A stretch of 64,000 nucleotides of DNA from positions 1-64,000 of the forward strand of contig NZ_CP071609.1 of assembly GCF_017357225.1 (NCBI RefSeq), in the 5' to 3' direction. Position numbers and translations under genes: made by a program. The notes beneath the pieces were generated by a model. It had not been told where the DNA came from. It worked only from the letters and a program-made list of their open reading frames with translations, and did not search any database. Numbering within the stretch: position 1 is the first letter of the stretch; each line of letters starts with the position of its first letter. The DNA is from Rhizobium binae (GTDB lineage: Bacteria; Pseudomonadota; Alphaproteobacteria; Rhizobiales; Rhizobiaceae). Of the stretch, positions 1 through 64,000 are shown piece by piece.

Positions 1-1
1 G

Positions 2-244
2 AACCTATATCAGCGATATATGCAGGTGATGGAAGTCGTCCCGCTGTCGAAGATCCTGTTTGCAAGCGATGCATACCATATCCCGGAATTGTATTGGCTT
101 GCAGGTCGGTGGGGCAAACGATACCTGGCAAAGGCCCTCACCGATTATGTCGTCGGTGGAAGCCTGTCAGTGGAGGAAGCCATCGAGGCCGCCAAGATGA
201 TACTCTACAAGAACAACCGCAAAGTTTACGGGCTCGATGAATAA
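2..244 (+). CDS. Amidohydrolase family protein, C-terminal end (partial)
   Basis: The reading frame is already open at the left edge, so only about the last 80 residues are present. They contain FASDAYHIPE followed by WLAGRWGKR and a final AAKMILYKNN..YGL segment. This is how TIM-barrel amidohydrolases of the amidohydro-2 type (including the FluG-like branch) end: a metal-site Asp on the last strand, then a C-terminal helix with an N-R-x-x-Y-G-L-like tail. Such enzymes hydrolyse or decarboxylate small amide or acid substrates in the cytoplasm. The substrate cannot be told from this fragment. A LysR gene follows on the same strand after about 220 bases. Confidence 0.6.
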   Translation, partial: NLYQRYMQVMEVVPLSKILFASDAYHIPELYWLAGRWGKRYLAKALTDYVVGGSLSVEEAIEAAKMILYKNNRKVYGLDE

Positions 245-468
245 GAGCGGTGCTTGGGTCGTTTAGGTCCTACCAATATTTACAGCTTCGGCAATCGTTT
301 TTTCAGATGGAGGATGACCTGCGCCGCATTTGAACCCTGCCACCGCCCTAGACAGCTGCTAAAAACGCCATTTTTCTTGTGCGAGCGGAGAAAAAACGTC
401 AGGAGTAACTTCCTGTCCATCTCGATTTGCGATACTAGTAGGGCTCAGCGGACGAAGGACTCCCAGAC

Positions 469-1395
469 GTGGATTTTAAGAAGTTAAAATACTTCGTCGG
501 CATAGCCGAGGCAGGCGGCTTTACGCGAGCTGCGGAGCATATGAACGTCGCACAAAGCGCACTCAGCCTTCATGTCCGCGAGATGGAGGACGGCTTAGGA
601 ACCAAACTTCTCGTGCGCGAGCGCAGTGGCGTCACTCTGACACCGGCCGGCTCGCGCTTGCTGCACCATGCGCGCATCATTTTGAATCAGGTGAGTATTG
701 CCGAGGAGGAGCTCACCAGCAAACCGAAGGTACCCGTGGGTGAAGTGTCCATTGCGCTGCCATCCGGCCCGGCGCGCTTTATGGCACCAGAGTTACTCAA
801 TATGGCGAACGAGCGATTCCCAAAAGTATCGCTAAAGATTGTCGAGGGGATGAGCGGTTCGATTGAAGAAATGATGCTTGCCGGCCGATTCAACCTCGCC
901 GTCTTCTACACCATGAAAGACGACTGTTCGCATTATGACGTTCTAGCCGAAGAGGAATTCTGTCTGATCATCCCGCCGGGCAGCCCTCCTTTCGAAAATG
1001 TTGTCTCTCTCGATCAGTTAAGCGCATATCCCCTGGCTGTTCCCATGAACGTTACCAATGTCCAGAGAGCCGTGACTGACATAGCAAAAATGCACAATGT
1101 CCACTTGGACGTCCGGTACGAGATAGATTCTCTTTCAACGATTATAGACATGGTCGCAGATGGCAAAGCTCACTCCATTTTGACACCGTCCGCGGTCCAG
1201 CGCGAAACGTCGCTCGGCCTTGTACGAATGGCAAAGATTATAAACCCATCAATATCGAGGTCGGTGATCCTTGCGGTGAATGCACGAGATGAGCGCTCGG
1301 CTGAAGTCGCTGCTATCCGCGGGCTACTTCCAAAGGTAGTGCGGCAGTTGATCAAGGAAGGAAGATGGCAAGCGAGATTGCCGCAATCACCGTGA
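469..1395 (+). CDS. LysR-family transcriptional regulator
   Basis: A 308-residue protein with the N-terminal LysR winged helix-turn-helix (about residues 3-62: LKYFVGIAEAGGFTRAAEH, then VAQSALSLHVREME) and a C-terminal effector-binding domain that resembles the Nac/Cbl branch. The start is GTG with AAGGA about nine bases upstream. It lies between an amidohydrolase gene and an M20 amidohydrolase gene on the same strand, so either may be its target. Its effector is not predictable. Length and domain layout are normal for the family. Confidence 0.9.
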   Translation: MDFKKLKYFVGIAEAGGFTRAAEHMNVAQSALSLHVREMEDGLGTKLLVRERSGVTLTPAGSRLLHHARIILNQVSIAEEELTSKPKVPVGEVSIALPSGPARFMAPELLNMANERFPKVSLKIVEGMSGSIEEMMLAGRFNLAVFYTMKDDCSHYDVLAEEEFCLIIPPGSPPFENVVSLDQLSAYPLAVPMNVTNVQRAVTDIAKMHNVHLDVRYEIDSLSTIIDMVADGKAHSILTPSAVQRETSLGLVRMAKIINPSISRSVILAVNARDERSAEVAAIRGLLPKVVRQLIKEGRWQARLPQSP

Positions 1396-1675
1396 CTTCG
1401 TCAGGAACCGATCGGCATGATCCATGATGTTGGCATCGACGAAAAGCTACTTATTTGGCTTGGTGCAATAATTGGTCACTTCGAAGCACCGTTGTTGTGG
1501 CAATGCCTATGCTTTCGACTGCTCCGAAGCGAGCGGGGGCAGTTCCAAGAGCCAGAACTCATCCATAACGGATCAAGATTTATTGTATCGAAAGTCTGAA
1601 TTTGACGCGCTGCTTCGTTTGACGGAACCATGATCCGGCCGACCTCAGCGGTGAACCAAGCCAAAGGAAATCACC

Positions 1676-2845
1676 ATGCACGATCTTAAAACCTTCAGGC
1701 CCTTGGTGAAAGAGGCGACAAAATGGCGCCGCCACCTCCATCAGTATCCAGAGCTGGATTATGATCTGCACTCAACCGCAGCTTTCCTGGAGGAGACGCT
1801 GCGATCGTTCGGCGTCCACCATGTCGAGACCGGCCTTGCGGAGACCGGACTGGTTGCATTGATCGAAGGAAATCACCGTGGTGGCCCAACGATTGGTTTG
1901 AGAGCGGAGATGGATGCTGTCCGCATCCAGGAAAGATCGAAGAAACCCTGGGCATCTAAAATGTCTGGAAAAATGCACGCGTGTGGACACGATGGCCACA
2001 TGGCAATGTTGCTTGGGGCGGCGAAATTTCTCGCCGAAGCGCCGAATTTTGGCGGCACCGTTGCCTTGATCTTCCAGCCCGCTGAGGAAAATGCGCTTGG
2101 CGGGCAGCGCATGGTTCAAGAAGGTATTATGGATAAGTTCGGGATATCCCGTGTTTTTGCTATGGACAACTCGCCGGGCCTTGATGTCGGCAGGTTCGCA
2201 ATTTGCGACGGTCCTTTTATGGCAGCACTGGATGAATTTGATATCGTGATCAAGGGCCAGGGAGGACATGCTGCAAGCCCTCATCGAAACATCGATCCCA
2301 TAGTGATTGCCGGCCAAATCATTGTAGGCCTCCAGCCGTTAGTCTCTCGATCGACGAACCCGCTCGAATCGTTGGTCGTTTCGATTACCAAGATGCACGC
2401 CGGAGAATCCTACAATGTGATACCGGAGACCGCGATTTTGTCCGGAACTGTCAGAACATTGAAGCATGAGCTTCGAGGCTTGGCTGAGACGCAAATTCCT
2501 GCCGTAGCGCGCGGGATAGCAAGCGGATATGGCGCGGAGATCGAATTTAAATACCGCAGGATTGATCCAATCATGACTAACTCTCCTGAGGAGACGAACC
2601 TCGCGATCAGCGCCGCGCGCAATCTGGTAGGTCCAATCTGCGTAGATGACCAGTTCGCGCCGGTCATGGGATCGGAAGACTTCGCGTTCATGCTCGAAGC
2701 TCGACCCGGTGCGATGATTTTCATTGGCAACGGTTCAACACCGTCTCTCCATAACCCAGCATACGACTTCAACGATGAGGCTCTTCCCTACGGGATCGGA
2801 TACTGGGCGAACCTTGTAAAGACAGTCTTACCAGCTCCGTTGTGA
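1676..2845 (+). CDS. M20 family amidohydrolase (hippurate hydrolase-like)
   Basis: A 389-residue cytoplasmic metallo-amidohydrolase of the M20D group, which cleaves N-acyl amino acids and related amides. Visible motifs are HACGHDGH (Cys103, His105), QPAEE near 137 and a C-terminal SLHNP. AAGGA lies seven to eight bases before the ATG. One oddity: the segment that normally reads L-H-N, whose His binds metal, reads AMDNSPG here, so Asp164 stands in the ligand position. The central dimerisation domain (about 190-300) looks intact. The LysR gene just upstream on the same strand may control it. The substrate is unknown; loss of the His could alter metal use or activity. Confidence 0.85.
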   Translation: MHDLKTFRPLVKEATKWRRHLHQYPELDYDLHSTAAFLEETLRSFGVHHVETGLAETGLVALIEGNHRGGPTIGLRAEMDAVRIQERSKKPWASKMSGKMHACGHDGHMAMLLGAAKFLAEAPNFGGTVALIFQPAEENALGGQRMVQEGIMDKFGISRVFAMDNSPGLDVGRFAICDGPFMAALDEFDIVIKGQGGHAASPHRNIDPIVIAGQIIVGLQPLVSRSTNPLESLVVSITKMHAGESYNVIPETAILSGTVRTLKHELRGLAETQIPAVARGIASGYGAEIEFKYRRIDPIMTNSPEETNLAISAARNLVGPICVDDQFAPVMGSEDFAFMLEARPGAMIFIGNGSTPSLHNPAYDFNDEALPYGIGYWANLVKTVLPAPL

Positions 2846-3543
2846 TGGGGATCCAATGCTGGGCTCGGTTGCGCGATTTTTTGATAGGCCGGGCAGTATG
2901 AAACGGCGCGCGCCCAAACAGATGAGGTGGTCTCAGCGGCGGCGCAACCACCTGGTCAGATACTGCGATGCTTGGTCTGCTCGTTGGTCGTGTCCACGTT
3001 TTGCTGTCGCGTTTCCCGATCTTCACGCCGCAAACGGGAGCGTCTACCCGCGCTAGATGTCGCGCACGCCTCTGCGGCCGATCGCAATGCCAAGTAATAA
3101 CAAAAAAATCCAACGCACAAGATATTCTCCTGTTCACTTGTGCCCACAGACCCGCTTAGGTGAGTATCTTTCCGGTTTTCCGCGAATCGCAACTTTCCAA
3201 GTCCTCAGGCGACCCGCAAAGAGGCTGCCGCCGAAGCTTATTCGACGACGGCCAAGTTGCCCTGGAAGGGCCGGGAAACTCCGACGTGTTCCTCCCATTA
3301 CGATTTCAGCCGCCGCCTCGTAGCCAATCGAAGTCACAAGTTCGGTCGCAAACGCCGTGCTATTCTTCACGTTGGCTTCGCACTGTGCAACGTTGGCCTG
3401 GACGATGACGATGCACGATCTATACGCAAACTGGCGAATGACCCCGTTCTTCAGCCGTGAGTGTTGCGAGACAACGAAGACGTCAACCTCAAATGGCCGC
3501 TGGCGCTCCGTACTCCGCAAGCTCCAGGGCATTTGTGTCAGGG
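2846..3543. other. 700-base stretch without an intact gene
   Basis: This interval between the M20 gene and the convergent LysR gene has only short frames that do not look like intact proteins. On the reverse strand, about 3296-3442 encodes a fragment like the C-terminal domain of fumarase/aspartase (separate entry). On the forward strand near 2900-2960 there is a short basic segment (KRRAPKQMRWS) that is weakly reminiscent of a transposase tail. The stretch looks like the scar of decayed genes. Confidence 0.5.
3296..3445 (-). pseudogene. Remnant of a fumarase/aspartase-family C-terminus
   Basis: The reverse strand encodes FAYRSCIVIVQANVAQCE followed by NSTAFATELVTSIGYEAAAEI. This matches the C-terminal domain of class-II fumarase and aspartate ammonia-lyase, where the pattern is F..+C..GI.AN...C......S...T.L.P.IGYE.AAEI. 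No catalytic N-terminal portion is present, and after AAEI the frame no longer looks like the family, so this is a fragment, probably with a further frameshift. It lies directly beyond the stop of the reverse-strand LysR gene. The assignment is by eye over about 45 residues. Confidence 0.5.
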
Positions 3544-4461
3544 TTAAGATCCGTCACTCGACGTTCCACCAGAGCTAGACGCCAGTTCGATTTGGAGAAT
3601 TTCCGTCAGCCGCTTTACAATCGGATAGCGGAACGTAGAGCTTCGTACAGAAACCCCTACTTCATAGGCGTGAAGAGGCGTCCTGAGCGGATAAGCGACG
3701 GCACCCGACGCTTCGACCACAGGCTGGAACTGGTTGGGCACGATCATCGCGTATCGTCCTGCGGCGATCAGTTCCAAAGCCGTATTGAAAGAACTCGTAG
3801 AAATTGCAAGCGGTGGAGGTGCCAAACCGTCAGCGTGAAAGAAGTTGGTGAGAGCGGGGTCGGGCTCGATGCTTTCGCTGTACCCTATCCAGGCGAAATC
3901 CAAAAGGTCGGCGGCGGTCGGCGGGTCGTGAGAGATACCCTTCCTGTCCCCTATGACCAGGCAATGCTCGAACGTTGCTAACCACGTCGTGGTAATATTC
4001 TCTGAGGGGTGTTCCGCTTCGATGCGACCAACGACGACATCCAGATCGCCCGAGAGCAATCTAGCACTATAAGATGAGCTCGCGGGAGCCGACAGAATAA
4101 GCTGGGTTCTTGGGAACTCCAACCTCAGTTGGTCGAGAATCCGCGCCATGTACAAGAGGCTGATGGTTGGGCCGGTGCCGATCCTGAGCAGGTCAACATG
4201 CCCGGTCCTGATCGCTGCGATCTCCTCTGCCGCTTGGCTATACGATCGCTCGATCTCGATCGCATGTCGATGGAGAGCCTGTCCGTAGGTCGTCAGCCGC
4301 ATGCCGCGCGGCAGGCGTTCGAACAGGGCAGCGCCGAATTCGATCTCGATCTGCCGTAATTTCTTGGTCAGCGACGATTGCGCCAAACCGATTTCGCGGG
4401 CTGCGATCGATACACTGCCGTGCTTCGCAATAGCGATGAACGCGCGGATGCTGCGATCCAT
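3544..4461 (-). CDS. LysR-family transcriptional regulator
   Basis: A regulator of about 305 residues with a LysR helix-turn-helix at its N-terminus (IRAFIAIAKHGSVSIAARE, then LAQSSLTKKLRQIE) and a substrate-binding domain. The ATG at 4461 is chosen because GGGAGGA lies about five bases upstream; an in-frame TTG seven codons earlier has no such site. It diverges from the sulfatase/ABC-importer operon across a 200-base gap, the usual LysR arrangement, so it probably controls that operon. Downstream lies degenerate sequence. Confidence 0.9.
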   Translation of the reverse strand: MDRSIRAFIAIAKHGSVSIAAREIGLAQSSLTKKLRQIEIEFGAALFERLPRGMRLTTYGQALHRHAIEIERSYSQAAEEIAAIRTGHVDLLRIGTGPTISLLYMARILDQLRLEFPRTQLILSAPASSSYSARLLSGDLDVVVGRIEAEHPSENITTTWLATFEHCLVIGDRKGISHDPPTAADLLDFAWIGYSESIEPDPALTNFFHADGLAPPPLAISTSSFNTALELIAAGRYAMIVPNQFQPVVEASGAVAYPLRTPLHAYEVGVSVRSSTFRYPIVKRLTEILQIELASSSGGTSSDGS

Positions 4462-4660
4462 TCCATTCCTCCCGACATGCAAGGTCCTCTGCCTCGTCCA
4501 CGCTGGTTTTTAGTCGCTCTAGTTTGAGGAAAGACTCATTCCAAAAGGCGATCGCAGACGTGTCACTAATTCATTATACATTGGTTTGTCATTGTTCCAT
4601 CCTCACCTGAAAGATAAATGAGACGCCCGGGTGGCTGTTCTCCGTCAGATGGAGCTTTTC
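4462..4660. promoter_or_regulatory. Divergent promoter region, LysR gene / sulfatase operon
   Basis: This gap separates a reverse-strand LysR gene from the forward sulfatase gene. It holds an AT-rich stretch near 4566-4600 in an otherwise GC-rich region, as expected for overlapping divergent promoters. A specific operator cannot be fixed by eye. Confidence 0.4.
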
Positions 4661-6295
4661 GTGCGAACCGTCTTTGTCCTCTTCGACTCGCTCAACCGCC
4701 TGGCGCTGGAGTGCTACGGCGGGCAGGGCATCCCGACGCCGAATTTCAATCGTTTCGCCGAACGCGCGATCACCTTCGACCGCCACTATGTTGGCGGGCT
4801 TCCATGCATGCCCGCCCGGCGCGACCTCCACACCGGTCGGCTGACCTTTATGCACCGCTCCTGGGGTCCGCTTGAGCCGTTCGACAATTCGTTCCCGAAA
4901 ATCCTGTCGGAACACGGCACCTATTCTCACATGATCTCGGACCACCAACATTATTTCCAGGAAGGCGGTTTCGGATACATCAACACTTTCGACAGCTGGG
5001 AATTCATCCGGGGACAGGAAGACGACACGTGGGTGGCCATGGTCCAACCGCCATTGGAGCGCTTCAGGGAGATGTTCGACGACCGGCACTATCCGTTGTC
5101 GAAGATCCCTGAGACTGCAAAAACGGTCACCCGGGGAAACACGCCCTGGAAAGCATGGAAGCATCTCAGCAACATCAAGAACCGGGAGCGCTACAAGGAA
5201 GAGGAAGAATTTCCTTGTGTAAAGTGCTTCACCGCCGGTTTGGAGTTCCTGGATGGAAACAAGGATGCCGACAGCTGGTTCTTGATGATCGAGACGTTCG
5301 ATCCGCATGAGCCGTTCCACGCTCCGGAGCGGTTCAAAAAGCTTTTCGAGACCGGCTACACAGGGAAGATCCTGGATTGGCCGGTCTACGAGAAAGTGAC
5401 GAATTCCGCCGACGAAATCGCTGAAATCAGGGCCAACTACGCGGCACTGGTCGCGATGTGTGACGACCAGTTCGGCAGGCTCCTCGATGCGTTTGACAAA
5501 GACGGGCTTTGGGAAAATACCGCGCTCGTCGTCACGACCGATCATGGTTTCCTGCTTTCGGAACATGACTGGTGGGGCAAGAACCGGACACCCTACTACG
5601 AGGAAATCTCCCACATTCCGTTGATGATCTACCATCCGGACTACGCCGCCAAAGGCGGTGAGCGTCGTAGCGCGCTCACCCAGCAGACAGACCTCATGCC
5701 GACCTTCCTTGATTTCGCGAGCGCGGGCAGACCATCGGAGGTCACAGGGTGCTCTCTTAGAAAGGTACTGGAAACGGACGAACCGGTGCGTGATGATCTT
5801 ATTTTGGGCATGTTCGGGGGGCCGATCTGCGCCACGGACGGGCGTTACACCTACTATCTATTCCCAGACTCCCTCACAGGCGAAGGATTCAACGAATACA
5901 CCGTGATGCCAACGCATCTGCGCTCCTACTTCGACGTTCGCGAGTTCGAGGGCGCGGAGATGTCAGGGCCTTTCGAATTTACCAAGAGCATGCCCGTCAT
6001 GAAGATCAAGGCACGTGATTTTGCGGAGCGGATACCCTGGTTGGAGCAACAGGGTGGCTTCGCTGATGTCGGCACGGTGCTCTACGACCTCGCCGCAGAC
6101 CCGCAACAGGAGCGGCCTGTGGACGCTCCGGAGATCGTGGCGGCGCTCAGACAATCCATCACGCGGCACCTTTGGCGCCACGACGCGCCGCCGGAAACAT
6201 TCGTCCGCTATGGTCTTACAGAAGAAAAATTGGCGATGGAGCGCCAACTCGAGCGAGTTGTTCGTCCACTTGAACCCTGCATCAATCGGGAGTGA
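4661..6295 (+). CDS. Sulfatase (formylglycine type), cytoplasmic
   Basis: A 544-residue protein of the alkaline-phosphatase/sulfatase superfamily. The signature CMPARRDLHTGR starts at Cys49, the residue converted to formylglycine in C-x-P-x-R sulfatases. FDSLN near the N-terminus and TTDHGFLLSEHDWWGKN further on supply metal-site residues. No signal peptide is visible, so it should act in the cytoplasm on an imported sulfate ester. The GTG at 4661 is preferred because GGAG lies six bases upstream; a GTG ten codons earlier lacks a site. It heads an operon with a sugar-type ABC importer and overlaps the ribosome site of the next gene, which suggests desulfation of an imported sulfated sugar or polyol. 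The substrate is inferred. Confidence 0.85.
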   Translation: MRTVFVLFDSLNRLALECYGGQGIPTPNFNRFAERAITFDRHYVGGLPCMPARRDLHTGRLTFMHRSWGPLEPFDNSFPKILSEHGTYSHMISDHQHYFQEGGFGYINTFDSWEFIRGQEDDTWVAMVQPPLERFREMFDDRHYPLSKIPETAKTVTRGNTPWKAWKHLSNIKNRERYKEEEEFPCVKCFTAGLEFLDGNKDADSWFLMIETFDPHEPFHAPERFKKLFETGYTGKILDWPVYEKVTNSADEIAEIRANYAALVAMCDDQFGRLLDAFDKDGLWENTALVVTTDHGFLLSEHDWWGKNRTPYYEEISHIPLMIYHPDYAAKGGERRSALTQQTDLMPTFLDFASAGRPSEVTGCSLRKVLETDEPVRDDLILGMFGGPICATDGRYTYYLFPDSLTGEGFNEYTVMPTHLRSYFDVREFEGAEMSGPFEFTKSMPVMKIKARDFAERIPWLEQQGGFADVGTVLYDLAADPQQERPVDAPEIVAALRQSITRHLWRHDAPPETFVRYGLTEEKLAMERQLERVVRPLEPCINRE

Positions 6296-6299
6296 GAAA

Positions 6300-7607
6300 A
6301 TGACAACTCTTAAAAAGCTGCTCGGAAGCTCGGTGCTCATTGCATCTACTCTGCTGGCCAGCCAAGCGTTATCGGCGGAGCCGATAACGATCCTGATCAA
6401 CACCTCTCCTTGGTACGGAGGCTTCGAGGCCCTTGTCGAAAAATACGAGGCCGACACCGGGAACAAGGTAAACATTGACGCCGTGCCGCTGGGCGGGCTC
6501 CTCGAGAAAGCGCGCAACGCCGTTCGCGGGCCTTCCGGCGAATACGACATCGTCAATCTTTCGAACGCGTGGGCCGTTGAATTCTACGCAGGAAACTATC
6601 TGACGGCGCTTACCGACATCGACCCGACCTTCAGCTTCGGCAACAACATCATCGATGCCGATGGCCTGCTCTACTGGAACAAGGAGAGGCAATGGCCGAT
6701 GAAGGATGGCGGTGTTCCAATGGCGTTCTCGCCAAACGCCAATACCCATCTCTGGTACTACCGAACCGATCAGATCGAGAAGCCGCCCGAGACCTGGGAC
6801 GACGTCCTGAAAACGTGTCAAACAAAGGGCGACGCGGCTGACTACAGCGTCGTCCTGCGCGGAGCCCGCGGAAACCCGATCCGGTTCGCCTTTTCGACTT
6901 TTATACTCAGTTTTGGCGGCAGCATCGAGAAGGACGCACCAAACGGCGACTTCACTGTTACCTTCAACAGCCCTGAAGTGAAGCGGGCCCTCCAACTTTA
7001 CATCAAACTTGCGGAGGAGTGCGGTCCGCCGAACCCCGGCTCGATCGATCAAGGCGAGATGATCCAATATATCGTCGCTGGAAAGGTCAAACAGGCAGGC
7101 ATTGTCGTCGCGGCCCAAGCGCAGATGGACGACCCTGAAAAGTCTGCCGTGGTTGGCAAGATCGGCTATGCGGTCATGCCGCGCCCGGCGGATGGCGAGA
7201 ATAGGGATGTATGGGGTTCATGGCAGATGGGCATCCCGGCCAACGTTTCGGCTGGGCGAAAGGCAGCTGCCATGGAGTTCATCAAGTATTTTCTGACCGA
7301 CGAGGCCCAGACCTACTACGCAGAAGCCGGAGGAATTCCCGTGAGCCGTACCGTGCTCGAAGGGCCGCTTTCGCAGCAGGAAAAGTTCAGATGGATGAAG
7401 CCCTACTCTGAAGCTTCGAGAAACGCCAAGCAGGTTCTTCAGTACCCGGAGGGCGCCGAGATCGAGCAGATCATCGGCCTCCGCTTGAACCAGGCGCTGA
7501 TTGGCGAACTCTCCGTTGACGAAGCTCTGAACACCGCGGCAACCGAAATCCATGGCGTGTTTGTGCGGACCGGCCGCAGGACAGGCCTTTTACCGCCGCT
7601 GCAATAA
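6300..7607 (+). CDS. ABC transporter substrate-binding protein, sugar type (family 1)
   Basis: A 435-residue periplasmic binding protein. It begins MTTLKKLLGSSVLIAS with a hydrophobic core and a likely signal-peptidase site after SQALSA. The mature part has the family-1 fold pattern (ILINTSPWYGGFEALVEKY, GPSGEYDIVNLSNAWA, WDDVLKTC). The ATG at 6300 lies five bases after the sulfatase stop, with GGGAGTGAG just before it. It delivers its ligand to the two permeases that follow. The sulfatase next to it suggests a sulfated or otherwise modified sugar. Confidence 0.87.
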   Translation: MTTLKKLLGSSVLIASTLLASQALSAEPITILINTSPWYGGFEALVEKYEADTGNKVNIDAVPLGGLLEKARNAVRGPSGEYDIVNLSNAWAVEFYAGNYLTALTDIDPTFSFGNNIIDADGLLYWNKERQWPMKDGGVPMAFSPNANTHLWYYRTDQIEKPPETWDDVLKTCQTKGDAADYSVVLRGARGNPIRFAFSTFILSFGGSIEKDAPNGDFTVTFNSPEVKRALQLYIKLAEECGPPNPGSIDQGEMIQYIVAGKVKQAGIVVAAQAQMDDPEKSAVVGKIGYAVMPRPADGENRDVWGSWQMGIPANVSAGRKAAAMEFIKYFLTDEAQTYYAEAGGIPVSRTVLEGPLSQQEKFRWMKPYSEASRNAKQVLQYPEGAEIEQIIGLRLNQALIGELSVDEALNTAATEIHGVFVRTGRRTGLLPPLQ

Positions 7608-7666
7608 TCGACATTCTCCGACCGGGATTGCCACGAGGCCCTCGGTCGGTAACCCTAGGTGATGTG

Positions 7667-8626
7667 ATGGCGACAATTCTGGTTTCAAAAAGGCCCGTGT
7701 CCGAAAGCGCACCGCCACAGAGCGTCGCCGCGAGCCGACGAACCAGACTTCTAGACTTGTTCGACAGACATTTCCGCCTGATCACCATCGCGCCGGCGGC
7801 GCTGCTGATCCTGTCGCTTACGGTGGCTCCCGCGATCGAACTCGTGCGGATGGCGGGATCGAGGATTGCGTTCACGAACGAAGGCGTACAACGCACGGCC
7901 GCCCTTGCAGAAAACATCGGCCGGCTCGGGAACGACTGGATTTACTGGCGTGCTCTACTGAACACCTTGGCCTTCGTCGTTACGTCGACGCTGGCGGAAC
8001 TCGTTCTCGGGCTCATGCTCGCACTCGCGGCGCAACGAATAACACGGGGCAAAGGTATCGTCCGGACGTTGATGTTGATGCCTATACTGATACCGCCCGT
8101 CGCGATCGGCAATATGTGGCGGCTGATGTACAATCCGGAATTCGGCATCATCGCCTACCTCGCCAACCAATTCGCCGGAGTTCGGCTCGATATGCTCGGC
8201 TCGACCTCCACGGCGCTGCTTGCTGTCATCATCGTCGACGTCTGGCATTGGACGCCGTTCATGTTCCTGATCCTGCTGGCGGGATTGGAAGGTCTCCCCG
8301 AAGAGGTCATCCAAGCCTCCCACCTCGACGGCGCGAGTTCGCTTCAACGGCTTCGGTTCGTTGTCCTACCGATGCTTTGGCCCGCCATCGCCACCGCGTT
8401 CGTCTTCAGGTCGATCGGCGCCTTTAAGGTCTTCGACCAAATCTACCTGCTTACCTCCGGCGGACCAGGCGTCTCCACGGAGGTGCTGAGCCTCTATGTG
8501 TTCAAGGTGTTCTTCCAGAACAATGAGCTCGGCTACGGAGCGCTTCTCTCGCTCGTCACTATAGCTGTCGTCTGCAGCTACCTGGCCGTCTTCCGGATCG
8601 CGCAACGCAGGAAGGGGTCTTTGTGA
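7667..8626 (+). CDS. ABC transporter permease, sugar type (MalF-like)
   Basis: A 319-residue inner-membrane protein with about six hydrophobic segments and the binding-protein-dependent transport signature near LEGLPEEVIQASHLDGAS. The chosen ATG at 7667 follows AGGTGAT, a good match to the anti-Shine-Dalgarno sequence; an in-frame start 13 codons earlier has none. It pairs with the next permease, with which it overlaps by one base. It is the third gene of the sulfatase operon. Confidence 0.88.
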   Translation: MATILVSKRPVSESAPPQSVAASRRTRLLDLFDRHFRLITIAPAALLILSLTVAPAIELVRMAGSRIAFTNEGVQRTAALAENIGRLGNDWIYWRALLNTLAFVVTSTLAELVLGLMLALAAQRITRGKGIVRTLMLMPILIPPVAIGNMWRLMYNPEFGIIAYLANQFAGVRLDMLGSTSTALLAVIIVDVWHWTPFMFLILLAGLEGLPEEVIQASHLDGASSLQRLRFVVLPMLWPAIATAFVFRSIGAFKVFDQIYLLTSGGPGVSTEVLSLYVFKVFFQNNELGYGALLSLVTIAVVCSYLAVFRIAQRRKGSL

Positions 8627-9453
8627 TGGTTACCCCCACCTGGAAGGCGTGGCTTGCTTTCGCCGTTGTTGGGCTTTCGCTCCTGTCGATCCTTGCGCCG
8701 TTCGTATGGATCGTCGGCGTGTCAATGAAGTACCAGATCGACATCCTTACAGGGACGTTCCCGTTCAAACCGGTCGCTGTTAATTTCAGCCGAGTGCTGT
8801 TCGGAAAGAGTTCGGACTTCATCGCCTACGCCGGCAACAGCCTGATCGTGGGTCTCGTAAGCACAGTCCTCGTGCTGCTGATCGGCGCCCCCGCAGCCTA
8901 TTCACTCGCATGGCGAAAGTGGTCCAAGCTGTTCAGCGCTCTCTTCCTGGGCTGGACGCTTGTCTTCCACATGATCCCGCCGATAACGCTGGTTGGCCCG
9001 TGGTACCTGCTGTTCCGCGAGATCGGGCTCTACAACACTCTGACGGGCCTGATCCTCACCCACGTCGTCATCAATCTTCCGCTCACGATCTGGCTGATGA
9101 TGTCGGCCTTCGAGAACATCCCACGCGAGCTTGAGGAAGCCGCGGTCATGGATGGATGCCGCAGGTCGACGGCCTTTTTCGTGATCCTGTTGCCATTGGC
9201 CGTCCCAGGGCTGATCGCGGCGGGATTGCTGTCGTTTCTATTCTCGTGGAGCGAGTTCTCCATCGCTCTGAACCTGACGACGAAAGAGACCTATACGATA
9301 CCGGTCGCGATCGCGTCTTACGCGGGGGAGAACGAGATTTTGCACGGACAGATGGCCGCGGCGTCGGTTCTTTCAACGGTCCCAGCGCTCATTCTGATGT
9401 TCCTTGGTCAGCGATTTATTCTCGGCGGTCTTACTGCCGGAGCCGTAAAATAG
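8626..9453 (+). CDS. ABC transporter permease, sugar type (MalG-like)
   Basis: A 275-residue inner-membrane permease with an N-terminal anchor (AWLAFAVVGLSLLSILAPFV) and the EAA loop NIPRELEEAAVMDGCRRS. The ATG overlaps the preceding stop in a TGATG arrangement, with AAGGGG upstream. It is the second half of the heterodimeric channel. No ATPase gene follows, so the system must borrow an ATP-binding subunit encoded elsewhere or has lost its own. Confidence 0.88.
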   Translation: MVTPTWKAWLAFAVVGLSLLSILAPFVWIVGVSMKYQIDILTGTFPFKPVAVNFSRVLFGKSSDFIAYAGNSLIVGLVSTVLVLLIGAPAAYSLAWRKWSKLFSALFLGWTLVFHMIPPITLVGPWYLLFREIGLYNTLTGLILTHVVINLPLTIWLMMSAFENIPRELEEAAVMDGCRRSTAFFVILLPLAVPGLIAAGLLSFLFSWSEFSIALNLTTKETYTIPVAIASYAGENEILHGQMAAASVLSTVPALILMFLGQRFILGGLTAGAVK

Positions 9454-9789
9454 GAGATGTGTATGTCGAAAGTCAGTCTTCCGGCTAGTCATATTACCAA
9501 CATAACCCCTACCCCCTTAGCGCATAGATGGCTTGCACGCGCGCGCCATTCCCCCAAACTCGTTTGGACGGAGGTACTTTGGTTACGCTGCTCGATCGGG
9601 AGAACGGGAGACATGGCGCACAGCTCATACAGCTCGCCGAATCGCTTCAGTTAGTCAGATATTTTGCAGCATTCCGGCGTCGGTGCGCCCGATTTGCAGA
9701 CTCTGTAGCCGCGCAATGCCTAATGTTTGCCAGCCGCGTTCAAACAGACGGCAGGAGTTGAATAGCGGCTCAATTACAGGGGAACGATA
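9454..9789. other. 336-base spacer at the end of the sugar-type ABC operon
   Basis: This spacer separates the sulfatase/sugar ABC operon from the dipeptide ABC operon. It opens with AGGAGAT and an ATG at 9463, an initiation site as good as any in the operon, but the frame ends after 63 codons without recognisable similarity (separate entry). No hairpin with a T-run was seen. The promoter of the next operon probably lies in its right half. Confidence 0.4.
9463..9654 (+). pseudogene. Short ORF, possible stub of a lost ABC ATPase gene
   Basis: A 63-codon frame starts MSKVSLPASHITNI directly behind the second sugar permease, with a strong AGGAGAT site five to six bases before the ATG. Sugar ABC operons usually place the ATP-binding gene exactly here, and such proteins often start M-x-x-V-x-L. 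The rest of the frame has no Walker motif and matches nothing I recognise. It may be the first codons of a deleted ATPase gene fused to unrelated sequence, or just a chance frame. Confidence 0.25.
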
Positions 9790-11388
9790 ATGGAAACTTC
9801 TCGACGTGAACTTATGAAGCTTGGTCTGGCAGCCGGAGTGACTGTCGCCATGCCCGCGATGCTACGCGCACAAACGCAGGATCTGCGAACCGTTCGGATG
9901 GTTATGGGTGACCTCCAAGTGTTCGACCCGTTCTTTACGACATCTGACATAACTCAGTATCATGGCCTGGCTATTTACGACACGTTGTTCGGGCTCGATT
10001 CCAACCTCGTGGCGCAGCCGCAAATGGTGGATAAGTGGACCGTTTCAGAGGACCAGAGAAGTTACACGTTCGAACTCCGGGATGGGCTAAGCTGGCATGA
10101 CGGCACGCCAGTTACGGCGGCTGACTGCGTGGCCTCGATCCGCCGCTGGGGCGAAGTTGATCCAGCCGGCCAGTTGCTTTTGGAACGGGCCGCAGAAATT
10201 TCGAGCAAGGACGAGAAGACTTTTGTCATCGCATTTAGGGAGCCGTTTGGACTTGTTATTGACCTTCTTGCGAACGCGGCAGGCCGCCCTCTTTTCATAA
10301 TGCGCGAACAGGATGCAAAGCGCCCTGCAACCGAGCAGGTCACCGCCAATATCGGCTCAGGGCCGTTCAAGTTCAACGCGTCACTTGCCAAGCCGGGTTC
10401 AAGCGTAACCTACGACCGCAACGAGGCCTATGTACCACGCCGCGAGCCGGCTAGCGAATTCTCCGGCGGAAAGGTGGTAAACGTCGATCGTGTGATCTGG
10501 GATAACATAACCGATCCGCAGACGGCGGTCGCAGCTCTACAGGCAAGCGAGGTAGATTTTCTGCTCCAACCGCCTGCCGACCTATACCCAGCGATCGAGG
10601 CCGATCCCGACCTCGAACTCCAAGCCCTTGGAAAATCGGGCTCAGCCTTCTATGCCCGAATCAACTTCCTACAAAAGCCATTTAACAACGTTAAAGCGCG
10701 CCAGGCGCTGCTTCATCTGATTGACCAAGAGGCTTTCCTGCAGGTCGTTTCCCCCGATCCAAAATACGGTGGCACCGTTACTTCCCTTTTCGGATCCAGA
10801 ACCGCTTATTCAAACGACGAGAACACGGGTTGGTACAAAAAGGGCGGCAACCCCGAAAAGGCCAAGCAGCTCTTTGAAGAGGCTGGATACGCCGGGGAGA
10901 AGGTCCTTATTCTCACGCCAACGGATTGGTCGGAGGGTAATAACGCGTCGCAGTTTTTGGCGGCGTCTCTTCAGAAAATCGGGGTGAACGCCGAGCTTGC
11001 GCCAATGACTTGGAGCGAACTTTCTGCGCGCCGGGAAAATAAGGGCCCCGTAGACGACGGAGGTTGGAGTATCTTCGTGACGACCCAGTCCGACTTCAGT
11101 CTTGGCAATCCGATTGGCTCTATCTTCTTTCTCGCGAATGGAGAGAAAGCTTGGTACGGCTGGCCGAAAAGTGACGAGTTCGAGGCTCTCCGGGCCAAAT
11201 GGGCCGATGTGGGGACGACTGAACAGCGTAAGGAATTGGCGCGCGAGATGCAGCGCGTTTGGTGGGATTTCGTAGGAACTGTGTTCCTGTGTCGGGCCCT
11301 ATCGCCAAGTGCACGCCGTAAGGAACTCACCGACCTGATCAGCACTCAGGGAGAATATCGCCCGATGTGGAACATGAAGAAGGTGTAA
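9790..11388 (+). CDS. ABC transporter substrate-binding protein, peptide type (family 5)
   Basis: A 532-residue DppA/OppA-like binding protein. The N-terminus has a twin-arginine motif (SRRELMKLG) followed by a hydrophobic stretch and a likely cleavage after LRAQ, so it appears to be exported folded by Tat. Family-5 features are visible: LRDGLSWHDGTPVTAADCV, and NNVKARQALLHLIDQEAF. GGGGAACG precedes the ATG closely. It starts a dppABCDF-like set that is followed by peptidase-like genes, which suggests a peptide- or amide-like ligand; the family also carries other solutes. Confidence 0.9.
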   Translation: METSRRELMKLGLAAGVTVAMPAMLRAQTQDLRTVRMVMGDLQVFDPFFTTSDITQYHGLAIYDTLFGLDSNLVAQPQMVDKWTVSEDQRSYTFELRDGLSWHDGTPVTAADCVASIRRWGEVDPAGQLLLERAAEISSKDEKTFVIAFREPFGLVIDLLANAAGRPLFIMREQDAKRPATEQVTANIGSGPFKFNASLAKPGSSVTYDRNEAYVPRREPASEFSGGKVVNVDRVIWDNITDPQTAVAALQASEVDFLLQPPADLYPAIEADPDLELQALGKSGSAFYARINFLQKPFNNVKARQALLHLIDQEAFLQVVSPDPKYGGTVTSLFGSRTAYSNDENTGWYKKGGNPEKAKQLFEEAGYAGEKVLILTPTDWSEGNNASQFLAASLQKIGVNAELAPMTWSELSARRENKGPVDDGGWSIFVTTQSDFSLGNPIGSIFFLANGEKAWYGWPKSDEFEALRAKWADVGTTEQRKELAREMQRVWWDFVGTVFLCRALSPSARRKELTDLISTQGEYRPMWNMKKV

Positions 11389-11392
11389 GGCT

Positions 11393-12334
11393 TTGGTTAC
11401 TTACATTCTTCGTAGAATGGTGTCGGCCATCGCTGTTATGGCGATGGTCGGAGCATTCGTCTTCCTTCTTCTCAGACTCGCGCCCGGTGACCCGGCTGCG
11501 ATTCTCGCTGGAAGAGCGGCAACGACGGAAATGATCGCGGGCATCCGGCAGCAACTAGGACTGAATGATCCGTTGCCAATTCAGTTCATGCGCTGGGTTT
11601 GGGACATGCTTGGCGGCGATTTCGGCAACTCAATCTTCGCTGGGCGACCCGTCCTCGAGCTTATTGCCCAACGACTGGAGCCAACCGTATCATTGTCGCT
11701 TCTGACCATGACACTGTCGGTAACCGTTGGTGTGTCCTTCGGCGTCCTTGCTGCGTGGCGTGCCGGCGGTCTGATTGATCGCACCCTTACCGCAATCTCG
11801 GCACTCGGATATTCCGTGCCCGTCTTTGTAATCGGGTATTTCCTGATTTACTTTTTTGCCATTCAGGCACGCTGGTTACCAGTTCAGGGATATAAGCCGA
11901 TAGCAGCAGGACTGGGACCCTGGTTCATGCACCTAATACTGCCTACGCTGGCATTAAGCCTTGGTTTTGTTGCGTTCATCGCCCGCGTTACAAGGGCAAG
12001 CATGCTCGAAGTCCTGACAGAAGACTACATGCGAACGGCGGCGGCCAAGGGGACGTCACCCTATGCCATGGTTGTTCATCATGCGCTGAAGAATGCCGGC
12101 GTTCCCATCCTCACGGTAATCGGAATAAGCTTTGCTTATATGATTGGCGGCGTAGTGCTCACCGAAACGGTTTTCAACATTCCGGGCATTGGTAGACTGG
12201 TTGTCGATGCTATCAACAACCGCGACTATCCTATCATCCAGAGCGTGCTCATCCTGACCTCGGGCTTATACGTCCTTATAAATCTCACCGTCGACCTCGC
12301 CTACACGTTGATCGACCCGCGCATCCGGTATTGA
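11393..12334 (+). CDS. ABC transporter permease, DppB-like
   Basis: A 313-residue inner-membrane protein starting at a TTG (VTYILRRMVSAIAVM), four bases after the binding-protein stop. It shows the DppB/OppB pattern: an N-terminal segment ending LLRLAPGDPA, LNDPLPIQFMRW, a large periplasmic region and the EAA-like loop TRASMLEVLTEDYMRTAAAK. It forms the channel with the DppC-like product one base downstream. Confidence 0.9.
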   Translation: MVTYILRRMVSAIAVMAMVGAFVFLLLRLAPGDPAAILAGRAATTEMIAGIRQQLGLNDPLPIQFMRWVWDMLGGDFGNSIFAGRPVLELIAQRLEPTVSLSLLTMTLSVTVGVSFGVLAAWRAGGLIDRTLTAISALGYSVPVFVIGYFLIYFFAIQARWLPVQGYKPIAAGLGPWFMHLILPTLALSLGFVAFIARVTRASMLEVLTEDYMRTAAAKGTSPYAMVVHHALKNAGVPILTVIGISFAYMIGGVVLTETVFNIPGIGRLVVDAINNRDYPIIQSVLILTSGLYVLINLTVDLAYTLIDPRIRY

Positions 12335-12335
12335 T

Positions 12336-13217
12336 ATGACCTTATCTATTATAACGGCTGAGACTAAGCCGATCTCGCGCTCGCGAGTCTCAGGCATGGT
12401 CCGGTTTGCAAGGCGACACCCTCTCATTGCGTTCGGCGGCGGTCTACTGGGACTGCTCATCGTTCTAGCACTCGCTGCTCCGCTGTATGCAGGCGATCCG
12501 GTCAACATGGATCCATTCCAGCGCCTTAAACCATCCTCAAGCGAAATGTGGTTTGGGACTGACAATCTGGGACGTGACGTTTTCGCGCGAACGATTTATG
12601 GAGCGCGAATATCGCTTATGGTCGGCTTGCTTTCGGGCGCATGTGCGGCTCTTTTCGGGCTCCTTCTTGGTATCGTAGCCGGGTATAATCGCAGCATCGA
12701 CGGCATCATCATGAGGGTGATGGACGGTCTGATGTCGATACCGACAATTCTACTAGCCATTGCTCTTATTTCCCTGACCGGACCAGGCATCGGCATCCTC
12801 ATCGTGGCAATCGCTGTACCTGAGACACCCGCTGTCGCACGTCTGGTTCGATCGGTGGTGCTTAGTGTTCGCGAGCGTCCGTATGTAGAGGCCGCCCTGT
12901 GTGGCGGTGCCCGCCTGCCCAAGGTGCTGTGGCGGCATGTGCTTCCAAGTACGATTCCTGCGTTGATGGTGCAAAGCGCTACTGTTTGTGCCAGCGCCAT
13001 CATGACAGAAGCCGCCTTGAGTTTTCTCGGCGTTGGTGTCCCCCCTGAGATCCCAAGCTGGGGTAACATGATCGCCAGTTCTCGCTTGTATCTGGCCATT
13101 GCCCCGCTGACCATCTTTGCTCCCGGCATCTGCCTCGCCATTACGGTGCTTGCCGTCAATCTTCTTGGCGATGGGTTACGCGACATGTTCGACCCTCGCG
13201 TTAACAGGAGGCGTTAA
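12336..13217 (+). CDS. ABC transporter permease, DppC-like
   Basis: A 293-residue permease with the DppC hallmark [21 protein letters not shown] near residue 70, several membrane spans, and an EAA loop around [15 protein letters not shown]. It starts one base after the DppB stop, which implies translational coupling. It is followed after one base by the first ATPase gene, which has its own GGAGG site inside the end of this gene. Confidence 0.9.
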
Positions 13218-13218
13218 C

Positions 13219-14226
13219 ATGCTGATGGACAAGCCACGGGATGAAGGCGTCCTGCTCGATATTCGGAACCTCGAGACGCATTTTTACGGTGAAGAGAGCA
13301 CTACACGCGCCCTAGGCGGCGTTAGTTTTAAGGTAATGCGGGGTGAGACACTAGGCGTCGTTGGCGAATCCGGGTGTGGGAAGAGTGTTACAGCTCTTTC
13401 GATCCTTCGCCTCTTGCCGAACAAGACGGCCAAAACCGTTGGAGGTGAGGTCACGTTTCAAGGCATCAACCTTATGGAGTTGTCGGAAAGGGAGATGCGT
13501 AAGATTCGCGGCGACAAAATCGCCATGATATTCCAGGACCCAATGACCAGTCTTAACCCTGTGTACACAGTCGGCCGACAAATCGCTGAGGCAGTACAGA
13601 TCCACACGGGAGTTTCGCGTTCAGTTGCGATCGCCAAAGCCGAAGAAATGCTACGCTTCGTTCGCATCGCAGATCCTGAGCGTCGTGTGAACAACTATCC
13701 CTATGAGATGTCGGGAGGGATGCGTCAGCGTGTCATGATCGCCATGGCTCTTGCCTGTTCGCCAGAGTTGCTGATAGCCGACGAGCCAACCACGGCACTT
13801 GATGTTACGATCCAAGCGCAGATTTTGCGGCTGATCGTGGAGCTGAAAGAGCGTACTGGGGCCGCCGTCATGTTTATAACTCATGACTTAGGCGTTGTTG
13901 CAGAGACATGCCAGCGCGTGATCGTAATGTACGCCGGCCGCATCGTTGAGCAAGCGACGGTAACGGACCTGTTCGCGCGCCCTATGCATCCGTACACTCA
14001 GGCTCTCATGCGCTCCGTGCCCGACAGGCGACACGGAAGACAGGTTCGTCTGCCAGAAATCCCTGGCATTGTCCCAAATCTCCGCGAACCAATTGTCGGA
14101 TGTAGTTTTGCGCCGAGGTGTCCCTTTGCCATCGACATCTGTCGGGAGAAGACTCCCATCCTCAACGAGCCCGAAGCTGGGCATGCCGCGGCCTGTTGGC
14201 GCTCAGAGGAGATTGTACGCACATGA
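13219..14226 (+). CDS. ABC transporter ATP-binding protein, DppD-like
   Basis: A 335-residue ATPase with Walker [12 protein letters not shown] signature MSGGMRQR, Walker [13 protein letters not shown], and the oligopeptide-ABC C-terminal domain with a Cys-rich segment ([17 protein letters not shown]). The ATG at 13219 has GGAGG seven bases upstream. Earlier in-frame starts lie inside the permease gene and are rejected. Its last codons overlap the start of the second ATPase. Confidence 0.92.
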
Positions 14227-15272
14227 GCAGCCCGCTGTTGAAAGTCGAGAACCTGACTAAGCATTTTCCCATTGGTGGTGGGTTTTTCACAAGCATCCAG
14301 CCGGTTGTGCGTGCCGTGGAAGGTGTATCGTTTTCCGTCCAGGCCGGTGAGACGTTCTGCATCGTTGGCGAATCGGGTTGCGGAAAATCCACCGTCGCGC
14401 GGCTCTTGATGCGACTGACCGATCCAACCGGTGGCCGCGTCCTGATTGATGGGATCGATATCGCCGGCCTCAAGAAGGACGAGCTTCGCGCCTCCCGTCG
14501 TCGCATGCAAATGGTGTTTCAGGATCCGTATTCGTCGCTTAACCCGCGGCTTACGGCCGGGCAGATTATTACCGAGCCAGTCGAAAACTTCGAGCGCCTC
14601 AGCAGTCGGCAGCGTCAGGCCCTTGCTGCGGACCTTCTCAAGAAGGTCGGAATGTCGCCGGAGATGATGCACCGATTACCGTCCGAGATGTCGGGCGGTC
14701 AGCGGCAACGTCTCGGCATCGCGCGGGCACTGGCGTTGAATCCCATGCTCGTCATTCTTGACGAGGCGGTCTCGGCGCTTGATGTCTCGGTGCAGGCGCA
14801 GATCCTGAACCTACTCATGGATCTGCAGCAGCAACTGGGAATCGCGTTCGTGTTCATTTCGCATGACCTCGGAGTCGTCGAACATATCGGTCACCGTGTC
14901 GCGGTCATGTATCTTGGACGAATCGTAGAAGTCGCGCCCTGCGAGGCGCTATTCGCCGGTCCGGTTCATCCGTACACGGAGGCATTGATCGCTGCGGCAC
15001 CCGTGCCAGATCCAACGCGCATCAGATTGGACGTTCTGATCAAGGGTGAGGTGCCGAGCCCGGTTAACCCGCCCACGGGATGCGCTTTCCATCCGCGCTG
15101 CCCGCTCGCACAGGATCGCTGCCGCAAGGAAATCCCGCCGTTGGTGCAAATAGCGGATGGGCACGTGGTCGCCTGCCATGTCCGCGCCCCTGCACAGGAT
15201 ACGTCTGTTTCGTCAACCCTGGCGTTCGACCCTCCGAATAATGTGGCAGCTCTGGCAGGGAAAATAGCTTAG
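14223..15272 (+). CDS. ABC transporter ATP-binding protein, DppF-like
   Basis: A 349-residue ATPase. It has Walker [10 protein letters not shown], the [11 protein letters not shown] segment typical of DppF/OppF, signature [10 protein letters not shown], Walker [13 protein letters not shown], and a Cys-rich tail ([15 protein letters not shown]). The start ATG overlaps the preceding stop (ATGA). It completes the five-gene dipeptide-type importer. The Walker B region reads DEAVSALD, as in many DppF proteins, rather than DEPTSALD. Confidence 0.92.
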
Positions 15273-15297
15273 CAACCCCGGTCGCCTGGACCTATTT

Positions 15298-16698
15298 GTG
15301 CCGGACGATCCATTCCAGATCCCCGAAGTAGAAGAGAAAAAGAGAATGGAAGAACAATCGGCGCACGAAGATGACGGCTACGACCGGATTGGATCTACCG
15401 CCACCAATGTTGGGGATGGCTTTACCATGGTGGCAGTAGGCGACCTCATCGTAACACGGGCGCTAACGACGGGCCACCATCCCGGACTTAACGAGGTCAC
15501 AGAAATCCTTCGGAGTGCTGACGTCACTTTCGGGAATATGGAAACCAATATCTTTGACATTCGATCATTCAAAGGGTTCCCGCAGGCTGAGCATGGTGGC
15601 GCTTACCACATCAGCTTGCCGGAGCTTGGCCCTGACCTCAAGGCGATGGGTTTCAATTTGATGAGCTACGCCAACAATCACACCTTCGAATGGGGTGTTG
15701 AAGGCATGCGTGAGACCTGCCGGGCACTTGATCAGAACGGTATTATCTACGCAGGAGTTGGAGAAAATCTTGCACAAGCCAGTGCAGCGCGTTTCCTGGA
15801 GACCCCGCGTGGTCGGGTCGCGCTGGTATCATGTGCCTCAACGTTTACGCCAATGTCGCGTGCATGCGATCCGGCCGGCGAGGCACCGGGAAGACCAGGT
15901 CTCAATCCGCTTCGTCTAGAAGAAATTATTCTGGTCCCTCCAGCCATGCTGGAACACCTGCGCCAAGTCCGCGATGCGTTGCCCAATTACAAGCCGGATC
16001 ATGTCGACTCAAACCGGCTCAAGCTCGCTGGCGCCACGTACATGGCAGGCGAACACACCGGCTATAGCTATCTACCAGACGCAACCGACGTCGCCAATAT
16101 TCTGCGCAGCACTCGTCAGGGAAAGCAGTTCGCCGATTTCTGTATAGTCACGAACCATGGCCATGAGCCAGGCAACTGGAGTCAGCAGCCGGCAGATTAT
16201 GAACAATATTTTGCGCGTCAGACAATCGATGCTGGTGCCGACGCATATATCGTGCATGGACCGCACCAGCTAAGAGGCATCGAGATCTACAAAGGTAGGC
16301 CGATCCTCTACAGCGTCGGGAACTTCATCATGGACGATCTACGGACGCCGGTTGGCGCCGATATGTTCGTTGCCTACAACAAGGACCCGCGGGACGACAC
16401 CGATGCCGAAGTGACTCTGGCAGAAATGGCTCAAGGATATGAGACGGATGCTGGATTTTCTGATCCGATCTTCTACGAGAGCGTTATTGCGCTGAGCCGG
16501 TTCGAGAACAACCGCCTAGCCGAATTGCAGCTCCACCCGATTGAACTTGGCCATTCGTGCAGATTTGCAAATCGAGGTGTTCCTCGCCTCGCTGTTGGCG
16601 AGCAGGCACGTCGCATTCTGGATCGACTCCAGGAACTATCGAAGCCGTTCGGAACTGAGATCACGATCAAGGATGGTCTCGGAATCATCAAGTCATAA
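15298..16698 (+). CDS. CapA family protein (PGA_cap metallophosphatase fold)
   Basis: About 466 residues with the CapA/PgsA-type domain. Motifs are VAVGDLIVTR, GNMETNI, SYANNHTFEWG, VTNHGHEP and VHGPHQLRGIEIYKGRPI, which together form the calcineurin-like metal site. There is no signal peptide or membrane anchor, unlike the capsule proteins PgsA/CapA, so a cytoplasmic hydrolase role is more likely than polymer export. The GTG at 15298 lacks a clear ribosome site; an ATG at 15346 preceded by a purine-rich stretch is an alternative. It directly follows the peptide importer and precedes a gamma-glutamyl hydrolase. Its substrate is not known. Confidence 0.8.
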   Translation: MPDDPFQIPEVEEKKRMEEQSAHEDDGYDRIGSTATNVGDGFTMVAVGDLIVTRALTTGHHPGLNEVTEILRSADVTFGNMETNIFDIRSFKGFPQAEHGGAYHISLPELGPDLKAMGFNLMSYANNHTFEWGVEGMRETCRALDQNGIIYAGVGENLAQASAARFLETPRGRVALVSCASTFTPMSRACDPAGEAPGRPGLNPLRLEEIILVPPAMLEHLRQVRDALPNYKPDHVDSNRLKLAGATYMAGEHTGYSYLPDATDVANILRSTRQGKQFADFCIVTNHGHEPGNWSQQPADYEQYFARQTIDAGADAYIVHGPHQLRGIEIYKGRPILYSVGNFIMDDLRTPVGADMFVAYNKDPRDDTDAEVTLAEMAQGYETDAGFSDPIFYESVIALSRFENNRLAELQLHPIELGHSCRFANRGVPRLAVGEQARRILDRLQELSKPFGTEITIKDGLGIIKS

Positions 16699-16807
16699 GA
16701 GCTGCCTCATCTAAGGCACGAGATGATGAGCAAAATCCGTCGGGCTCCAGCAGGTGAAGTTTAAGCGGCGCCTTCTCAGGCTTTACAAAGAATTAAGGAG
16801 CGCAAAG

Positions 16808-17698
16808 GTGTTTAAAGGAAGAGCTACGGCGGGTGATCCAATTACGGCTTCGGATAAACGCAATAAATCACAACTAAACCAACCGCTAATCGCGGTCTCG
16901 GCCGACGTCGTCGAGTTATATGGTTATCTCTGGCATGCAGCGCCCCAACAGTATCTTGAGGCGGCCATAGCCGGTGCGGGAGTTTTCCCTTTGGTGGTGC
17001 CCTCCTTTGGCGAGAGGCTTGACTTTGACCAGTTGTTTGCTGCGGTCGACGGGGTAATGATTACGGGTTCAGGATCGAATGTGCATCCCTCCCTTTACGG
17101 AGGCGATGCGTGTGAAGCTAACGGGCCTTATGATCCCGCGCGGGATTCAACCACTTTTCCCTTGATCCGAAGAGCCATCGACCAAGGGCTCCCATTGCTT
17201 GCAATCTGCCGAGGACTACAGGAGATGAATGTCGCGCTCGGCGGTACATTGGCAACCGAAATACAGGATCGGCCTGGCGCGATTGATCACCGAGCACCCG
17301 AGGCTGAGAGCCGCGACGGGCAATTCGCCGCCCGCCAAGCACTGGTTGTCAAACCCGGTAGCTGCCTCTTCAAGATGCTCGATTCCGAACACGCCGTTGT
17401 TAATTCGGTTCACCGGCAAGCAATTGATAAGGTAGCCCCTCAACTTGAGGTCGAGGCTGTTGCCGAGGATGGAACTGTGGAGGCCGTTTCGGTGCGCAAT
17501 GCACCGGGTTTTGCCATTGGCGTTCAGTGGCATCCTGAATATTGGGTGAAATCCGACGAAACCTCAGCACGTATTTTTCGTGCATTTGGAAATGCCGTGC
17601 GTGCTCACGCCGCAGCGAGACGCGAGATGTCGCGAGCTGCAGACGGGCCACTCAAATCAACGCCCGATTCGGCTCTTCCAAGCCGGACACCTAGTTGA
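16808..17698 (+). CDS. Gamma-glutamyl hydrolase, class I glutamine-amidotransferase-like (peptidase C26)
   Basis: A 296-residue PuuD-like protein. The nucleophile lies in AICRGLQEMN (Cys134 from the chosen start), with the His-Glu pair in QWHPEYW (His242, Glu244). Members cleave gamma-glutamyl bonds, for example gamma-glutamyl-GABA in putrescine breakdown. The GTG at 16808 is chosen because AAGGAG lies seven bases upstream; an in-frame GTG at 16754 has no site. Together with the CapA-like, M24, racemase-like and M20 genes around it, this suggests processing of an imported gamma-glutamyl compound. That link is inference. Confidence 0.85.
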   Translation: MFKGRATAGDPITASDKRNKSQLNQPLIAVSADVVELYGYLWHAAPQQYLEAAIAGAGVFPLVVPSFGERLDFDQLFAAVDGVMITGSGSNVHPSLYGGDACEANGPYDPARDSTTFPLIRRAIDQGLPLLAICRGLQEMNVALGGTLATEIQDRPGAIDHRAPEAESRDGQFAARQALVVKPGSCLFKMLDSEHAVVNSVHRQAIDKVAPQLEVEAVAEDGTVEAVSVRNAPGFAIGVQWHPEYWVKSDETSARIFRAFGNAVRAHAAARREMSRAADGPLKSTPDSALPSRTPS

Positions 17699-17801
17699 GT
17701 CAGATGACAATTTATAGGGGCCTGTCTGAATGCGCTCCACCGTTGCACAGGTAGGCTAATGCTCCGGCCCTTAATTCGCGCTTATGTACAGGAATAACTT
17801 G

Positions 17802-18935
17802 ATGAAACACCTTCCTCTCGCCCCACCACCTTTTCCCATCGAGGAATATCACTCCCGTCTTGCGGCATTGCGCAGCATCATGGCTGATCGGCGGGTTGAT
17901 CTACTGATTATAGACCAATCTGAGCACAGGGCATATTTCAGCGGATTTTGGTCGACTGCTGCAATGTATCAAGCACTACTTGTTTCCCGCGACCAAGAGC
18001 CTGTTGCGGTCATCCGCAGCATAGATTCTCCAAGCTTTAGCGCGTCGAGCCGGTGGGGCGATTGCGTAACTTTCTCCGATAGTGAAAACCCGATCGAAGT
18101 TGTTGCCGAGACGATCAAATCCCGCGGCTTCGGAGCCTCAGTGATTGGCATCGAACGCGATAGTCATTTCCTCACTTTAAATCGAGCAGCGGAGCTCGAC
18201 GCCCTTCTCCCAGAGGCCAAGTTCACCGATTTCTCTAAAATCATGTGGGAAATGCGGCTGGTTAAATCGCAGCTGGAAATCGCCTGCCTGAAGGTTGCCG
18301 CCGAAATTTGCGACCGGGCAGCGGCGGCCGCCTTCAAAGTAGCCGAGGCAGGTGTAAACGAACGTGAAGTCTTCGCAGCGATGACGAGCGAAGCGTGGCG
18401 CTGCGGCGCGGACAATGCGCAAGTTGCCGTCCTTTCGTGCGGGGCTACAACATCGTTTCACGCGTCATTCAGCGGCCGCATTTTGGAGCAGGGTGACATC
18501 GTGTTTGTGGAGCCAGTTCCCCACTTTCGTGGGTACACCGCGAGGTTGATGCGCCCTAAGGTCATTGGTGCGCCGACTGATCAACAGATGCGGACCGCGG
18601 AAACGATGATCCGGATCCAGGACGATCAGTTCCGCCTCATGAAACCCGGCGCTAACGCACGGGACGTCGATCGTGTTTTGCGCGAGGAGATGTTGGCAGC
18701 AGGACTGCGCGATAGCTACACCGGTATTACCGGGTATACACTCGGACTTAAATGCCCGCCGCGAACGAGTGATTTCACCCGTGTATTCCTGCCCAATAGT
18801 GCCTGGCAGCTGGAAGAAAACCAAGTATTCCACATGTATACATCAGCGTGTGACCTGCCGTTTAGTGAAACCGTCGTCGTCACACCAGATGGCGGAAAAC
18901 GGCTTACGGAAATGGAGCGGAAACTCTTCCGCTAA
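17802..18935 (+). CDS. M24-fold hydrolase, creatinase/EutD-like (copy 1)
   Basis: A 377-residue protein with an N-terminal creatinase-type domain (ALRSIMADRRVDLLIIDQSEH, YFSGFW) and a C-terminal pita-bread domain. The usual M24 metal ligands (Asp, Asp, His, Glu, Glu) are not in place: the first site reads IVFVEPVPHFRGYTARLMRP and no GHGIG-type His is present. This is the pattern of the metal-independent members creatinase and ectoine hydrolase. It is therefore more likely to open a small C-N bond in a guanidino or cyclic amidine compound than to cut proline peptides. ATG 17802 has AGGA eight bases upstream; an ATG six codons earlier is less likely. Confidence 0.8.
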   Translation: MKHLPLAPPPFPIEEYHSRLAALRSIMADRRVDLLIIDQSEHRAYFSGFWSTAAMYQALLVSRDQEPVAVIRSIDSPSFSASSRWGDCVTFSDSENPIEVVAETIKSRGFGASVIGIERDSHFLTLNRAAELDALLPEAKFTDFSKIMWEMRLVKSQLEIACLKVAAEICDRAAAAAFKVAEAGVNEREVFAAMTSEAWRCGADNAQVAVLSCGATTSFHASFSGRILEQGDIVFVEPVPHFRGYTARLMRPKVIGAPTDQQMRTAETMIRIQDDQFRLMKPGANARDVDRVLREEMLAAGLRDSYTGITGYTLGLKCPPRTSDFTRVFLPNSAWQLEENQVFHMYTSACDLPFSETVVVTPDGGKRLTEMERKLFR

Positions 18936-19050
18936 TGACGAGCTGATCGTGGTTGGACGAAGCTGATCAATGATCGCGGACGGTTAGAGCGTAAGACGGG
19001 GGCCGCGCTGAGCGCACAACCCTAAATGTATTATTTGAAGGATATGCAAC

Positions 19051-19749
19051 ATGACGACCCTAGGTATTTTGAGCCTATCGAATGAAGGCGACTACATTGG
19101 GCAGAACGCCGACTTCGGCCCGGGAATTGCCGGCGCTTGCCACTATGACTTCGCGCCGATATGGCGACAAGTCCCAGGAGCTTGGGCGGATAACGTTGTC
19201 TCCGGTGACGCTGCTTGCGAGGCTGCTTATGTTAAGGCGGCGAAGGAGCTTGTGGAAGAAGGAGCGGACGCAATCACATGTGACTGCGGCTTTACTATTC
19301 GATACCAGAATGCAATTGCAGCAGCCGTTTCTGTGCCGGTGTCGACCTCAAGCCTGCTTTTGCTTCCAAAGCTGCTCATAGAGGCGCCAAAGGATAAGAA
19401 AATCGCAGTGCTCACTGCGGATACTCGCTGTCTAGATTCCGGCATTTTTGCGACATTGGGGATTGCAGATCGCTCGAGACTGGTTATCGAAGGTTTGGAA
19501 GGTACAGCTACGCACGCCTACATGTGGTCCGAGAAGGGAACGGTAGGTGTCGAAGAAGTTCTGGCGGACACTGATAGCATCATCGAGCGTGTGCGAAACG
19601 TCGAGAATATTGCCGCTGTGCTTTGTGAATGCACGATTTTCGTACGAGTGTCATCGAGAATACGACGGCTAACTGGGTTGCCAGTTTATGATGCTGCAAA
19701 TAATGCCGCCCTCCTTATGGCATCTAGGCAGCCTGGACGAACGGGTTGA
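19051..19749 (+). CDS. Asp/Glu/hydantoin racemase-like protein (copy 1)
   Basis: A 232-residue protein of the aspartate/glutamate racemase superfamily. The two catalytic-type cysteines fall in CDCGF (Cys79) and CECTIF (Cys194), each in the expected half of the pseudo-symmetric fold. AAGGA precedes the ATG by eight bases. Family members racemise acidic amino acids or hydantoins, or isomerise maleate. It lies between an M24-fold hydrolase and an AbgB-like amidohydrolase on the same strand. Two relatives occur at 38349-39077 and 60109-60852. The substrate is not identified. Confidence 0.82.
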   Translation: MTTLGILSLSNEGDYIGQNADFGPGIAGACHYDFAPIWRQVPGAWADNVVSGDAACEAAYVKAAKELVEEGADAITCDCGFTIRYQNAIAAAVSVPVSTSSLLLLPKLLIEAPKDKKIAVLTADTRCLDSGIFATLGIADRSRLVIEGLEGTATHAYMWSEKGTVGVEEVLADTDSIIERVRNVENIAAVLCECTIFVRVSSRIRRLTGLPVYDAANNAALLMASRQPGRTG

Positions 19750-19935
19750 TCCGGTGCGGTCGCTTGATTCAAGGCTTCTTTTTTGCAGACGAGCTTGAGC
19801 CGTGGCGAGCCAAGCAGAATGGCGCGCGCGGTGCCGCAAGCCTTGGCGTGATGTTCCACCCAAATACGGCAACGGGAATTCGTTCTACCAGCGGCTGCGG
19901 CACCAGTTGTTCAAACGATCGCAAGGATCTAAAAC

Positions 19936-21372
19936 ATGCGAAATGACCACCTCGCCCTTGATGAGGTTTCCCGTCACGTTGACGCTAAAGCTTCCGTTTA
20001 CTGCGCGTTGAGCGACCGTATTTGGGCTATGCCAGAGTTGGCGTTCGAGGAGCATCAGTCTGTCGCGGAGCAGTGTGCCATTCTCGAGCGAGAAGGCTTC
20101 CGGATCACGAGGAATGCCGGAGACGTTCCGACTGCCTTTGTCGCGGAATACGGCGAAGGCGGTCCGGTGATCGGGATTCTCGGGGAATATGACGCACTAC
20201 CTGAGCTCTCCCAGGTTTCGGGGGCGCTGAAACAAGAACCGCTCACTCGTGGAGGAAGTGGGCATGGTTGTGGCCACAATCTTCTCGGCGCTGGCTCGGC
20301 TCTGGCCGCTGCAGCATTGAAGGAGGCTCTTTCAGCAGAAGGGATTGCTGGGACCGTGCGCTACTATGGCTGCCCGGCCGAAGAAAATGGTGGTGGCAAG
20401 ACCTACATGGCGCGTGCTGGTCTGTTCGATGATGTTGATGTTGCCTTTTGTTGGCATCCGAACGTTGTCAATGAAGTGCACGCCACCTCTAGCCTCGCTG
20501 AAATCCAAGTGTATTTCCGATTCCACGGGCGAGCGACACATGCTGCGATGTCGCCGCACATGGGTAGAAGCGCGCTGGACGCTGTAGAGCTTATGAACGT
20601 GGGCGTGAATTATATGCGAGAACATATGCCCTCGGATGCGCGGGTGCATTACGCGGTTACCAACACAGGCGGCGACGCACCAAATACCGTGCAAGCCTAT
20701 GCGGAGTCGTTTTATTCAATCCGCTCCCCTCTCCTTCCGGACGCTCAAAAGCTTGTCGCGCGTGTGAGAAAAATTGCAGAAGGCGCCGCCATGATGACCG
20801 AAACGTCTGTTGTTGTTCAGATTGCCGGCGGTAGCTCGAACATTATCCCGAACAACGTGCTGCAAGAAGTGATGTACGACAACATGAGCCGCATCGGCCC
20901 GCCTAGATTCGATGAAGCTGATATTACTTTTGCGCAGAAGCTCCGCGAGGCATCAATGACCGTGGACGGCATCTTCGCGAACATTGCACATCGCCAACCG
21001 TCACTCGGCTCTAAAATTCTACACGATGACGTGCTCGCATTACCGGCGCGGGAGGAAGTGGAAATGGGTACTACGGACGTGGGAGATGTAAGCTGGATTG
21101 CGCCGACGGTGCAGTGCCATACAGCGTGCTATGCCATTGGGACAGAGTTTCACACGTGGCAGATGGTCACTCAGGGAAATCTTCCAGCCGCTCACAAGGG
21201 TATGGTGCTGGCAGCACGAGTGATAGCCGCCTCCGCAGCCGACTGCCTGCGCAATCCAACGATTATTGCTCGCGCCAAAGCGGAGCTTGAAAATCGTCTC
21301 GGCACCCATACCTACGACTGCCCAATCCCACCTGATGTCACGCCTGACCATTTGCGCAAGAAACCAGCATAG
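19936..21372 (+). CDS. M20 amidohydrolase, AbgB-like
   Basis: A 478-residue protein matching the length and layout of AbgB (aminobenzoyl-glutamate utilisation protein B). It has GEYDALPELSQ, GHGCGHNLLGAG, GCPAEENGGGK, AFCWHPN and a C-terminal HTWQMVTQG. These supply the two-metal site of M20 amidohydrolases. AbgB-type enzymes remove glutamate or similar acyl-linked amino acids from amides in the cytoplasm. AAGGA lies nine bases before the ATG. It ends the forward run that started with the dipeptide importer, so it probably acts on the imported compound. The exact amide is unknown. Confidence 0.85.
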   Translation: MRNDHLALDEVSRHVDAKASVYCALSDRIWAMPELAFEEHQSVAEQCAILEREGFRITRNAGDVPTAFVAEYGEGGPVIGILGEYDALPELSQVSGALKQEPLTRGGSGHGCGHNLLGAGSALAAAALKEALSAEGIAGTVRYYGCPAEENGGGKTYMARAGLFDDVDVAFCWHPNVVNEVHATSSLAEIQVYFRFHGRATHAAMSPHMGRSALDAVELMNVGVNYMREHMPSDARVHYAVTNTGGDAPNTVQAYAESFYSIRSPLLPDAQKLVARVRKIAEGAAMMTETSVVVQIAGGSSNIIPNNVLQEVMYDNMSRIGPPRFDEADITFAQKLREASMTVDGIFANIAHRQPSLGSKILHDDVLALPAREEVEMGTTDVGDVSWIAPTVQCHTACYAIGTEFHTWQMVTQGNLPAAHKGMVLAARVIAASAADCLRNPTIIARAKAELENRLGTHTYDCPIPPDVTPDHLRKKPA

Positions 21373-21582
21373 ATCCTGGCAGCTAGACCTCCGGGCGTCA
21401 GCCAGCGCAACTGAAGCTGTCCAGAGCTCGCTATGCAAATCAGAGGCAATGGCGAGATCGCTAAAGAAAGCAACGCCCTCTGCCATATGCCCATGCTCAA
21501 CGGCCCAGCGTCTCATAGTGAGCACGTCCGGAACTAGCTGACGTTTTCGTCGCACTACGCCACCGCGGCGGCTCCATTGCAA

Positions 21583-22050
21583 CTACAACCGGCGCGACCG
21601 CGAGCGCGCCGCCAATACGTCCCGAATGGAAAAACTCGAATGGATCCGCAGCACACCCGGAAGTGTAGAAAGCACTTCCTTGTGGATGCGTTCGAAAGCG
21701 CCCGCATTTTCCACGTCGACGCGTAGCATATAATCGGAGCCACCCGTCATCAGGTAGCATTCCCTAATTTCGGGGTGTTTGCGGACGGCCGCCTCGAACC
21801 GGTCAAGGTAGTCCTCCGTTTGCCGCTCCAGCGTGATGTTGATGATCACGGCGATTGTCGTTTCCGATTGGGTCGCGTCGATCAACGCGGTATAGCCGCG
21901 GATGACGCCGGCCTGCTCCATAAGTTTGATACGTCTCAGACACGCGGACGGCGAAAGGCCGACTTCGTTGGCAAGTTTGGCGTTGCTGACCCGCGCATCG
22001 ACCCGAAGCAGCCTCAGGATGTTTCGGTCGATATTGTCCAGTGCCATCAT
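21583..22050 (-). CDS. dadR: Lrp/AsnC-family regulator of the D-alanine operon
   Basis: A 155-residue Lrp-type regulator with an N-terminal helix-turn-helix (LDNIDRNILRLLRVDARVSN, then VGLSPSACLRRIKLME) and a C-terminal RAM ligand-binding domain with the usual YLMTGGSDYMLRV core. It diverges from alanine racemase and D-amino-acid dehydrogenase across 130 bases, the standard position of the alanine-responsive activator of dad genes. GGAG lies about nine bases before the start. The symbol is assigned by context. Confidence 0.88.
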   Translation of the reverse strand: MMALDNIDRNILRLLRVDARVSNAKLANEVGLSPSACLRRIKLMEQAGVIRGYTALIDATQSETTIAVIINITLERQTEDYLDRFEAAVRKHPEIRECYLMTGGSDYMLRVDVENAGAFERIHKEVLSTLPGVLRIHSSFSIRDVLAARSRSRRL

Positions 22051-22180
22051 TGAATAATGCTCCGCAAACGTAGTGTGATGTGCGACTTTAATGCCAATTT
22101 TGAAATGATGAACGTCAAATAGGCCAGCAATTTCGCATGTTATTTCATAGGTTGGCTCCCACGTTAAGAGGGAGTGGTAA
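22051..22180. promoter_or_regulatory. Divergent promoter region, dadR / dadXA
   Basis: This 130-base spacer lies between the Lrp-type regulator and dadX. It is AT-richer than the flanking genes and should carry both promoters and Lrp-type binding sites. No single operator can be pinned down by eye. GGGAG lies eight bases before the dadX start. Confidence 0.5.
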
Positions 22181-23314
22181 ATGGCCCGCGTTATTGTGAT
22201 GTCGGAGGAACAGGCACCGCTTCCAAGCGAGGGCGCTTCTGGCTACCTGACCATTGATCTCGCGGCACTCGCTCGCAATTATGCAAAGCTCAGTTCGATC
22301 CTGGCGCCGGCTCGAGCCGGCGCCGTCGTGAAGGCCGACGCTTATGGCCTTGGTGCAGGACGCGTGGCTCCGGCCCTTTACCGGGCGGGCTGCCGGCATT
22401 TCTTCGTTGCGCAGTTTGCAGAAGCCGTGAGATTGCGCCCGCTGCTTGCGGCGGATGCACAGGTTTTTGTGCTCAACGGGCTGCAGCCGGGCAATGAAGG
22501 CCCCTGCGCTGAGGGCGGCATCATCCCGGTTCTGAATTCGCTCGAGCAATGGCGGTCCTGGCGAGCGACCGCAAAGCGCCTGAACCGGAGGCTTCCCGCC
22601 GTACTTCAATTCGACACGGGCATGTCGCGGCTAGGCGTGTCTCCAGAAGAGCGTGGCACTCTCGCGGTAGAACTGGCTGGCAAAGGCAATGTTGAGGTCC
22701 TGTTCATCATGAGCCATCTCGCCTCAGCGGATGAGCTGGACAGCGACCAGAACGACGACCAGCTTGCTCAGATGCAGCGCATCGCCGAGGAACTCCCAGG
22801 GCTCGAGATCTGCTTCGCCAATTCCGGCGGTATTTTACTCGGCACGTCCTACCACGGTGTGCTCGCCCGTCCGGGGATCGCGCTATATGGCGGCACGCCG
22901 ACCACCCCAGGAGCGAACCAGATGGAGGCTGTGGTTCGGCTCGACGTCGCGGTCGTGCAGACGCGCACGGTGCCCGCCGGTGCAAAGGTCGGCTACAGCG
23001 GCACTCACATCGCGGACAGCGAAACTCGGCTTGCGACTATTGCGGCAGGCTATGCCGACGGACTGCCACGGAGCCTGAGCGGACGTGGAGCAGTCTACTA
23101 TCGAGGCACACGCCTTCCGATTGTTGGCCGCGTCTCGATGGACAGCATCACAGTAAATATCACGGCGCTGCCCGAGGGGACACTGAGATTAGGCAGCTTG
23201 GTCGAGGTGCTGGGGCTGCATCAAACACTCGAGGACGTGGCCCGCGACGCCGGCACCATTTCTTACGAAATCCTGACCAGCCTTGGTGACCGTTATCACA
23301 GGCAATATCGCTAG
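22181..23314 (+). CDS. dadX: Alanine racemase, catabolic
   Basis: A 377-residue PLP-dependent racemase that interconverts L- and D-alanine. The PLP lysine is in AVVKADAYGLGAG near residue 50, followed by the FDTGMSRLG segment and the catalytic Tyr region VGYSGTH near 268. GGGAG precedes the ATG by eight bases. It is first in an operon with dadA and ridA, with a divergent Lrp regulator, so it supplies D-alanine to the dehydrogenase for catabolism rather than for cell-wall synthesis. Confidence 0.93.
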   Translation: MARVIVMSEEQAPLPSEGASGYLTIDLAALARNYAKLSSILAPARAGAVVKADAYGLGAGRVAPALYRAGCRHFFVAQFAEAVRLRPLLAADAQVFVLNGLQPGNEGPCAEGGIIPVLNSLEQWRSWRATAKRLNRRLPAVLQFDTGMSRLGVSPEERGTLAVELAGKGNVEVLFIMSHLASADELDSDQNDDQLAQMQRIAEELPGLEICFANSGGILLGTSYHGVLARPGIALYGGTPTTPGANQMEAVVRLDVAVVQTRTVPAGAKVGYSGTHIADSETRLATIAAGYADGLPRSLSGRGAVYYRGTRLPIVGRVSMDSITVNITALPEGTLRLGSLVEVLGLHQTLEDVARDAGTISYEILTSLGDRYHRQYR

Positions 23315-23344
23315 GAGCCGAGGGGCTCGATCATTGGGGACAAC

Positions 23345-24595
23345 ATGAAAGTTATCGTTCTTGGCGCCGGCATTATCGGCGTCACCTCCGCCTATCAACT
23401 GGCGAAAGCTGGCCACGACGTCACGGTCATCGACCGGCAGAAGGGTCCGGCGCTGGAAACCAGCTTTGCCAATGCCGGCGAAGTCTCCTTCGGCTATTGC
23501 TCACCCTGGGCAGCGTCCGGCATTCCGATGAAGGCTTTGAAATGGCTGTTCATGGAGCATGCACCGCTGATCCTCAGGCCCAAAGTCGACGCGGCAATGC
23601 TCTGCTGGATGGCCAAGATGCTCGCGAACTGCACGTCCGAGTGTTACGCCGTCAACAAGGGCCGGATGCTGCGATTGGCGGACTATAGCCGCGTCTCGCT
23701 TGCCGCTCTGCGCAAGGAAACGGGGATCGAATATGACGAACGGATGCAGGGTACATTACAGCTCTTCCGCGCTCAGGCGCAGCTGGATGCCTCTGCCAAG
23801 GACGTCAAGGCGCTTGCTGCCGACGGCATTCCTTACGAGATGCTCGACCGTGACGGGTGCATCCGCGCCGAACCGGCACTCGCCCATGTGCGTGACAAGA
23901 TCGTCGGCGGCCTGCTGACGCCGAAGGACGAGACCGGCGACTGCTTCAAGTTCACCAATGCGCTCGCCAAGCGGGCGGAACAGCTTGGCGTTCGCTTCTC
24001 CTGGGGCACGGAAGTCAAAAAGCTTGATGTCGAGGGCAGTCAGGTGCGGGGTGTCGTGACCAACTGGGAACGGCTCACAGCAGACGCGGTGGTCGTTGCC
24101 CTTGGCAGCTACTCGCCGCTACTGCTCAAGCGCTACGGCATCAAGCTGCCCGTCTACCCGGTCAAGGGCTATTCACTGACGATCCCGATTGAAGATGCCT
24201 CGCGCGCACCGGAATCGACGATCATGGATGAGACCTACAAGATCGCCATCACGCGGCTTGGCGACCGCATCCGCGTCGGCGGCATGGCGGAAATCTCAGG
24301 CTATACGAATGATCTCGGTGAGGCGCGCCGGCGCACGCTCGAACATTCCGTCATGGACCTCTTTCCGGGCGGCGATGCGGGCAAGGCGACATTCTGGTCG
24401 GGTCTGCGGCCAATGACCCCTGACGGCACACCTGTCATCGGTCCGACGAAGATCGCGGGCCTCTTCCTCAACACGGGACATGGTACGCTCGGCTGGACGA
24501 TGAGCTCCGGCTCGGCCCGCGTTGTTGCGGACCTCGTGTCTGGCCGCAAGCCCGAGATCGACGCCACCGACCTCGCTATTAGCCGCTACGTCTGA
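23345..24595 (+). CDS. dadA: D-amino acid dehydrogenase small subunit
   Basis: A 416-residue FAD-dependent oxidoreductase with the N-terminal dinucleotide-binding motif [16 protein letters not shown] and the DAO-fold tail ending [15 protein letters not shown]. It oxidises D-alanine (and other D-amino acids) to the keto acid and ammonia, passing electrons to the respiratory chain at the inner membrane. It lies 30 bases after dadX and 36 bases before ridA, as in other proteobacterial dad operons. Length and motifs are typical. Confidence 0.94.
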
Positions 24596-24631
24596 ACCAA
24601 CACACCAAAAACATCCTTGGAGGACTGAACT

Positions 24632-25012
24632 TTGATCGAACAGGTTTTTACAAGTGAAGCGCCCGGCGCAGTCGGCCCGTACTCCCAAGCCATCAAGGTC
24701 GGCGATCTGCTCTTCGTTTCCGGGCAATTGCCGATCGATCCGGCAACAGGCGAGTTCAATTCGGTCAATGCGGTCGAACAAGCCGAGCAGTGCCTGAACA
24801 ATCTTAAGGCAATCGCCATGGCCGCGGGCACCGAGCTGGCGAAAACGGTGAAGACGACGGTGCTCCTCACCGACCTCGGTGATTTCGCGGAGGTCAACCG
24901 CATCTATGCCAGCTTCTTCTCGACGCCCTTCCCTGCCCGCGCCTGCTATGAAGTCAAGGCACTGCCCAAAGGTGCGAAGGTCGAGATCGAAGCAGTCATC
25001 GCTTTGAGCTGA
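24632..25012 (+). CDS. ridA: RidA family enamine/imine deaminase
   Basis: A 126-residue RidA (YjgF) protein. It hydrolyses reactive enamine/imine intermediates made by PLP enzymes and amino-acid oxidases. Visible landmarks are APGAVGPYSQAIKVGD, FVSGQLPIDPATG and the conserved Arg in PARACYEVKALPKGA. The start is TTG with GGAGGA about eight bases upstream; no ATG fits. Its place after dadA matches the need to clear the imine formed on D-amino-acid oxidation. Confidence 0.93.
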   Translation: MIEQVFTSEAPGAVGPYSQAIKVGDLLFVSGQLPIDPATGEFNSVNAVEQAEQCLNNLKAIAMAAGTELAKTVKTTVLLTDLGDFAEVNRIYASFFSTPFPARACYEVKALPKGAKVEIEAVIALS

Positions 25013-25129
25013 CGGCAGCGAGCATCGCCACCAAAGAAACGCGCCAGAGCAGGGAGCGTCATTGCTCTGGTTCTCCCGTTTCGCATAGACGTGCGTAGAC
25101 ATCGCAGATGCAGATGGACTGATAAAGGA

Positions 25130-26611
25130 ATGGAATTGGCGCTCACACCGGCACTGACAAAACACCTGAAAAATCCTGGAATTTTCCGCGATCTCGCCGA
25201 GGGACCGGGTCCGTCGGTTGCTAAGAAAAGAAAGCGCCTTGCCGTCTTCAATCCTTCCACCGGCGAACTGCTCGCGGAGGTGACTGATATGAGTGCTGAG
25301 GACGCCCGCGCAGCGATCGAAAAGGCCTATATCGCGCAAGAGCCGTGGGCGCATCTCACGGCTCGCGAGCGATCGAACGTGCTTTGGGAGTGGCATCGGC
25401 TGATCTTGGAGCACAGCGACGATCTTGCAGCGATCCTCACGGCCGAGATGGGCAAACCCCTGGCGGAGGCGAAATCCGGAGTGCAGCATGCGGCCGCTTA
25501 TCTTCAATGGTATGCCGAAGAGGCGAACCGGATTTATGGAGAGACGATCTCTGCACCATCGAACGACCGGCGAATGCTGGTCATCAAGCAGCCGATCGGC
25601 GTCGTCGGTGCCATCACGCCCTGGAACTTTCCAGCGTCGATGGTCGCGCGCAAGATTTCACCGGCGCTCGCTGCCGGTTGTACCGTGATCCTAAAGCCTG
25701 CGGAGCAGACGCCTTTGGTCGCGGGCGCCATGATCGCACTGGCGAAGTTGGCCGGTTTTCCGGACGGCGTCATCAACCTCGTCTATGCGTCAGTGGGTGA
25801 CACAATCGGCCGGGAATTGTGCACCAATCCGAAAGTGCGAAAGATCAGCTTCACCGGATCGACCGAGGTCGGCCGCCTGCTCATGCGCCAGTGTTCGGAC
25901 CAGATCAAGCGGATGAGCTTCGAGCTTGGCGGCAATGCGCCCTTTATCGTCTTTGACGATGCGAACGTCGACGCCGCACTCGACGGCGCTATCCGGGCCA
26001 AGTTTCGCAATGCGGGACAGACCTGTGTTTCCGCCAATCGGATTTATGTTCAATCGTGGGTCTATGCCGAATTTACCGAGAAGTTTACCAAGCGCGCGCG
26101 CACGCTCAAGGTCGGCGACGGCTTCGACCCGGACGTTACAATCGGTCCTCTCATCGACCGAGATGCTTTGACAAAGATCGAAGCGCATGTCGAAGACGCT
26201 CTTCAGAAGGGAGCAAGGGTCCGATGTGGCGGGCGGCGGGTTGGGACATCTGGAACGTTCTTCGAGCCGACGGTGATCACCGATGTCGTCGGCTCGATGC
26301 GGCTGGCACAGGAAGAAACCTTCGGTCCGCTTGCGCCAATCATCCGCTTCGAGGATCCGGATCATGTCGTAAGCGACGCCAACGACACCATCTACGGGCT
26401 CGCCGCCTACTTCTACGCCTCGAACCTCAAGCGGGTGTGGCGGGTCGCCGAGGCGCTGGAATATGGGATGGTCGGCATCAACACTGGCCGCATGTCGTCA
26501 GAGGCCGCCCCCTTTGGCGGCATCAAGCAGTCGGGAATTGGGCGTGAGGGCTCCCGGCACGGGCTCGAGGACTATCTCGAGATGAAGTATCTCTGCATGG
26601 GTGGCCTGTAG
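25130..26611 (+). CDS. Succinate-semialdehyde dehydrogenase-type aldehyde dehydrogenase
   Basis: About 493 residues of a class close to GabD. The motifs are PWNFPASMVARK, FTGSTEVGRLL, FELGGNAPFIVFDDA (general base Glu), NAGQTCVSANR (nucleophile Cys) and QEETFGPLAP. It oxidises an aldehyde, probably succinate semialdehyde, to the acid with NAD(P)+. The start is uncertain: AAGGA abuts the ATG at 25130 but sits six bases before an in-frame TTG at 25136. It follows the dad operon by about 120 bases and may have its own promoter. It serves as an intact comparison for the deleted relative at 62209-63450. Confidence 0.88.
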   Translation: MELALTPALTKHLKNPGIFRDLAEGPGPSVAKKRKRLAVFNPSTGELLAEVTDMSAEDARAAIEKAYIAQEPWAHLTARERSNVLWEWHRLILEHSDDLAAILTAEMGKPLAEAKSGVQHAAAYLQWYAEEANRIYGETISAPSNDRRMLVIKQPIGVVGAITPWNFPASMVARKISPALAAGCTVILKPAEQTPLVAGAMIALAKLAGFPDGVINLVYASVGDTIGRELCTNPKVRKISFTGSTEVGRLLMRQCSDQIKRMSFELGGNAPFIVFDDANVDAALDGAIRAKFRNAGQTCVSANRIYVQSWVYAEFTEKFTKRARTLKVGDGFDPDVTIGPLIDRDALTKIEAHVEDALQKGARVRCGGRRVGTSGTFFEPTVITDVVGSMRLAQEETFGPLAPIIRFEDPDHVVSDANDTIYGLAAYFYASNLKRVWRVAEALEYGMVGINTGRMSSEAAPFGGIKQSGIGREGSRHGLEDYLEMKYLCMGGL

Positions 26612-27005
26612 CGGCAGGATAGCGGGTAGCAAACGATGTGAAATCGGCCAACGCGCAAAAAAGTGGCTGCCGTCGGGACCTGTCCAACGGCAGCCTAGTC
26701 GCTTGGGAGGCGCATTCGTGTGCTACCGTCACTGGCAACAGTAGCAGTGACAGGAACTCGACCGAAACCGATCATACATCGAGCTGATTGACGCCTGACG
26801 GCGTTCTCGCGCGAACAATGCATAATCCTGCAATGGTGCCGACAGAAACGCAGAAATCCGCCGCGACGTCGCAGCTTTTCCCGGCGTATGTAGCAGGGAT
26901 GTTGTTTTTCCGTCTGCGGCGTCGCATAGGAACAGGCCACCGCACAATCGCCAAGCGTTCGTTCTGGCTTGGCGAAGCGCGGCGGCCAATCAATGAAATA
27001 TCCAA
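26612..27005. other. 394-base spacer between convergent genes
   Basis: This spacer separates the forward semialdehyde dehydrogenase from the reverse glutamate dehydrogenase. Its left part holds a terminator-like hairpin on the reverse strand (separate entry). The rest, 26700-27005, shows only short frames on either strand without family resemblance. Confidence 0.45.
26665..26695 (-). terminator. Rho-independent terminator, reverse strand
   Basis: GGCTGCCGT at 26665-26673 pairs with ACGGCAGCC at 26687-26695, a 9-bp stem with a 13-base loop. Read on the reverse strand the stem is followed after two bases by six Ts (the A-run at 26657-26662), so it should end transcription coming from the glutamate dehydrogenase gene about 310 bases upstream. 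Confidence 0.65.
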
Positions 27006-28418
27006 TCAGATCCCGATTGCCTCATAGGCTTCGGCAACCTGTCGGATAGACGCGACATAAGCCGCAGTCCGATAGTCCCCGAGTTCCGGTTGCTTGTCCA
27101 TCAGATCGCCGATGCGGGCCCAGGTGCTGCGCATGACATCTTCGAGACCCGAACGAACGAGGTCGATCTCTGCGCCGCCTTCGAGAAACTCGTCGCGAAT
27201 GTCAGCCGGAAACTCCTTGCCGGTCATCCGCTCGAGCGCTGTGGCAATCGTCTGGTTGCGTCGCTCGCGCCGGCGCCGTTCCATCAGGCCGAAGGGGATG
27301 TGGGTGAGGTTCTTGACCCACTCGAAGTAGCTGACGACGACACCACCGGCATTGACATAGAGATCCGGAAGGATTGTTACTCCATGGGAGCGTAGGATCT
27401 TGTCCGCATCGAAGCTGACGGGACCGTTGGCCGCCTCCACGACCAGGCGTGGCTTGATGCGTTCCGCGTTCTCTGCATGAATGGCATTTTCCATCGCCGC
27501 TGGAATGAGAACGTCGCAAGGCTGTTCGATGCCGGTCATATCGCCGGCAAAGGACCTGGCGCCTTCAAAGCCGAGAATGCTGCCGGTGCGGATCTGATGC
27601 TGCTTGAGCGCCTCGATGGGGAGACCTTCGGTATTGGCGACATAGCCGTCGCGTTCGGCAACAACGGTGATGCGTGCGCCGTCCTCTTCGGACAGGAACT
27701 TGGCGGCGTGGTAGCCGACATTGCCGAAACCTTGCACGATGACCGAGACGCCCTTCAGATCGCGCCGGCCGTCGAGCCCGACTGTGCGAGTATCGCGAAG
27801 AAAGCTCTGGATGGCGAATTGCACGCCCCTGCCCGTCGCTTCCGTGCGGCCGGCGATCCCGCCCTTCGATAGCGGCTTGCCGGTGACGCAGGCGCGCGCA
27901 TTGACGACGTCGGTCGGATTGGCGCGGCGGAACTCATCCATCATCCAGGCCATTTCGCGCTCGCCGGTGCCGATATCGGGAGCCGGAACGTTAACGCCCG
28001 GACCGATCAGACCGCGCTTGTTGAGCTCCTGCGTAAAGCGGCGGGTGATGCGCTCGAGTTCCTGCGGTGTCCACTCGCGCGGATCGATCTTCAGCGCGCC
28101 CTTGGAACCGCCGAAGGGAACGTCAACGAGCGAGCATTTCAGCGTCATCAGCGCGGCCAATGCCTCGACCTCTTCGGCATCGGCATTGGATGTGTAGCGG
28201 ATACCGCCCTTGACCGGTTCGCAATGCTCGCTGTGGACCGAGCGCCAGCCGATGAAGCTGTACATGCGGCCGCGCAGACGCACACCGAAGCGGACCGTAT
28301 AGGTCGAATTGCACTGGATGATCCGCTCTGCCAATCCCTCCGGCAGATCAAGGAATGACATGGCATGGCGGAAGTTCTGATCGACGCTTTCCAGAAAGCC
28401 TGCGGAGCTGACCTGCAT
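27006..28418 (-). CDS. gdhA: Glu/Leu/Phe/Val-type dehydrogenase (probable glutamate dehydrogenase)
   Basis: About 470 residues of the amino-acid dehydrogenase family. Substrate-site motifs are PVKGGIRYTSNADAEEVEAL and the catalytic Lys in LVDVPFGGSKGALKIDP. PAPDIGTGEREMAWMMDEF follows, with the Rossmann segment VIVQGFGNVGYHAAKFL. It interconverts glutamate with 2-oxoglutarate and ammonia. The ATG at 28418 follows a G-rich site. Sitting beside D-alanine and semialdehyde dehydrogenases, it would remove amino nitrogen produced by catabolism. Specificity for glutamate over leucine is inferred from length and similarity. Confidence 0.87.
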   Translation of the reverse strand: MQVSSAGFLESVDQNFRHAMSFLDLPEGLAERIIQCNSTYTVRFGVRLRGRMYSFIGWRSVHSEHCEPVKGGIRYTSNADAEEVEALAALMTLKCSLVDVPFGGSKGALKIDPREWTPQELERITRRFTQELNKRGLIGPGVNVPAPDIGTGEREMAWMMDEFRRANPTDVVNARACVTGKPLSKGGIAGRTEATGRGVQFAIQSFLRDTRTVGLDGRRDLKGVSVIVQGFGNVGYHAAKFLSEEDGARITVVAERDGYVANTEGLPIEALKQHQIRTGSILGFEGARSFAGDMTGIEQPCDVLIPAAMENAIHAENAERIKPRLVVEAANGPVSFDADKILRSHGVTILPDLYVNAGGVVVSYFEWVKNLTHIPFGLMERRRRERRNQTIATALERMTGKEFPADIRDEFLEGGAEIDLVRSGLEDVMRSTWARIGDLMDKQPELGDYRTAAYVASIRQVAEAYEAIGI

Positions 28419-28569
28419 CACGCCCCCCTCACAGGTTGAGGAGCATGATTTCGAAAATCGTGTTTGCCGATCGGAGCCGGCTGTTGTGACGTTGCATGCA
28501 CTTGGTACTTCCTTCCATAGTTATTGACCGCCGGCCACCGTCCGTCAGGGGCAACAATCTGATAGCTGT

Positions 28570-29067
28570 TCAACTCGAGAGTATCCTATGCTCGGCATTG
28601 CGGGCGAGGAGCGCATAGATCAGCGTGAACAGGCGGCGCGCCGTGTCCTTCTCGATGCTGACTTTAGAGGAGAGACGCTCTTTCAAAAGCTCGGCCGCTT
28701 CGTTGTGGATGCCACGGCGGCCCATATCAATCGCCTCCAGCCGCTCTGGCCCGGGCCGGGACATGGCATCGTAGTAGCTTTCGCAGATGCGCGTGTAGTC
28801 CTTGATCAGCCGCCGGAAAGGGGTAAGCGAGAGATAGTGGCTGACAACATGCACCCCATTGTCCTCTGCAACGTGCAGGGCCAACCGTCCGTCCACCGTC
28901 TCGATCTTGAGTCGATAGGGCCCGCCGTCATGACCAATCGGCGTGAAGGTGTTGGTTTCCAAAAGATCGATGATCGCCAGCGCCTGTTCACGCTCGACGC
29001 GCCCGTCCCGTGTCTTAAACGAGCAATCGAGTGCGACATCGCAAAGACGATACTCGGCGGCGGCCAT
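28570..29067 (-). CDS. UPF0262 family protein
   Basis: A 165-residue protein of the alphaproteobacterial UPF0262 family. Family landmarks are YRLCDVALD near the start, [54 protein letters not shown] and [13 protein letters not shown]. The ATG at 29067 has GGGAGG eight bases upstream; an in-frame start 21 codons earlier lies inside the thiolase gene end and is rejected. The function is unknown. It lies 14 bases after the thiolase gene, so it is probably cotranscribed with it. Confidence 0.88.
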
Positions 29068-29081
29068 GACAGACGCCTCCC

Positions 29082-30263
29082 TCACATCGCTTCCACGCAC
29101 ATGGCGACACCCATGCCGCCACCGATGCACAGGGTCGCAAGACCCTTGGAAACGCCGCGGCGCTTCATTTCAAAGAGCAGCGTGTTGAGGACGCGGGCAC
29201 CGGAAGCGCCGATCGGGTGGCCGATGGCTATGGCGCCGCCATTGACGTTGACGATCGACGTATCCCAGCCGAGAACCTTGTTGACGGCGCACGCCTGCGC
29301 CGCGAAGGCCTCGTTGGCTTCGACGAGTTCAACAGCGCCGACCGACCAGCCGGCCTTTTCCAGCGCCTTGCGCGAGGCGGGAATAGGGCCTGTGCCCATG
29401 ATCTGCGGATCAACGCCGGCCGTCGCCCAGGAGACGATACGCGCCAGCGGCTGGATGCCACGGCGCCCGGCTTCAGCCTCGCTCATCAAAAGGGTTGCAG
29501 CCGCGCCGTCGTTCAAGCCCGAGGCATTGGCGGCGGTGACAGTGCCTTCCTTGTCGAAGGCCGGGCGCAGCTTGGTCATTGATTCCAGAGTTGCACCATG
29601 GCGGATATATTCGTCCTGGTCGACGGTGACGTCACCCTTGCGGCCCCTGACGACGAACGGAACGATCTCGTCAGCGAAGCGGCCCGCCTTCTGGGCAGCT
29701 TCCGCCTTATTCTGCGACGCCAGCGCAAACTGATCCTGCTCCTCCCGGGTCAGCTGCCACTTCTTGGCGACGTTCTCGGCGGTCGTTCCCATGTGGTAGC
29801 CGTAGAAGGCGTCCGTCAGGCCATCCTTGATCATCGTGTCGATCATCTTCAAGTCGCCCATCTTCACGCCGCCACGCAGGTGCGCGCAATGCGGTGCCAT
29901 CGACATCGACTCCATGCCGCCGGCAATGATGATTTTCGCATCGCCGGATGCGATCTGCTGCATGCCAAGCGCGACTGCCCTCAGACCCGAACCGCAGAGT
30001 TGGTTCATGCCCCAGGCCGTCTTTTCTGGCGGAATGCCGGCCTTCATGGCCGCCTGGCGGGCCGGGTTCTGGCCTTCGCCTGCCTGCAGCACCTGACCGA
30101 GGATCACTTCATCAACCTCGCTCGCTTCGACGCCGGCGCGCTCCAGCACAGCCTTGATGACGGCGGCGCCGAGTTCATGCGCTGGCGTATTGGCAAACGA
30201 ACCGTTGAAGGAACCAACGGCGGTGCGTGCCGCGCTGGCGATGACGATGGATGGGGTGCTCAT
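29082..30263 (-). CDS. Acetyl-CoA acetyltransferase (thiolase)
   Basis: A 393-residue biosynthetic/degradative thiolase (PhaA/AtoB type). The acyl-accepting Cys is in [14 protein letters not shown] near residue 89, the His in [15 protein letters not shown], and the second Cys in [12 protein letters not shown] near the C-terminus. It cleaves acetoacetyl-CoA to two acetyl-CoA or does the reverse. GGAGGAG precedes the ATG. With the CoA-transferase genes just upstream in the transcript it forms a complete acetoacetate-to-acetyl-CoA route. Confidence 0.93.
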
Positions 30264-30317
30264 GACAGCTCCTCCGCTTCTGGTTGGTTTGGAATAGTTC
30301 GGACGTAGAGCACCAGA

Positions 30318-30950
30318 TCAGTTGACGATCGTTGCGTCTGTTGCGGCGCGCAGTTCATTGTCAGTGATGCCATCGGCAAGCTCCACGAGCCTTAAGCCAC
30401 CTTCGACCACATCCAGCACGCCGAGATTGGTGATGATCCGGTCAACCACGCCTTTGCCGGTCAGCGGCAGGGTGCAGGCCTTCAGCACCTTGGAGTCGCC
30501 AACCTTGTTCGTGTGATCCATGACGACCACCACGCGCTTGACTCCGGCGACCAGGTCCATGGCGCCGCCCATGCCCTTGACGAGCTTGCCGGGGATCATC
30601 CAGTTGGCGAGGTCACCGTTTTCGGCCACTTCCATGGCGCCGAGGATCGCCATGGCGATCTTGCCGCCGCGGATCATCGCAAAGCTTTGTGCCGAGTCGA
30701 AGAAGGCCGAATGTGGCAGTGCCGTTACAGTCTGCTTGCCAGCGTTGATCAAGTCCGCGTCGATTGCCTCCTCGATCGGGAACGGACCGATACCGAGCAG
30801 GCCGTTCTCCGACTGCAGCGTCACATGGACACCCTCGGGAATATAATTGGCCACAAGCGTGGGAATACCGATACCGAGATTGACATAGGTGCCGTCCTGT
30901 AGTTCGCGTGCAGCCCGAGCTGCCATCTGGTTCCTGTCCCAAGCCATCAT
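30318..30950 (-). CDS. 3-oxoacid CoA-transferase, subunit B
   Basis: A 210-residue beta subunit. The catalytic Glu lies in [14 protein letters not shown], and [19 protein letters not shown] is also characteristic. It moves CoA from succinyl-CoA or acetyl-CoA to a 3-oxoacid such as acetoacetate or 3-oxoadipate. The ATG at 30950 has GGGGAGAG about five bases upstream; an earlier in-frame start lies in the subunit A end. It is separated from subunit A by ten bases, as expected for a heteromeric enzyme. Confidence 0.92.
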
Positions 30951-30960
30951 GTCTCTCCCC

Positions 30961-31659
30961 TCAAGCCGCCGCGCGGGTCGTGCGCTGTTCAATTCGTTTT
31001 TCGTGTTTGCCCTGGATCAGCCGGTGTACATAGATCCCCGGCAGGTGGATCTGATCCGGATCGAGGCTTCCGGCCGGCACGATCTCCTCGACCTCGGCAA
31101 CACAGATCTTGCCGCAGGTGGCGGCTGGCGGATTGAAATTGCGGGCGGTTTTGCGGAAGACAAGATTACCGGTCGTGTCTGCTTTCCAAGCCTTGATAAT
31201 CGACAGATCGGCAACGATGCCGGTCTCGAGTACATAGACCTCGCCGTTGAAGGTCTTCAATTCCTTGCCTTCGGCAACGACCGTGCCGACGCCGGTCTTG
31301 GTGTAGAAGCCAGCAATGCCGGCGCCGCCTGCTCGCATGCGCTCGGCGAGCGTCCCCTGCGGATTGAATTCGAGCTCCAATTCGCCGCTCAGATACTGCC
31401 GCATGAACTCGGCGTTCTCGCCAACATAGGACGAGATCATCTTTCTGATCTGCTTCGTTTTCAAAAGCATGCCGAGGCCGAAGTCGTCGACGCCGCAATT
31501 GTTGGAGGCGATCGTCAGGTCCTTCGCGCCAGCCTCGCGAACGGCAGCGATCAACAGCTCCGGAATACCACAAAGACCGAAGCCGCCGGCCGCGAGAAAC
31601 ATCCCGTCGAACAGCAAGCCATCAAGGGCTGCCTGCGGGCTCTCGTAGATCTTGTTCAT
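30961..31659 (-). CDS. 3-oxoacid CoA-transferase, subunit A
   Basis: A 232-residue alpha subunit with the family pattern [47 protein letters not shown] and [22 protein letters not shown] lies just before the ATG. It pairs with the subunit B gene immediately downstream. An aldehyde dehydrogenase lies upstream and a thiolase downstream on the same strand, so the run 33148 to 28570 may convert an aldehyde-derived acid to acetyl-CoA. The true 3-oxoacid is not evident. Confidence 0.92.
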
Positions 31660-31738
31660 AATCTCCCCCTTAAGTCTGGCATAGGCAGCTTTTCGCGTGC
31701 GCTTGTCGTCGGCAAGAGCCCACCCTGCGTGCGGGTGC

Positions 31739-33148
31739 TCACCCCCGATTGATGCAAACGACCTTCGGCTGGGTCATGTCCTCGTAGGCGAAGCGAACGC
31801 CTTCGCGACCCATGCTGCCGTACTTGAAGCCGCCGAAGGGCATGGCGTCGAAGCGGTAGTCTGAGGAGTCATTGATCATCACCCCACCGGCCTCGATTCG
31901 GTTGGCGGCGTCGAGCGCTACATTGATATCGTTGGTGAAGATCCCGGCATGAAGGCTGTAGTCCGGATCGTTGGCCATCTCGATCGCCTCATCGAGAGTT
32001 TCGAAAGGCGCGAGCATGACCACCGGCGCAAACACTTCCTCATGCCACAGACGGCAGGTCAGCGGCGTGCCTTCAAGCACCGTCGGGTGATACAGCGAAC
32101 CCTCGTGATAATTGCCGCAAAGCAGTTTGGCGCCGGCCTTGATGGCCTCCGTGACAGCCGCTTCGGTACGTTCCGCGACTTGGGCAGAGATCATCGGGCC
32201 AACGTCGGTGTCCTCCTGCAGGGGATCGCCCGCCTTGAGTGTCTTCGTTGCTGCGACAAACGCATCGCGGAAGTGGCTGTAGAGCGAGGACTGGATCAGG
32301 ATGCGCTGTGCACCGATGCAGTTTTGCCCCGCGGCCCAGAAGGCGCCAGAGACGCAACTCTCAACCGCCTTGTCGAAGTCGCAATCATGCATGACGATAA
32401 CGGGCGCATTGCCGCCGAGCTCCATGGCAAGCTTCTTTAAGCCAGCCGCGCGGCTGATCGCTTCGCCCGTGGCAAAGCCACCGGTAAAAGACACCATCCT
32501 CACCTCGCGTGCAGTGATCATTGCGGTCACCAGCTCTCTGTCACCATGCGAGATGGTGATGACCTCCTCGGGTAGGCCAGCTTCCCGTAGTGCTTCGACC
32601 AGCTTGATCGCCGAGAATGGAGTGAGGTTCGATGGCTTAAGTAACACCGCATTGCCGCCGGCGATTGCCGGGCCGAGCTTATGAGCGACCAGGTTCAGGG
32701 GATCGTTGTAGGGTGTAATAGCGGTTATAATACCGAGCGGTTCTCGGGTGAACCAGCCCTGGCGTTGTTCCGAGCCTGTAAAGGCATCGAAGGGTACGAT
32801 CTCGCCGGCATTGCGCTTTGCTTCTTCCGCCGACAGTTTCAGCGTATTGACGCAGCGGAACACTTCCTTGCGCGCCTGGACGATCGTCTTGCCGGCTTCG
32901 CGAACAATGGTTTCGGCAAAGGCGTTGCTGCAGCTTTCGATAATCCGAGCGGCCCCTTCCAGGATGCTCGCCCGCTTGTGCCGCGGCAGATTTCGAGAGA
33001 TCTCGGCGCCGCGGCGGGCAATTTCCAGCAGGCGATCGATTTCTGCAGGGTCGGTTGCCTCGACCGTTCCAAGTAGCGCCCCGTCATAGGGGCTGTGAAC
33101 AGAGATCGGCGCCGGGCTGATTTTGACATGGAGTTTGGTGGCAGTCAT
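31739..33148 (-). CDS. Aldehyde dehydrogenase family protein
   Basis: A 469-residue NAD(P)+-dependent aldehyde dehydrogenase. Motifs are [44 protein letters not shown] (Glu base), [12 protein letters not shown] (nucleophile Cys) and [11 protein letters not shown]. The NDPLN in place of NFP and the short N-terminus resemble the lactaldehyde / phosphonoacetaldehyde / GapN-like branches more than GabD. It lies upstream of the CoA-transferase and downstream of a broken aminotransferase, so it may once have oxidised the semialdehyde made by that enzyme. Confidence 0.87.
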
Positions 33149-33299
33149 ATTGCCAGGTCCCTATTCCTCATGGGCCCCCTTCGGGAGGTCGCGTTTATCT
33201 TCAAGGCAAAGGTGGCACCCTGCCCTGTTCCGGTTTCATGCAGTCGTTGAGCACAAGCCCTGGCGGCCGGCATCACCGGCCACCAACCTCAAATATCAA

Positions 33300-34021
33300 T
33301 CAGAGCTTCTGGCCGGCACGAACCAGGTCGTCCATGACCAAGCGCACTGCCTTCTCGGCAATGGAGACGATCTCGTCGATCTCTGCCTTTGTCGTGACAA
33401 GCGGCGGTGCGAAGCCGAGGATGTCACCATGCGGCATGGCGCGGGCAATCAGACCACCGTCGCGAGCGGCCTTCGACACACGTGCACCAACCTTCAGCGA
33501 CGGATCGAAACGGGTCTTGCTTTCGCGGTCCCCGACGAACTCGATGGCCCCCATCAGGCCAACGCCGCGCACTTCGCCGACGATCGGCAGCTGAGCGAAC
33601 TTCTCCTTGAGCTGCGCCTGGAAATACGCGCCGACCTCGCGCGCGTTCCCCGGCAGATCTTCCTTCCCGACGATGTCGAGAACCGCATTGGCTGCAGCCG
33701 CACCGATCGGGTGGCCGGAATAGGTATAGCCATGCGAGAAGGCGCCGACCCTGTCGGCTCCGTCTTCCAGGCAAGGCGGTAGGCTTGGCGCGAGATCGCG
33801 TCCGCCACCTCGGTACGGCCATAGCCGACATTGACGCAGTAAAGGCCGGCGAAGCCATCAATGAGCTGATTGCCATGCGCGTCCTGGATGCGGATACCCT
33901 TGCCCGTCTCAACAATCGTCGGCTCGCCAAGCTTGCCGCTGGCAAAATCCTTCAGCTGCGTGAACGGATGCAGGACCGAGTTGCGGTCCTTCTCGGCGAT
34001 GTCCTTGATGTTGATGGTCAC
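33300..34021 (-). pseudogene. Class III aminotransferase, internally deleted and frameshifted
   Basis: The first 85 or so codons (from 34021) encode a normal N-terminus ending GYGRTEVADAISRQAYRLA. At about 33767 the sequence jumps, in another frame, to EDGADRVGAFSHGYTYSGHP and runs to a normal C-terminus (FDPSLKVGARVSKAARDGG, GFAPPLVTTKAEIDEIV) ending at 33300. A full enzyme is about 450 residues, so roughly 230-240 codons are missing, including the PLP lysine and the DEV segment. Neither frame can give an active enzyme. It is divergent from an Lrp regulator that probably controlled it, and upstream of an aldehyde dehydrogenase and CoA-transferase. Confidence 0.88.
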
Positions 34022-34211
34022 TGAAATATCCTTCCTGTAGCTGATATCATTTCATGGAACGACCGAGGGCCACGCAATGCGTCAGCCGGATGGTTCGCCC
34101 CTCAATTCGCGTATCAATGTGCAGGTAATCCGCCGCCGGTTGACTGCAAATATCCAAGTGTCTATGCAGGATTTCAGCGTAATTTTCCCATTCTCGCAGG
34201 ATTGATAAGCC

Positions 34212-34676
34212 ATGGAACTCGATCGCGCCGACATTGTGCTCCTCAGTGCCGTCCAAGAAAATAACAGGCTCACGTCCGAGGAACTGGCGGAGCGCGCGAA
34301 CCTGTCTCCGACTGCCTGCCAGCGACGGCTCAAGCGTCTGCGCGCCGAAGGCGTCATTGAAGCGGACGTCTCGATCGTCTCCCCGAAGGCCGTCGGCAGA
34401 CACGTCACCGTTGTGGTTCTCGTATCTCTTGAGCGCGAGAGGGCTGACATCATCGATCGTTTTAAGTCCGCAATCAGAAAGACGCGCGAGGTCATGATTG
34501 GATACTACGTTACCGGAGATGCCGATTTCCTGCTCGTGGTCACTGCAAAGGACATGGAAGACTACGAACAGTTCACACGGCGCTTTTTCTACGAGAATAA
34601 TGACATCAAGGGATTCAAGACGATGGTGGTCATGGATCGAGTGAAAGCCGGCTTCGCGTTCCCTATTGAAAGTTAA
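34212..34676 (+). CDS. Lrp/AsnC-family regulator (copy A)
   Basis: A 154-residue Lrp-type regulator with helix-turn-helix NNRLTSEELAERANLSPTAC and a RAM domain (YYVTGDADFLLVVTAKDMED). It diverges from the broken aminotransferase gene, suggesting that operon was its target. By eye it is roughly four-fifths identical to copy B at 59442-59906, which also lies in a cluster with an aldehyde dehydrogenase and a class III aminotransferase. Its ligand is probably an amino acid. Confidence 0.88.
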   Translation: MELDRADIVLLSAVQENNRLTSEELAERANLSPTACQRRLKRLRAEGVIEADVSIVSPKAVGRHVTVVVLVSLERERADIIDRFKSAIRKTREVMIGYYVTGDADFLLVVTAKDMEDYEQFTRRFFYENNDIKGFKTMVVMDRVKAGFAFPIES

Positions 34677-34787
34677 AGCCCTGATCGACAGCTCTGATCC
34701 ACCTAAGATAAGGACCTCGGTTGACGGGGTGTCGTGCGTTGACAGCAATTTTTACCCGGCCGTCCTAGGGCTCGAATGCCGCTTATC

Positions 34788-34843
34788 TCAGGGCTGCTTT
34801 CAGCCCTGAAGGTCTGTTCCTACTGAACCGACCCGGTCGGTTC
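34788..34843. terminator. Two hairpins between convergent genes
   Basis: TCAGGGCTG at 34788-34796 pairs with CAGCCCTGA at 34801-34809 around a 4-base loop. A second palindrome, GAACCGACC / GGTCGGTTC, spans 34825-34843 and overlaps the CocE stop codon. They lie between the forward Lrp gene and the reverse CocE gene and may act as a two-way terminator. Neither has a T-run, so the call is tentative. Confidence 0.4.
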
Positions 34844-36662
34844 ATCGCTCAACAACCGGGATATCGATGTAGCAACCTGCGACACCGCGATAAAATTGGA
34901 GTTCGGGCACGTCTCCGTCTGCGGGCACATTGGCGAATGAAGTGCTCTCACTTCCCGCAAGACATACCCTCAGCCTGTAGCCGGCCGGCAGGAGCGCCGA
35001 TATGGGAAGTAACGTAAATGCCAACTTTGCTGGTCGACCGGGTACCAGAGGCTCGAAATCACTTTTCAAGTAGCTCTGCTGGGGACCTAAAACACTCAAA
35101 GGCGAACCCTTCCAAACTTTGCGGTGGGAGCCGCGCAACACTCCCTCTGTGAGATAGCAGGAAACCCCATCCGGCCTTACCGCCTCCAGATAGACGAAGA
35201 AGATACCATCTTCGCGAGTCGAGGAAACATTCAACTCCGCGATGGGATGTCCGGTGATTTCGAGGTCTCGTTCCAAGGGTGTGCTGGTGTAGGTCAGGCG
35301 TGAGGCCGCATACTGTTGCCGATCACCGTAATTCACTTCGCCAGTGCCAGTCCCGCCGTTGGTGTCCCACCTGTTAGTGAGCACGTCCCCAAACTCACGG
35401 TCGACCTGCAGCAAGTCGAAGCCGCTTTCCTCGGGCGAGGAAGCCAGGCGCGAGCCACTTGCTATGTACCAGCGCTGGCGCGTGGCCGGAACTGGCCACG
35501 AACGGGTCGATTTCCAGGCACCCTCGCCGCACGTGTAGTAGTGGATGATCTTGTCAGGCTGGCTCAAAGCTCCGCCGTCAAGGCACCCCTTCATGAATAT
35601 AAAGTCATTTGCCTGCTGGCTCACCATGGTTGGAACGAGATCGTCAACGTCGGGACGGAGCGGGTCGTAGGCTTTGCGGCCACAGTGGTTCCAGGGGCCG
35701 ATGATCACGTTCATCGGATTCGACTGAAGCAGAAATCGTCGAATTGAGCCCTGCGCCGCCCCGGAATCGAACCAACTGCTCCAGTTTTGTATCGGGACTC
35801 CAGACTTAGAGATAAGGTCCGCGGCGGCTTGCGGCGAAAAATCAAATCCGGAAATCTGGCTTAACCATTCATCCCTACAAGTAACTTTGCTCACGGATAT
35901 GAAGGAAGGTGCCTGCCCATGCTCGAGCAAGGCAGCAGCCAGCTCCGCCTCGCTTCCAACTGGACGAATGCCCGCGCGAAGAGTGCTGGACCGATTAGAA
36001 TTATCCTTGCTGTTCTCATCCCTGTTCAGCGATTCCACCAATTCGCTCCACCTGTCGAGCGTGAGGTTGGGAGCACCGCCAGGCCAAGTCTCAAAAAAGA
36101 TATCGTAATCGACATATCTCGGCACGATTCCCTTCAGCGCCGAATGGTTCCTCGAGGCGATGAGATCTGCGGAGTTCGCCGTGTAAGACATGCCATACGC
36201 GACCACATTGCCTGTGGACCATGGCTGAGCTGCGATCCAGTCTAAAACGTAGCTGAAGTCCAGGATTTCCTCGCGCGATCGGTGGCCGGGCCAGACCCCG
36301 AAAGAGGCCCCGGTACCACGCACGTCTCCAACAACCACTGCGTAGCCATGCGGGACAAACAAATCGGCATAGGAATTCGAGGGGTCGCCCTTCTTGCCCC
36401 GCCCATAGCACGTCATCACCAAGATCGTGTCGCGTTTGGTGTCAGGGCTATCACCCATCGGACGGGTGACATCCAGGGCAATCCTAACGCCGTCGAGTGC
36501 GGGCACATAGACCGAGTTCAAATCGCCTAGTTTGTGCCTGCCTTCAACTACCGCATCGAGGCCCAAACGGAAGAGTGCTCGCTGTTCTTGTTGTGAGTCG
36601 GAACGAAGATCTACGTCGTTTGGCGCGCCCGCCTCGACTTGATCCTGACTGATGGCTGTCAT
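34842..36662 (-). CDS. CocE/NonD family hydrolase (S15-type)
   Basis: A 606-residue alpha/beta hydrolase with a C-terminal jelly-roll domain, as in X-Pro dipeptidyl-peptidases and cocaine esterase. The nucleophile is in YGMSYTANSADL (Ser159 from the chosen start), with Asp in SWFDSGAAQG and His in GPWNHCGRK. DVRGTGASFG supplies the oxyanion segment. The ATG at 36662 has GGAGGAG seven to eight bases upstream. No signal peptide is visible. It cleaves an ester or amide. It lies downstream of the M24/racemase operon but is separated from it by 480 bases and a hairpin, so it is probably its own unit. Confidence 0.86.
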   Translation of the reverse strand: MTAISQDQVEAGAPNDVDLRSDSQQEQRALFRLGLDAVVEGRHKLGDLNSVYVPALDGVRIALDVTRPMGDSPDTKRDTILVMTCYGRGKKGDPSNSYADLFVPHGYAVVVGDVRGTGASFGVWPGHRSREEILDFSYVLDWIAAQPWSTGNVVAYGMSYTANSADLIASRNHSALKGIVPRYVDYDIFFETWPGGAPNLTLDRWSELVESLNRDENSKDNSNRSSTLRAGIRPVGSEAELAAALLEHGQAPSFISVSKVTCRDEWLSQISGFDFSPQAAADLISKSGVPIQNWSSWFDSGAAQGSIRRFLLQSNPMNVIIGPWNHCGRKAYDPLRPDVDDLVPTMVSQQANDFIFMKGCLDGGALSQPDKIIHYYTCGEGAWKSTRSWPVPATRQRWYIASGSRLASSPEESGFDLLQVDREFGDVLTNRWDTNGGTGTGEVNYGDRQQYAASRLTYTSTPLERDLEITGHPIAELNVSSTREDGIFFVYLEAVRPDGVSCYLTEGVLRGSHRKVWKGSPLSVLGPQQSYLKSDFEPLVPGRPAKLAFTLLPISALLPAGYRLRVCLAGSESTSFANVPADGDVPELQFYRGVAGCYIDIPVVER

Positions 36663-37144
36663 GCCGCTTCTCCTCCATTGAATCATGATTCATATGTCTC
36701 ATTGGTAAGATATTTGCAACGTTCATATCACAAAGTGGGCTCACTTTTTCGCACACACCGAATGTTTTTTGAGCGTCGCGCGCTGCGGCTGGCCTCATGT
36801 CTACGGATCGAACCAGCTACGCTGAGTTGCGGCTTGAGCGGTGCAGGAGATGGACACGGGGCATCTCGCAATGCGATGAGCGCGGGTGCTATTGCAGCAG
36901 AGCCTGGCTGGGGGCAACGGCCGCCTTCGTCGGACATGCGCGCCAAGACAGCCAACGATCAACTTTGATCCGACACCACAGCGTGCGTGTCGGATCAAAG
37001 ATCGAATCTCCTCGAGGAGCTATTCTCACGTGTACCGACCTACCTAGAGCAAGCAACAGGCACCCTTACTTTATCCAGGTCTTCCAGTCGGCAAACAGAA
37101 CGGCATGCGTTAGATATTTTAGCTGCGGCATTGGAGACGTCGAT
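36663..37144. other. 480-base intergenic region with a strong hairpin
   Basis: No convincing gene is seen between the M24 gene and the CocE gene. The region holds a 14-bp perfect inverted repeat at 36963-37000 (separate entry). Its left end near 36680-36730 is AT-rich and probably carries the CocE promoter. Confidence 0.45.
36963..37000. terminator. 14-bp perfect inverted repeat, possible terminator or operator
   Basis: CTTTGATCCGACAC at 36963-36976 is repeated in reverse complement at 36987-37000, with a 10-base loop. It lies 145 bases beyond the stop of the last gene of the M24/racemase operon. That position suits a terminator, but no T-run follows on either strand, so an RNA structure or a dimeric binding site is also possible. 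Confidence 0.45.
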
Positions 37145-38326
37145 TCAGTCTATAACGAGCAGCTTGCGAGGAACGCTCGAGAGAAACTCGACCTCACCTT
37201 CAGTGATGAGAAAGCTTTCTGTGATCTCGATGCCCCAGTCGCCGTACCACAACCCTGACATGAAGTGAAACGCCATTCCTGGCTGCAGTTCAGTCCTGTC
37301 TCCTTGTCGGAAGCTTGCGGAGTTTTCTCCCCAAGCCGGAGGATAGCCGATGCCGATGGGGTAACCGGATCGGCTCGTCTTCTCAAAACCGTACCGCGCC
37401 AGCGCTCCCGAATAAGCTTTGGCGATGTCCTCACAGCAATTGCCGGCTACCGCCTTCTCAAGTCCCGCTTGCATGCCGTCCAGAACTGCAACTTCAGCGT
37501 CCAGTATCTGGACCGTCGGCTTGCCAAGATAATATGTCCTTGAAAGCGGGCAGTGGTAGCGCTTGTGCACGCCCGCAAACTCAAAGAATATGGCTTCGTC
37601 CCCGCGTATTGGCTGATCGGTCCATGTGAGGTGCGGAGCCGAAGCGTCCGCACCGGCACCCAGGTTGGGTACGCAGGCCGGATAATCCCCCCAATAGCCA
37701 TCGACACCGCGCGTTGCCACATAAGAAAGCTCGGCAATTACGTCAGACTGCCTGATCCCAGGACGCAACACCTCGGAAACTCGCTGATACATGGCCCCAA
37801 CGATTTTACCCGCACCGCGCAAATACTCGATCTCTCGAGGTGACTTCACCAGCCGCTGCCAATTAATCAGCCTATCGGCCTTCTGAAATTTTGCGTTCGG
37901 CAGTGACGCAGCAAGAGCCTCGAACGATGCAGCCGAAAAGCAAGAGCTATCTTTCTCAACGCCGATGACCGATGAGCCATGTCCTTCATCTACAATGATT
38001 GCCCCCAGAGCGGACATTGCGTGAAGGGTGTCCGATTGCACGTATTCGTCACCGTACCACTTGATCCTATCCTCGCTGATGTAGGCGGTCCGGCGGCAAC
38101 CATTTGCGTCCATTCCTCGGCCAAACCACAACGGATCATCGCTCTTTGTCACCACGACGCACTGGGGTACGTAATAGGAGCATCCGTCATAGCCGGTGAG
38201 CCAGTGCATGTTGGCCGGATCCGTAACAACCAACAGATCGATCCCGGCCTGTTCCATTGCGTTACGCGCCTTCTCCAGGCGCATCTTGTATTCGGCGAGT
38301 TCAAACCGAAGCGTTGCAACGTTCAT
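37145..38326 (-). CDS. M24-fold hydrolase, EutD/DoeA (ectoine hydrolase)-like (copy 2)
   Basis: A 393-residue protein. It resembles ectoine hydrolase closely in its landmarks: NMHWLTGYDG, RGMDANGCRRTAYI, DASAPHLTW, FFEFAGVHKRYHCPLSRT, GYPIGIGYPP, FHFMSGLW, ITESFLITE and a final VPRKLL. Canonical M24 metal ligands are absent; Glu249 of FFEFAG occupies the first ligand position. Ectoine hydrolase opens the cyclic amidine ring of ectoine. True ectoine catabolism is uncertain because its partner genes (eutB, eutC, eutE, ehu transporter) are not nearby. It is the last gene of an operon running from 42308. Confidence 0.82.
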   Translation of the reverse strand: MNVATLRFELAEYKMRLEKARNAMEQAGIDLLVVTDPANMHWLTGYDGCSYYVPQCVVVTKSDDPLWFGRGMDANGCRRTAYISEDRIKWYGDEYVQSDTLHAMSALGAIIVDEGHGSSVIGVEKDSSCFSAASFEALAASLPNAKFQKADRLINWQRLVKSPREIEYLRGAGKIVGAMYQRVSEVLRPGIRQSDVIAELSYVATRGVDGYWGDYPACVPNLGAGADASAPHLTWTDQPIRGDEAIFFEFAGVHKRYHCPLSRTYYLGKPTVQILDAEVAVLDGMQAGLEKAVAGNCCEDIAKAYSGALARYGFEKTSRSGYPIGIGYPPAWGENSASFRQGDRTELQPGMAFHFMSGLWYGDWGIEITESFLITEGEVEFLSSVPRKLLVID

Positions 38327-38348
38327 TTCTGTTCCTTCGTGAATGCTG

Positions 38349-39077
38349 TCAGGGATCTAGGTCCGGGTTCCGGCCGAGCACCGCATTGAGCGTCAGCGCG
38401 CAGAGGTCCGTGATGTCGTAGATCGGAAGCCCTGTTTTGCGCCGAAGAGCCTTCGAGACCACAGGGAACCCTGTGCACTCGAAGAGCAACATCGCAATTT
38501 CAGGATGCTGGCCGCGCAGTTGCCCAATGCACTCGCCAACCTCATGTTCGATCTGATCGAGATCAGTTCGCACGAGAGGACGAGCCACGGTATTGCGCAT
38601 GTAAATGCCGCCTTCGATCCCTCCTATGACCAAGCGCTCACGGTCGCGCACATTCTGTACATTCAATACCTCCTCGCCCAAATGCCGTGTGTCAGCGGTC
38701 AGAACGGCGAGCTTTTTTCCAGAAGCAAGCTGGCGAAGGAGAGTTGGTATGAGGAGCAGACTGGAGGTTATTACCGGCACATCCACTGCTGCGGAAATCG
38801 CGTCCTGATGACGGATCAAAAAGCCGCAGTCTCCAACAATGACGCTGGCACCTCGCTCAACGAGCCTACGGGCGGCGGTCACGCAGGCGGCTTCGAGTGA
38901 GGGATCACCGCGAATGACGCGCTCCGCGAATGCACCCTCAACGATCTCGGGGAGGATTGGAAGGCCGAATGTTTCTGGATTCAGGAGTGAGCCTTCGTGG
39001 GGAGCTACGGGGGTGCATTCGGAAAGACCCTCGTCAAGCTCAAGAATTCCAAGCGTCCCGCTGCGTTGTGAAATCAC
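38349..39077 (-). CDS. Asp/Glu/hydantoin racemase-like protein (copy 2)
   Basis: A 242-residue racemase-superfamily protein with cysteines in GDCGFLIRHQ (Cys84) and FECTGFPVVS (Cys201), which mark the two halves of the active site. The N-terminal TLGILELDEG matches TLGILELENK of the copy at 60109-60852. It lies between two M24-fold hydrolase genes in one operon, so a role in the same pathway, racemising or isomerising the opened product, is likely. The reaction itself is unproven. Confidence 0.82.
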   Translation of the reverse strand: MISQRSGTLGILELDEGLSECTPVAPHEGSLLNPETFGLPILPEIVEGAFAERVIRGDPSLEAACVTAARRLVERGASVIVGDCGFLIRHQDAISAAVDVPVITSSLLLIPTLLRQLASGKKLAVLTADTRHLGEEVLNVQNVRDRERLVIGGIEGGIYMRNTVARPLVRTDLDQIEHEVGECIGQLRGQHPEIAMLLFECTGFPVVSKALRRKTGLPIYDITDLCALTLNAVLGRNPDLDP

Positions 39078-39216
39078 AATATATTCCTTTCATTCAGATG
39101 GGCGATGCTGCTGTTTGGCAGATCTGGAAGACGACAGGAAAACGGGGACATCTGTGCGACGATTTCGGGTTCGTGAATCAGACTACTGATGAGCTCGTTC
39201 ATCTTAAGTACCAACC

Positions 39217-40395
39217 CTATTTGACGAACAGTTTTCGCGGGGTCGTCGTCAGAGGCTCATAACCAGTGTCCGAGACCACAAAGCTCTGTGTGATGGTGAT
39301 CCCGACATTGTCGAGCCACAAACCTGGCATCATGTGGAAGACCATGCCGGGCCTGAGGACTGTTTCGTCGCCGTTGCGAATGCTCGCGGTGCGTTCGCCC
39401 GAGGCCGGGGGGAAGCCAATGCCGGTCGGATATCCGATGCGGGACTCCTTCTTAATTCCATGGCGAGCAAGAGCTTGTCTAAAGTCGCTTTCAACCTCCG
39501 AGCAGGTCCTCCCGGGACGGACTGCTTCAAGGCCAACGCTCAGCGCTTCAATCGCTATTTCCGACAGATCTTGAAAGGAGGGTGACGGCTTGCCCACGAC
39601 AATCGTCCGAGCCAGGTTGACCTGGTACCGATGGCGGCATCCCGACAATTCCAGATTGACGACGGTAGACTCTGGAAGACGATCGTCCGTCCAAGCAGCA
39701 TGTGGCGCGATCGAACGCTCGCCAATGCAAAGATCAGGGGGGCAACAGGGATAGTCGCCACCGAATTCTGCCGTCCCCGACACCTGTTGATGATAAATTG
39801 CAGCCGCAATGTCGCATTCACGTACGCCCGCTTCTACCGTGTCGACGACGCGCTTCATGGCGACGTCGGCAAGTTTTCCGGCTTGGCGCATAATAGCAAC
39901 CTCAGCAGGACTTTTCACCAAGCGGATCCAGCCAACGAGAAGATCAGCGTCCACGAACTCCGCATCGGGTAGCGCCCTGGTGAGGTCAACGTGCCCACGG
40001 GCGGGATAGTAGTAACCTCCCATCTCGACCCCGATGCGAGCATTCTCGCCGCCAAGTTCCTTCACGATCTCAGCCATGAAGTAATAAGCTGAGAGCGTCG
40101 CTGATTGAACGTAAGTATCCGGATAGGCTCGAATATTGTCTTCCGCGAGATAGGTGGTCATGCTGGCCGAAACGCGATCCATAAACCGACCAACCCAGAT
40201 AGGTTCGTCGTGATCTTGTGCGACGATCACCATCTGAGGTGTGTAAAAGGAATAGGCATTGTAGCCGGTGAGATAGTTCTGATTAGGCGGTTCAGAGAGA
40301 AGGAGAATGTCTATCCCTCTACGCGCCATTTCCTTCTTCACGGCGGCAAGCCGATTGTGAAACTCACTCAATTCGAAGTGCAGCTCTTTTCGCAT
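39217..40395 (-). CDS. M24-fold hydrolase, EutD-like (copy 3)
   Basis: A 392-residue protein of the same group as copy 2: NQNYLTGYNAYSFYTPQM, PIWVGRFMDR, IAPHAAWTDD, VNLELSGCRHRYQVNLART, GYPTGIGFPP, FHMMPGLW and a final TTPRKLF. Metal ligands of typical M24 peptidases are missing, with Glu again in the first position. AGGAA precedes the ATG at 40395 by about six bases; a start ten codons earlier has no site. The presence of two such enzymes in one operon suggests two related substrates or a heteromeric enzyme. Confidence 0.82.
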   Translation of the reverse strand: MRKELHFELSEFHNRLAAVKKEMARRGIDILLLSEPPNQNYLTGYNAYSFYTPQMVIVAQDHDEPIWVGRFMDRVSASMTTYLAEDNIRAYPDTYVQSATLSAYYFMAEIVKELGGENARIGVEMGGYYYPARGHVDLTRALPDAEFVDADLLVGWIRLVKSPAEVAIMRQAGKLADVAMKRVVDTVEAGVRECDIAAAIYHQQVSGTAEFGGDYPCCPPDLCIGERSIAPHAAWTDDRLPESTVVNLELSGCRHRYQVNLARTIVVGKPSPSFQDLSEIAIEALSVGLEAVRPGRTCSEVESDFRQALARHGIKKESRIGYPTGIGFPPASGERTASIRNGDETVLRPGMVFHMMPGLWLDNVGITITQSFVVSDTGYEPLTTTPRKLFVK

Positions 40396-40421
40396 TGTTG
40401 TTCCTAGCTGCCATTGAAAGA

Positions 40422-40973
40422 TCAAATCGGCCGCTTTGCCATCTCATCGGCAACATGTTCATCGATCGGCGTGTTGAAGGTCATCAAAATGTAGCCGAGC
40501 ACGGAATAGAACCCGACGGTGGCGATTAGATCGAGCACAGCCTGAGTTCCCATTGACGAAGAAATGGCTTGCTCGATTTCGGCTGACAGGCGTGCATTGT
40601 CGAACAGCGTATCGACGGCACGCGCGATCAGTCCGTCCTCGCCGGCCGGCGTCCCGCCCATCGCGCGAATGCGAGCATCGGAAATGCCCAACGCCCGAGC
40701 GCGGCTTACGTGATGGGCCCATTCATAGGCTGAGCCCATCCGATGGGCCGCCCGCAGAATGACAAGTTCCGAGCGGACAGAACCCAACGCGCTGTTTTTG
40801 ACGATATGCTGGCGTAATGGAGCCCATGCCTTCAATAGCGCGGGGTGGTGCGCCATTGTGCGGTAAACATTGAGTGATCCCGCAAAACCTGCCTTCATGT
40901 CATCAATTTCAACGGGCCACTCTTCGTCCGTTATCGGCGGGCAGGACGACACCATCTTGTTCGAAATATTCAT
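40422..40973 (-). CDS. Carboxymuconolactone decarboxylase (CMD)-family protein
   Basis: A 183-residue helical protein with the CMD-domain core RSELVILRAAHRMGSAYEWAHH, followed by RALGISDARIRAM. The redox CxxC found in AhpD-type members is absent, so a peroxidase-helper role is unlikely; the domain more resembles decarboxylase or lactonase-like members. It starts nine bases after the aminotransferase and 26 bases before the next M24 gene, so all are one transcript. The substrate is unknown. Confidence 0.8.
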   Translation of the reverse strand: MNISNKMVSSCPPITDEEWPVEIDDMKAGFAGSLNVYRTMAHHPALLKAWAPLRQHIVKNSALGSVRSELVILRAAHRMGSAYEWAHHVSRARALGISDARIRAMGGTPAGEDGLIARAVDTLFDNARLSAEIEQAISSSMGTQAVLDLIATVGFYSVLGYILMTFNTPIDEHVADEMAKRPI

Positions 40974-40982
40974 CGCACGGAC

Positions 40983-42308
40983 TCAGCTTTCGATCGCGGC
41001 TTTGATAGCTGCCGCTAGCTTGTCTGCGATCATATCGATTTGCTCAGGCTCGACGATGAAGGGAGGAGCCAACAGCACGTGGTCGCCGAGCTTACCATCA
41101 ATTGTGCCGCCCATCGGGTAGCACATCAGGCCCTGTTCCATCGCCTCTTTCTTGATCTTGGCGTGGATTTTGCGCCTCGCGTCGAACGGTTGTTTTGTGT
41201 CCTTGTCGGCGACTATTTCCACACCCCGAAATAGGCCCCTGCCACGGATGTCGCCGACGTATGGCGATTGGCCGAGCGCCGCATCAAGTCCGGCCTGAAG
41301 GCGATCGCCCATTTTGACGACGTTGGCCATGACTTCCGGGCGCCTGAGGATCTCCACGACCTTGTTAGCCGCTGCCGCCGCAATCGGGTGCCCGATGTAG
41401 GTGTGCCCATGCTGGAAGAGACCCGATCCATCCGCAAACGCACGATAGATCTTCTCGGAAAGCAAGACCGCGCCGATTGGTTGGAACCCACCCCCCAAGC
41501 CCTTTGCGAGAGTCACCAGATCAGGGACAATCTGTTCCTGATCGAAGGCGAACATCGTGCCGGTACGACCCATGCCGCACATGACCTCATCTAGGATGAG
41601 CAATATGCCGTACTTGTCGCAGATCTGCCGAACACGTTTGAAGTAGTCCGCGACGGGACCAACTGCGCCGAGGGTCGCGCCGACGACAGGTTCAGCCACG
41701 AAAGCCATAACAGCTTCAGCACCTAACTCGAGGATCTTGTTCTCGAACTCGCAGGCCAGTCGGTTGACATAGGACTCAGGAGTTTCATCCGGCCGCATGT
41801 CCCGATAGGCATAGCAAGGCGACACGTGATGGGTCTCCGGCAAGATGGGCTTGAACTGAGCGCGACGCCATTCGTTTCCACCCGCGGCCAGCGCCCCGAT
41901 GGTGTTGCCATGGTAGCTCTGCCGGCGCGCGATAATATGACGCCGCTGAGGCTGACCGATTTCGACAAAATACTGTCGGGCCATTTTCAGCGCAGCCTCG
42001 ACAGCTTCGGATCCGCCAGACACGAAATAGACATAGTCAAGGCCACTTGGCGCAAGGGCAATAAGCTGCTCAGCGAGTTCCTCAGCCACATCGGTGGTGA
42101 AGAACGACGTGTGAGCATAGGCGATGCGCCCCATTTGCACCTTCATGGCATCGAGAACTTCGGGGTGATTATGTCCAAGGCAGCTGACAGCTGCCCCCCC
42201 TGAGCCGTCGATATATGTGCGCCCTTGACTGTCGGTGACGTGGATGCCCTCCCCGGCGACGGCGCTGGGCAAGGCTGTACCAATGGTTCGATGGAGGATT
42301 TTTGTCAT
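40983..42308 (-). CDS. Class III aminotransferase
   Basis: A 441-residue PLP enzyme of the omega-amino-acid transaminase group. GGAAVSCLGHNHPEV is near residue 40, then LILDEVMCGMGRTG (Asp240), TLAKGLGGG with the PLP Lys269, and HGHTYIGHP. It moves an amino group, often a terminal one, to pyruvate or 2-oxoglutarate. The ATG at 42308 fits the family N-terminus; in-frame starts up to 63 codons earlier would cross the promoter motif at 42384-42399. It heads the operon aminotransferase - CMD - M24 - racemase - M24, divergent from the RpiR regulator. Confidence 0.88.
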   Translation of the reverse strand: MTKILHRTIGTALPSAVAGEGIHVTDSQGRTYIDGSGGAAVSCLGHNHPEVLDAMKVQMGRIAYAHTSFFTTDVAEELAEQLIALAPSGLDYVYFVSGGSEAVEAALKMARQYFVEIGQPQRRHIIARRQSYHGNTIGALAAGGNEWRRAQFKPILPETHHVSPCYAYRDMRPDETPESYVNRLACEFENKILELGAEAVMAFVAEPVVGATLGAVGPVADYFKRVRQICDKYGILLILDEVMCGMGRTGTMFAFDQEQIVPDLVTLAKGLGGGFQPIGAVLLSEKIYRAFADGSGLFQHGHTYIGHPIAAAAANKVVEILRRPEVMANVVKMGDRLQAGLDAALGQSPYVGDIRGRGLFRGVEIVADKDTKQPFDARRKIHAKIKKEAMEQGLMCYPMGGTIDGKLGDHVLLAPPFIVEPEQIDMIADKLAAAIKAAIES

Positions 42309-42383
42309 AACAAACTCGAGCTGATCATGGCCGGCGTACCAGCGCTTCTGAATGCCCATTGATTGCCAGTTTTCACGAGTCAA

Positions 42384-42425
42384 TGCAACAACTGTTTTAC
42401 AAATGCCATTTATGATGCATTTGTT
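42384..42425. promoter_or_regulatory. Shared operator-like motif, site 1 (aminotransferase operon / rpiR gene)
   Basis: TGCAACAACTGTTTTA at 42384-42399 has an AACA..TGTT dyad. Thirteen bases on lies TGATGCATTTGTT at 42413-42425. The pair sits 76 bases before the aminotransferase start and about 100 bases before the divergent RpiR gene. Close copies occur at 48016, 52003 and 59181. The likely binder is the adjacent RpiR protein; this is inferred from position. Confidence 0.6.
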
Positions 42426-42523
42426 CTCATTCAACTTGGAGAGGAGACAACGCCTGCTCGCCATATGCTGTTTGACTTCCAAACCCGTTGGAGACATGGT
42501 CCGCTTGGTTCATCATAGTCATT

Positions 42524-43417
42524 GTGAGGCAAACGTTGCAAAAGGGTCCCCTCCACTCGCACATCATCGAACGGTTCGACGACATGTCCGAGCAGTTGCA
42601 ACAAGCAGCTCGCCATATCCTCGAGCATCCACAAGAGGTCGCGCTCGTCTCGATGCGCGAGCTCGCGCGCAATGCGGGTGTGCAGCCCTCGACCATGACG
42701 CGCCTTGCGAAATTTCTTGGCTTTCCGGGTTATGAAGACTTCCGTGTTCAACATGCTGACGTCATCCGCGTTAATGCAGACGGTTTTGCAGCGCGCGCGA
42801 TGCAAAGAGACGAAGCTGGAGCGAATGATGAGGGCCTCGCCCACCGGATGCTCCAGAGCATTTCAGCGCAGATTGCGCGACTATGTGAGCCGGAAACGCT
42901 TTCAAGACTGAACGAGATGGCTGAGCGTTTGGCCACAGCCCGAAGAGTTTATGTGCTTGGCCTGCGCTCCTGCCATTCGGTCGCCTGGCACTTTCATTAC
43001 GTGATGACGCTGTTAGGCGATAAGACCGTCCATTTGGACGGTCCTGCCGGCACGGGTGGCGACGCGCTTATTCGCGCCACCACTGATGATGTTCTCCTTG
43101 CCGTTTCAATAAATCCATACTCACGCTATACGCTTGAAGTCGCGGAAGCCGCCGTTGAGAAAGGTGTGAGTGTACTCGCGATAACGGACAGCGAGGTTTC
43201 GCCATTGGTTACGATTGCCGAGCATGCAGTCCTTTTTCCAACCGAGAGCCACACGTTCTTCCACACATTGACGCCGGCCTTGGCAATTTCGGAGGTGCTG
43301 TGCGGACTTCTGGCAAGCCACGATCGAAAGGGCGCGCTGAAGGAGCTCAAGCGGGTCGACAGCTATCTCTCTTCGATGAATACCTACTCCGCATCTATAC
43401 CGCGTCGAAAAATCTGA
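42524..43417 (+). CDS. MurR/RpiR-family transcriptional regulator
   Basis: About 297 residues. There is an N-terminal RpiR helix-turn-helix (ARHILEHPQEVALVSMRELA, then VQPSTMTRLAKFLGFPGYED) and a C-terminal SIS domain (RRVYVLGLRSCHSVAWHFHY, DDVLLAVSINPYSRYTLEVA). The GTG at 42524 matches the usual family N-terminus (RQTLQKGPLHSHI), although no strong ribosome site is seen. It diverges from the aminotransferase/M24 operon and converges on the polyamine-type transporter. Shared motifs upstream of four local transcription units make it the best candidate controller of the 37-60 kb region. Confidence 0.88.
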   Translation: MRQTLQKGPLHSHIIERFDDMSEQLQQAARHILEHPQEVALVSMRELARNAGVQPSTMTRLAKFLGFPGYEDFRVQHADVIRVNADGFAARAMQRDEAGANDEGLAHRMLQSISAQIARLCEPETLSRLNEMAERLATARRVYVLGLRSCHSVAWHFHYVMTLLGDKTVHLDGPAGTGGDALIRATTDDVLLAVSINPYSRYTLEVAEAAVEKGVSVLAITDSEVSPLVTIAEHAVLFPTESHTFFHTLTPALAISEVLCGLLASHDRKGALKELKRVDSYLSSMNTYSASIPRRKI

Positions 43418-43583
43418 AGGGGCTGATAGACCACCAACGTGCGGGCGTCACTTCATACCGCTGTCTGAATTTCGGAATTTCTCACTTCGATACCGCGCTG
43501 GACGCTAGGCCGACTTCGGCAAGATCGACAATGACGGTTTGCCTGATAACGTCATGATAATAAACCGGCGGGCGAGGGAGAAT

Positions 43584-43612
43584 GCCAGCCCTGGTTTTGA
43601 ACCAGGACTGGC
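43584..43612. terminator. Hairpin between convergent genes
   Basis: GCCAG-C-CCTGGTT at 43584-43596 pairs with AACCAGG-A-CTGGC at 43600-43612, giving a 12-bp stem with one mismatch and a 3-base loop. It lies between the RpiR gene (forward) and the fused permease gene (reverse), where a two-way terminator is expected. No T-run is present. Confidence 0.5.
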
Positions 43613-43620
43613 CAGCGAAC

Positions 43621-45393
43621 TTAAGCCGGGTTCGCAGTAGCGTTTTGCAGGGAGCTCCGTCCTCGCCACAGGGTGAAATATAGAGCCACCAGCCAAACAA
43701 TAGGCAGCAAGGTGAGCAAGGATCCCACTGCGGCAATCGTTGGATCGACCTGCTGCTTCAAATTTTCGAGCATCTTCAGGGGCAACGTCGGTATCGCATA
43801 GCCGCTGACAAACGATGTAATGATGACCTCATCGAAAGAAGCCAGAAAGGCAAACAGCGCCCCGCCGATTATACCAGAGCGGATCAGAGGAAATGTCACG
43901 CGCATAAAGGTCCGCGTCGGCCCGGCACGCATGCTCATTGCAGCCTGTTCAAGTCTTCTGTCAAACCCGGAAAGAGTCGCGAGGACAATCACTACGACAT
44001 AACCAATCGCACCGATGATATGGCCTAAGATGATGCCAGTGCTGGTTCCTACCAAACCGATTCTTGCCAAGCCGAGATAGACAGCGACGCCCACCACAAT
44101 GATCGGAAATGTGATTGGTGTGAGAATAACCATTGTCATGCTTGAACGGAAACTTGGGGAGCAGCGGCTCAGGCCGAAAGCTGCCGTTGTACCAGCTATC
44201 GCTGAAGCGACGCTGACTATCAGCCCGAATTTGAAGCTGTTCCACAGAGCACCAGTCCACGTCGGGTCTTGGAAGAACGAGTAATACCACCGCAGAGACC
44301 ATGTTTTCGGCGGGAACTCGAGAAACTCGCCCGGACTAAAGGAGATGACGATGACGATCAGGCCGGGCGCCAGCAGAAAGAACAATACAAGTGCAAGGAA
44401 CGATGCTCCGATAACCTTTGCCCACTTGGTATCCCTGCGACTTTTATAAAGCTTCGCTCCCCAGCTGCGAGCACGAATCGGTGTTGCAACCTCGCCAAGA
44501 TAGCGGCGTACCTTGGAAAACGATAGCCGGCGGTTCGACTTAATCTTCTGCTCCACGGACCCAGCTTGACCGTGTGCGCTGGCGAGATTTACACCCGCCG
44601 TAGAGAGAACCAGGAGCGCCATAGCAAGAAGTATGAAGGCAGCAGCGGCAGTTGGCGCGATGTCCAATGACGTCGTGAGCTGCGAATTGATAAGAGTAGA
44701 CAGCATGGTGTCGCCGAGGCCACCCAACGCCTGCGGCGTGATGTAAAATCCGAGGCAGACAACAAAAACGAGTATGCATCCGCTTCGAATACCCGGGACG
44801 CTAAGCGGAAGAAACACACGCAAGAACGCTGTGAAAGGCTTTGCGCCCATGCTGCGGGCCGCCTCCATAAGAGATTTGTCGATGTTCACCATCACGCTAA
44901 GCAATGGCAAGATCATCATGGGCAGCATGATATGCACCATCCCGACATAGACCGCGAAACGGTTGTAAATGAGGGTAAGTGGTCGGTCGATGAAACCAAG
45001 GTTGAGCAACAAGCTATTGATAAGCCCATTGTCTCCCAACACAACTGTCCACGCGTACGTCCGCACTAGAGCGCTCGTCAACCAAGGCAAGAACACCATG
45101 ACCACAAGAACAGGCCGCGCCCGGCCCGCATTGGCAATCAGATAAGCTATGGGATAACCGATCAGCAGGCAGATTGCAGTGGCGACCAGACTAATCTTGA
45201 GCGTCTGAATTAGAATTAAGACGTAAGACTTCTTCTCAAAGAACCCCACATAGTTAGCCAACGAGAACTCTGGCGCGTTGAGACTGGTCAGGAATAGCAG
45301 GATCATAGGTATGCCGAATACAGCGAACATGACCCCGAAGGCGGGCACCGTCAGCAGAATCGGGCTTGAGACCAATCGTCGTATCATTGTCAT
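43621..45393 (-). CDS. ABC transporter permease, PotB-PotC-type fusion
   Basis: A 590-residue protein holding two complete permease modules. The first (residues about 1-275) has the loop SLMEAARSMGAKPFTAFLRV and the second (about 325-580) has RLEQAAMSMRAGPTRTFMRV, each with six or so membrane spans. They are joined by a charged linker near 285-320. In most spermidine/putrescine-type systems these are two proteins, PotB and PotC. GAGGGAT lies six bases before the ATG. It is the last gene of the transporter operon after the binding protein and ATPase, and would form a whole channel by itself. Confidence 0.88.
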   Translation of the reverse strand: MTMIRRLVSSPILLTVPAFGVMFAVFGIPMILLFLTSLNAPEFSLANYVGFFEKKSYVLILIQTLKISLVATAICLLIGYPIAYLIANAGRARPVLVVMVFLPWLTSALVRTYAWTVVLGDNGLINSLLLNLGFIDRPLTLIYNRFAVYVGMVHIMLPMMILPLLSVMVNIDKSLMEAARSMGAKPFTAFLRVFLPLSVPGIRSGCILVFVVCLGFYITPQALGGLGDTMLSTLINSQLTTSLDIAPTAAAAFILLAMALLVLSTAGVNLASAHGQAGSVEQKIKSNRRLSFSKVRRYLGEVATPIRARSWGAKLYKSRRDTKWAKVIGASFLALVLFFLLAPGLIVIVISFSPGEFLEFPPKTWSLRWYYSFFQDPTWTGALWNSFKFGLIVSVASAIAGTTAAFGLSRCSPSFRSSMTMVILTPITFPIIVVGVAVYLGLARIGLVGTSTGIILGHIIGAIGYVVVIVLATLSGFDRRLEQAAMSMRAGPTRTFMRVTFPLIRSGIIGGALFAFLASFDEVIITSFVSGYAIPTLPLKMLENLKQQVDPTIAAVGSLLTLLPIVWLVALYFTLWRGRSSLQNATANPA

Positions 45394-45409
45394 TGGTGAT
45401 CCCTCGGGT

Positions 45410-46504
45410 TTACGCGGTTACAAACCGAACGTCTGATCGCAGCCAGTCGAGGCGAACCTCGTCGCCTGCCCCGAACACATCTTGCCCGGAGGCAACATGT
45501 TCGCGAGCGATCAGAACTGTATCGCCAACACGTACCCTGTATTTTCTTAAGGGACCGGCATAGATCATATCTTCTATGACTCCCGCGGCGGATTGCCTGC
45601 GCTCCGCATCACTGCGCCGCGGGCCATTCGGCGCAGTGACGCAGATGCGCTCGGGCCGGAGCATCGCGACCATTCCGGTCGAGGGCACGATATCGGATTG
45701 AACTTTGAAATCTGCGCCGTCGAAAATGTTGGCCTCGCCCAAAAAGTTTGCGACAAAACGCGTCTCCGGACGGTCGTATAGAGCTTCAGGTGTGTCAATC
45801 TGCTCGATCTGCCCAGATCTCATCACGACGATTCGATCAGACAGGGTCAGCGCTTCTTCTTGGTCATGGGTAACGCAGATGGTTGTCTTCCCAAATTCCC
45901 GGTGAAGATCCTTGATTTCGATCTGCATCTGCTCGCGAAGGTTTCGGTCAAGTGCGCCAAGCGGTTCGTCGAGCAGGAGGATAGGCGGATCCGCAATCAA
46001 GGCGCGCGCAAGGGCTACGCGCTGTTGCTGACCGCCACTCAATTGCGACGGCATCCGACCGCCGAATTCGCTTAGGCGCACGCGCTCAAGCATCCGGCTA
46101 ACGCGCTTCGCTCTCTCCGCACCATTGACGCCGCGCATTTCAAGAGGAAACTCAAGGTTTCGGGCGACGGTGAGGTGCGGGAAAAGTGCGTAACTCTGGA
46201 ATACGATTCCCTGATCGCGTCGATAGGAAGGAACTTCCGAAACTGATTTCCCGGCGATGAGGATATCTCCTTCGCTCGGAGTGGTGAACCCGGCAAGCAG
46301 CATCAACGCTGTCGTTTTTCCCGACCCACTCGGCCCTAGTATAGTTAAGAACTCACCGCGAGACACAGAAAGGGAGATATCTTTGACCGCAGCAATAGGC
46401 CCATACAACTTAGTGACATTGCGGAACTCAATCTGGGCGGGAACTGGGGCTTTCTCCAACACTTCGTCCTCGGTGGGAAGGTAACTTTTCATTTTCAAAG
46501 TCAT
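45410..46504 (-). CDS. ABC transporter ATP-binding protein, PotA-like
   Basis: A 364-residue ATPase with Walker A GPSGSGKTT, Q-loop FQSYALFPHLTV, signature LSGGQQQRVALARAL, Walker B LLLDEPLGALD, and a C-terminal TOBE-type domain after residue 280. It drives the fused permease encoded 16 bases downstream. GGAG lies eight bases before the ATG. Gene order and domain form match spermidine/putrescine-type importers, which also carry opines and other amines. Confidence 0.92.
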   Translation of the reverse strand: MTLKMKSYLPTEDEVLEKAPVPAQIEFRNVTKLYGPIAAVKDISLSVSRGEFLTILGPSGSGKTTALMLLAGFTTPSEGDILIAGKSVSEVPSYRRDQGIVFQSYALFPHLTVARNLEFPLEMRGVNGAERAKRVSRMLERVRLSEFGGRMPSQLSGGQQQRVALARALIADPPILLLDEPLGALDRNLREQMQIEIKDLHREFGKTTICVTHDQEEALTLSDRIVVMRSGQIEQIDTPEALYDRPETRFVANFLGEANIFDGADFKVQSDIVPSTGMVAMLRPERICVTAPNGPRRSDAERRQSAAGVIEDMIYAGPLRKYRVRVGDTVLIAREHVASGQDVFGAGDEVRLDWLRSDVRFVTA

Positions 46505-46632
46505 TTCGAATACTCCGTTAGGACCACGCGCCCAAGACGCGTAGTCCCAAAAGGCCGGTCAGCGGGATATCTGAGCCAGGAATGGGCCGGTTTGATCAGC
46601 GCCGCCGATACATTCGTTGGCACGAGTTGGAC

Positions 46633-47736
46633 TTACTGAAGTATCCACTCGTTCCAACGCTCGACAAGCCGATCCTTATTTGGTTTTCCATCTGGTCCGG
46701 CGTCTGCGTACCACTTGGCATCCAGAGCGAAGCTGGTGGCAGCATAATCTGGATGCGACGCAAGCTTTCGCGCAACATTGTCAGGTATGGTTTTGTATGC
46801 ATTCTTGTTGGTCGGAGCTTGCGCGATCAGTTCAGCGAAAGCCGCCTGCCTGTCTGCACGGCCAGTGATCTCGAGGAACCTTTGAGCGTTTTGCGCGTTC
46901 GGGCTGCCCTTCGGAATGCACCAATAGTCTGTCGTCAGCTTGGCCTGGTTCCGGTTGATCTCAATTGGGCCGCCCTCATCGATAAGGGACAGTGCCCGGC
47001 CGTCATAGGATTGCACAACGTCGGCAACATTGTCCCGCATAATCTGGAGGATCTCCGATCCGCCTGTCCACCACTTGCGAATGTGCGGCTTGATCTTGTC
47101 GAGACTCGCGAAAACTCGATCAATGTCCAGCGGATACAGTTTATCCATAGGAACGCCGTCGGCCAGCAGGGCCTCCTCCCAGGGGCCGGTTCCATATTCT
47201 CCGGTGAACAGAGACCGGACGCCAGGGAATTTTTCCACATCCCAGAACTCGGCCCATGACGTCGGACGCGATTTCCCTGCGGGGAACTTCTTCGTGTTCC
47301 ACACCATGTTGAACGAATAGACGTAGGAGGCGAAACCGCTCGGTTGTTTTGCGAAGTCAGCGATAGCTTCCAAGTCGTCTTTTTGCCAACCGGAATAATC
47401 GATCGTCTCGAGGTATCCTTTCGCGCTTAGAGGATGCACGTGCGTTTGGCCCATATTAACGATATCGGTTGAAACGTTCTTGGTATCCACCATCATCGCG
47501 ATCTGCGTCGATGTGAAATCCGCCAACACAGGTGTGACTTTGACGCCAGTCTCCTCCTCGAAAGGCTTTACATAAGCCTTCATCACCGCGTCGCCCCAAT
47601 TGCCGCCGCTCATGTTGACTTTCAATTCGCCAGTGGACGCCGCCCGCGCGCGACCGGTTGCGGACGACAACGCTCCCACCGCTATGACGGATGATGTCGC
47701 CTGCATGAAGCGCCTGCGATTTATTAGAAAGCTCAT
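46633..47736 (-). CDS. ABC transporter substrate-binding protein, PotD-like
   Basis: A 367-residue binding protein with a twin-arginine signal (NRRRFMQA) and probable cleavage after RARA. The mature part shows the spermidine/putrescine-type pattern VNMSGGNWGDAVMKAYVKPF, STDIVNMGQTHVHPLSAKGY, and DVVQSYDGRALSLID. The ATG at 47736 has GGGAGAAC upstream; earlier in-frame starts are inside a long leader and are rejected. An operator-like motif lies 280 bases upstream. The ligand is probably a small cationic or amide compound; it cannot be named from sequence. Confidence 0.88.
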   Translation of the reverse strand: MSFLINRRRFMQATSSVIAVGALSSATGRARAASTGELKVNMSGGNWGDAVMKAYVKPFEEETGVKVTPVLADFTSTQIAMMVDTKNVSTDIVNMGQTHVHPLSAKGYLETIDYSGWQKDDLEAIADFAKQPSGFASYVYSFNMVWNTKKFPAGKSRPTSWAEFWDVEKFPGVRSLFTGEYGTGPWEEALLADGVPMDKLYPLDIDRVFASLDKIKPHIRKWWTGGSEILQIMRDNVADVVQSYDGRALSLIDEGGPIEINRNQAKLTTDYWCIPKGSPNAQNAQRFLEITGRADRQAAFAELIAQAPTNKNAYKTIPDNVARKLASHPDYAATSFALDAKWYADAGPDGKPNKDRLVERWNEWILQ

Positions 47737-48238
47737 TTTCGTTCTCCCTCTGTTGCTCCCCTTGCTCATTGACGCAAGCGGATTCCAATCGCCGAAGGCA
47801 TCAGCGCCGCTACACAAGATCATGCCACTGACAACTCGCCCGCAGGAAACCTGCGCCTGCCTGGTGCCGTCGGCTGTGGTGCGTAGAAGCGGCCGGATCC
47901 TTCCCTTTCGACAACCGGCGTGGCGAGCACCCGGCGGCCTGATGCCAAACGTTGAGCGTCCGATTTCTTGTTGAAGCAGGCGCTTTATCAATGCCTAACG
48001 CAATACGGTGACAATTGCAACAAATGTTTTAAGTCTGATAATATGCATCAAGCGTATTATTGAATGGTCTCATCAGGACGTGTAATTGGCTTCAATTTGT
48101 CGCTGGTTTGACGGGCTGATTGGTGCTGGCTGCACGCAGAAATTGAGGGACGAAAATTGGCAAGAAGGCCTCTGATAGCTTTGTATGCGAGATAGACAGT
48201 CGCAGAGGCCGTCTGAATGCAGTTACTGCTTGACTGGA
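47737..48238. other. 500-base leader region of the PotD-type operon
   Basis: No intact gene is seen here. The region contains the operator-like motif at 48016-48031 and an AT-rich block around 48000-48070, so it is most likely the promoter and a long 5' leader of the transporter operon. The stretch 47740-47990 is open in the transporter frame but looks like leader, not protein. Confidence 0.45.
48016..48048. promoter_or_regulatory. Shared operator-like motif, site 2 (PotD operon)
   Basis: TGCAACAAATGTTTTA at 48016-48031 differs from site 1 at one base. ATGCAT follows at 48043-48048, in the position of the second element of site 1. It lies 280 bases before the binding-protein start. An RpiR-controlled promoter is inferred. 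Confidence 0.6.
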
Positions 48239-49322
48239 TCAATTCGCATGCGCGTATATTCGGTTCTTCGGCGGCAAACTATTTTGTCGGCTTTCTGCGG
48301 GCCCATCTGCTTCGTCCGAACCGGCGCGGTTTGCCAGAGCTGCATTTCGGCCACTTACTTGACGAGGGTTCTTCTCGCTCACAACGGCAGACAAGCCTGC
48401 ACCCGTCATCGCCATGCCGGCAGCATCAACGATGATATAGCCATCCTTCTGGCAACCGAGAGGCGCCCAAATCCGATCCTGAAGCAAGCGGGAGAACGGA
48501 AGACCAGTGACCCGCTCCATGACCCAAGTCATCACGTCAGTGTTGACGGTTTTGTAGGCAAACTCCGCTCCGCGTGTGCCCGCTTTCTCAACCGACTGAA
48601 TATAGTTGCATAAGGTTACCGGCCCAGCATAGCCAACTGGCCGCGGCCGCCACCCGCTTGCTCGCGCGTAAGCCCAAATGCTCGCGCTATTAGCCGAATA
48701 GTCTTCTGAGTACGCCAACCCTGTCTGCATATCCATCACTTGGCGGAGTGTTGCATCCTTCCAGGCGGTTGCCCTCAATTCAGGCAGAAAGTGGACGATT
48801 GGCTTTGATCATCTAGCACACCCTCATGTATGAACGACCCTGCCAGCGTCCCTGCGTATGACTTTGTAATTGAATGATATGCATGTGGCAGGTGAGCCTT
48901 GGGCGCCCCAAAGTAGCGCTCATACACTGTGCGACCACGATGGATTACCAAGATACCGTCGGTGTAGGTGTCGTTCAGCGCATCGATAAAATTTCGACGT
49001 TGACCCGTGCTGTCGACAAAGGAAAGGGCGTCGATCTCTGTGGATCTATCATTATTGGGAGATGCGAAGGACTGACAGGTCCGCGCCAAATATTGGCCGT
49101 GGCTGTCAACACGCGCATGTGGGACAAGGACCAGCGAATCTCCGGGAAGTCGAGAAATCTATGGCTCTCAAACGTAATAAGCTGGTCTGCATCGGGCGGC
49201 GCGCCACGCGTCCAGCCAAGCTCGCGAGGACCTGACGCGCGTCCATCCGCGTAGAACCTTCCGGCAAATTCAGTCGTGCCTGTGACAGAAATCTCTCCCT
49301 GCAGCCGCATAGCGGCCTGCAA
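48239..49322 (-). pseudogene. Broken serine hydrolase, 6-aminohexanoate-dimer hydrolase (NylB)-like
   Basis: Three consecutive reading frames together resemble a class-C beta-lactamase-fold amide hydrolase of the NylB type. Frame one (49322 to about 49045) carries DFPEIRWSLSHMRVL. Frame two carries DGILVIHRGRTVYERYFG and the S-x-x-K site HSITKSYAGT. Frame three, entered by a one-base shift near 48800, carries DMQTGLAYSEDY and FAYKTVNTDVMTWVMERVTG. Similarity stops near 48380, so about 120 C-terminal residues are missing as well. The gene is dead. It lies after the M24 gene and before the PotD-type operon, and was probably part of the same catabolic unit. Confidence 0.82.
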
Positions 49323-49397
49323 ATCCTCTTTGTCCGTTGAAAATGTTGTCGCGGTGTGAAGCGCGTACGTGCCTGAACGTCCAGCAATGGCAGAACG

Positions 49398-50567
49398 TTA
49401 AATCTGAACGATCTCTCGTGGGAAGCTGCCGAACACTTCCACTCCATTCTCGGTAACACGGAAGGTCTCGCTGATTACATAGCCGAGGTCTTCGTCAATC
49501 CAGTTCCCAAGCATCAGATGAAAAGTCATGTTTGGTATCAGGACGGTCGGGTCACCAAGCTTCAAGCTCGCGGTCGGCTCTGTCCAATTAATTCCCATGG
49601 CATACCCGCAACGAGACTCCTTCTCGAAGCCGTGTTTACGAAGAGTTGTGGTGAACGCAGCGGCCACATCTCCACAGGTCGCGCCTGGTTTCACAGCATC
49701 AAGTGCAGCCTCCAACCCAGCTGCCTCGCCGTCGTGCAACTGCCGGAGGCGATCAGAGGGCTTACCGACAGAGAAGGTTCGCATAAGCGCTGAAGTGTAA
49801 CCGTGACGCACCCCAGCAATCTCTAGGTTGACTTGAGAAGCATCCTGAAAGACGTCTTCGGTCCAAGAGAAATGACATGTCGACGTGCGAGGCGAGGCGC
49901 ATAAGTGGAACGGGGCCACATCGGTCCCAACCTTGCCATCTGCCCCACGAATTAGCGCCGCAATAATTTCTGCGGACGCATGAGCTTCGCTAACGCCCGG
50001 TCGAATGACCTCCTTGGCGCGGTGCATCGCGGAGTCTGCGATTTTTGCCGCTTCGCGCATCGCGATGATCTCAAGGTCGGATTTGACACCTCTGATCCAA
50101 TCGATCGCATTTCCGAAATCAACCAGTTTCGCCTCAGGCGCTCTCTTCCTGAACTTTTCGATTGTTGGGCCTTGCAGGAACCGTGCCTCGATTGCTACGC
50201 ACCCCCTGCCATGACCACTATCGAGCAAAAGGTCGATCGCAGCGTCCCAGCCGTCTTTTTCGGGGTTTGCAATAAGATCCTCGGCATAGCCGACCACACG
50301 ACTGCGATCGATAAACATTTGGTGGACGCCTGCCGGCGCGTCCATTCGACGCGTGATGAACGTTGGCTCTTCTTCTTGGAATGAGACTAGTAGAGCTTGC
50401 GGAACGTAGCCTGATTTTGAGGTATATCCTGTCAAATAGGTAATGTTCGCCGGTGATATGACCACAAGCAGATCAACCTCCCGTCGTCCCATTTCTGTCT
50501 TTACGGCGGACAGGCGCCGCAAATATTCGCTCCGCGGAAACGCCTGCGGCGCTTTGGGCATAGCCAT
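49398..50567 (-). CDS. M24-fold hydrolase, EutD/creatinase-like (copy 4)
   Basis: A 389-residue protein of the same group as the copies at 37145 and 39217: NITYLTGYTSKSGY, FITRRMDAP, TSTCHFSWTED, VNLEIAGVRHGYTSALMRT, GYAMGINWTEP, FHLMLGNW and ISETFRVTE. Typical M24 metal ligands are again missing, with Glu in the first position. It lies 145 bases after an M20 amidohydrolase and just before a broken NylB-like gene, which suggests consecutive C-N bond cleavages in one pathway. Confidence 0.82.
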   Translation of the reverse strand: MAMPKAPQAFPRSEYLRRLSAVKTEMGRREVDLLVVISPANITYLTGYTSKSGYVPQALLVSFQEEEPTFITRRMDAPAGVHQMFIDRSRVVGYAEDLIANPEKDGWDAAIDLLLDSGHGRGCVAIEARFLQGPTIEKFRKRAPEAKLVDFGNAIDWIRGVKSDLEIIAMREAAKIADSAMHRAKEVIRPGVSEAHASAEIIAALIRGADGKVGTDVAPFHLCASPRTSTCHFSWTEDVFQDASQVNLEIAGVRHGYTSALMRTFSVGKPSDRLRQLHDGEAAGLEAALDAVKPGATCGDVAAAFTTTLRKHGFEKESRCGYAMGINWTEPTASLKLGDPTVLIPNMTFHLMLGNWIDEDLGYVISETFRVTENGVEVFGSFPREIVQI

Positions 50568-50712
50568 AACATCAACTCCTCTGCCGTCATAAAAACTACT
50601 ACGAGCTCGCCTCGCTCGCTGAGGTTGGGAGGGCCCGGGTGATCTGAGTCATCGATTCGCTCCGGTACCAAGAGTCACCGCGCCGAACACAGGAAGCGGC
50701 GCCGACGCAAAT

Positions 50713-51894
50713 TCATTCGCGTATGAGGTTTAAGCAGTATTGGACCGCCAACTCCGTAGCGGGGATCACGATCTTGTCGGACGCACCGAAAGTCGGCGTA
50801 TGCACCCCTGTATCGTTGCCTGGCTCCTGAGTGCCAATCCAAAAATAGATGGACGGCAGTAGGTCAGAATAATACCCGAAGTCATCGCTTCCCGAGCTTG
50901 CCGGTCGTTGGACGAACTTATCCTCGCCTGCCACTTTGATGACCGTTTCACGGAAGCGGTCGACCATGTCGGAGTCGTTGATGACCGGCGGCTCGCCTGC
51001 AAGCGATGAGAACCGAGCACGACCGCGATGCATAGACGCGGCCCCATCAGCAATCTCACCGACTCTCCGAACTAACAAAGTCCTGCGCTCAGAATTGCTT
51101 GTGCGGATTGTCCCCGTCAACGTGACCGATGGGCAGATAATGTTGGTCGCCTCGCCCCCATGGATGGTGCCGATGGTGATGATCGCGCCATCGTCTACAG
51201 GCATTTCCCGCGAAACCACCTTTTGGACCTCATTGATAAAGGCCGCTGCAATGGAAATCGCGTCAACGCCCGCATTCGGCTTTGCCCCGTGGGCCATAAT
51301 TCCGATGAACTCCACCTCAAATTGGTCGGACGATTTAGTCACAGCGCCGGCACGCGCGCCATAGGACCCTGCTGGAATGTCAGTATGTACATGAAGCCCA
51401 ACAGCCAAGTCGAAGCCATCAAGCAGTTTCGCCTCAGCGACGCTTCGCCCGCCAAGCGGTTCTGCCTCTTCCGCTGGCTGAAAAATGACACGCACTTTGC
51501 CCGAGAAGTTCTGTCGCATTCGGTGGAAAGCAAGGGCTGTACCTAAAGCGATGGATCCATGCACGTCATGGCCGCAAGCGTGCATCACACCTGGCACCTC
51601 GGATTTATACGGTAGGTCGTCCCGTTCTTCGTGGATTGGGAGCGCATCAATGTCACCCCGGAGCACAACCGAACGACCGGGGCCGGAAGCTGCGCCCTCG
51701 ATATCAATATACACACCGGTATTATGAAAGGTGTTCGCGCCAGTCAGGCCGAACGCCTCCAGTGCTTCAATAATCCTTTTTTGGGTCTTCCACTCATTGT
51801 TCGACAGTTCTGGCTCGCGATGCATCGCGTGTCGTAGCTCCAGAACCGCATCGCACTCGGTTTCTGAGAGTAAGTTGTTGGTCAAAACGTTCAT
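50713..51894 (-). CDS. M20 family amidohydrolase (N-acyl amino acid / hippurate hydrolase-like)
   Basis: A 393-residue M20D amidohydrolase. Ligand motifs are LRGDIDALPIHEE, MHACGHDVHGSIALG, FQPAEEAEPLGG, VGLHVHTDIPAGSYG and a C-terminal VHTPTFGASDKI. All the usual metal residues are present, in contrast to the relative at 1676-2845. It removes an acyl group from an amide nitrogen in the cytoplasm. It is first in the unit M20 - M24 - broken NylB, with an operator-like motif 109 bases upstream and an IS66 element a further 94 bases up. Confidence 0.88.
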   Translation of the reverse strand: MNVLTNNLLSETECDAVLELRHAMHREPELSNNEWKTQKRIIEALEAFGLTGANTFHNTGVYIDIEGAASGPGRSVVLRGDIDALPIHEERDDLPYKSEVPGVMHACGHDVHGSIALGTALAFHRMRQNFSGKVRVIFQPAEEAEPLGGRSVAEAKLLDGFDLAVGLHVHTDIPAGSYGARAGAVTKSSDQFEVEFIGIMAHGAKPNAGVDAISIAAAFINEVQKVVSREMPVDDGAIITIGTIHGGEATNIICPSVTLTGTIRTSNSERRTLLVRRVGEIADGAASMHRGRARFSSLAGEPPVINDSDMVDRFRETVIKVAGEDKFVQRPASSGSDDFGYYSDLLPSIYFWIGTQEPGNDTGVHTPTFGASDKIVIPATELAVQYCLNLIRE

Positions 51895-51982
51895 TTTAGT
51901 TCCTCGGTCTTCCGGGCGTGACTGACCCGCGAACCTATCAGCCTCGTGGCAGAACCCTCACCTATGCGGCTCCTGATTCATT

Positions 51983-52018
51983 TGATGCAATAGTTTGTGC
52001 TTTGCGTCAAGTGTTTTA
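51983..52018. promoter_or_regulatory. Shared operator-like motif, site 3 (M20-M24 unit)
   Basis: TGCGTCAAGTGTTTTA at 52003-52018 matches site 1 at 12 of 16 positions. TGATGCAATAGTT at 51983-51995 matches the second element at most positions. Here the order of the two elements is reversed relative to sites 1 and 4. It lies 109 bases before the M20 start. Confidence 0.5.
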
Positions 52019-52103
52019 TGTCGCAGCGGACTGGCTCAGCCCTGCACGGCTCTCACTACGCCAAGCGACGAAAGGCCCCTGCGCCAACGATTTAGAATGT
52101 CAC

Positions 52104-52111
52104 GCTTGGAC
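52104..52111. repeat. Target-site duplication of IS66 element 1 (left copy)
   Basis: GCTTGGAC directly precedes the left inverted repeat and recurs at 54664-54671 directly after the right one. Eight bases is the usual IS66 duplication length, so the ends of the element are exact and the insertion is intact. Confidence 0.93.
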
Positions 52112-52194
52112 GTAAGCGCGAATTTCTATGCGCCTTTTGAAGCGGAGTGCTCTGATGCATGAAGTGTCCACCAAAAACAGGTGGACACCAAATC

Positions 52195-52614
52195 ATGGAC
52201 GATGCTCCTAAACTGCAGGTGCGGCTTGTTGGCCGCGACGGTCGCCGTCGATATGACCCTTCCTCCCGAGATCAGCTTGTCGCAGCGTGTTTAGAGCCCG
52301 GCGTTTCGGTTTCGCGTCTAGCTCTGGAGCACGGCGTCAACGCCAATCTCGTTCGCAAATGGGTGAAGAGAGCCAAAGAAGATAGTGCATTGCCTGCGGT
52401 ATCTACGTTCGTTCCGGTTCAGATAGCTACGGATATGCACTCGTCTTCTGCCAGCGGTCCACTGACGAAGGTGGAGCCGGTGGGCAAGCGATCTCATGCA
52501 TCCAAGCTGAGCGCGGTGCTGCCGAACGGGGTCAGCCTGACGCTGGAATGCAGCGATGTCGATGGTCTGGCGGCAATCATAGGAGCGTTGAGCCATGTTC
52601 AGACTGGGCGCTGA
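52195..52614 (+). CDS. tnpA: IS66 accessory protein TnpA
   Basis: A 139-residue protein with a helix-turn-helix of the transposase-8/TnpA type (LVAACLEPGVSVSRLALEHG, VNANLVRKWVKRAKED). It is needed with TnpB and TnpC for IS66 transposition. The ATG at 52195 is preferred; an ATG 12 codons earlier lies in a small hairpin (TGTCCACC / GGTGGACA, 52165-52187). It overlaps tnpB by 20 bases. Confidence 0.88.
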   Translation: MDDAPKLQVRLVGRDGRRRYDPSSRDQLVAACLEPGVSVSRLALEHGVNANLVRKWVKRAKEDSALPAVSTFVPVQIATDMHSSSASGPLTKVEPVGKRSHASKLSAVLPNGVSLTLECSDVDGLAAIIGALSHVQTGR

Positions 52615-52948
52615 TCTGCAGGTCTACCTCCACCGGGAACCCATCGACTTCCGCGCGGGCATCAACAGCCTCGCGGTCCTTGTGCAAGAGGTGATGGAGC
52701 TGGACCCGTTTGCTCCATCGGTGTTTGCCTTCTGCAATCGCAGGCGTGACCGGGTGAAGCTCTTGTTCTTTGATCGGTCCGGGTTTGTTATGGTCCTGAA
52801 GAAGCTAACGGAAGACCGGTTCAGGTGGCCCCGTCGGGAAACTGCGGTGGTGACGCTGACGACAGAGCAACTCCACTGGATCCTCGACGGCATCGATATC
52901 GATGCGATGGTCCGCCATCCCGTGCGGCAGTATCAGATTGCTGGCTGA
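52595..52948 (+). CDS. tnpB: IS66 accessory protein TnpB
   Basis: A 117-residue IS66 Orf2-like protein. Family landmarks are VYLHREPIDFRAGINSLA, FAFCNRRRDRVKLLFFD, GFVMVLKKLTEDRFRWP and LTTEQLHWILDGID. It overlaps the end of tnpA by 20 bases, which implies coupled translation. The role is accessory in transposition; the mechanism is unknown. Confidence 0.93.
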   Translation: MFRLGADLQVYLHREPIDFRAGINSLAVLVQEVMELDPFAPSVFAFCNRRRDRVKLLFFDRSGFVMVLKKLTEDRFRWPRRETAVVTLTTEQLHWILDGIDIDAMVRHPVRQYQIAG

Positions 52949-52999
52949 GGATGGCGAATTGAGATTGACGCGCAGGGGCGGTTCAGATTCAAGAATCTG

Positions 53000-54586
53000 A
53001 TGACGCGCACCGGCGAACCGAGCATTGCAGAACTGATGGCGCAATTAGCAGCCAACGCTGCCGAAATCGCCGCGCTCAAAGCCGAGAAGGAAGCGCTCTC
53101 GCAGCGGGTCGTCAAGCTGGAAGAAGAACTGGCACTGGCAAAGCTCCATCGCTTTGCACCCCGCAGTGAGAAGCACATTGATCGTCTCTTCAACGAGGCC
53201 GAAGAGGCTGCGGTCGAAGGTGGTAGCGAGGAAGACGATGACGTCGAGCTTCCGGATACTGGCTTGCCTGCGGCCGAGGGCGTTACGGGCAAAAAGCGGG
53301 GACGCAGGCCTCTGCCGGCAGACCTGCCGCGCGAGCGTGTCGAATACGACCTTGCTGATGATCAGAAGGCTTGCCCGTGCTGCAAAAGCCAAATGCATCG
53401 AATGGGCGAAGCCGTTAGCGAGCAGCTCCATATCGAGATCAAGGCAAAGGTCCTGCAGAACGTACGGTTCAAATACGCCTGCCGGCACTGTGACCGTACA
53501 GGGATTAACACGCCTGTCGTAATCGCGCCCATGCCCACGCAACCCCTGCCGGGCAGCATCGCCACCGCGTCGACGCTCGCCTTTGCTCTCGTCCACAAAT
53601 ACGTAGATGGCACGCCGCTCTACCGCGTGGCTCAGACATTCGAGCGTGCTGGCGTTCCGATCAGCCGTGGCGCTCTTGCGCATTGGGTCATCGGCTCGAG
53701 CGAGAAGCATCTATACCGCATCTATGATGCTTTGAAGCTGCGGCTGAAATCGCAGTCTCTCATCCATGGCGATGAGACGACGGTTCAGGTGCTGAAGGAA
53801 AAGGACAAGGAAGCCACCAGCACGTCGTACATGTGGGCGTACCGCAGCAGCGAGAACAGTGACGAGCCGATCGTGCTTCTCGACTACCAGCCCGGCCGCG
53901 GTCAGATTTATCCGCAGACCTTCCTTGGTGACTACCGTGGCATACTCGTCACTGATGGCTACACTGCCTGGCGCACATTGAATGGCGCAACCCATGTCGG
54001 ATGCATGGCTCACTCCAGGCGGCGCTTCGTTGATGCCCTCAAGGCGAGAAAGAATGGAGGCGGACCGCCGGAACAGGCACTCCGGTTCTTCGAACAGCTC
54101 TACCGGATCGAAAGGCAGGCGAGAGACAAGACCCCAGATCCAGGGGAGACAAAGGCCGATTGCATTCGCCGTTTCCGCCAGCAGCACAGCCTGCCTGTCC
54201 TGAACGCCCTAAAGACGTGGCTCGATAACATCGCGCCGAAGGTCGTACCGGATACCAAGCTCGGCGATGCTGTGTCCTACACCCTGAACCAATGGGATTA
54301 TCTGACGCGCTACACCAGCGATGGCAGGATGCCGATCGATAACAACATTCTGGAACGCGAGATCAGAGTTTTTGCCACCGGAAGAAAATCGTGGCTGTTC
54401 AGCGATACCGCTGACGGAGCCAGGGCCAGCGCTGTGATTTACAGTCTGATGCTGACCTGCCGCGCCTGTGGCGTCGATCCGCTCTCTTGGCTGCGCCACG
54501 TCCTCACTGAGCTGCCTCAGCTTGACGAAGCCGACGACATCGGCGACCTGCTGCCCTTCAATTACTCCAAGACCACTGCGGCCTGA
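53000..54586 (+). CDS. tnpC: IS66 transposase TnpC
   Basis: A 528-residue DDE transposase. It has an N-terminal leucine-rich coiled coil (about residues 10-50), a zinc-binding pair ACPCC / YACRHC near 125-165, and the catalytic core with Asp in IHGDETTVQVL, Asp in LVTDGYTAW and Glu in NNILEREIRVFATG. It is full length with no frameshift. It cuts and joins the ends of this IS66 copy. Confidence 0.94.
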   Translation: MTRTGEPSIAELMAQLAANAAEIAALKAEKEALSQRVVKLEEELALAKLHRFAPRSEKHIDRLFNEAEEAAVEGGSEEDDDVELPDTGLPAAEGVTGKKRGRRPLPADLPRERVEYDLADDQKACPCCKSQMHRMGEAVSEQLHIEIKAKVLQNVRFKYACRHCDRTGINTPVVIAPMPTQPLPGSIATASTLAFALVHKYVDGTPLYRVAQTFERAGVPISRGALAHWVIGSSEKHLYRIYDALKLRLKSQSLIHGDETTVQVLKEKDKEATSTSYMWAYRSSENSDEPIVLLDYQPGRGQIYPQTFLGDYRGILVTDGYTAWRTLNGATHVGCMAHSRRRFVDALKARKNGGGPPEQALRFFEQLYRIERQARDKTPDPGETKADCIRRFRQQHSLPVLNALKTWLDNIAPKVVPDTKLGDAVSYTLNQWDYLTRYTSDGRMPIDNNILEREIRVFATGRKSWLFSDTADGARASAVIYSLMLTCRACGVDPLSWLRHVLTELPQLDEADDIGDLLPFNYSKTTAA

Positions 54587-54641
54587 TAAAGCTGGGTACT
54601 GCTACCCAGCTAAGCGCAAGTGTCCGTCAACTGCCGTCAAT

Positions 54642-54671
54642 GCGCATTGAAAATCGCGCTTACGCTTGGAC
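54642..54671. repeat. Right inverted repeat and target duplication of IS66 element 1
   Basis: The right terminus ends ...TCGCGCTTAC at 54663, the reverse complement of the left GTAAGCGCGA. GCTTGGAC follows at 54664-54671, identical to the copy at 52104-52111. Confidence 0.92.
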
Positions 54672-55034
54672 GTTGGGTAGGTGCGCAAGTGCCTATGGTT
54701 TTAGCTGGCAGAATAGATCGTGCGATCTAAAACCAGCGTCGCTGAAATTTACGCCTCCTGATCTTCACTGAATCGAATGAAGATCCCGCCTGAACATATC
54801 TCGCGCACGAGGTCCCGGCGCCTGCCACTTCACCAAACAGCCGAGCAGGAGGTCAGGCGCCATCAACCTGAAGAAGGACCACTCCTAGAAACATCTGCAA
54901 CATATAATTAAATTGGTCGGAGATGACGCGGGCGCATCACTCAGGGCGTTTGCTCAGCCTCATCAATCCTCGCTATCAAGACAGTTTCCTCGCCATCCTC
55001 CGGCGTCAGACGCGGCTGGCTTGATCACACTGAA
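54672..55034. other. 363-base spacer beyond IS66 element 1
   Basis: This stretch lies between the IS66 copy and the stop of the gamma-glutamyltransferase-like gene. Only short frames without recognisable similarity are present. Before the insertion it was continuous with the promoter region of the M20 gene. Confidence 0.4.
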
Positions 55035-56570
55035 TTAAAGCGCGCTGCCTGAGCTTGAGGGATCGGCTCCACTTTTGTACCGGTTGCTGTCGAGGCGCTC
55101 CACGATATTTACCATTCCCATGTGAATGTTCGGCTCGTAGTCAGTTGGTGCGACCGAGAAGCCTCGTGTCTCTAGGTGCAGACGCGCATCCGGCCAAAAG
55201 TCCACGTGCATTCGCAGCTTGCCGTCCTTCGGAAACACTCGGGGCTTCGCAAGCAAATCCGCCATGTCTTCCTTGAACCCAAGCCCAAGCTTCAGGAACA
55301 GCAGATAAGTCAGCGAACCAAGTATGCGTTCGCTTCCTGCCGATCCAATGGCCAACGTGGACCTACCGGACATCTCCAAAATCAATGGTGACATTTCCGT
55401 GACATCGTGTGTTTGCCCGGCAAAAAGGGAATTAGATTTCATCGCATAACTGTAGCCAAGCCCCGCACCCCACCACGACAGCTTCGAACCAAACCATGGG
55501 CCGATAGAAGTTGTAAACGAAAGGAAATCCTCGCCTGAAGCGATCGAAAAATGGTTTGTGTTAGCGTCATCAGTCCAACTGTCTGGTCCAGGAAAGTACG
55601 TCGATTGCAGTTCATTCCATAGCGCGTCGACGGGCGCATTCAGCAACCGGATAACGCGATCTGCAATTGCGGTGGCTTCCAACGAAATATCGACCTCAAC
55701 GGAAGGATGGGCGACTTTGGGCTCAAGAGTGCCAACTGCGAATGGTATACGGTCGAGCAGAAGAATAGTGGATAGGACATAGGCCTCAATGGCTCGCGAA
55801 AATTCGCTGAGCACGCCGCGTCGGCGGAGTTCGACAGTCACGGCCGCGCCGAGCAAGGTCCACGTTCCCCACGTTTCGAGAGCTCCAGTCGTGAGGAGGC
55901 GCTGGGACTGTCCGTCGAGGTCGAGAATGCGCGGAGCGGGCTGCCGCACGGAGTTGTTGAGAGTTTCTTCGGGACGCCAAGGTCCAGGTTCCCTTGCCCG
56001 CAGACTGCGCCAGAAGTCATCCTCAATTTCAGATTCCGCTAAGACTTGGAGGAGGTCTGCGAGTTCCGGATTACGGATATGTTCGCGAGGTGCGTCGTTC
56101 CCATCCAAATAAATCGCCTTAAGGGACTCACTCAATCCGGCGCCCTCGCTTTCGAGAGCAACTTTCAAACCCTCGCTGGGAGCAAAGCCTTCTTGAGCCA
56201 GCACGATGGCGGGCGCCAGCAGTGCGCGGCTTGGAAGGCGCAAACGGCGGTTTTGCTTGAAGAAGAACCACGCAGCTATGTTCCCCGGAACAGGGACTGG
56301 CAGCGCTGACTTCGATACGCGCCGAAGCGCAGTTGGAGCGCTTAAACAGCCGATTTCGCCCGCGACGGAAAAGATGCCCTGCATGCGACCGAAAGGGCTA
56401 CAGTTGGCAGGATCGGCGACCCAAGCGCAGGCAAGGGCGGCGAGATACATGTCGAAGACGCCCCCACCTTGTTGCCTTACGACGTTTGCTGCGGCCGTTG
56501 CCGATGACACCGGGGTAGCGATTCCGAAGTCTAAACTGCTGTGGACATGCAAAGGCGCTTCCGAGATCAT
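55035..56570 (-). CDS. Gamma-glutamyltransferase-like protein, cut off from its ribosome site by IS66
   Basis: A 511-residue Ntn-hydrolase of the gamma-glutamyltransferase family. IATPVSSATAAANVVRQQGG starts the fold, NTNHFSIASGEDFLSFTTS carries the likely nucleophile Thr338, and GSAGSERILGSLTYLL is near the end. The segment usually reading PLSSMSP reads DVTEMSP, so the oxyanion serines are changed and the substrate may differ. No signal peptide is seen, unlike periplasmic Ggt. The native ATG is at 56570, inside the target duplication of IS66 element 2; the matching AGGAGA is now 2.5 kb away at 59094-59099. An in-frame start in the IS (56696) could give a 42-residue extension. Expression is doubtful. 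Confidence 0.8.
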   Translation of the reverse strand: MISEAPLHVHSSLDFGIATPVSSATAAANVVRQQGGGVFDMYLAALACAWVADPANCSPFGRMQGIFSVAGEIGCLSAPTALRRVSKSALPVPVPGNIAAWFFFKQNRRLRLPSRALLAPAIVLAQEGFAPSEGLKVALESEGAGLSESLKAIYLDGNDAPREHIRNPELADLLQVLAESEIEDDFWRSLRAREPGPWRPEETLNNSVRQPAPRILDLDGQSQRLLTTGALETWGTWTLLGAAVTVELRRRGVLSEFSRAIEAYVLSTILLLDRIPFAVGTLEPKVAHPSVEVDISLEATAIADRVIRLLNAPVDALWNELQSTYFPGPDSWTDDANTNHFSIASGEDFLSFTTSIGPWFGSKLSWWGAGLGYSYAMKSNSLFAGQTHDVTEMSPLILEMSGRSTLAIGSAGSERILGSLTYLLFLKLGLGFKEDMADLLAKPRVFPKDGKLRMHVDFWPDARLHLETRGFSVAPTDYEPNIHMGMVNIVERLDSNRYKSGADPSSSGSAL

Positions 56571-56572
56571 GC
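56565..56572. repeat. Target-site duplication of IS66 element 2 (left copy), spans a start codon
   Basis: GATCATGC lies directly before the left end of element 2 and again at 59083-59090 after its right end. On the reverse strand this reads GCATGATC and contains the ATG of the gamma-glutamyltransferase-like gene. Confidence 0.93.
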
Positions 56573-56660
56573 GTAAGCGATGCAGAGACCCCATCTGGCG
56601 AGGTTGATGTTGAGGGTCTATTCGTGCCTGAGCGATGAATGAGCTTTGGTATGAACTTCT

Positions 56661-57047
56661 ATGTCTGCACCTATGTCCGAAGCTAGAAGCTTCCATATGA
56701 TCGAAGCCGTTGCCAGTCGTCTTGAAGGCGCGCCTCGTGAGGTTCGGCGTTGGTCAGACGAATTCAAGGCGCAAGCGGTTGTCGAAGCGATGCAGCCGGG
56801 CACCAACATATCGGCGGTGGCGCGTCGCATCGGAATTGATCCGTCGCAGTTATTCACGTGGCTTCGCCATGCGCGCCGGAAAGCTGCGGTATTACCCACG
56901 ACGGCATCGGGGAATGGTTTGCCTTCACCGGCAAGCAGCAGAGGTCCGACGATCGAGATCATCATCGGCGACACGGTGATCCGGGCGGGTGCCGACATCG
57001 ATGAGGCTCATCTTGCTCGTGTCCTGCGTGCGGTGCGGTCAGCATGA
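56661..57047 (+). CDS. tnpA: IS66 accessory protein TnpA
   Basis: A 128-residue protein with a helix-turn-helix of TnpA type (RRWSDEFKAQAVVEAMQPGT, ISAVARRIGIDPSQLFTWLR). Its last codons overlap the start of tnpB (ATGA). It is unlike the TnpA of element 1 apart from the shared fold. Confidence 0.9.
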   Translation: MSAPMSEARSFHMIEAVASRLEGAPREVRRWSDEFKAQAVVEAMQPGTNISAVARRIGIDPSQLFTWLRHARRKAAVLPTTASGNGLPSPASSRGPTIEIIIGDTVIRAGADIDEAHLARVLRAVRSA

Positions 57048-57388
57048 TCCCGTCGGGTGTGAAGGTGTTTCTGGCAAGCCACCCGGTCGACTTCCGTAAA
57101 GGTCCCGATAGCCTTTTGTCGCTGGTGCGCGATGCTGGCAATGACCCGTTCAGTGGCTCGCTTTATGTTTTCCGCGCCAAGAGAGCGGACAGGGTCAAGA
57201 TCGCCTGGTGGGACGGCTCCGGCGTCTGCCTCTATTCGAAGCGGCTGGAGAAAAATCAGTTCGTTTGGCCGAAGATCGGACATGCCCGCGTGCAGCTCAA
57301 TCACGCGCAGCTCCTTGCCCTGGTTGACGGGATGGACTGGAAACGTGTGCGCACGGTTGCGGTGAAACGGCCGGAATTTGTTGGGTAA
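57044..57388 (+). CDS. tnpB: IS66 accessory protein TnpB
   Basis: A 114-residue IS66 Orf2-like protein with VFLASHPVDFRKGPDSLLSL, LYVFRAKRADRVKIAWWDGS, and LYSKRLEKNQFVWPK. It overlaps tnpA by four bases, suggesting translational coupling. Length and motifs are normal for the family. Confidence 0.93.
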   Translation: MIPSGVKVFLASHPVDFRKGPDSLLSLVRDAGNDPFSGSLYVFRAKRADRVKIAWWDGSGVCLYSKRLEKNQFVWPKIGHARVQLNHAQLLALVDGMDWKRVRTVAVKRPEFVG

Positions 57389-57462
57389 AAGCCCTGCGGC
57401 AGAGTGAATCAGGCGGCCGAAACTGCGGGAAATTGTCGGCAAAATATGCTCTATTTGCAGGC

Positions 57463-59061
57463 ATGATAGCAGCCGATTTGCAGCTCCCCGATGACGTTGA
57501 TGCGCTGAAAGCCATGATCCTGGCGATGGCTGAAAAGGCTGCGCGCGCTGAGGTCCTGGAAACTGAAGTCGCTGATCTGAAAGCCCGCAATACAGATGCC
57601 GACGAGCAGATCGCCAAGCTGAAGCAGGTCCTCAAAGCCTTCAACCGATACCGGTATGGAAGACGCTCGGAAAAGCAGAGCAACAAGGCCGACACGGATC
57701 TCGATGAACAGGGTGCGTTCGTCTTCGAGGAAATCGAGACTGGGATTGCTGTAATCGAAGCGCTGGTCGCAAAAGGCCGAACCCCAAGCACCACGAAACG
57801 TGCATCACGTCCGCGCAAGGGCTTCCCGCCGCATCTGGAGCGTATCCATGTGGTAATCGAGCCGGACGAGCTGCCTGAGCATGCCGGCAAACAGAAGATC
57901 CTGATTGGTGAAGATACCTCCGAGCGATTGGATGTTATCCCGCCAAAGTTCCGGGTGATCGTCACCCACCGCCCGAAGTACGCCTTCAAAAACGAGGACG
58001 GCGTCATCCAGGCCTTGGCCCCGGCGCACATCGTCGAAAGCGGCATGCCAACGGAAGCGCTGCTCGCCTTTGTCGCGGTCTCCAAATACGGCGATGGTTT
58101 GCCGCTCTATCGGCAGGAGGCGATCTTCCTGCGCGACCATGTCGAAGTCGACCGTGGTGCCATGGCGCGATGGATGGGTAAGGTCGGGTTCGAACTTGAG
58201 ATCCTCGCCGACTACACCTTTGATCGGATCAAAGAAGCCGAGCGAATATTCGCCGACGAGACGACATTGCCGACGCTTGTGCCTGGGTCGGGGTCGGCCA
58301 AGACAGCGTATCTATGGGCGTATGCCAGAGATGATCGACCGTTCGGCGGCAGTGGCCCGCCGATGGTTGCCTATCGATTTGAAGACAATAGGTCTGGAGA
58401 TTGTGTCGCCCGGCATCTCGATGGCTATCGTGGCATCCTGCAGATCGACGGATACGCGGCCTATAACCGCGTTGCCCGTCCCGATCGCGGAAATGACGGC
58501 GCTCTGCTGGCGGGATGTTGGGCTCATAGTCGGCGTCGGTTTTACGAGCTACATGCCAACGACGGTTCCAAGGTGGCAACAGCGACGATCGAAAAGATGG
58601 GCGCGCTCTGGGCGATCGAGGAAAAGGTGCGTGGACAAAGCCCGGATCGGCGCGTTGCCGCCCGCCAGGAGAGCTCCGCTGAAATCGTTGCCGATCTCTA
58701 CAAGCTCTGGCGGGACACGCTGCCGCGCATCTCTGGCAAGTCCAAGCTCGCTGAGGCCATCCGCTACGCTCTCAATCGGCGCGAAACCTTCGAACAGTTC
58801 CTCCGCGATGGACGCATCGAAATCGACTCCAACATCGTTGAACGGGCGATCAGGCCACAGGCAATTGTTCGAAAAAATAGTCTATTCGCCGGCAATGCTG
58901 GCGGAGGTAGGACCTGGGCGACGATTGCAACCCTCATTCAATGCGCCAAGATGAATGACGTCGACCCACTGGCCTGGTTGACACAGACGCTCGAGCGCAT
59001 CGCAGCCGGATGGCCGGCCAGCGATATTGAGGCTCTAATGCCCTGGAAATTCCAAAAGTAA
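57463..59061 (+). CDS. tnpC: IS66 transposase TnpC
   Basis: A 532-residue DDE transposase of IS66 type. Catalytic residues lie in IFADETTLPTLVPG, LQIDGYAAYNRV and SNIVERAIRPQAIVRK. The paired CxxC zinc motif seen in element 1 is absent, the region instead reading HLERIHVVIEPDELPEHAG. The ATG at 57463 begins at IAADLQLPDDVDALK, the usual start of the family; an in-frame start ten codons earlier is possible. Confidence 0.93.
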   Translation: MIAADLQLPDDVDALKAMILAMAEKAARAEVLETEVADLKARNTDADEQIAKLKQVLKAFNRYRYGRRSEKQSNKADTDLDEQGAFVFEEIETGIAVIEALVAKGRTPSTTKRASRPRKGFPPHLERIHVVIEPDELPEHAGKQKILIGEDTSERLDVIPPKFRVIVTHRPKYAFKNEDGVIQALAPAHIVESGMPTEALLAFVAVSKYGDGLPLYRQEAIFLRDHVEVDRGAMARWMGKVGFELEILADYTFDRIKEAERIFADETTLPTLVPGSGSAKTAYLWAYARDDRPFGGSGPPMVAYRFEDNRSGDCVARHLDGYRGILQIDGYAAYNRVARPDRGNDGALLAGCWAHSRRRFYELHANDGSKVATATIEKMGALWAIEEKVRGQSPDRRVAARQESSAEIVADLYKLWRDTLPRISGKSKLAEAIRYALNRRETFEQFLRDGRIEIDSNIVERAIRPQAIVRKNSLFAGNAGGGRTWATIATLIQCAKMNDVDPLAWLTQTLERIAAGWPASDIEALMPWKFQK

Positions 59062-59090
59062 CGGCCTCTGTTCACCGCTTACGATCATGC
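59056..59090. repeat. Right inverted repeat and target duplication of IS66 element 2
   Basis: The element ends ...TTCACCGCTTAC at 59082. GATCATGC follows at 59083-59090, matching the left duplication at 56565-56572. Confidence 0.92.
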
Positions 59091-59441
59091 GGTTCTCCTG
59101 AGTTGAAGGTCACCTCCGTGCATTGCCCGCCCGAAGATGGTTCCATCCAGCGGTGGCTTCTATTGGGGTTTTAAAAAATTCGCAACAATTGTTTGACGAA
59201 AATTCTCGTGACGCATTCGTTTCGCAAATTGAGCACTCTTCACGCTTCCGCGGATCTTGGAAAAGCTGCTTCGCCAGGGCTCCAACGCCGACCGGAGGCT
59301 AGATCTTTATGAACGGAGAGGATGTGACTACGCTCCGGTCTCAAGCGGAAGTGCGTGCCTATCGGAAACGACTACAGATGATTGAACAATCACGTTACAT
59401 TGAATACCAGACGTGTCTGATGAAAGTCTTCCAGCTCGAAC
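59091..59441. promoter_or_regulatory. Orphaned promoter and ribosome site of the gamma-glutamyltransferase-like gene
   Basis: On the reverse strand, AGGAGA (59094-59099) lies six bases before the GCATGATC copy at 59083-59090, so removing the IS and one duplicate restores a perfect initiation site. Operator-like motif site 4 lies about 85-125 bases further upstream. The rest of the interval, up to the Lrp gene, holds no gene-like frame. Confidence 0.75.
59181..59221. promoter_or_regulatory. Shared operator-like motif, site 4 (gamma-glutamyltransferase gene)
   Basis: CGCAACAATTGTTTGA at 59181-59196 has a perfect AACAATTGTT palindrome. TGACGCATTCGTT at 59209-59221 is the second element, 12 bases on, as at site 1 (13 bases). 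It lies about 100 bases before the native start codon of the gamma-glutamyltransferase-like gene, now displaced by IS66 element 2. Confidence 0.6.
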
Positions 59442-59906
59442 CTAGTCTTGGATACGGAAAGAAAAGCTCGCTTTTACGCGATCCATGACGACCATCGTTT
59501 TGAAGCCTTTGATGTCGTGGTTCTCGTAAAAAAATCGGCGGGTAAACAGTTCGTAGTCTTCCATATCCTTCGCCGTGACGATGAGGATGAAGTCTGCGTC
59601 ACCAGTCACGTAGTAGCCAAGCATGACATCTTTGGTTTTGCGGATTGCGGCTTTGAAGCGGTCAACAATATCCGCGCGCTCCCGTTCGAGCGATACCAGG
59701 ACGATCATGGTGAGTTTTCGCCCTAATGCCTTGGGCGACACGATGGAGACATCTGCCTCAATCACGCCGGCTCCCCTTAATTTCTTCAATCTGCGCTGAC
59801 ACGCTGTTGGTGAGAGGTTTGCGACCTCTGCGAGTTCTTCGGAAGTCAGGCGGTTGTTGTGTTGAACTGCTTCTAGGAGAGCCAAGTCGGCGCGATCGAG
59901 TTCCAT
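59442..59906 (-). CDS. Lrp/AsnC-family regulator (copy B)
   Basis: A 154-residue Lrp-type regulator with NNRLTSEELAEVANLSPTAC as helix-turn-helix and YYVTGDADFILIVTAKDMED in the ligand domain. The ATG at 59906 has AGGA about eight bases upstream; a start six codons earlier is possible. It closely resembles copy A at 34212-34676. It lies between a racemase-like gene and the gamma-glutamyltransferase promoter region, on the same strand as both. Confidence 0.88.
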   Translation of the reverse strand: MELDRADLALLEAVQHNNRLTSEELAEVANLSPTACQRRLKKLRGAGVIEADVSIVSPKALGRKLTMIVLVSLERERADIVDRFKAAIRKTKDVMLGYYVTGDADFILIVTAKDMEDYELFTRRFFYENHDIKGFKTMVVMDRVKASFSFRIQD

Positions 59907-60108
59907 GTGAAAAAATCCTGCCACAAAAGCGATTTTGTGCTGTTGATACGTGCCATGCGAGTCCTCCTACATCGCATCAGGTCTTGATCGACCGAGACAA
60001 CCCATCGGCGCCTAGAACAAGTCACCAATGCGATTGGCAAGCAATGCGAAGTCATGCACAGGCGACCGGTGCCGTTCCCGAACTCACGGCCACGGATACG
60101 CTACTTAG

Positions 60109-60852
60109 TCAGTTCTCATATTGTACGAAAACAGGTGCTTTTTTTGCACCAGACACCCCACTGGGCTTACGAGACCGGGGGCTCATCTCGACCACCATTT
60201 TTGCCAAGCTAACATAGTCAGCTACAGGCAGTCCCGTCCCTATCCGCACCGATTCCGCCGCAAGTGGAAAGCCTGCGCATTCGAACACCAAGGCTGCGAC
60301 AGCAGGCTCTGTCTTGAGGAGAGACGTTGCCGCCGTCATCACGTCATTGATGAGCAACGCTTGCGAGATGACAGGAACTGGCTGAGCGAGCTGGTGCCAC
60401 GACTCAGAACCTTCGATTCCTGCGATGGCAACGTCTATTTCCGTTGACGACCATCCTGCCGCGCGAAAGTGTTCCTCTTTCAACTTACTGGCGTCATAGG
60501 TTATAATTCCGACCCTCCGTCCGGGCGGTAGCGTCTTGGCTACAAGAGGCACCAGCAGAAGGCTCGAAAGTGCCACCGGTATCGACACTGCAGCCGACAC
60601 CTCGGCCTGGAACAGGGCGCTAAACCCGCAATTTGCGATGATGGCTGCGACGCCTTCACTTTCTAATTGGCGAGCACCCCTAACGTAAGCGTCTTTGACT
60701 GAGTGATCCCCATCGACAACGTTTCGTGTCGTTGCTCCAGGCACCGTTAAGCGCTTCACCGGAAAGCGAAATGTTCCAGGCGCTGAAAGGGCCCCCGGGT
60801 GTTCCATCGGCTTATTCTCAAGTTCCAATATGCCGAGAGTTTTATTATTCAT
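60109..60852 (-). CDS. Asp/Glu/hydantoin racemase-like protein (copy 3)
   Basis: A 247-residue racemase-superfamily protein. Active-site cysteines are in ANCGFSALFQ (Cys75) and FECAGFPLAAE (Cys192). TLGILELENK and SLLLVPLVAK match copy 2 at 38349-39077. It lies about 250 bases after a tartrate/D-malate-type dehydrogenase gene on the same strand, hinting at an acidic hydroxy or amino acid as substrate. The reaction is unproven. Confidence 0.82.
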   Translation of the reverse strand: MNNKTLGILELENKPMEHPGALSAPGTFRFPVKRLTVPGATTRNVVDGDHSVKDAYVRGARQLESEGVAAIIANCGFSALFQAEVSAAVSIPVALSSLLLVPLVAKTLPPGRRVGIITYDASKLKEEHFRAAGWSSTEIDVAIAGIEGSESWHQLAQPVPVISQALLINDVMTAATSLLKTEPAVAALVFECAGFPLAAESVRIGTGLPVADYVSLAKMVVEMSPRSRKPSGVSGAKKAPVFVQYEN

Positions 60853-61103
60853 CTTGATCCTCCGATTTCAAACTTCAGTGGCAAAACAGGCTCGAGGCGG
60901 GGCATCAAACACTGCCCTCTACGAACTTGCGGCCTATTCTGCGCTGTGTCGCCTTATTGGTAACGTCTCTCCAATAATCGGCGCTTCAGCAGCTGAGCTA
61001 CTCGAGACTGCGAGCTAATACCGTATTGCTCGGATCACCATTCTGGGCATTGCAGCTCGGCAAAATTGAGCGCAACCGGCACTAATATCCGACACTCTCT
61101 GGT

Positions 61104-62183
61104 TCATGGTCGCAAATACCCTGATCGCGAAACTTGCATTTGAGCGATGACTGCGTTTGCAACGTCGTTCGTTGTAGCCGAGCCTCCAAGATCGGGCGTT
61201 CGCACCTCACCCGCAGCCGTCACCTTTTCCATTGCATCGAGGATTGCCCGAGAGCCTAAGTGCTCCCCCAGATGTTCAAGCATTAGGGCGCTCGACCAAA
61301 GTGTAGCCAGAGGATTGGCCTTACCGCGACCTGCCAGATCTGGCGCTGAGCCATGGACCGGTTCGAACATGGAGGGACCCCGGCTTACAGGATTTAAGTT
61401 CGCTGAGGCGGCAAAGCCCAAGCCACCCTGGATCGCCGCTCCGATATCGGTGAGAATGTCACCAAACAAATTGGAGGCCACCACCACGTCCAATGTTTCC
61501 GGCTGCATGATGAACCGTGCAGCAATAGCATCAACATGATAACGCGTTACTGACACGTCAGGGTAATCAGCAGAAACCGCCTCGGTTATTTCATCCCAGA
61601 AGACCATAGAGTGCTTCTGCGCATTTGATTTTGTCACGGAAGCAAGCTTCTTGCGCCGTTGCCTTGCTTGCTCAAAACCAAAACGTAGAATGCGTTCGAC
61701 GCCGCGACGCGTGAAAATTGACGTCTCAACGGCGACCTCTTCTTGTGTTCCTTGATGAAGGCGGCCGCCAGCACCGCTATATTCGCCCTCCGTGTTCTCT
61801 CGAATGCAGAGAATATCGAAGTCGCGCGCCCGCAACGGGCCGGGAACACCAGCCAAGAGGCGATGGGGGCGTACATTTGCGTATAGATCGAACGCCTTCC
61901 GGATGGGCAACAACAAGCCATGGAGCGACACAGAATCAGGTACGCTTAAAGGCCATCCCACAGCGCCTAAGAGGATGGCGTCAAACGCTCGCAACTGCTC
62001 GATGCCATCTTCCGGCATCATTCTACCATACTTCAGGTAGTAATTGCATGACCAATCGAGTTCTATGCCATTGAGGACGAATCCAAAACGGTCAGCCGCA
62101 GCGCTGAGCACACTCCAGGCGGCGTCAATAACCTCCACACCTATACCGTCACCCGGAATGAGAGCAACATTGTATGTCCTCAC
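61104..62183 (-). CDS. Tartrate/D-malate-type decarboxylating dehydrogenase
   Basis: A 359-residue member of the isocitrate/isopropylmalate dehydrogenase family, closest in layout to tartrate dehydrogenase (TtuC) and D-malate dehydrogenase (DmlA). It has ALIPGDGIGVEVIDAA, ENTEGEYSGAGGR, KSNAQKHSMVFWDE, ASNLFGDILTDIGAA and FEPVHGSAPDLAGRGKANPL. It oxidises a 2-hydroxy acid with NAD+ and Mn2+/Mg2+. The GTG at 62183 follows GGGGGCGAG; an in-frame start 15 codons earlier lies inside the aldehyde dehydrogenase gene. It follows that gene by 25 bases. Confidence 0.87.
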   Translation of the reverse strand: MRTYNVALIPGDGIGVEVIDAAWSVLSAAADRFGFVLNGIELDWSCNYYLKYGRMMPEDGIEQLRAFDAILLGAVGWPLSVPDSVSLHGLLLPIRKAFDLYANVRPHRLLAGVPGPLRARDFDILCIRENTEGEYSGAGGRLHQGTQEEVAVETSIFTRRGVERILRFGFEQARQRRKKLASVTKSNAQKHSMVFWDEITEAVSADYPDVSVTRYHVDAIAARFIMQPETLDVVVASNLFGDILTDIGAAIQGGLGFAASANLNPVSRGPSMFEPVHGSAPDLAGRGKANPLATLWSSALMLEHLGEHLGSRAILDAMEKVTAAGEVRTPDLGGSATTNDVANAVIAQMQVSRSGYLRP

Positions 62184-62208
62184 GATCTCGCCCCCGGATA
62201 TAATACGA

Positions 62209-63450
62209 TCACGCCGCAATACCGCCAATGCACGTATATTTCACACTCAAATAGTCGTCGATTCCGTACTTTGACCCTTCCTTTCCGAGACCCGACTGCT
62301 CTTGCGAGCACCGCATATTAGGCCGTGCGTCGGCTAAAATCGTGGGCGGGAAAAACAAACTGTCCGGATCGCGCCTCGCACCGCCCAACACAATTCGGGC
62401 GCCTTTCGTGCAAGCGTCGGCAACAAACTGTTCGACCTTTTCAACGGCGGATCTATCGATAAGCGGGCCTTGGGTGATGCCGCTCTCAAGCCCTGAGCCG
62501 ACCATCAGGTTGGCTGCTGCAGCCGCAAATCGCTCCAAGAACCGATCGTAAATGCCGGCCTGTACATAGAGCCTGTTTGTGCAAATACAGGTCTGTCCCG
62601 AATTCCGAAATTTAGCCGATATCGCACCGTCGACAGCGCGCTCCAGATCAGCGTCGTCAAAAACTATGAAAGGCGCATTCCCACCAAGCTCCAGAGAGAC
62701 CTTCTTAACGGTGTCGGCAGATTGCCGAAGCAACAGCCTCCCGACCTCAGTCGATCCGGTAAATGTAATCTTGGCGATATCCCGGCTAGCGGTCATCTCG
62801 CCGCCGATCTCGCGCGCCGAGCCGGTTAGTATGTTAATCACGCCAGAAGGTACCCCAGCCTGCTCCGCTAGAATCCCATACGCAAGAGCCGAATATGGTG
62901 TCTGTGTCGCCGGCTTTGCGACCACGGTACAGCCTGCTGCGAGAGCCGGTCCAATCTTTCGCGCCAACATGGAAGAAGGGAAGTTCCATGGTGTAATTGC
63001 CCCAACAACGCCAACTGGCTCTTTGGTTACCGTGATGCGGCGACCCGGCCACGGTGAAGGAATGATGTCCCCATAAATCCGACGTGCCTCCTCGGCGAAC
63101 CAGAGGATATAGGCGGCGCTCGAACCGACCTCGAGACGGGACTCAGCGAGCGGCTTACCTTGTTCCCGCGTCAACAGTTCCGCTAGCGCATCCTGGTGAT
63201 CTAGGATGCAGGCAGACAATTTGCGCAGCACCTTGCTTCGGTGATCTGCCGTCGTGCAGCTCCAAGCCTCAAATGCAGTCTTAGCGGCATCGATCGCTAG
63301 CCTTGCATCCGACGTACCTGCATTGGCTATGGTCCCAATGGTTTCACCTGTGGCCGGGTCGGTGACGTCAATAGACAGGCCTGACTCCGCGTCGACCCAA
63401 TTGCCTCCGATAAAGTTCTTTTCGCGCTTTAATTCACGCCAGTTTACCAT
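62209..63450 (-). CDS. Aldehyde dehydrogenase with an internal in-frame deletion
   Basis: A 413-residue relative of the semialdehyde dehydrogenase at 25130. Up to about residue 385 it is normal: PWNFPSSMLARK, FTGSTEVGRLL, LELGGNAPFIVFDDA and NSGQTCICTNR with the nucleophile Cys. It then reads MRCSQE directly joined to QSGLGKEGSKYG. In intact relatives about 71 residues lie between these points, including the E-x-F-G-P cofactor motif and part of the oligomerisation region. The frame is kept and the tail DDYLSVKYTCIGG is normal. The protein is probably inactive. AAGGA lies about eight bases before the ATG. Confidence 0.87.
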   Translation of the reverse strand: MVNWRELKREKNFIGGNWVDAESGLSIDVTDPATGETIGTIANAGTSDARLAIDAAKTAFEAWSCTTADHRSKVLRKLSACILDHQDALAELLTREQGKPLAESRLEVGSSAAYILWFAEEARRIYGDIIPSPWPGRRITVTKEPVGVVGAITPWNFPSSMLARKIGPALAAGCTVVAKPATQTPYSALAYGILAEQAGVPSGVINILTGSAREIGGEMTASRDIAKITFTGSTEVGRLLLRQSADTVKKVSLELGGNAPFIVFDDADLERAVDGAISAKFRNSGQTCICTNRLYVQAGIYDRFLERFAAAAANLMVGSGLESGITQGPLIDRSAVEKVEQFVADACTKGARIVLGGARRDPDSLFFPPTILADARPNMRCSQEQSGLGKEGSKYGIDDYLSVKYTCIGGIAA

Positions 63451-63534
63451 TATTTTTATCCTTCATAGTCTCGTTCGGCGCGGGGGTTGCCAGAGGACCG
63501 ATGATTTGCACTTCTCAGGACCGGAAAGGTCATC

Positions 63535-63999
63535 TCATGCTTCGCGCAAGTCAGTCTGGGCTGCACAAATTGCTCGAGTGAGTCGATCCAGCATCTGATC
63601 AATATCGCCCTCTCCGACCACCAATGGTGGCGCCAGGCCAATAATGTTGTCGGAGAATGCGCGGACGATGAGGCCGTTTTCGTAAGCTTTTCTTCGAACC
63701 AGCTGGCTGACGTTTAGCCGAGGATCGAATGATTCACGGGTCTCCCGATTTGCAACCAGCTCGATAGCTGCGAGCAGCCCTTTGCCACGAACATCGCCGA
63801 CCCAAGGATGTTCCCGAAGCGCATCGAGGCCGTTGAGCAGGTGAGCTCCGACCACCTTCGAGTTCTCCGGCAGCCGTTCGCGCTCATAAATTTCAAGGCA
63901 GGCGAGAGCAACGGCTGCAGAGACGGGGTGGCCAGTGTAAGTGAAGCCGTGTGCGAAAGGTAGATCGCGCGGCACTTTGTCGACCAGGGCGCGGTAAAT
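63535..63999 (-). CDS. Class III aminotransferase, C-terminal part (runs off the window)
   Basis: About 154 C-terminal residues are present and the frame stays open to the right edge. They include FAHGFTYTGHPVSAAVALA, the small-domain segment VRGKGLLAAIELV, and FDPRLNVSQLVRRKAYENG. These are typical of omega-amino-acid transaminases and parallel the C-terminus of the broken gene at 33300-34021. The PLP-lysine region lies outside the window. It is upstream of the deleted aldehyde dehydrogenase on the same strand, a usual aminotransferase/semialdehyde-dehydrogenase pairing. Confidence 0.85.
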   Translation of the reverse strand: MYRALVDKVPRDLPFAHGFTYTGHPVSAAVALACLEIYERERLPENSKVVGAHLLNGLDALREHPWVGDVRGKGLLAAIELVANRETRESFDPRLNVSQLVRRKAYENGLIVRAFSDNIIGLAPPLVVGEGDIDQMLDRLTRAICAAQTDLREA

Positions 64000-64000
64000 C

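Follow-up and report, generated by a model that had tools for sequence, protein, structure and literature searches.

The window, meaning the whole 64-kb stretch of DNA that was analysed, contains a plasmid-borne regulator gene, rpiR (42530..43417, + strand), and around it several importer and catabolic genes on the minus strand. The protein combines an N-terminal HTH_6 domain (42.9 bits, cut-off 28.3) with a C-terminal SIS domain (54.7 bits, cut-off 25), which makes it a member of the MurR/RpiR family, and it is the proposed regulator of the gene set described here. The ATG with which rpiR starts in most relatives reads ACG in the window, and therefore a nearby GTG or TTG must serve as the start. 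The loop of the SIS domain is without the SxSG phosphate motif, with PY in place of SG in all 14 aligned homologues; among the structures compared at this loop, 4ivn has SSSG and 8k3b/8ju9 have SQSG, while 3sho is without SxSG. Because SxSG is replaced, the protein is not filed as a phosphosugar sensor, which leaves its RpiR membership unaffected. Next to rpiR, a class-III aminotransferase gene (40983..42308, minus strand; PRK07483 equivalog) is the first of an operon (37145-42308) that continues with CMD, M24, racemase-like and M24 genes. An ABC importer of the PotD-A-BC type (43621..47733, minus strand) consists of a binding protein (46633-47733), an ATPase and a fused permease, and a further unit (49398..51894, minus strand) encodes an M20 amidohydrolase and a third DoeA-like M24 hydrolase. 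The remaining genes are those of a CocE/NonD hydrolase of the S15 type (34842..36662, minus strand) and of a gamma-glutamyltransferase-like protein (55035..56570, minus strand). The latter is cut off from its promoter region by an IS66 element (56573..59082) at its start codon, with an 8-bp target duplication, GATCATGC, at 56565 and 59083.

A first-pass annotation of this DNA had reported a 16-mer upstream of four units, and all four copies are present, all on the + strand. The reported motif is one half of a paired operator. Each site has two copies of a 16-bp palindrome, about TGMAACANNTGTTKCA, in register and 28-29 bp from start to start, and the pair spans 44-45 bp with 12-13 bp between the two 16-bp sites. 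A second element within 7-13 bases had been described, and it exists, but it is this same palindrome 28 or 29 bp away, which rules out a separate motif. The ATGCAT that was said to replace it at the importer unit is part of TGCATCAAGCGTATTA at 48044, an ordinary partner. At the aminotransferase operon, operator 1 (42384..42399), whose TTGCA end on the minus strand is the likely -35 hexamer, has its partner 29 bp off at 42413..42428, as found by the pair scan and by comparison of relatives. At the importer unit the operator (48016..48031; matrix scans and aligned upstream regions) has a partner 28 bp off (48044..48059; pair scan and alignment). The operator of the M20 unit (52003..52018) has its partner on the gene side (51974..51989), both from the pair scan and alignment; the first-pass annotation had taken a block 19 bp away for this site, a spacing that was rejected, since the partner at 51974 scores better and R. 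indigoferae has a similar pair. The fourth reported site (59181..59196; matrix and pair scores), with a partner 28 bp off (59209..59224; pair scan), had been placed upstream of the gamma-glutamyltransferase gene. Originally it would have been the promoter of that gene, but IS66 now lies between, and as a working promoter for it the site is ruled out. Thus the four units do have pairs, one of them disconnected, but two pairs had been missed. One is at the CocE/NonD gene, where an operator over the likely -10 region (36686..36701) has a partner 29 bp off (36715..36730; both by pair scan and alignment). The other, at the start of rpiR, consists of a weaker partner (42497..42512) and an operator over the ribosome-binding site and start (42525..42540), all on the + strand.

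The pairing is also seen in other genomes. Among 61 distinct strong sites, 41 have their best partner at +28 and 12 at +29, and after clustering the partner offset is found in 35 of 43 clusters by a matrix to which the partner elements had not been shown. Before counting, sites lying less than 60-90 bases from the edge of a fetched stretch were dropped, as were repeats whose flanks were the same. Because many loci are closely related, the counts are not independent events. The spacing of 28-29 bp is no whole number of helical turns, which counts against the paired-operator model.

It could be argued that AT-rich promoter words were simply assembled by eye. With up to 3 mismatches, TGCAACAANTGTTTTA matches the window 6 times, where shuffled sequence averages 0.88, and the degenerate pattern YGCRWCAANTGTTTKA, made from the four sites, has exactly 4 occurrences in the genome of 7.06 Mb, each of them at a reported site, against 0 for its reversed control. 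When TGCAACANNTGTTTYA is searched with 2 mismatches allowed, the genome has 33 matches and the reversed control also 33, and because of this the M20 site and the fourth site are, singly, indistinguishable from chance. A pair matrix trained on other genomes gives the six window pairs scores of 22.3-35.4, where 200 shuffled windows reach 21.6 at most; the margin is narrowest for the pair at the rpiR start (22.3). The training left out the window, R. indigoferae, pHRC017, S. medicae SU277 and two stretches of the own genome; its sites were chosen by likeness to the window motif, which makes the matrices independent of the window sequence but not of the idea. Pair patterns with at most 2 mismatches occur at 6 places in the 7.06 Mb, 3 of them in the window, against 2 in reversed controls. 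These pair results contradict assembly by chance, which is scarcely credible. One chromosomal place, C1:2934839, has mismatches as few as the window's three. In the paralogous importer/M24 sets on the same replicon (L077-L079) no pair scores above 9.3. A 19.9-kb stretch from G145 has a pair scoring 25.7 away from its rpiR homologue, either a real site or a false positive, and no pair in the homologue's own promoter.

Similar sites with no functional regulon behind them could also arise if a single promoter segment had been copied around by duplication or IS activity. Most sites do share the same TTGCA/TA register, and IS elements are numerous on the replicons, as one would then expect, but the flanks differ (43 clusters from 61 sites) while operators and spacing are kept, and the operator block stands out in orthologous upstream regions that have otherwise diverged. 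Spreading of this kind is very improbable.

The conservation differs from unit to unit. All 24 locus groups that have an RpiR orthologue show the primary site, operator 1, by a matrix that had been trained on such sites. The importer site is found upstream of the orthologous binding-protein gene (at least 81% identical) in 13 of 13 locus groups, and the CocE orthologue is preceded by a site in 10 of 10, a 38%-identical fragment in G100 being left out; this site is weak in the window, pHRC017 and CB3171. R. indigoferae and S. medicae SU277, which are close relatives here, have the M20 site unchanged. An M20 orthologue (at least 70%) occurs in 19 locus groups, with a site before it in only 4. 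For the gamma-glutamyltransferase, present in 4 locus groups, a site stands before the gene directly in 1 and by way of a gene run in 1. The fourth reported site is without comparative support because the 401 bp around it match nothing in a similarity search of the plasmid collection, and an alignment of gamma-glutamyltransferase upstream regions ran into IS66 and gave nothing useful; the ground for this site is its pair score. The dipeptide importer at 9790 has no upstream site above threshold, though some relatives have one. Additional importer and catabolic genes of relatives likewise have these sites in front of them.

The motif can also be tied to the regulator. The rpiR promoters of seven of eight homologues (L021-L028, 39-53% identical; the exception is L026) carry the palindrome in unrelated surroundings. 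A matrix from these distant promoters (seven, with sites picked by eye after the window motif was known) ranks 48016, 42384 and 59181 as the top three in the 64-kb window, and 52003 only about eleventh. Of the 16 genomes that have an RpiR orthologue (at least 71% identical), 15 contain the exact core, against 4 of the 184 that have none (Fisher p 4e-18, indicative only as the genomes are related). The same operator stands before several functionally linked units and before the regulator gene, at six pairs in the window and at more units in relatives. With the corrections given above, the reading of the locus as an RpiR regulon, proposed by the first-pass annotation, is well supported by the homologue promoters, the co-distribution, the conserved blocks and the extra units of relatives. 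Judged from sequence, a local regulon with this RpiR as its regulator is highly probable. That it forms one catabolic system is suggested by annotation.

Another regulator of the island might own the motif, for example the Lrp/AsnC-type proteins at 34212 and 59442. Proteins of the Lrp type often regulate amino-acid catabolism, and of the 24 locus groups that have an RpiR orthologue, 16 also show a match to Lrp2. In the remaining 8, the stretches fetched, of limited length, are without an Lrp2 match yet have the site; the distant rpiR promoters likewise have the palindrome, with no Lrp match in the 19.9-kb stretches of G045, G106, G001, G020 and G116. An Lrp-type owner is therefore quite improbable. 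One of the groups without an Lrp2 match, G091, has a 48%-identical Lrp. A second RpiR of these plasmids (36-39% identical) was also considered and rejected as the regulator, with a site at its own gene in none of 6 fetched stretches. It is absent from this genome, where the next-best match after rpiR has an E-value of 3.8e-27. Its DNA-recognition helix differs, but so does that of G183, which has the palindrome, and the helix is weak evidence.

How the operators would work can be read from their position. The TTGCA end of the operator resembles a -35 hexamer, and the TA of a -10 hexamer lies exactly 18 bases past the operator end (a 17-bp spacing from the -35-like end) in 35 of the 61 sites; TA is at that offset in 24 of 37 clusters, with a median of about 3% over other offsets. 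The CocE site of G104, G013, G066 and G004 is an exception: only about 20 bp ahead of the start, it falls outside the -35 register. As read here, one operator would overlap the -35 hexamer in each of the window's five target promoters, and the partner would lie one step upstream in the aminotransferase, importer and former gamma-glutamyltransferase promoters and over the -10 region in those of CocE and M20. At the rpiR start, the operator at 42525 scores 14-17 bits in 21 of 21 loci examined and the weaker partner at 42497 more than 3 bits in 16 of 21; these loci represent 21 of the 24 groups, as G013, G066 and G004, near-identical to G104, were left out. Autoregulation of rpiR through the operator at 42525 is possible. 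Conservation there is partly due to start-site and coding constraints.

In the proposed mechanism, a single RpiR tetramer would hold both operators, one with each of its dimers, as their pairing suggests. Without inducer, RpiR would most likely block RNA polymerase; an intermediate of the imported compound would then bind the SIS domain and release it, and the further pair at the rpiR start would provide autoregulation. Binding, tetramer, transcription starts, sign of control and inducer are all inferred. It is also possible, if somewhat unlikely, that RpiR is an activator or dual regulator that sits over and above the -35 of weak promoters and recruits RNA polymerase with its effector, while its own gene would be repressed. 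Activators typically keep a fixed register across unrelated genes, and HexR and GlvR are dual or activating members of the family. In 53 of the 61 strong sites the partner is on the upstream side, away from the gene, the -10 elements are poor (TAGGCA, TACATG, TAGATG), and the RpiR protein NanR of S. pneumoniae is an activator (PMC12713135). Set against this, the CocE and M20 partners in the window fall on the likely -10 region, and the pair at rpiR falls on the end of that gene's promoter and on its start. Repression is the likelier of the two and, given a regulon under this RpiR, reasonably probable; the statement as a whole, an RpiR regulon with paired operators and repression, is put forward with moderate confidence, held down by the inclusion of repression, the hand-picked training sites, the want of comparative support for the fourth site and the CocE promoters that fall outside the register.

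Very probably, then, this RpiR would regulate scattered genes that import and break down nitrogen-rich compounds. This joins about a dozen genes for importers, hydrolases and transaminases, scattered on variable plasmids of rhizobia, into a single predicted unit whose regulator is named and whose operator rule is precise, which makes its function testable. A wider and rather doubtful reading is a mobile catabolic module, carried on symbiosis and accessory plasmids by some strains only, in which RpiR would have given up phosphosugars to sense an amino compound of ectoine-like or gamma-glutamyl type, perhaps from the plant or the bacteroid, and the operator pair, fixed to the -35, would bring new importer and hydrolase genes under one regulon. 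If true, it would work like a rhizopine-type private nutrient system. For the RpiR family, the locus is a further case in which the possible use of paired operators can be compared, and it suggests that the signal of some members is not a phosphosugar. In titles and abstract openings, a literature search found no description of this regulon or gene set; one candidate, PMC12337268, turned out to be unrelated, its "M24" being a co-expression module.

The proposed design resembles known bacterial switches and catabolic systems in several respects. As in ectoine utilisation (eut/doe), all three M24 proteins best match the DoeA/EutD model and the M20 protein matches DoeB2 among others, and genes annotated eutB and eutC are found in the same island in Rhizobium sp. 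CB3171. Scores are, however, below the curated cut-offs for the ectoine enzymes (M24 proteins 550.8, 406.2 and 259.7 against a cut-off of 613; DoeB2 216.3 against 550), and with no equivalog-level DoeA/EutD and DoeB the locus only resembles a system for ectoine or hydroxyectoine utilisation. The linked regulator here is an RpiR, and ectoine genes elsewhere are generally under other control. The motif of S. meliloti IolR reportedly differs from the one described here. IolR is likewise described as an RpiR-like repressor of a rhizobial catabolic system, but that of inositol (PMC8877191). S. pneumoniae NanR also has near-palindromic sites, with a TGAAA half-site and a consensus beginning TCTGAAACTACTTTCAAA, and its dimer-tetramer equilibrium is akin to the tetramer proposed here, but NanR is an activator, and its second site, about 23 bp away, is a degenerate half-palindrome (PMC12713135). 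E. coli MurR, regulator of the N-acetylmuramate regulon, is an RpiR-family protein with two adjacent promoter sites, which its tetramer is proposed to bridge (PMC12713135). The MurR sites are 17 bp apart and 47 bp in all, against 12-13 bp and 44-45 bp here, and the signal of MurR is a phosphorylated sugar, while in the present protein the SIS loop is without SxSG and the genes look like those for catabolism of an amino compound.

The window very probably carries a genuine RpiR-type regulon, as the first-pass annotation proposed, with predicted paired operators: its pairs outscore shuffled DNA, and their core is found mainly where the regulator is found. The four proposed 16-mers are all present, at 42384, 48016, 52003 and 59181, upstream of an aminotransferase operon, a PotD-A-BC importer, an M20-M24 unit and a gamma-glutamyltransferase-like gene. 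A degenerate pattern covering them has four matches in the whole 7.06-Mb genome, only at those places, which shows rarity and not function as the pattern was built from the sites themselves. With two mismatches, TGCAACANNTGTTTYA has 33 genome matches against 33 for the reversed control, so 42384 and 48016 are distinctive singly, while 52003 and 59181 taken singly do not rise above chance frequency. The second element reported beside the sites is there, not as a separate motif but as the same palindrome in register, with a best partner offset of +28 in 41 and +29 in 12 of 61 distinct strong sites (35 of 43 flank clusters in a recount using a matrix blind to partners). A pair matrix built from other genomes, with neither the window nor its three closest relatives in the training set, scores 48016 at 35.4, 51974 (the partner of 52003) at 31.7, 36686 (paired with 36715, before the CocE/NonD hydrolase gene at 34842-36662, minus strand) at 31.5, 42384 at 30.3, 59181 at 27.5 and 42497 (at the rpiR start) at 22.3. 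The highest score in 200 shuffled windows is 21.6, below all six, and the next-ranked place, 54896, falls inside the shuffle range at 13.9. Elsewhere on the replicon, the scan of two stretches (59.6 kb) finds no pair above 9.3. Genome-wide, pair patterns with at most two mismatches occur at six places versus two in reversed controls; three of the six are 48016, 42384 and 51974, a chromosomal place (C1:2934839) has mismatches as few as the window pairs, and 59181 and 36686 fall short of the pattern. It is worth adding that stretches of the same replicon at 64001-83900 (L077) and 235000-254752 of contig C6 (L079) hold paralogous importer and M24 genes without the operator, a racemase-like gene being listed only for L079; these sets are probably under other control.

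Orthologues of RpiR (71-88% identical) occur in 15 of 199 other genomes searched, all of the same genus, and on eight fetched plasmids of Rhizobium, Sinorhizobium and Mesorhizobium, and TGCAACAANTGTTTTA and TGATGCATTTGTTTT are conspicuous in their rpiR-aminotransferase spacers. Of the 16 genomes that encode an RpiR orthologue, 15 contain the exact core TGCAACANNTGTTTTA, and of the 184 that do not, 4 contain it; the one orthologue-bearing genome lacking it, G119, has TGCAACGATTGTTTTA as its site. As for the four without an orthologue, the G114 assembly is 82% complete and its core site stands upstream of a gene for a kind of binding protein that has a site in G004. G005 and G074 have one site in common, whose neighbouring gene lies on the side not expected, and the core sites of G005, G074 and G175 may be chance. 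TGAAACATATGTTGCA-like palindromes occur in the rpiR promoters of seven of eight distant homologues (39-53% identical), L026 being the exception. A matrix from these seven sites, chosen by eye with the window's motif already known, puts 48016, 42384 and 59181, in that order, at the top of the window and 52003 at about eleventh place. In a stretch from G145, an order-level relative, one putative pair at group positions 19842 and 19870 scores 25.7 and does not lie at that genome's rpiR homologue. Palindrome-like CGCAACGTATGTTGCA (G112 group, position 22328) and CGCAACGTATGTTACA (G072 group, position 29843) lie within the rpiR coding regions of two relatives.

Over 33 locus groups, a site precedes the aminotransferase in 24/24 that hold an RpiR orthologue, the orthologue of the PotD-type binding protein (81% or more) in 13/13, and CocE in 10/10 (three weak, a G100 fragment excluded); no site was found at three diverged importer copies (64%, 55% and 39%). 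M20 has a site in only 4 of 19 groups because in the others it usually sits inside a series of genes. Further genes preceded by sites in relatives are amino-acid binding proteins, dipeptide importers, a glutamine-amidotransferase-like hydrolase and a CoA transferase, as named from our reading of the sequences. The enzymes suggest ectoine utilisation by resemblance, and since their profile scores for it miss the equivalog cut-offs a substrate assignment is withheld. In Rhizobium sp. CB3171, the orthologous island has at L082 9276-11251 genes annotated eutC and eutB (ectoine utilisation), flanked by the racemase-like and M20 genes. On three plasmids (L037 33486-37335, L081 35124-38518, L082 27809-31308) the vicinity of the island also holds lysine 2,3-aminomutase genes (L037) and genes annotated as biotin-carboxylase family, ATP-grasp by our reading, possibly a biosynthesis neighbour of the catabolic genes. 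A second class-III aminotransferase (33330-34021), adjoining an Lrp gene at 34212, is apparently frameshift-broken in the window; the R. indigoferae copy is annotated full length.

The site at 59181 does lie in the former promoter of the gamma-glutamyltransferase-like gene, but an IS66 element (56573-59082) now stands between them. It has GATCATGC on both sides as an 8-bp target duplication (whole 56565-59090), which overlaps the likely start codon; the coding part is still open (55035-56570), and the ribosome-binding site, promoter and operator pair are now 2.5 kb off. The site is therefore a relic, or drives a stub only. The 401 bp around it have no match in the plasmid collection. Of four groups with the gene, the window has this site in the former promoter, in G091 the gene is last in an importer-gene run that starts with a site, and no site was found at it in pHRC017 and IE4771.

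In the direction of the regulated gene, TTGCA forms the end of the primary operator, and TA follows exactly 18 bases past it at 35 of 61 sites and in 24 of 37 clusters (median over other offsets about 3%), as expected of a TTGCAN -35 hexamer and a TANNNN -10 hexamer spaced 17 bp apart; all transcription starts used here are inferred. In most aminotransferase promoters AAATCA stands where TA is expected, and the CocE sites of G104, G013, G066 and G004 are too close to the start for this register. As we read the window's five target promoters, in each the primary operator would overlap the predicted -35 hexamer, which makes repression by RpiR likelier than activation. A less probable activator role would fit the usually upstream partner and the poor -10 elements. 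In the window's CocE and M20 promoters the partner is nearer the gene than the primary operator and covers the likely -10 region. At rpiR the pair overlies the start codon together with the last part of the likely promoter, and conservation there is also explained by start-site and coding constraints.

The regulator (42530-43417, plus strand) has HTH_6 and SIS domains, and its best solved-chain matches (4ivn, 3sho, 8k3b, 8ju9) are all weak. At 42533-42535 the window has ACG where most relatives have the rpiR start ATG, so an upstream GTG or the next TTG must serve as start. The presumed recognition helix, VQPSTMTRLAKFLGF, is closer to palindrome-bearing distant homologues (e.g., VQPATMTRLAKHLGL in G106) than to a second plasmid RpiR (VPPATLTRLSKRLGF in G100), whose own gene has a site in 0 of 6 fetched stretches holding it. 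This is weak evidence because G183 has the palindrome though its helix is nearer the second RpiR. The gene for that second protein (36-39% identical) shares a contig with the orthologue, 4-33 kb apart, in G100:C2, G060:C3, G018:C3, G104:C3, G072:C5 and G108:C157, and several other genomes have a similar copy on a different contig. The SIS loop lacks SxSG, which would make a phosphosugar ligand doubtful.

Among mainly open-access papers, regulon databases such as RegPrecise apart, the search turned up no description of this regulon. For known systems, HexR regulons are listed (PMC5343134), RccR is given as a tetramer (PMC10810197) and S. meliloti IolR is described as an RpiR-like repressor (PMC8877191). 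A 2025 preprint (PMC12713135) describes NanR as activating, in contrast to the other RpiR proteins reported, and gives the proposal that a MurR tetramer spans two neighbouring sites covering -35 and -10.
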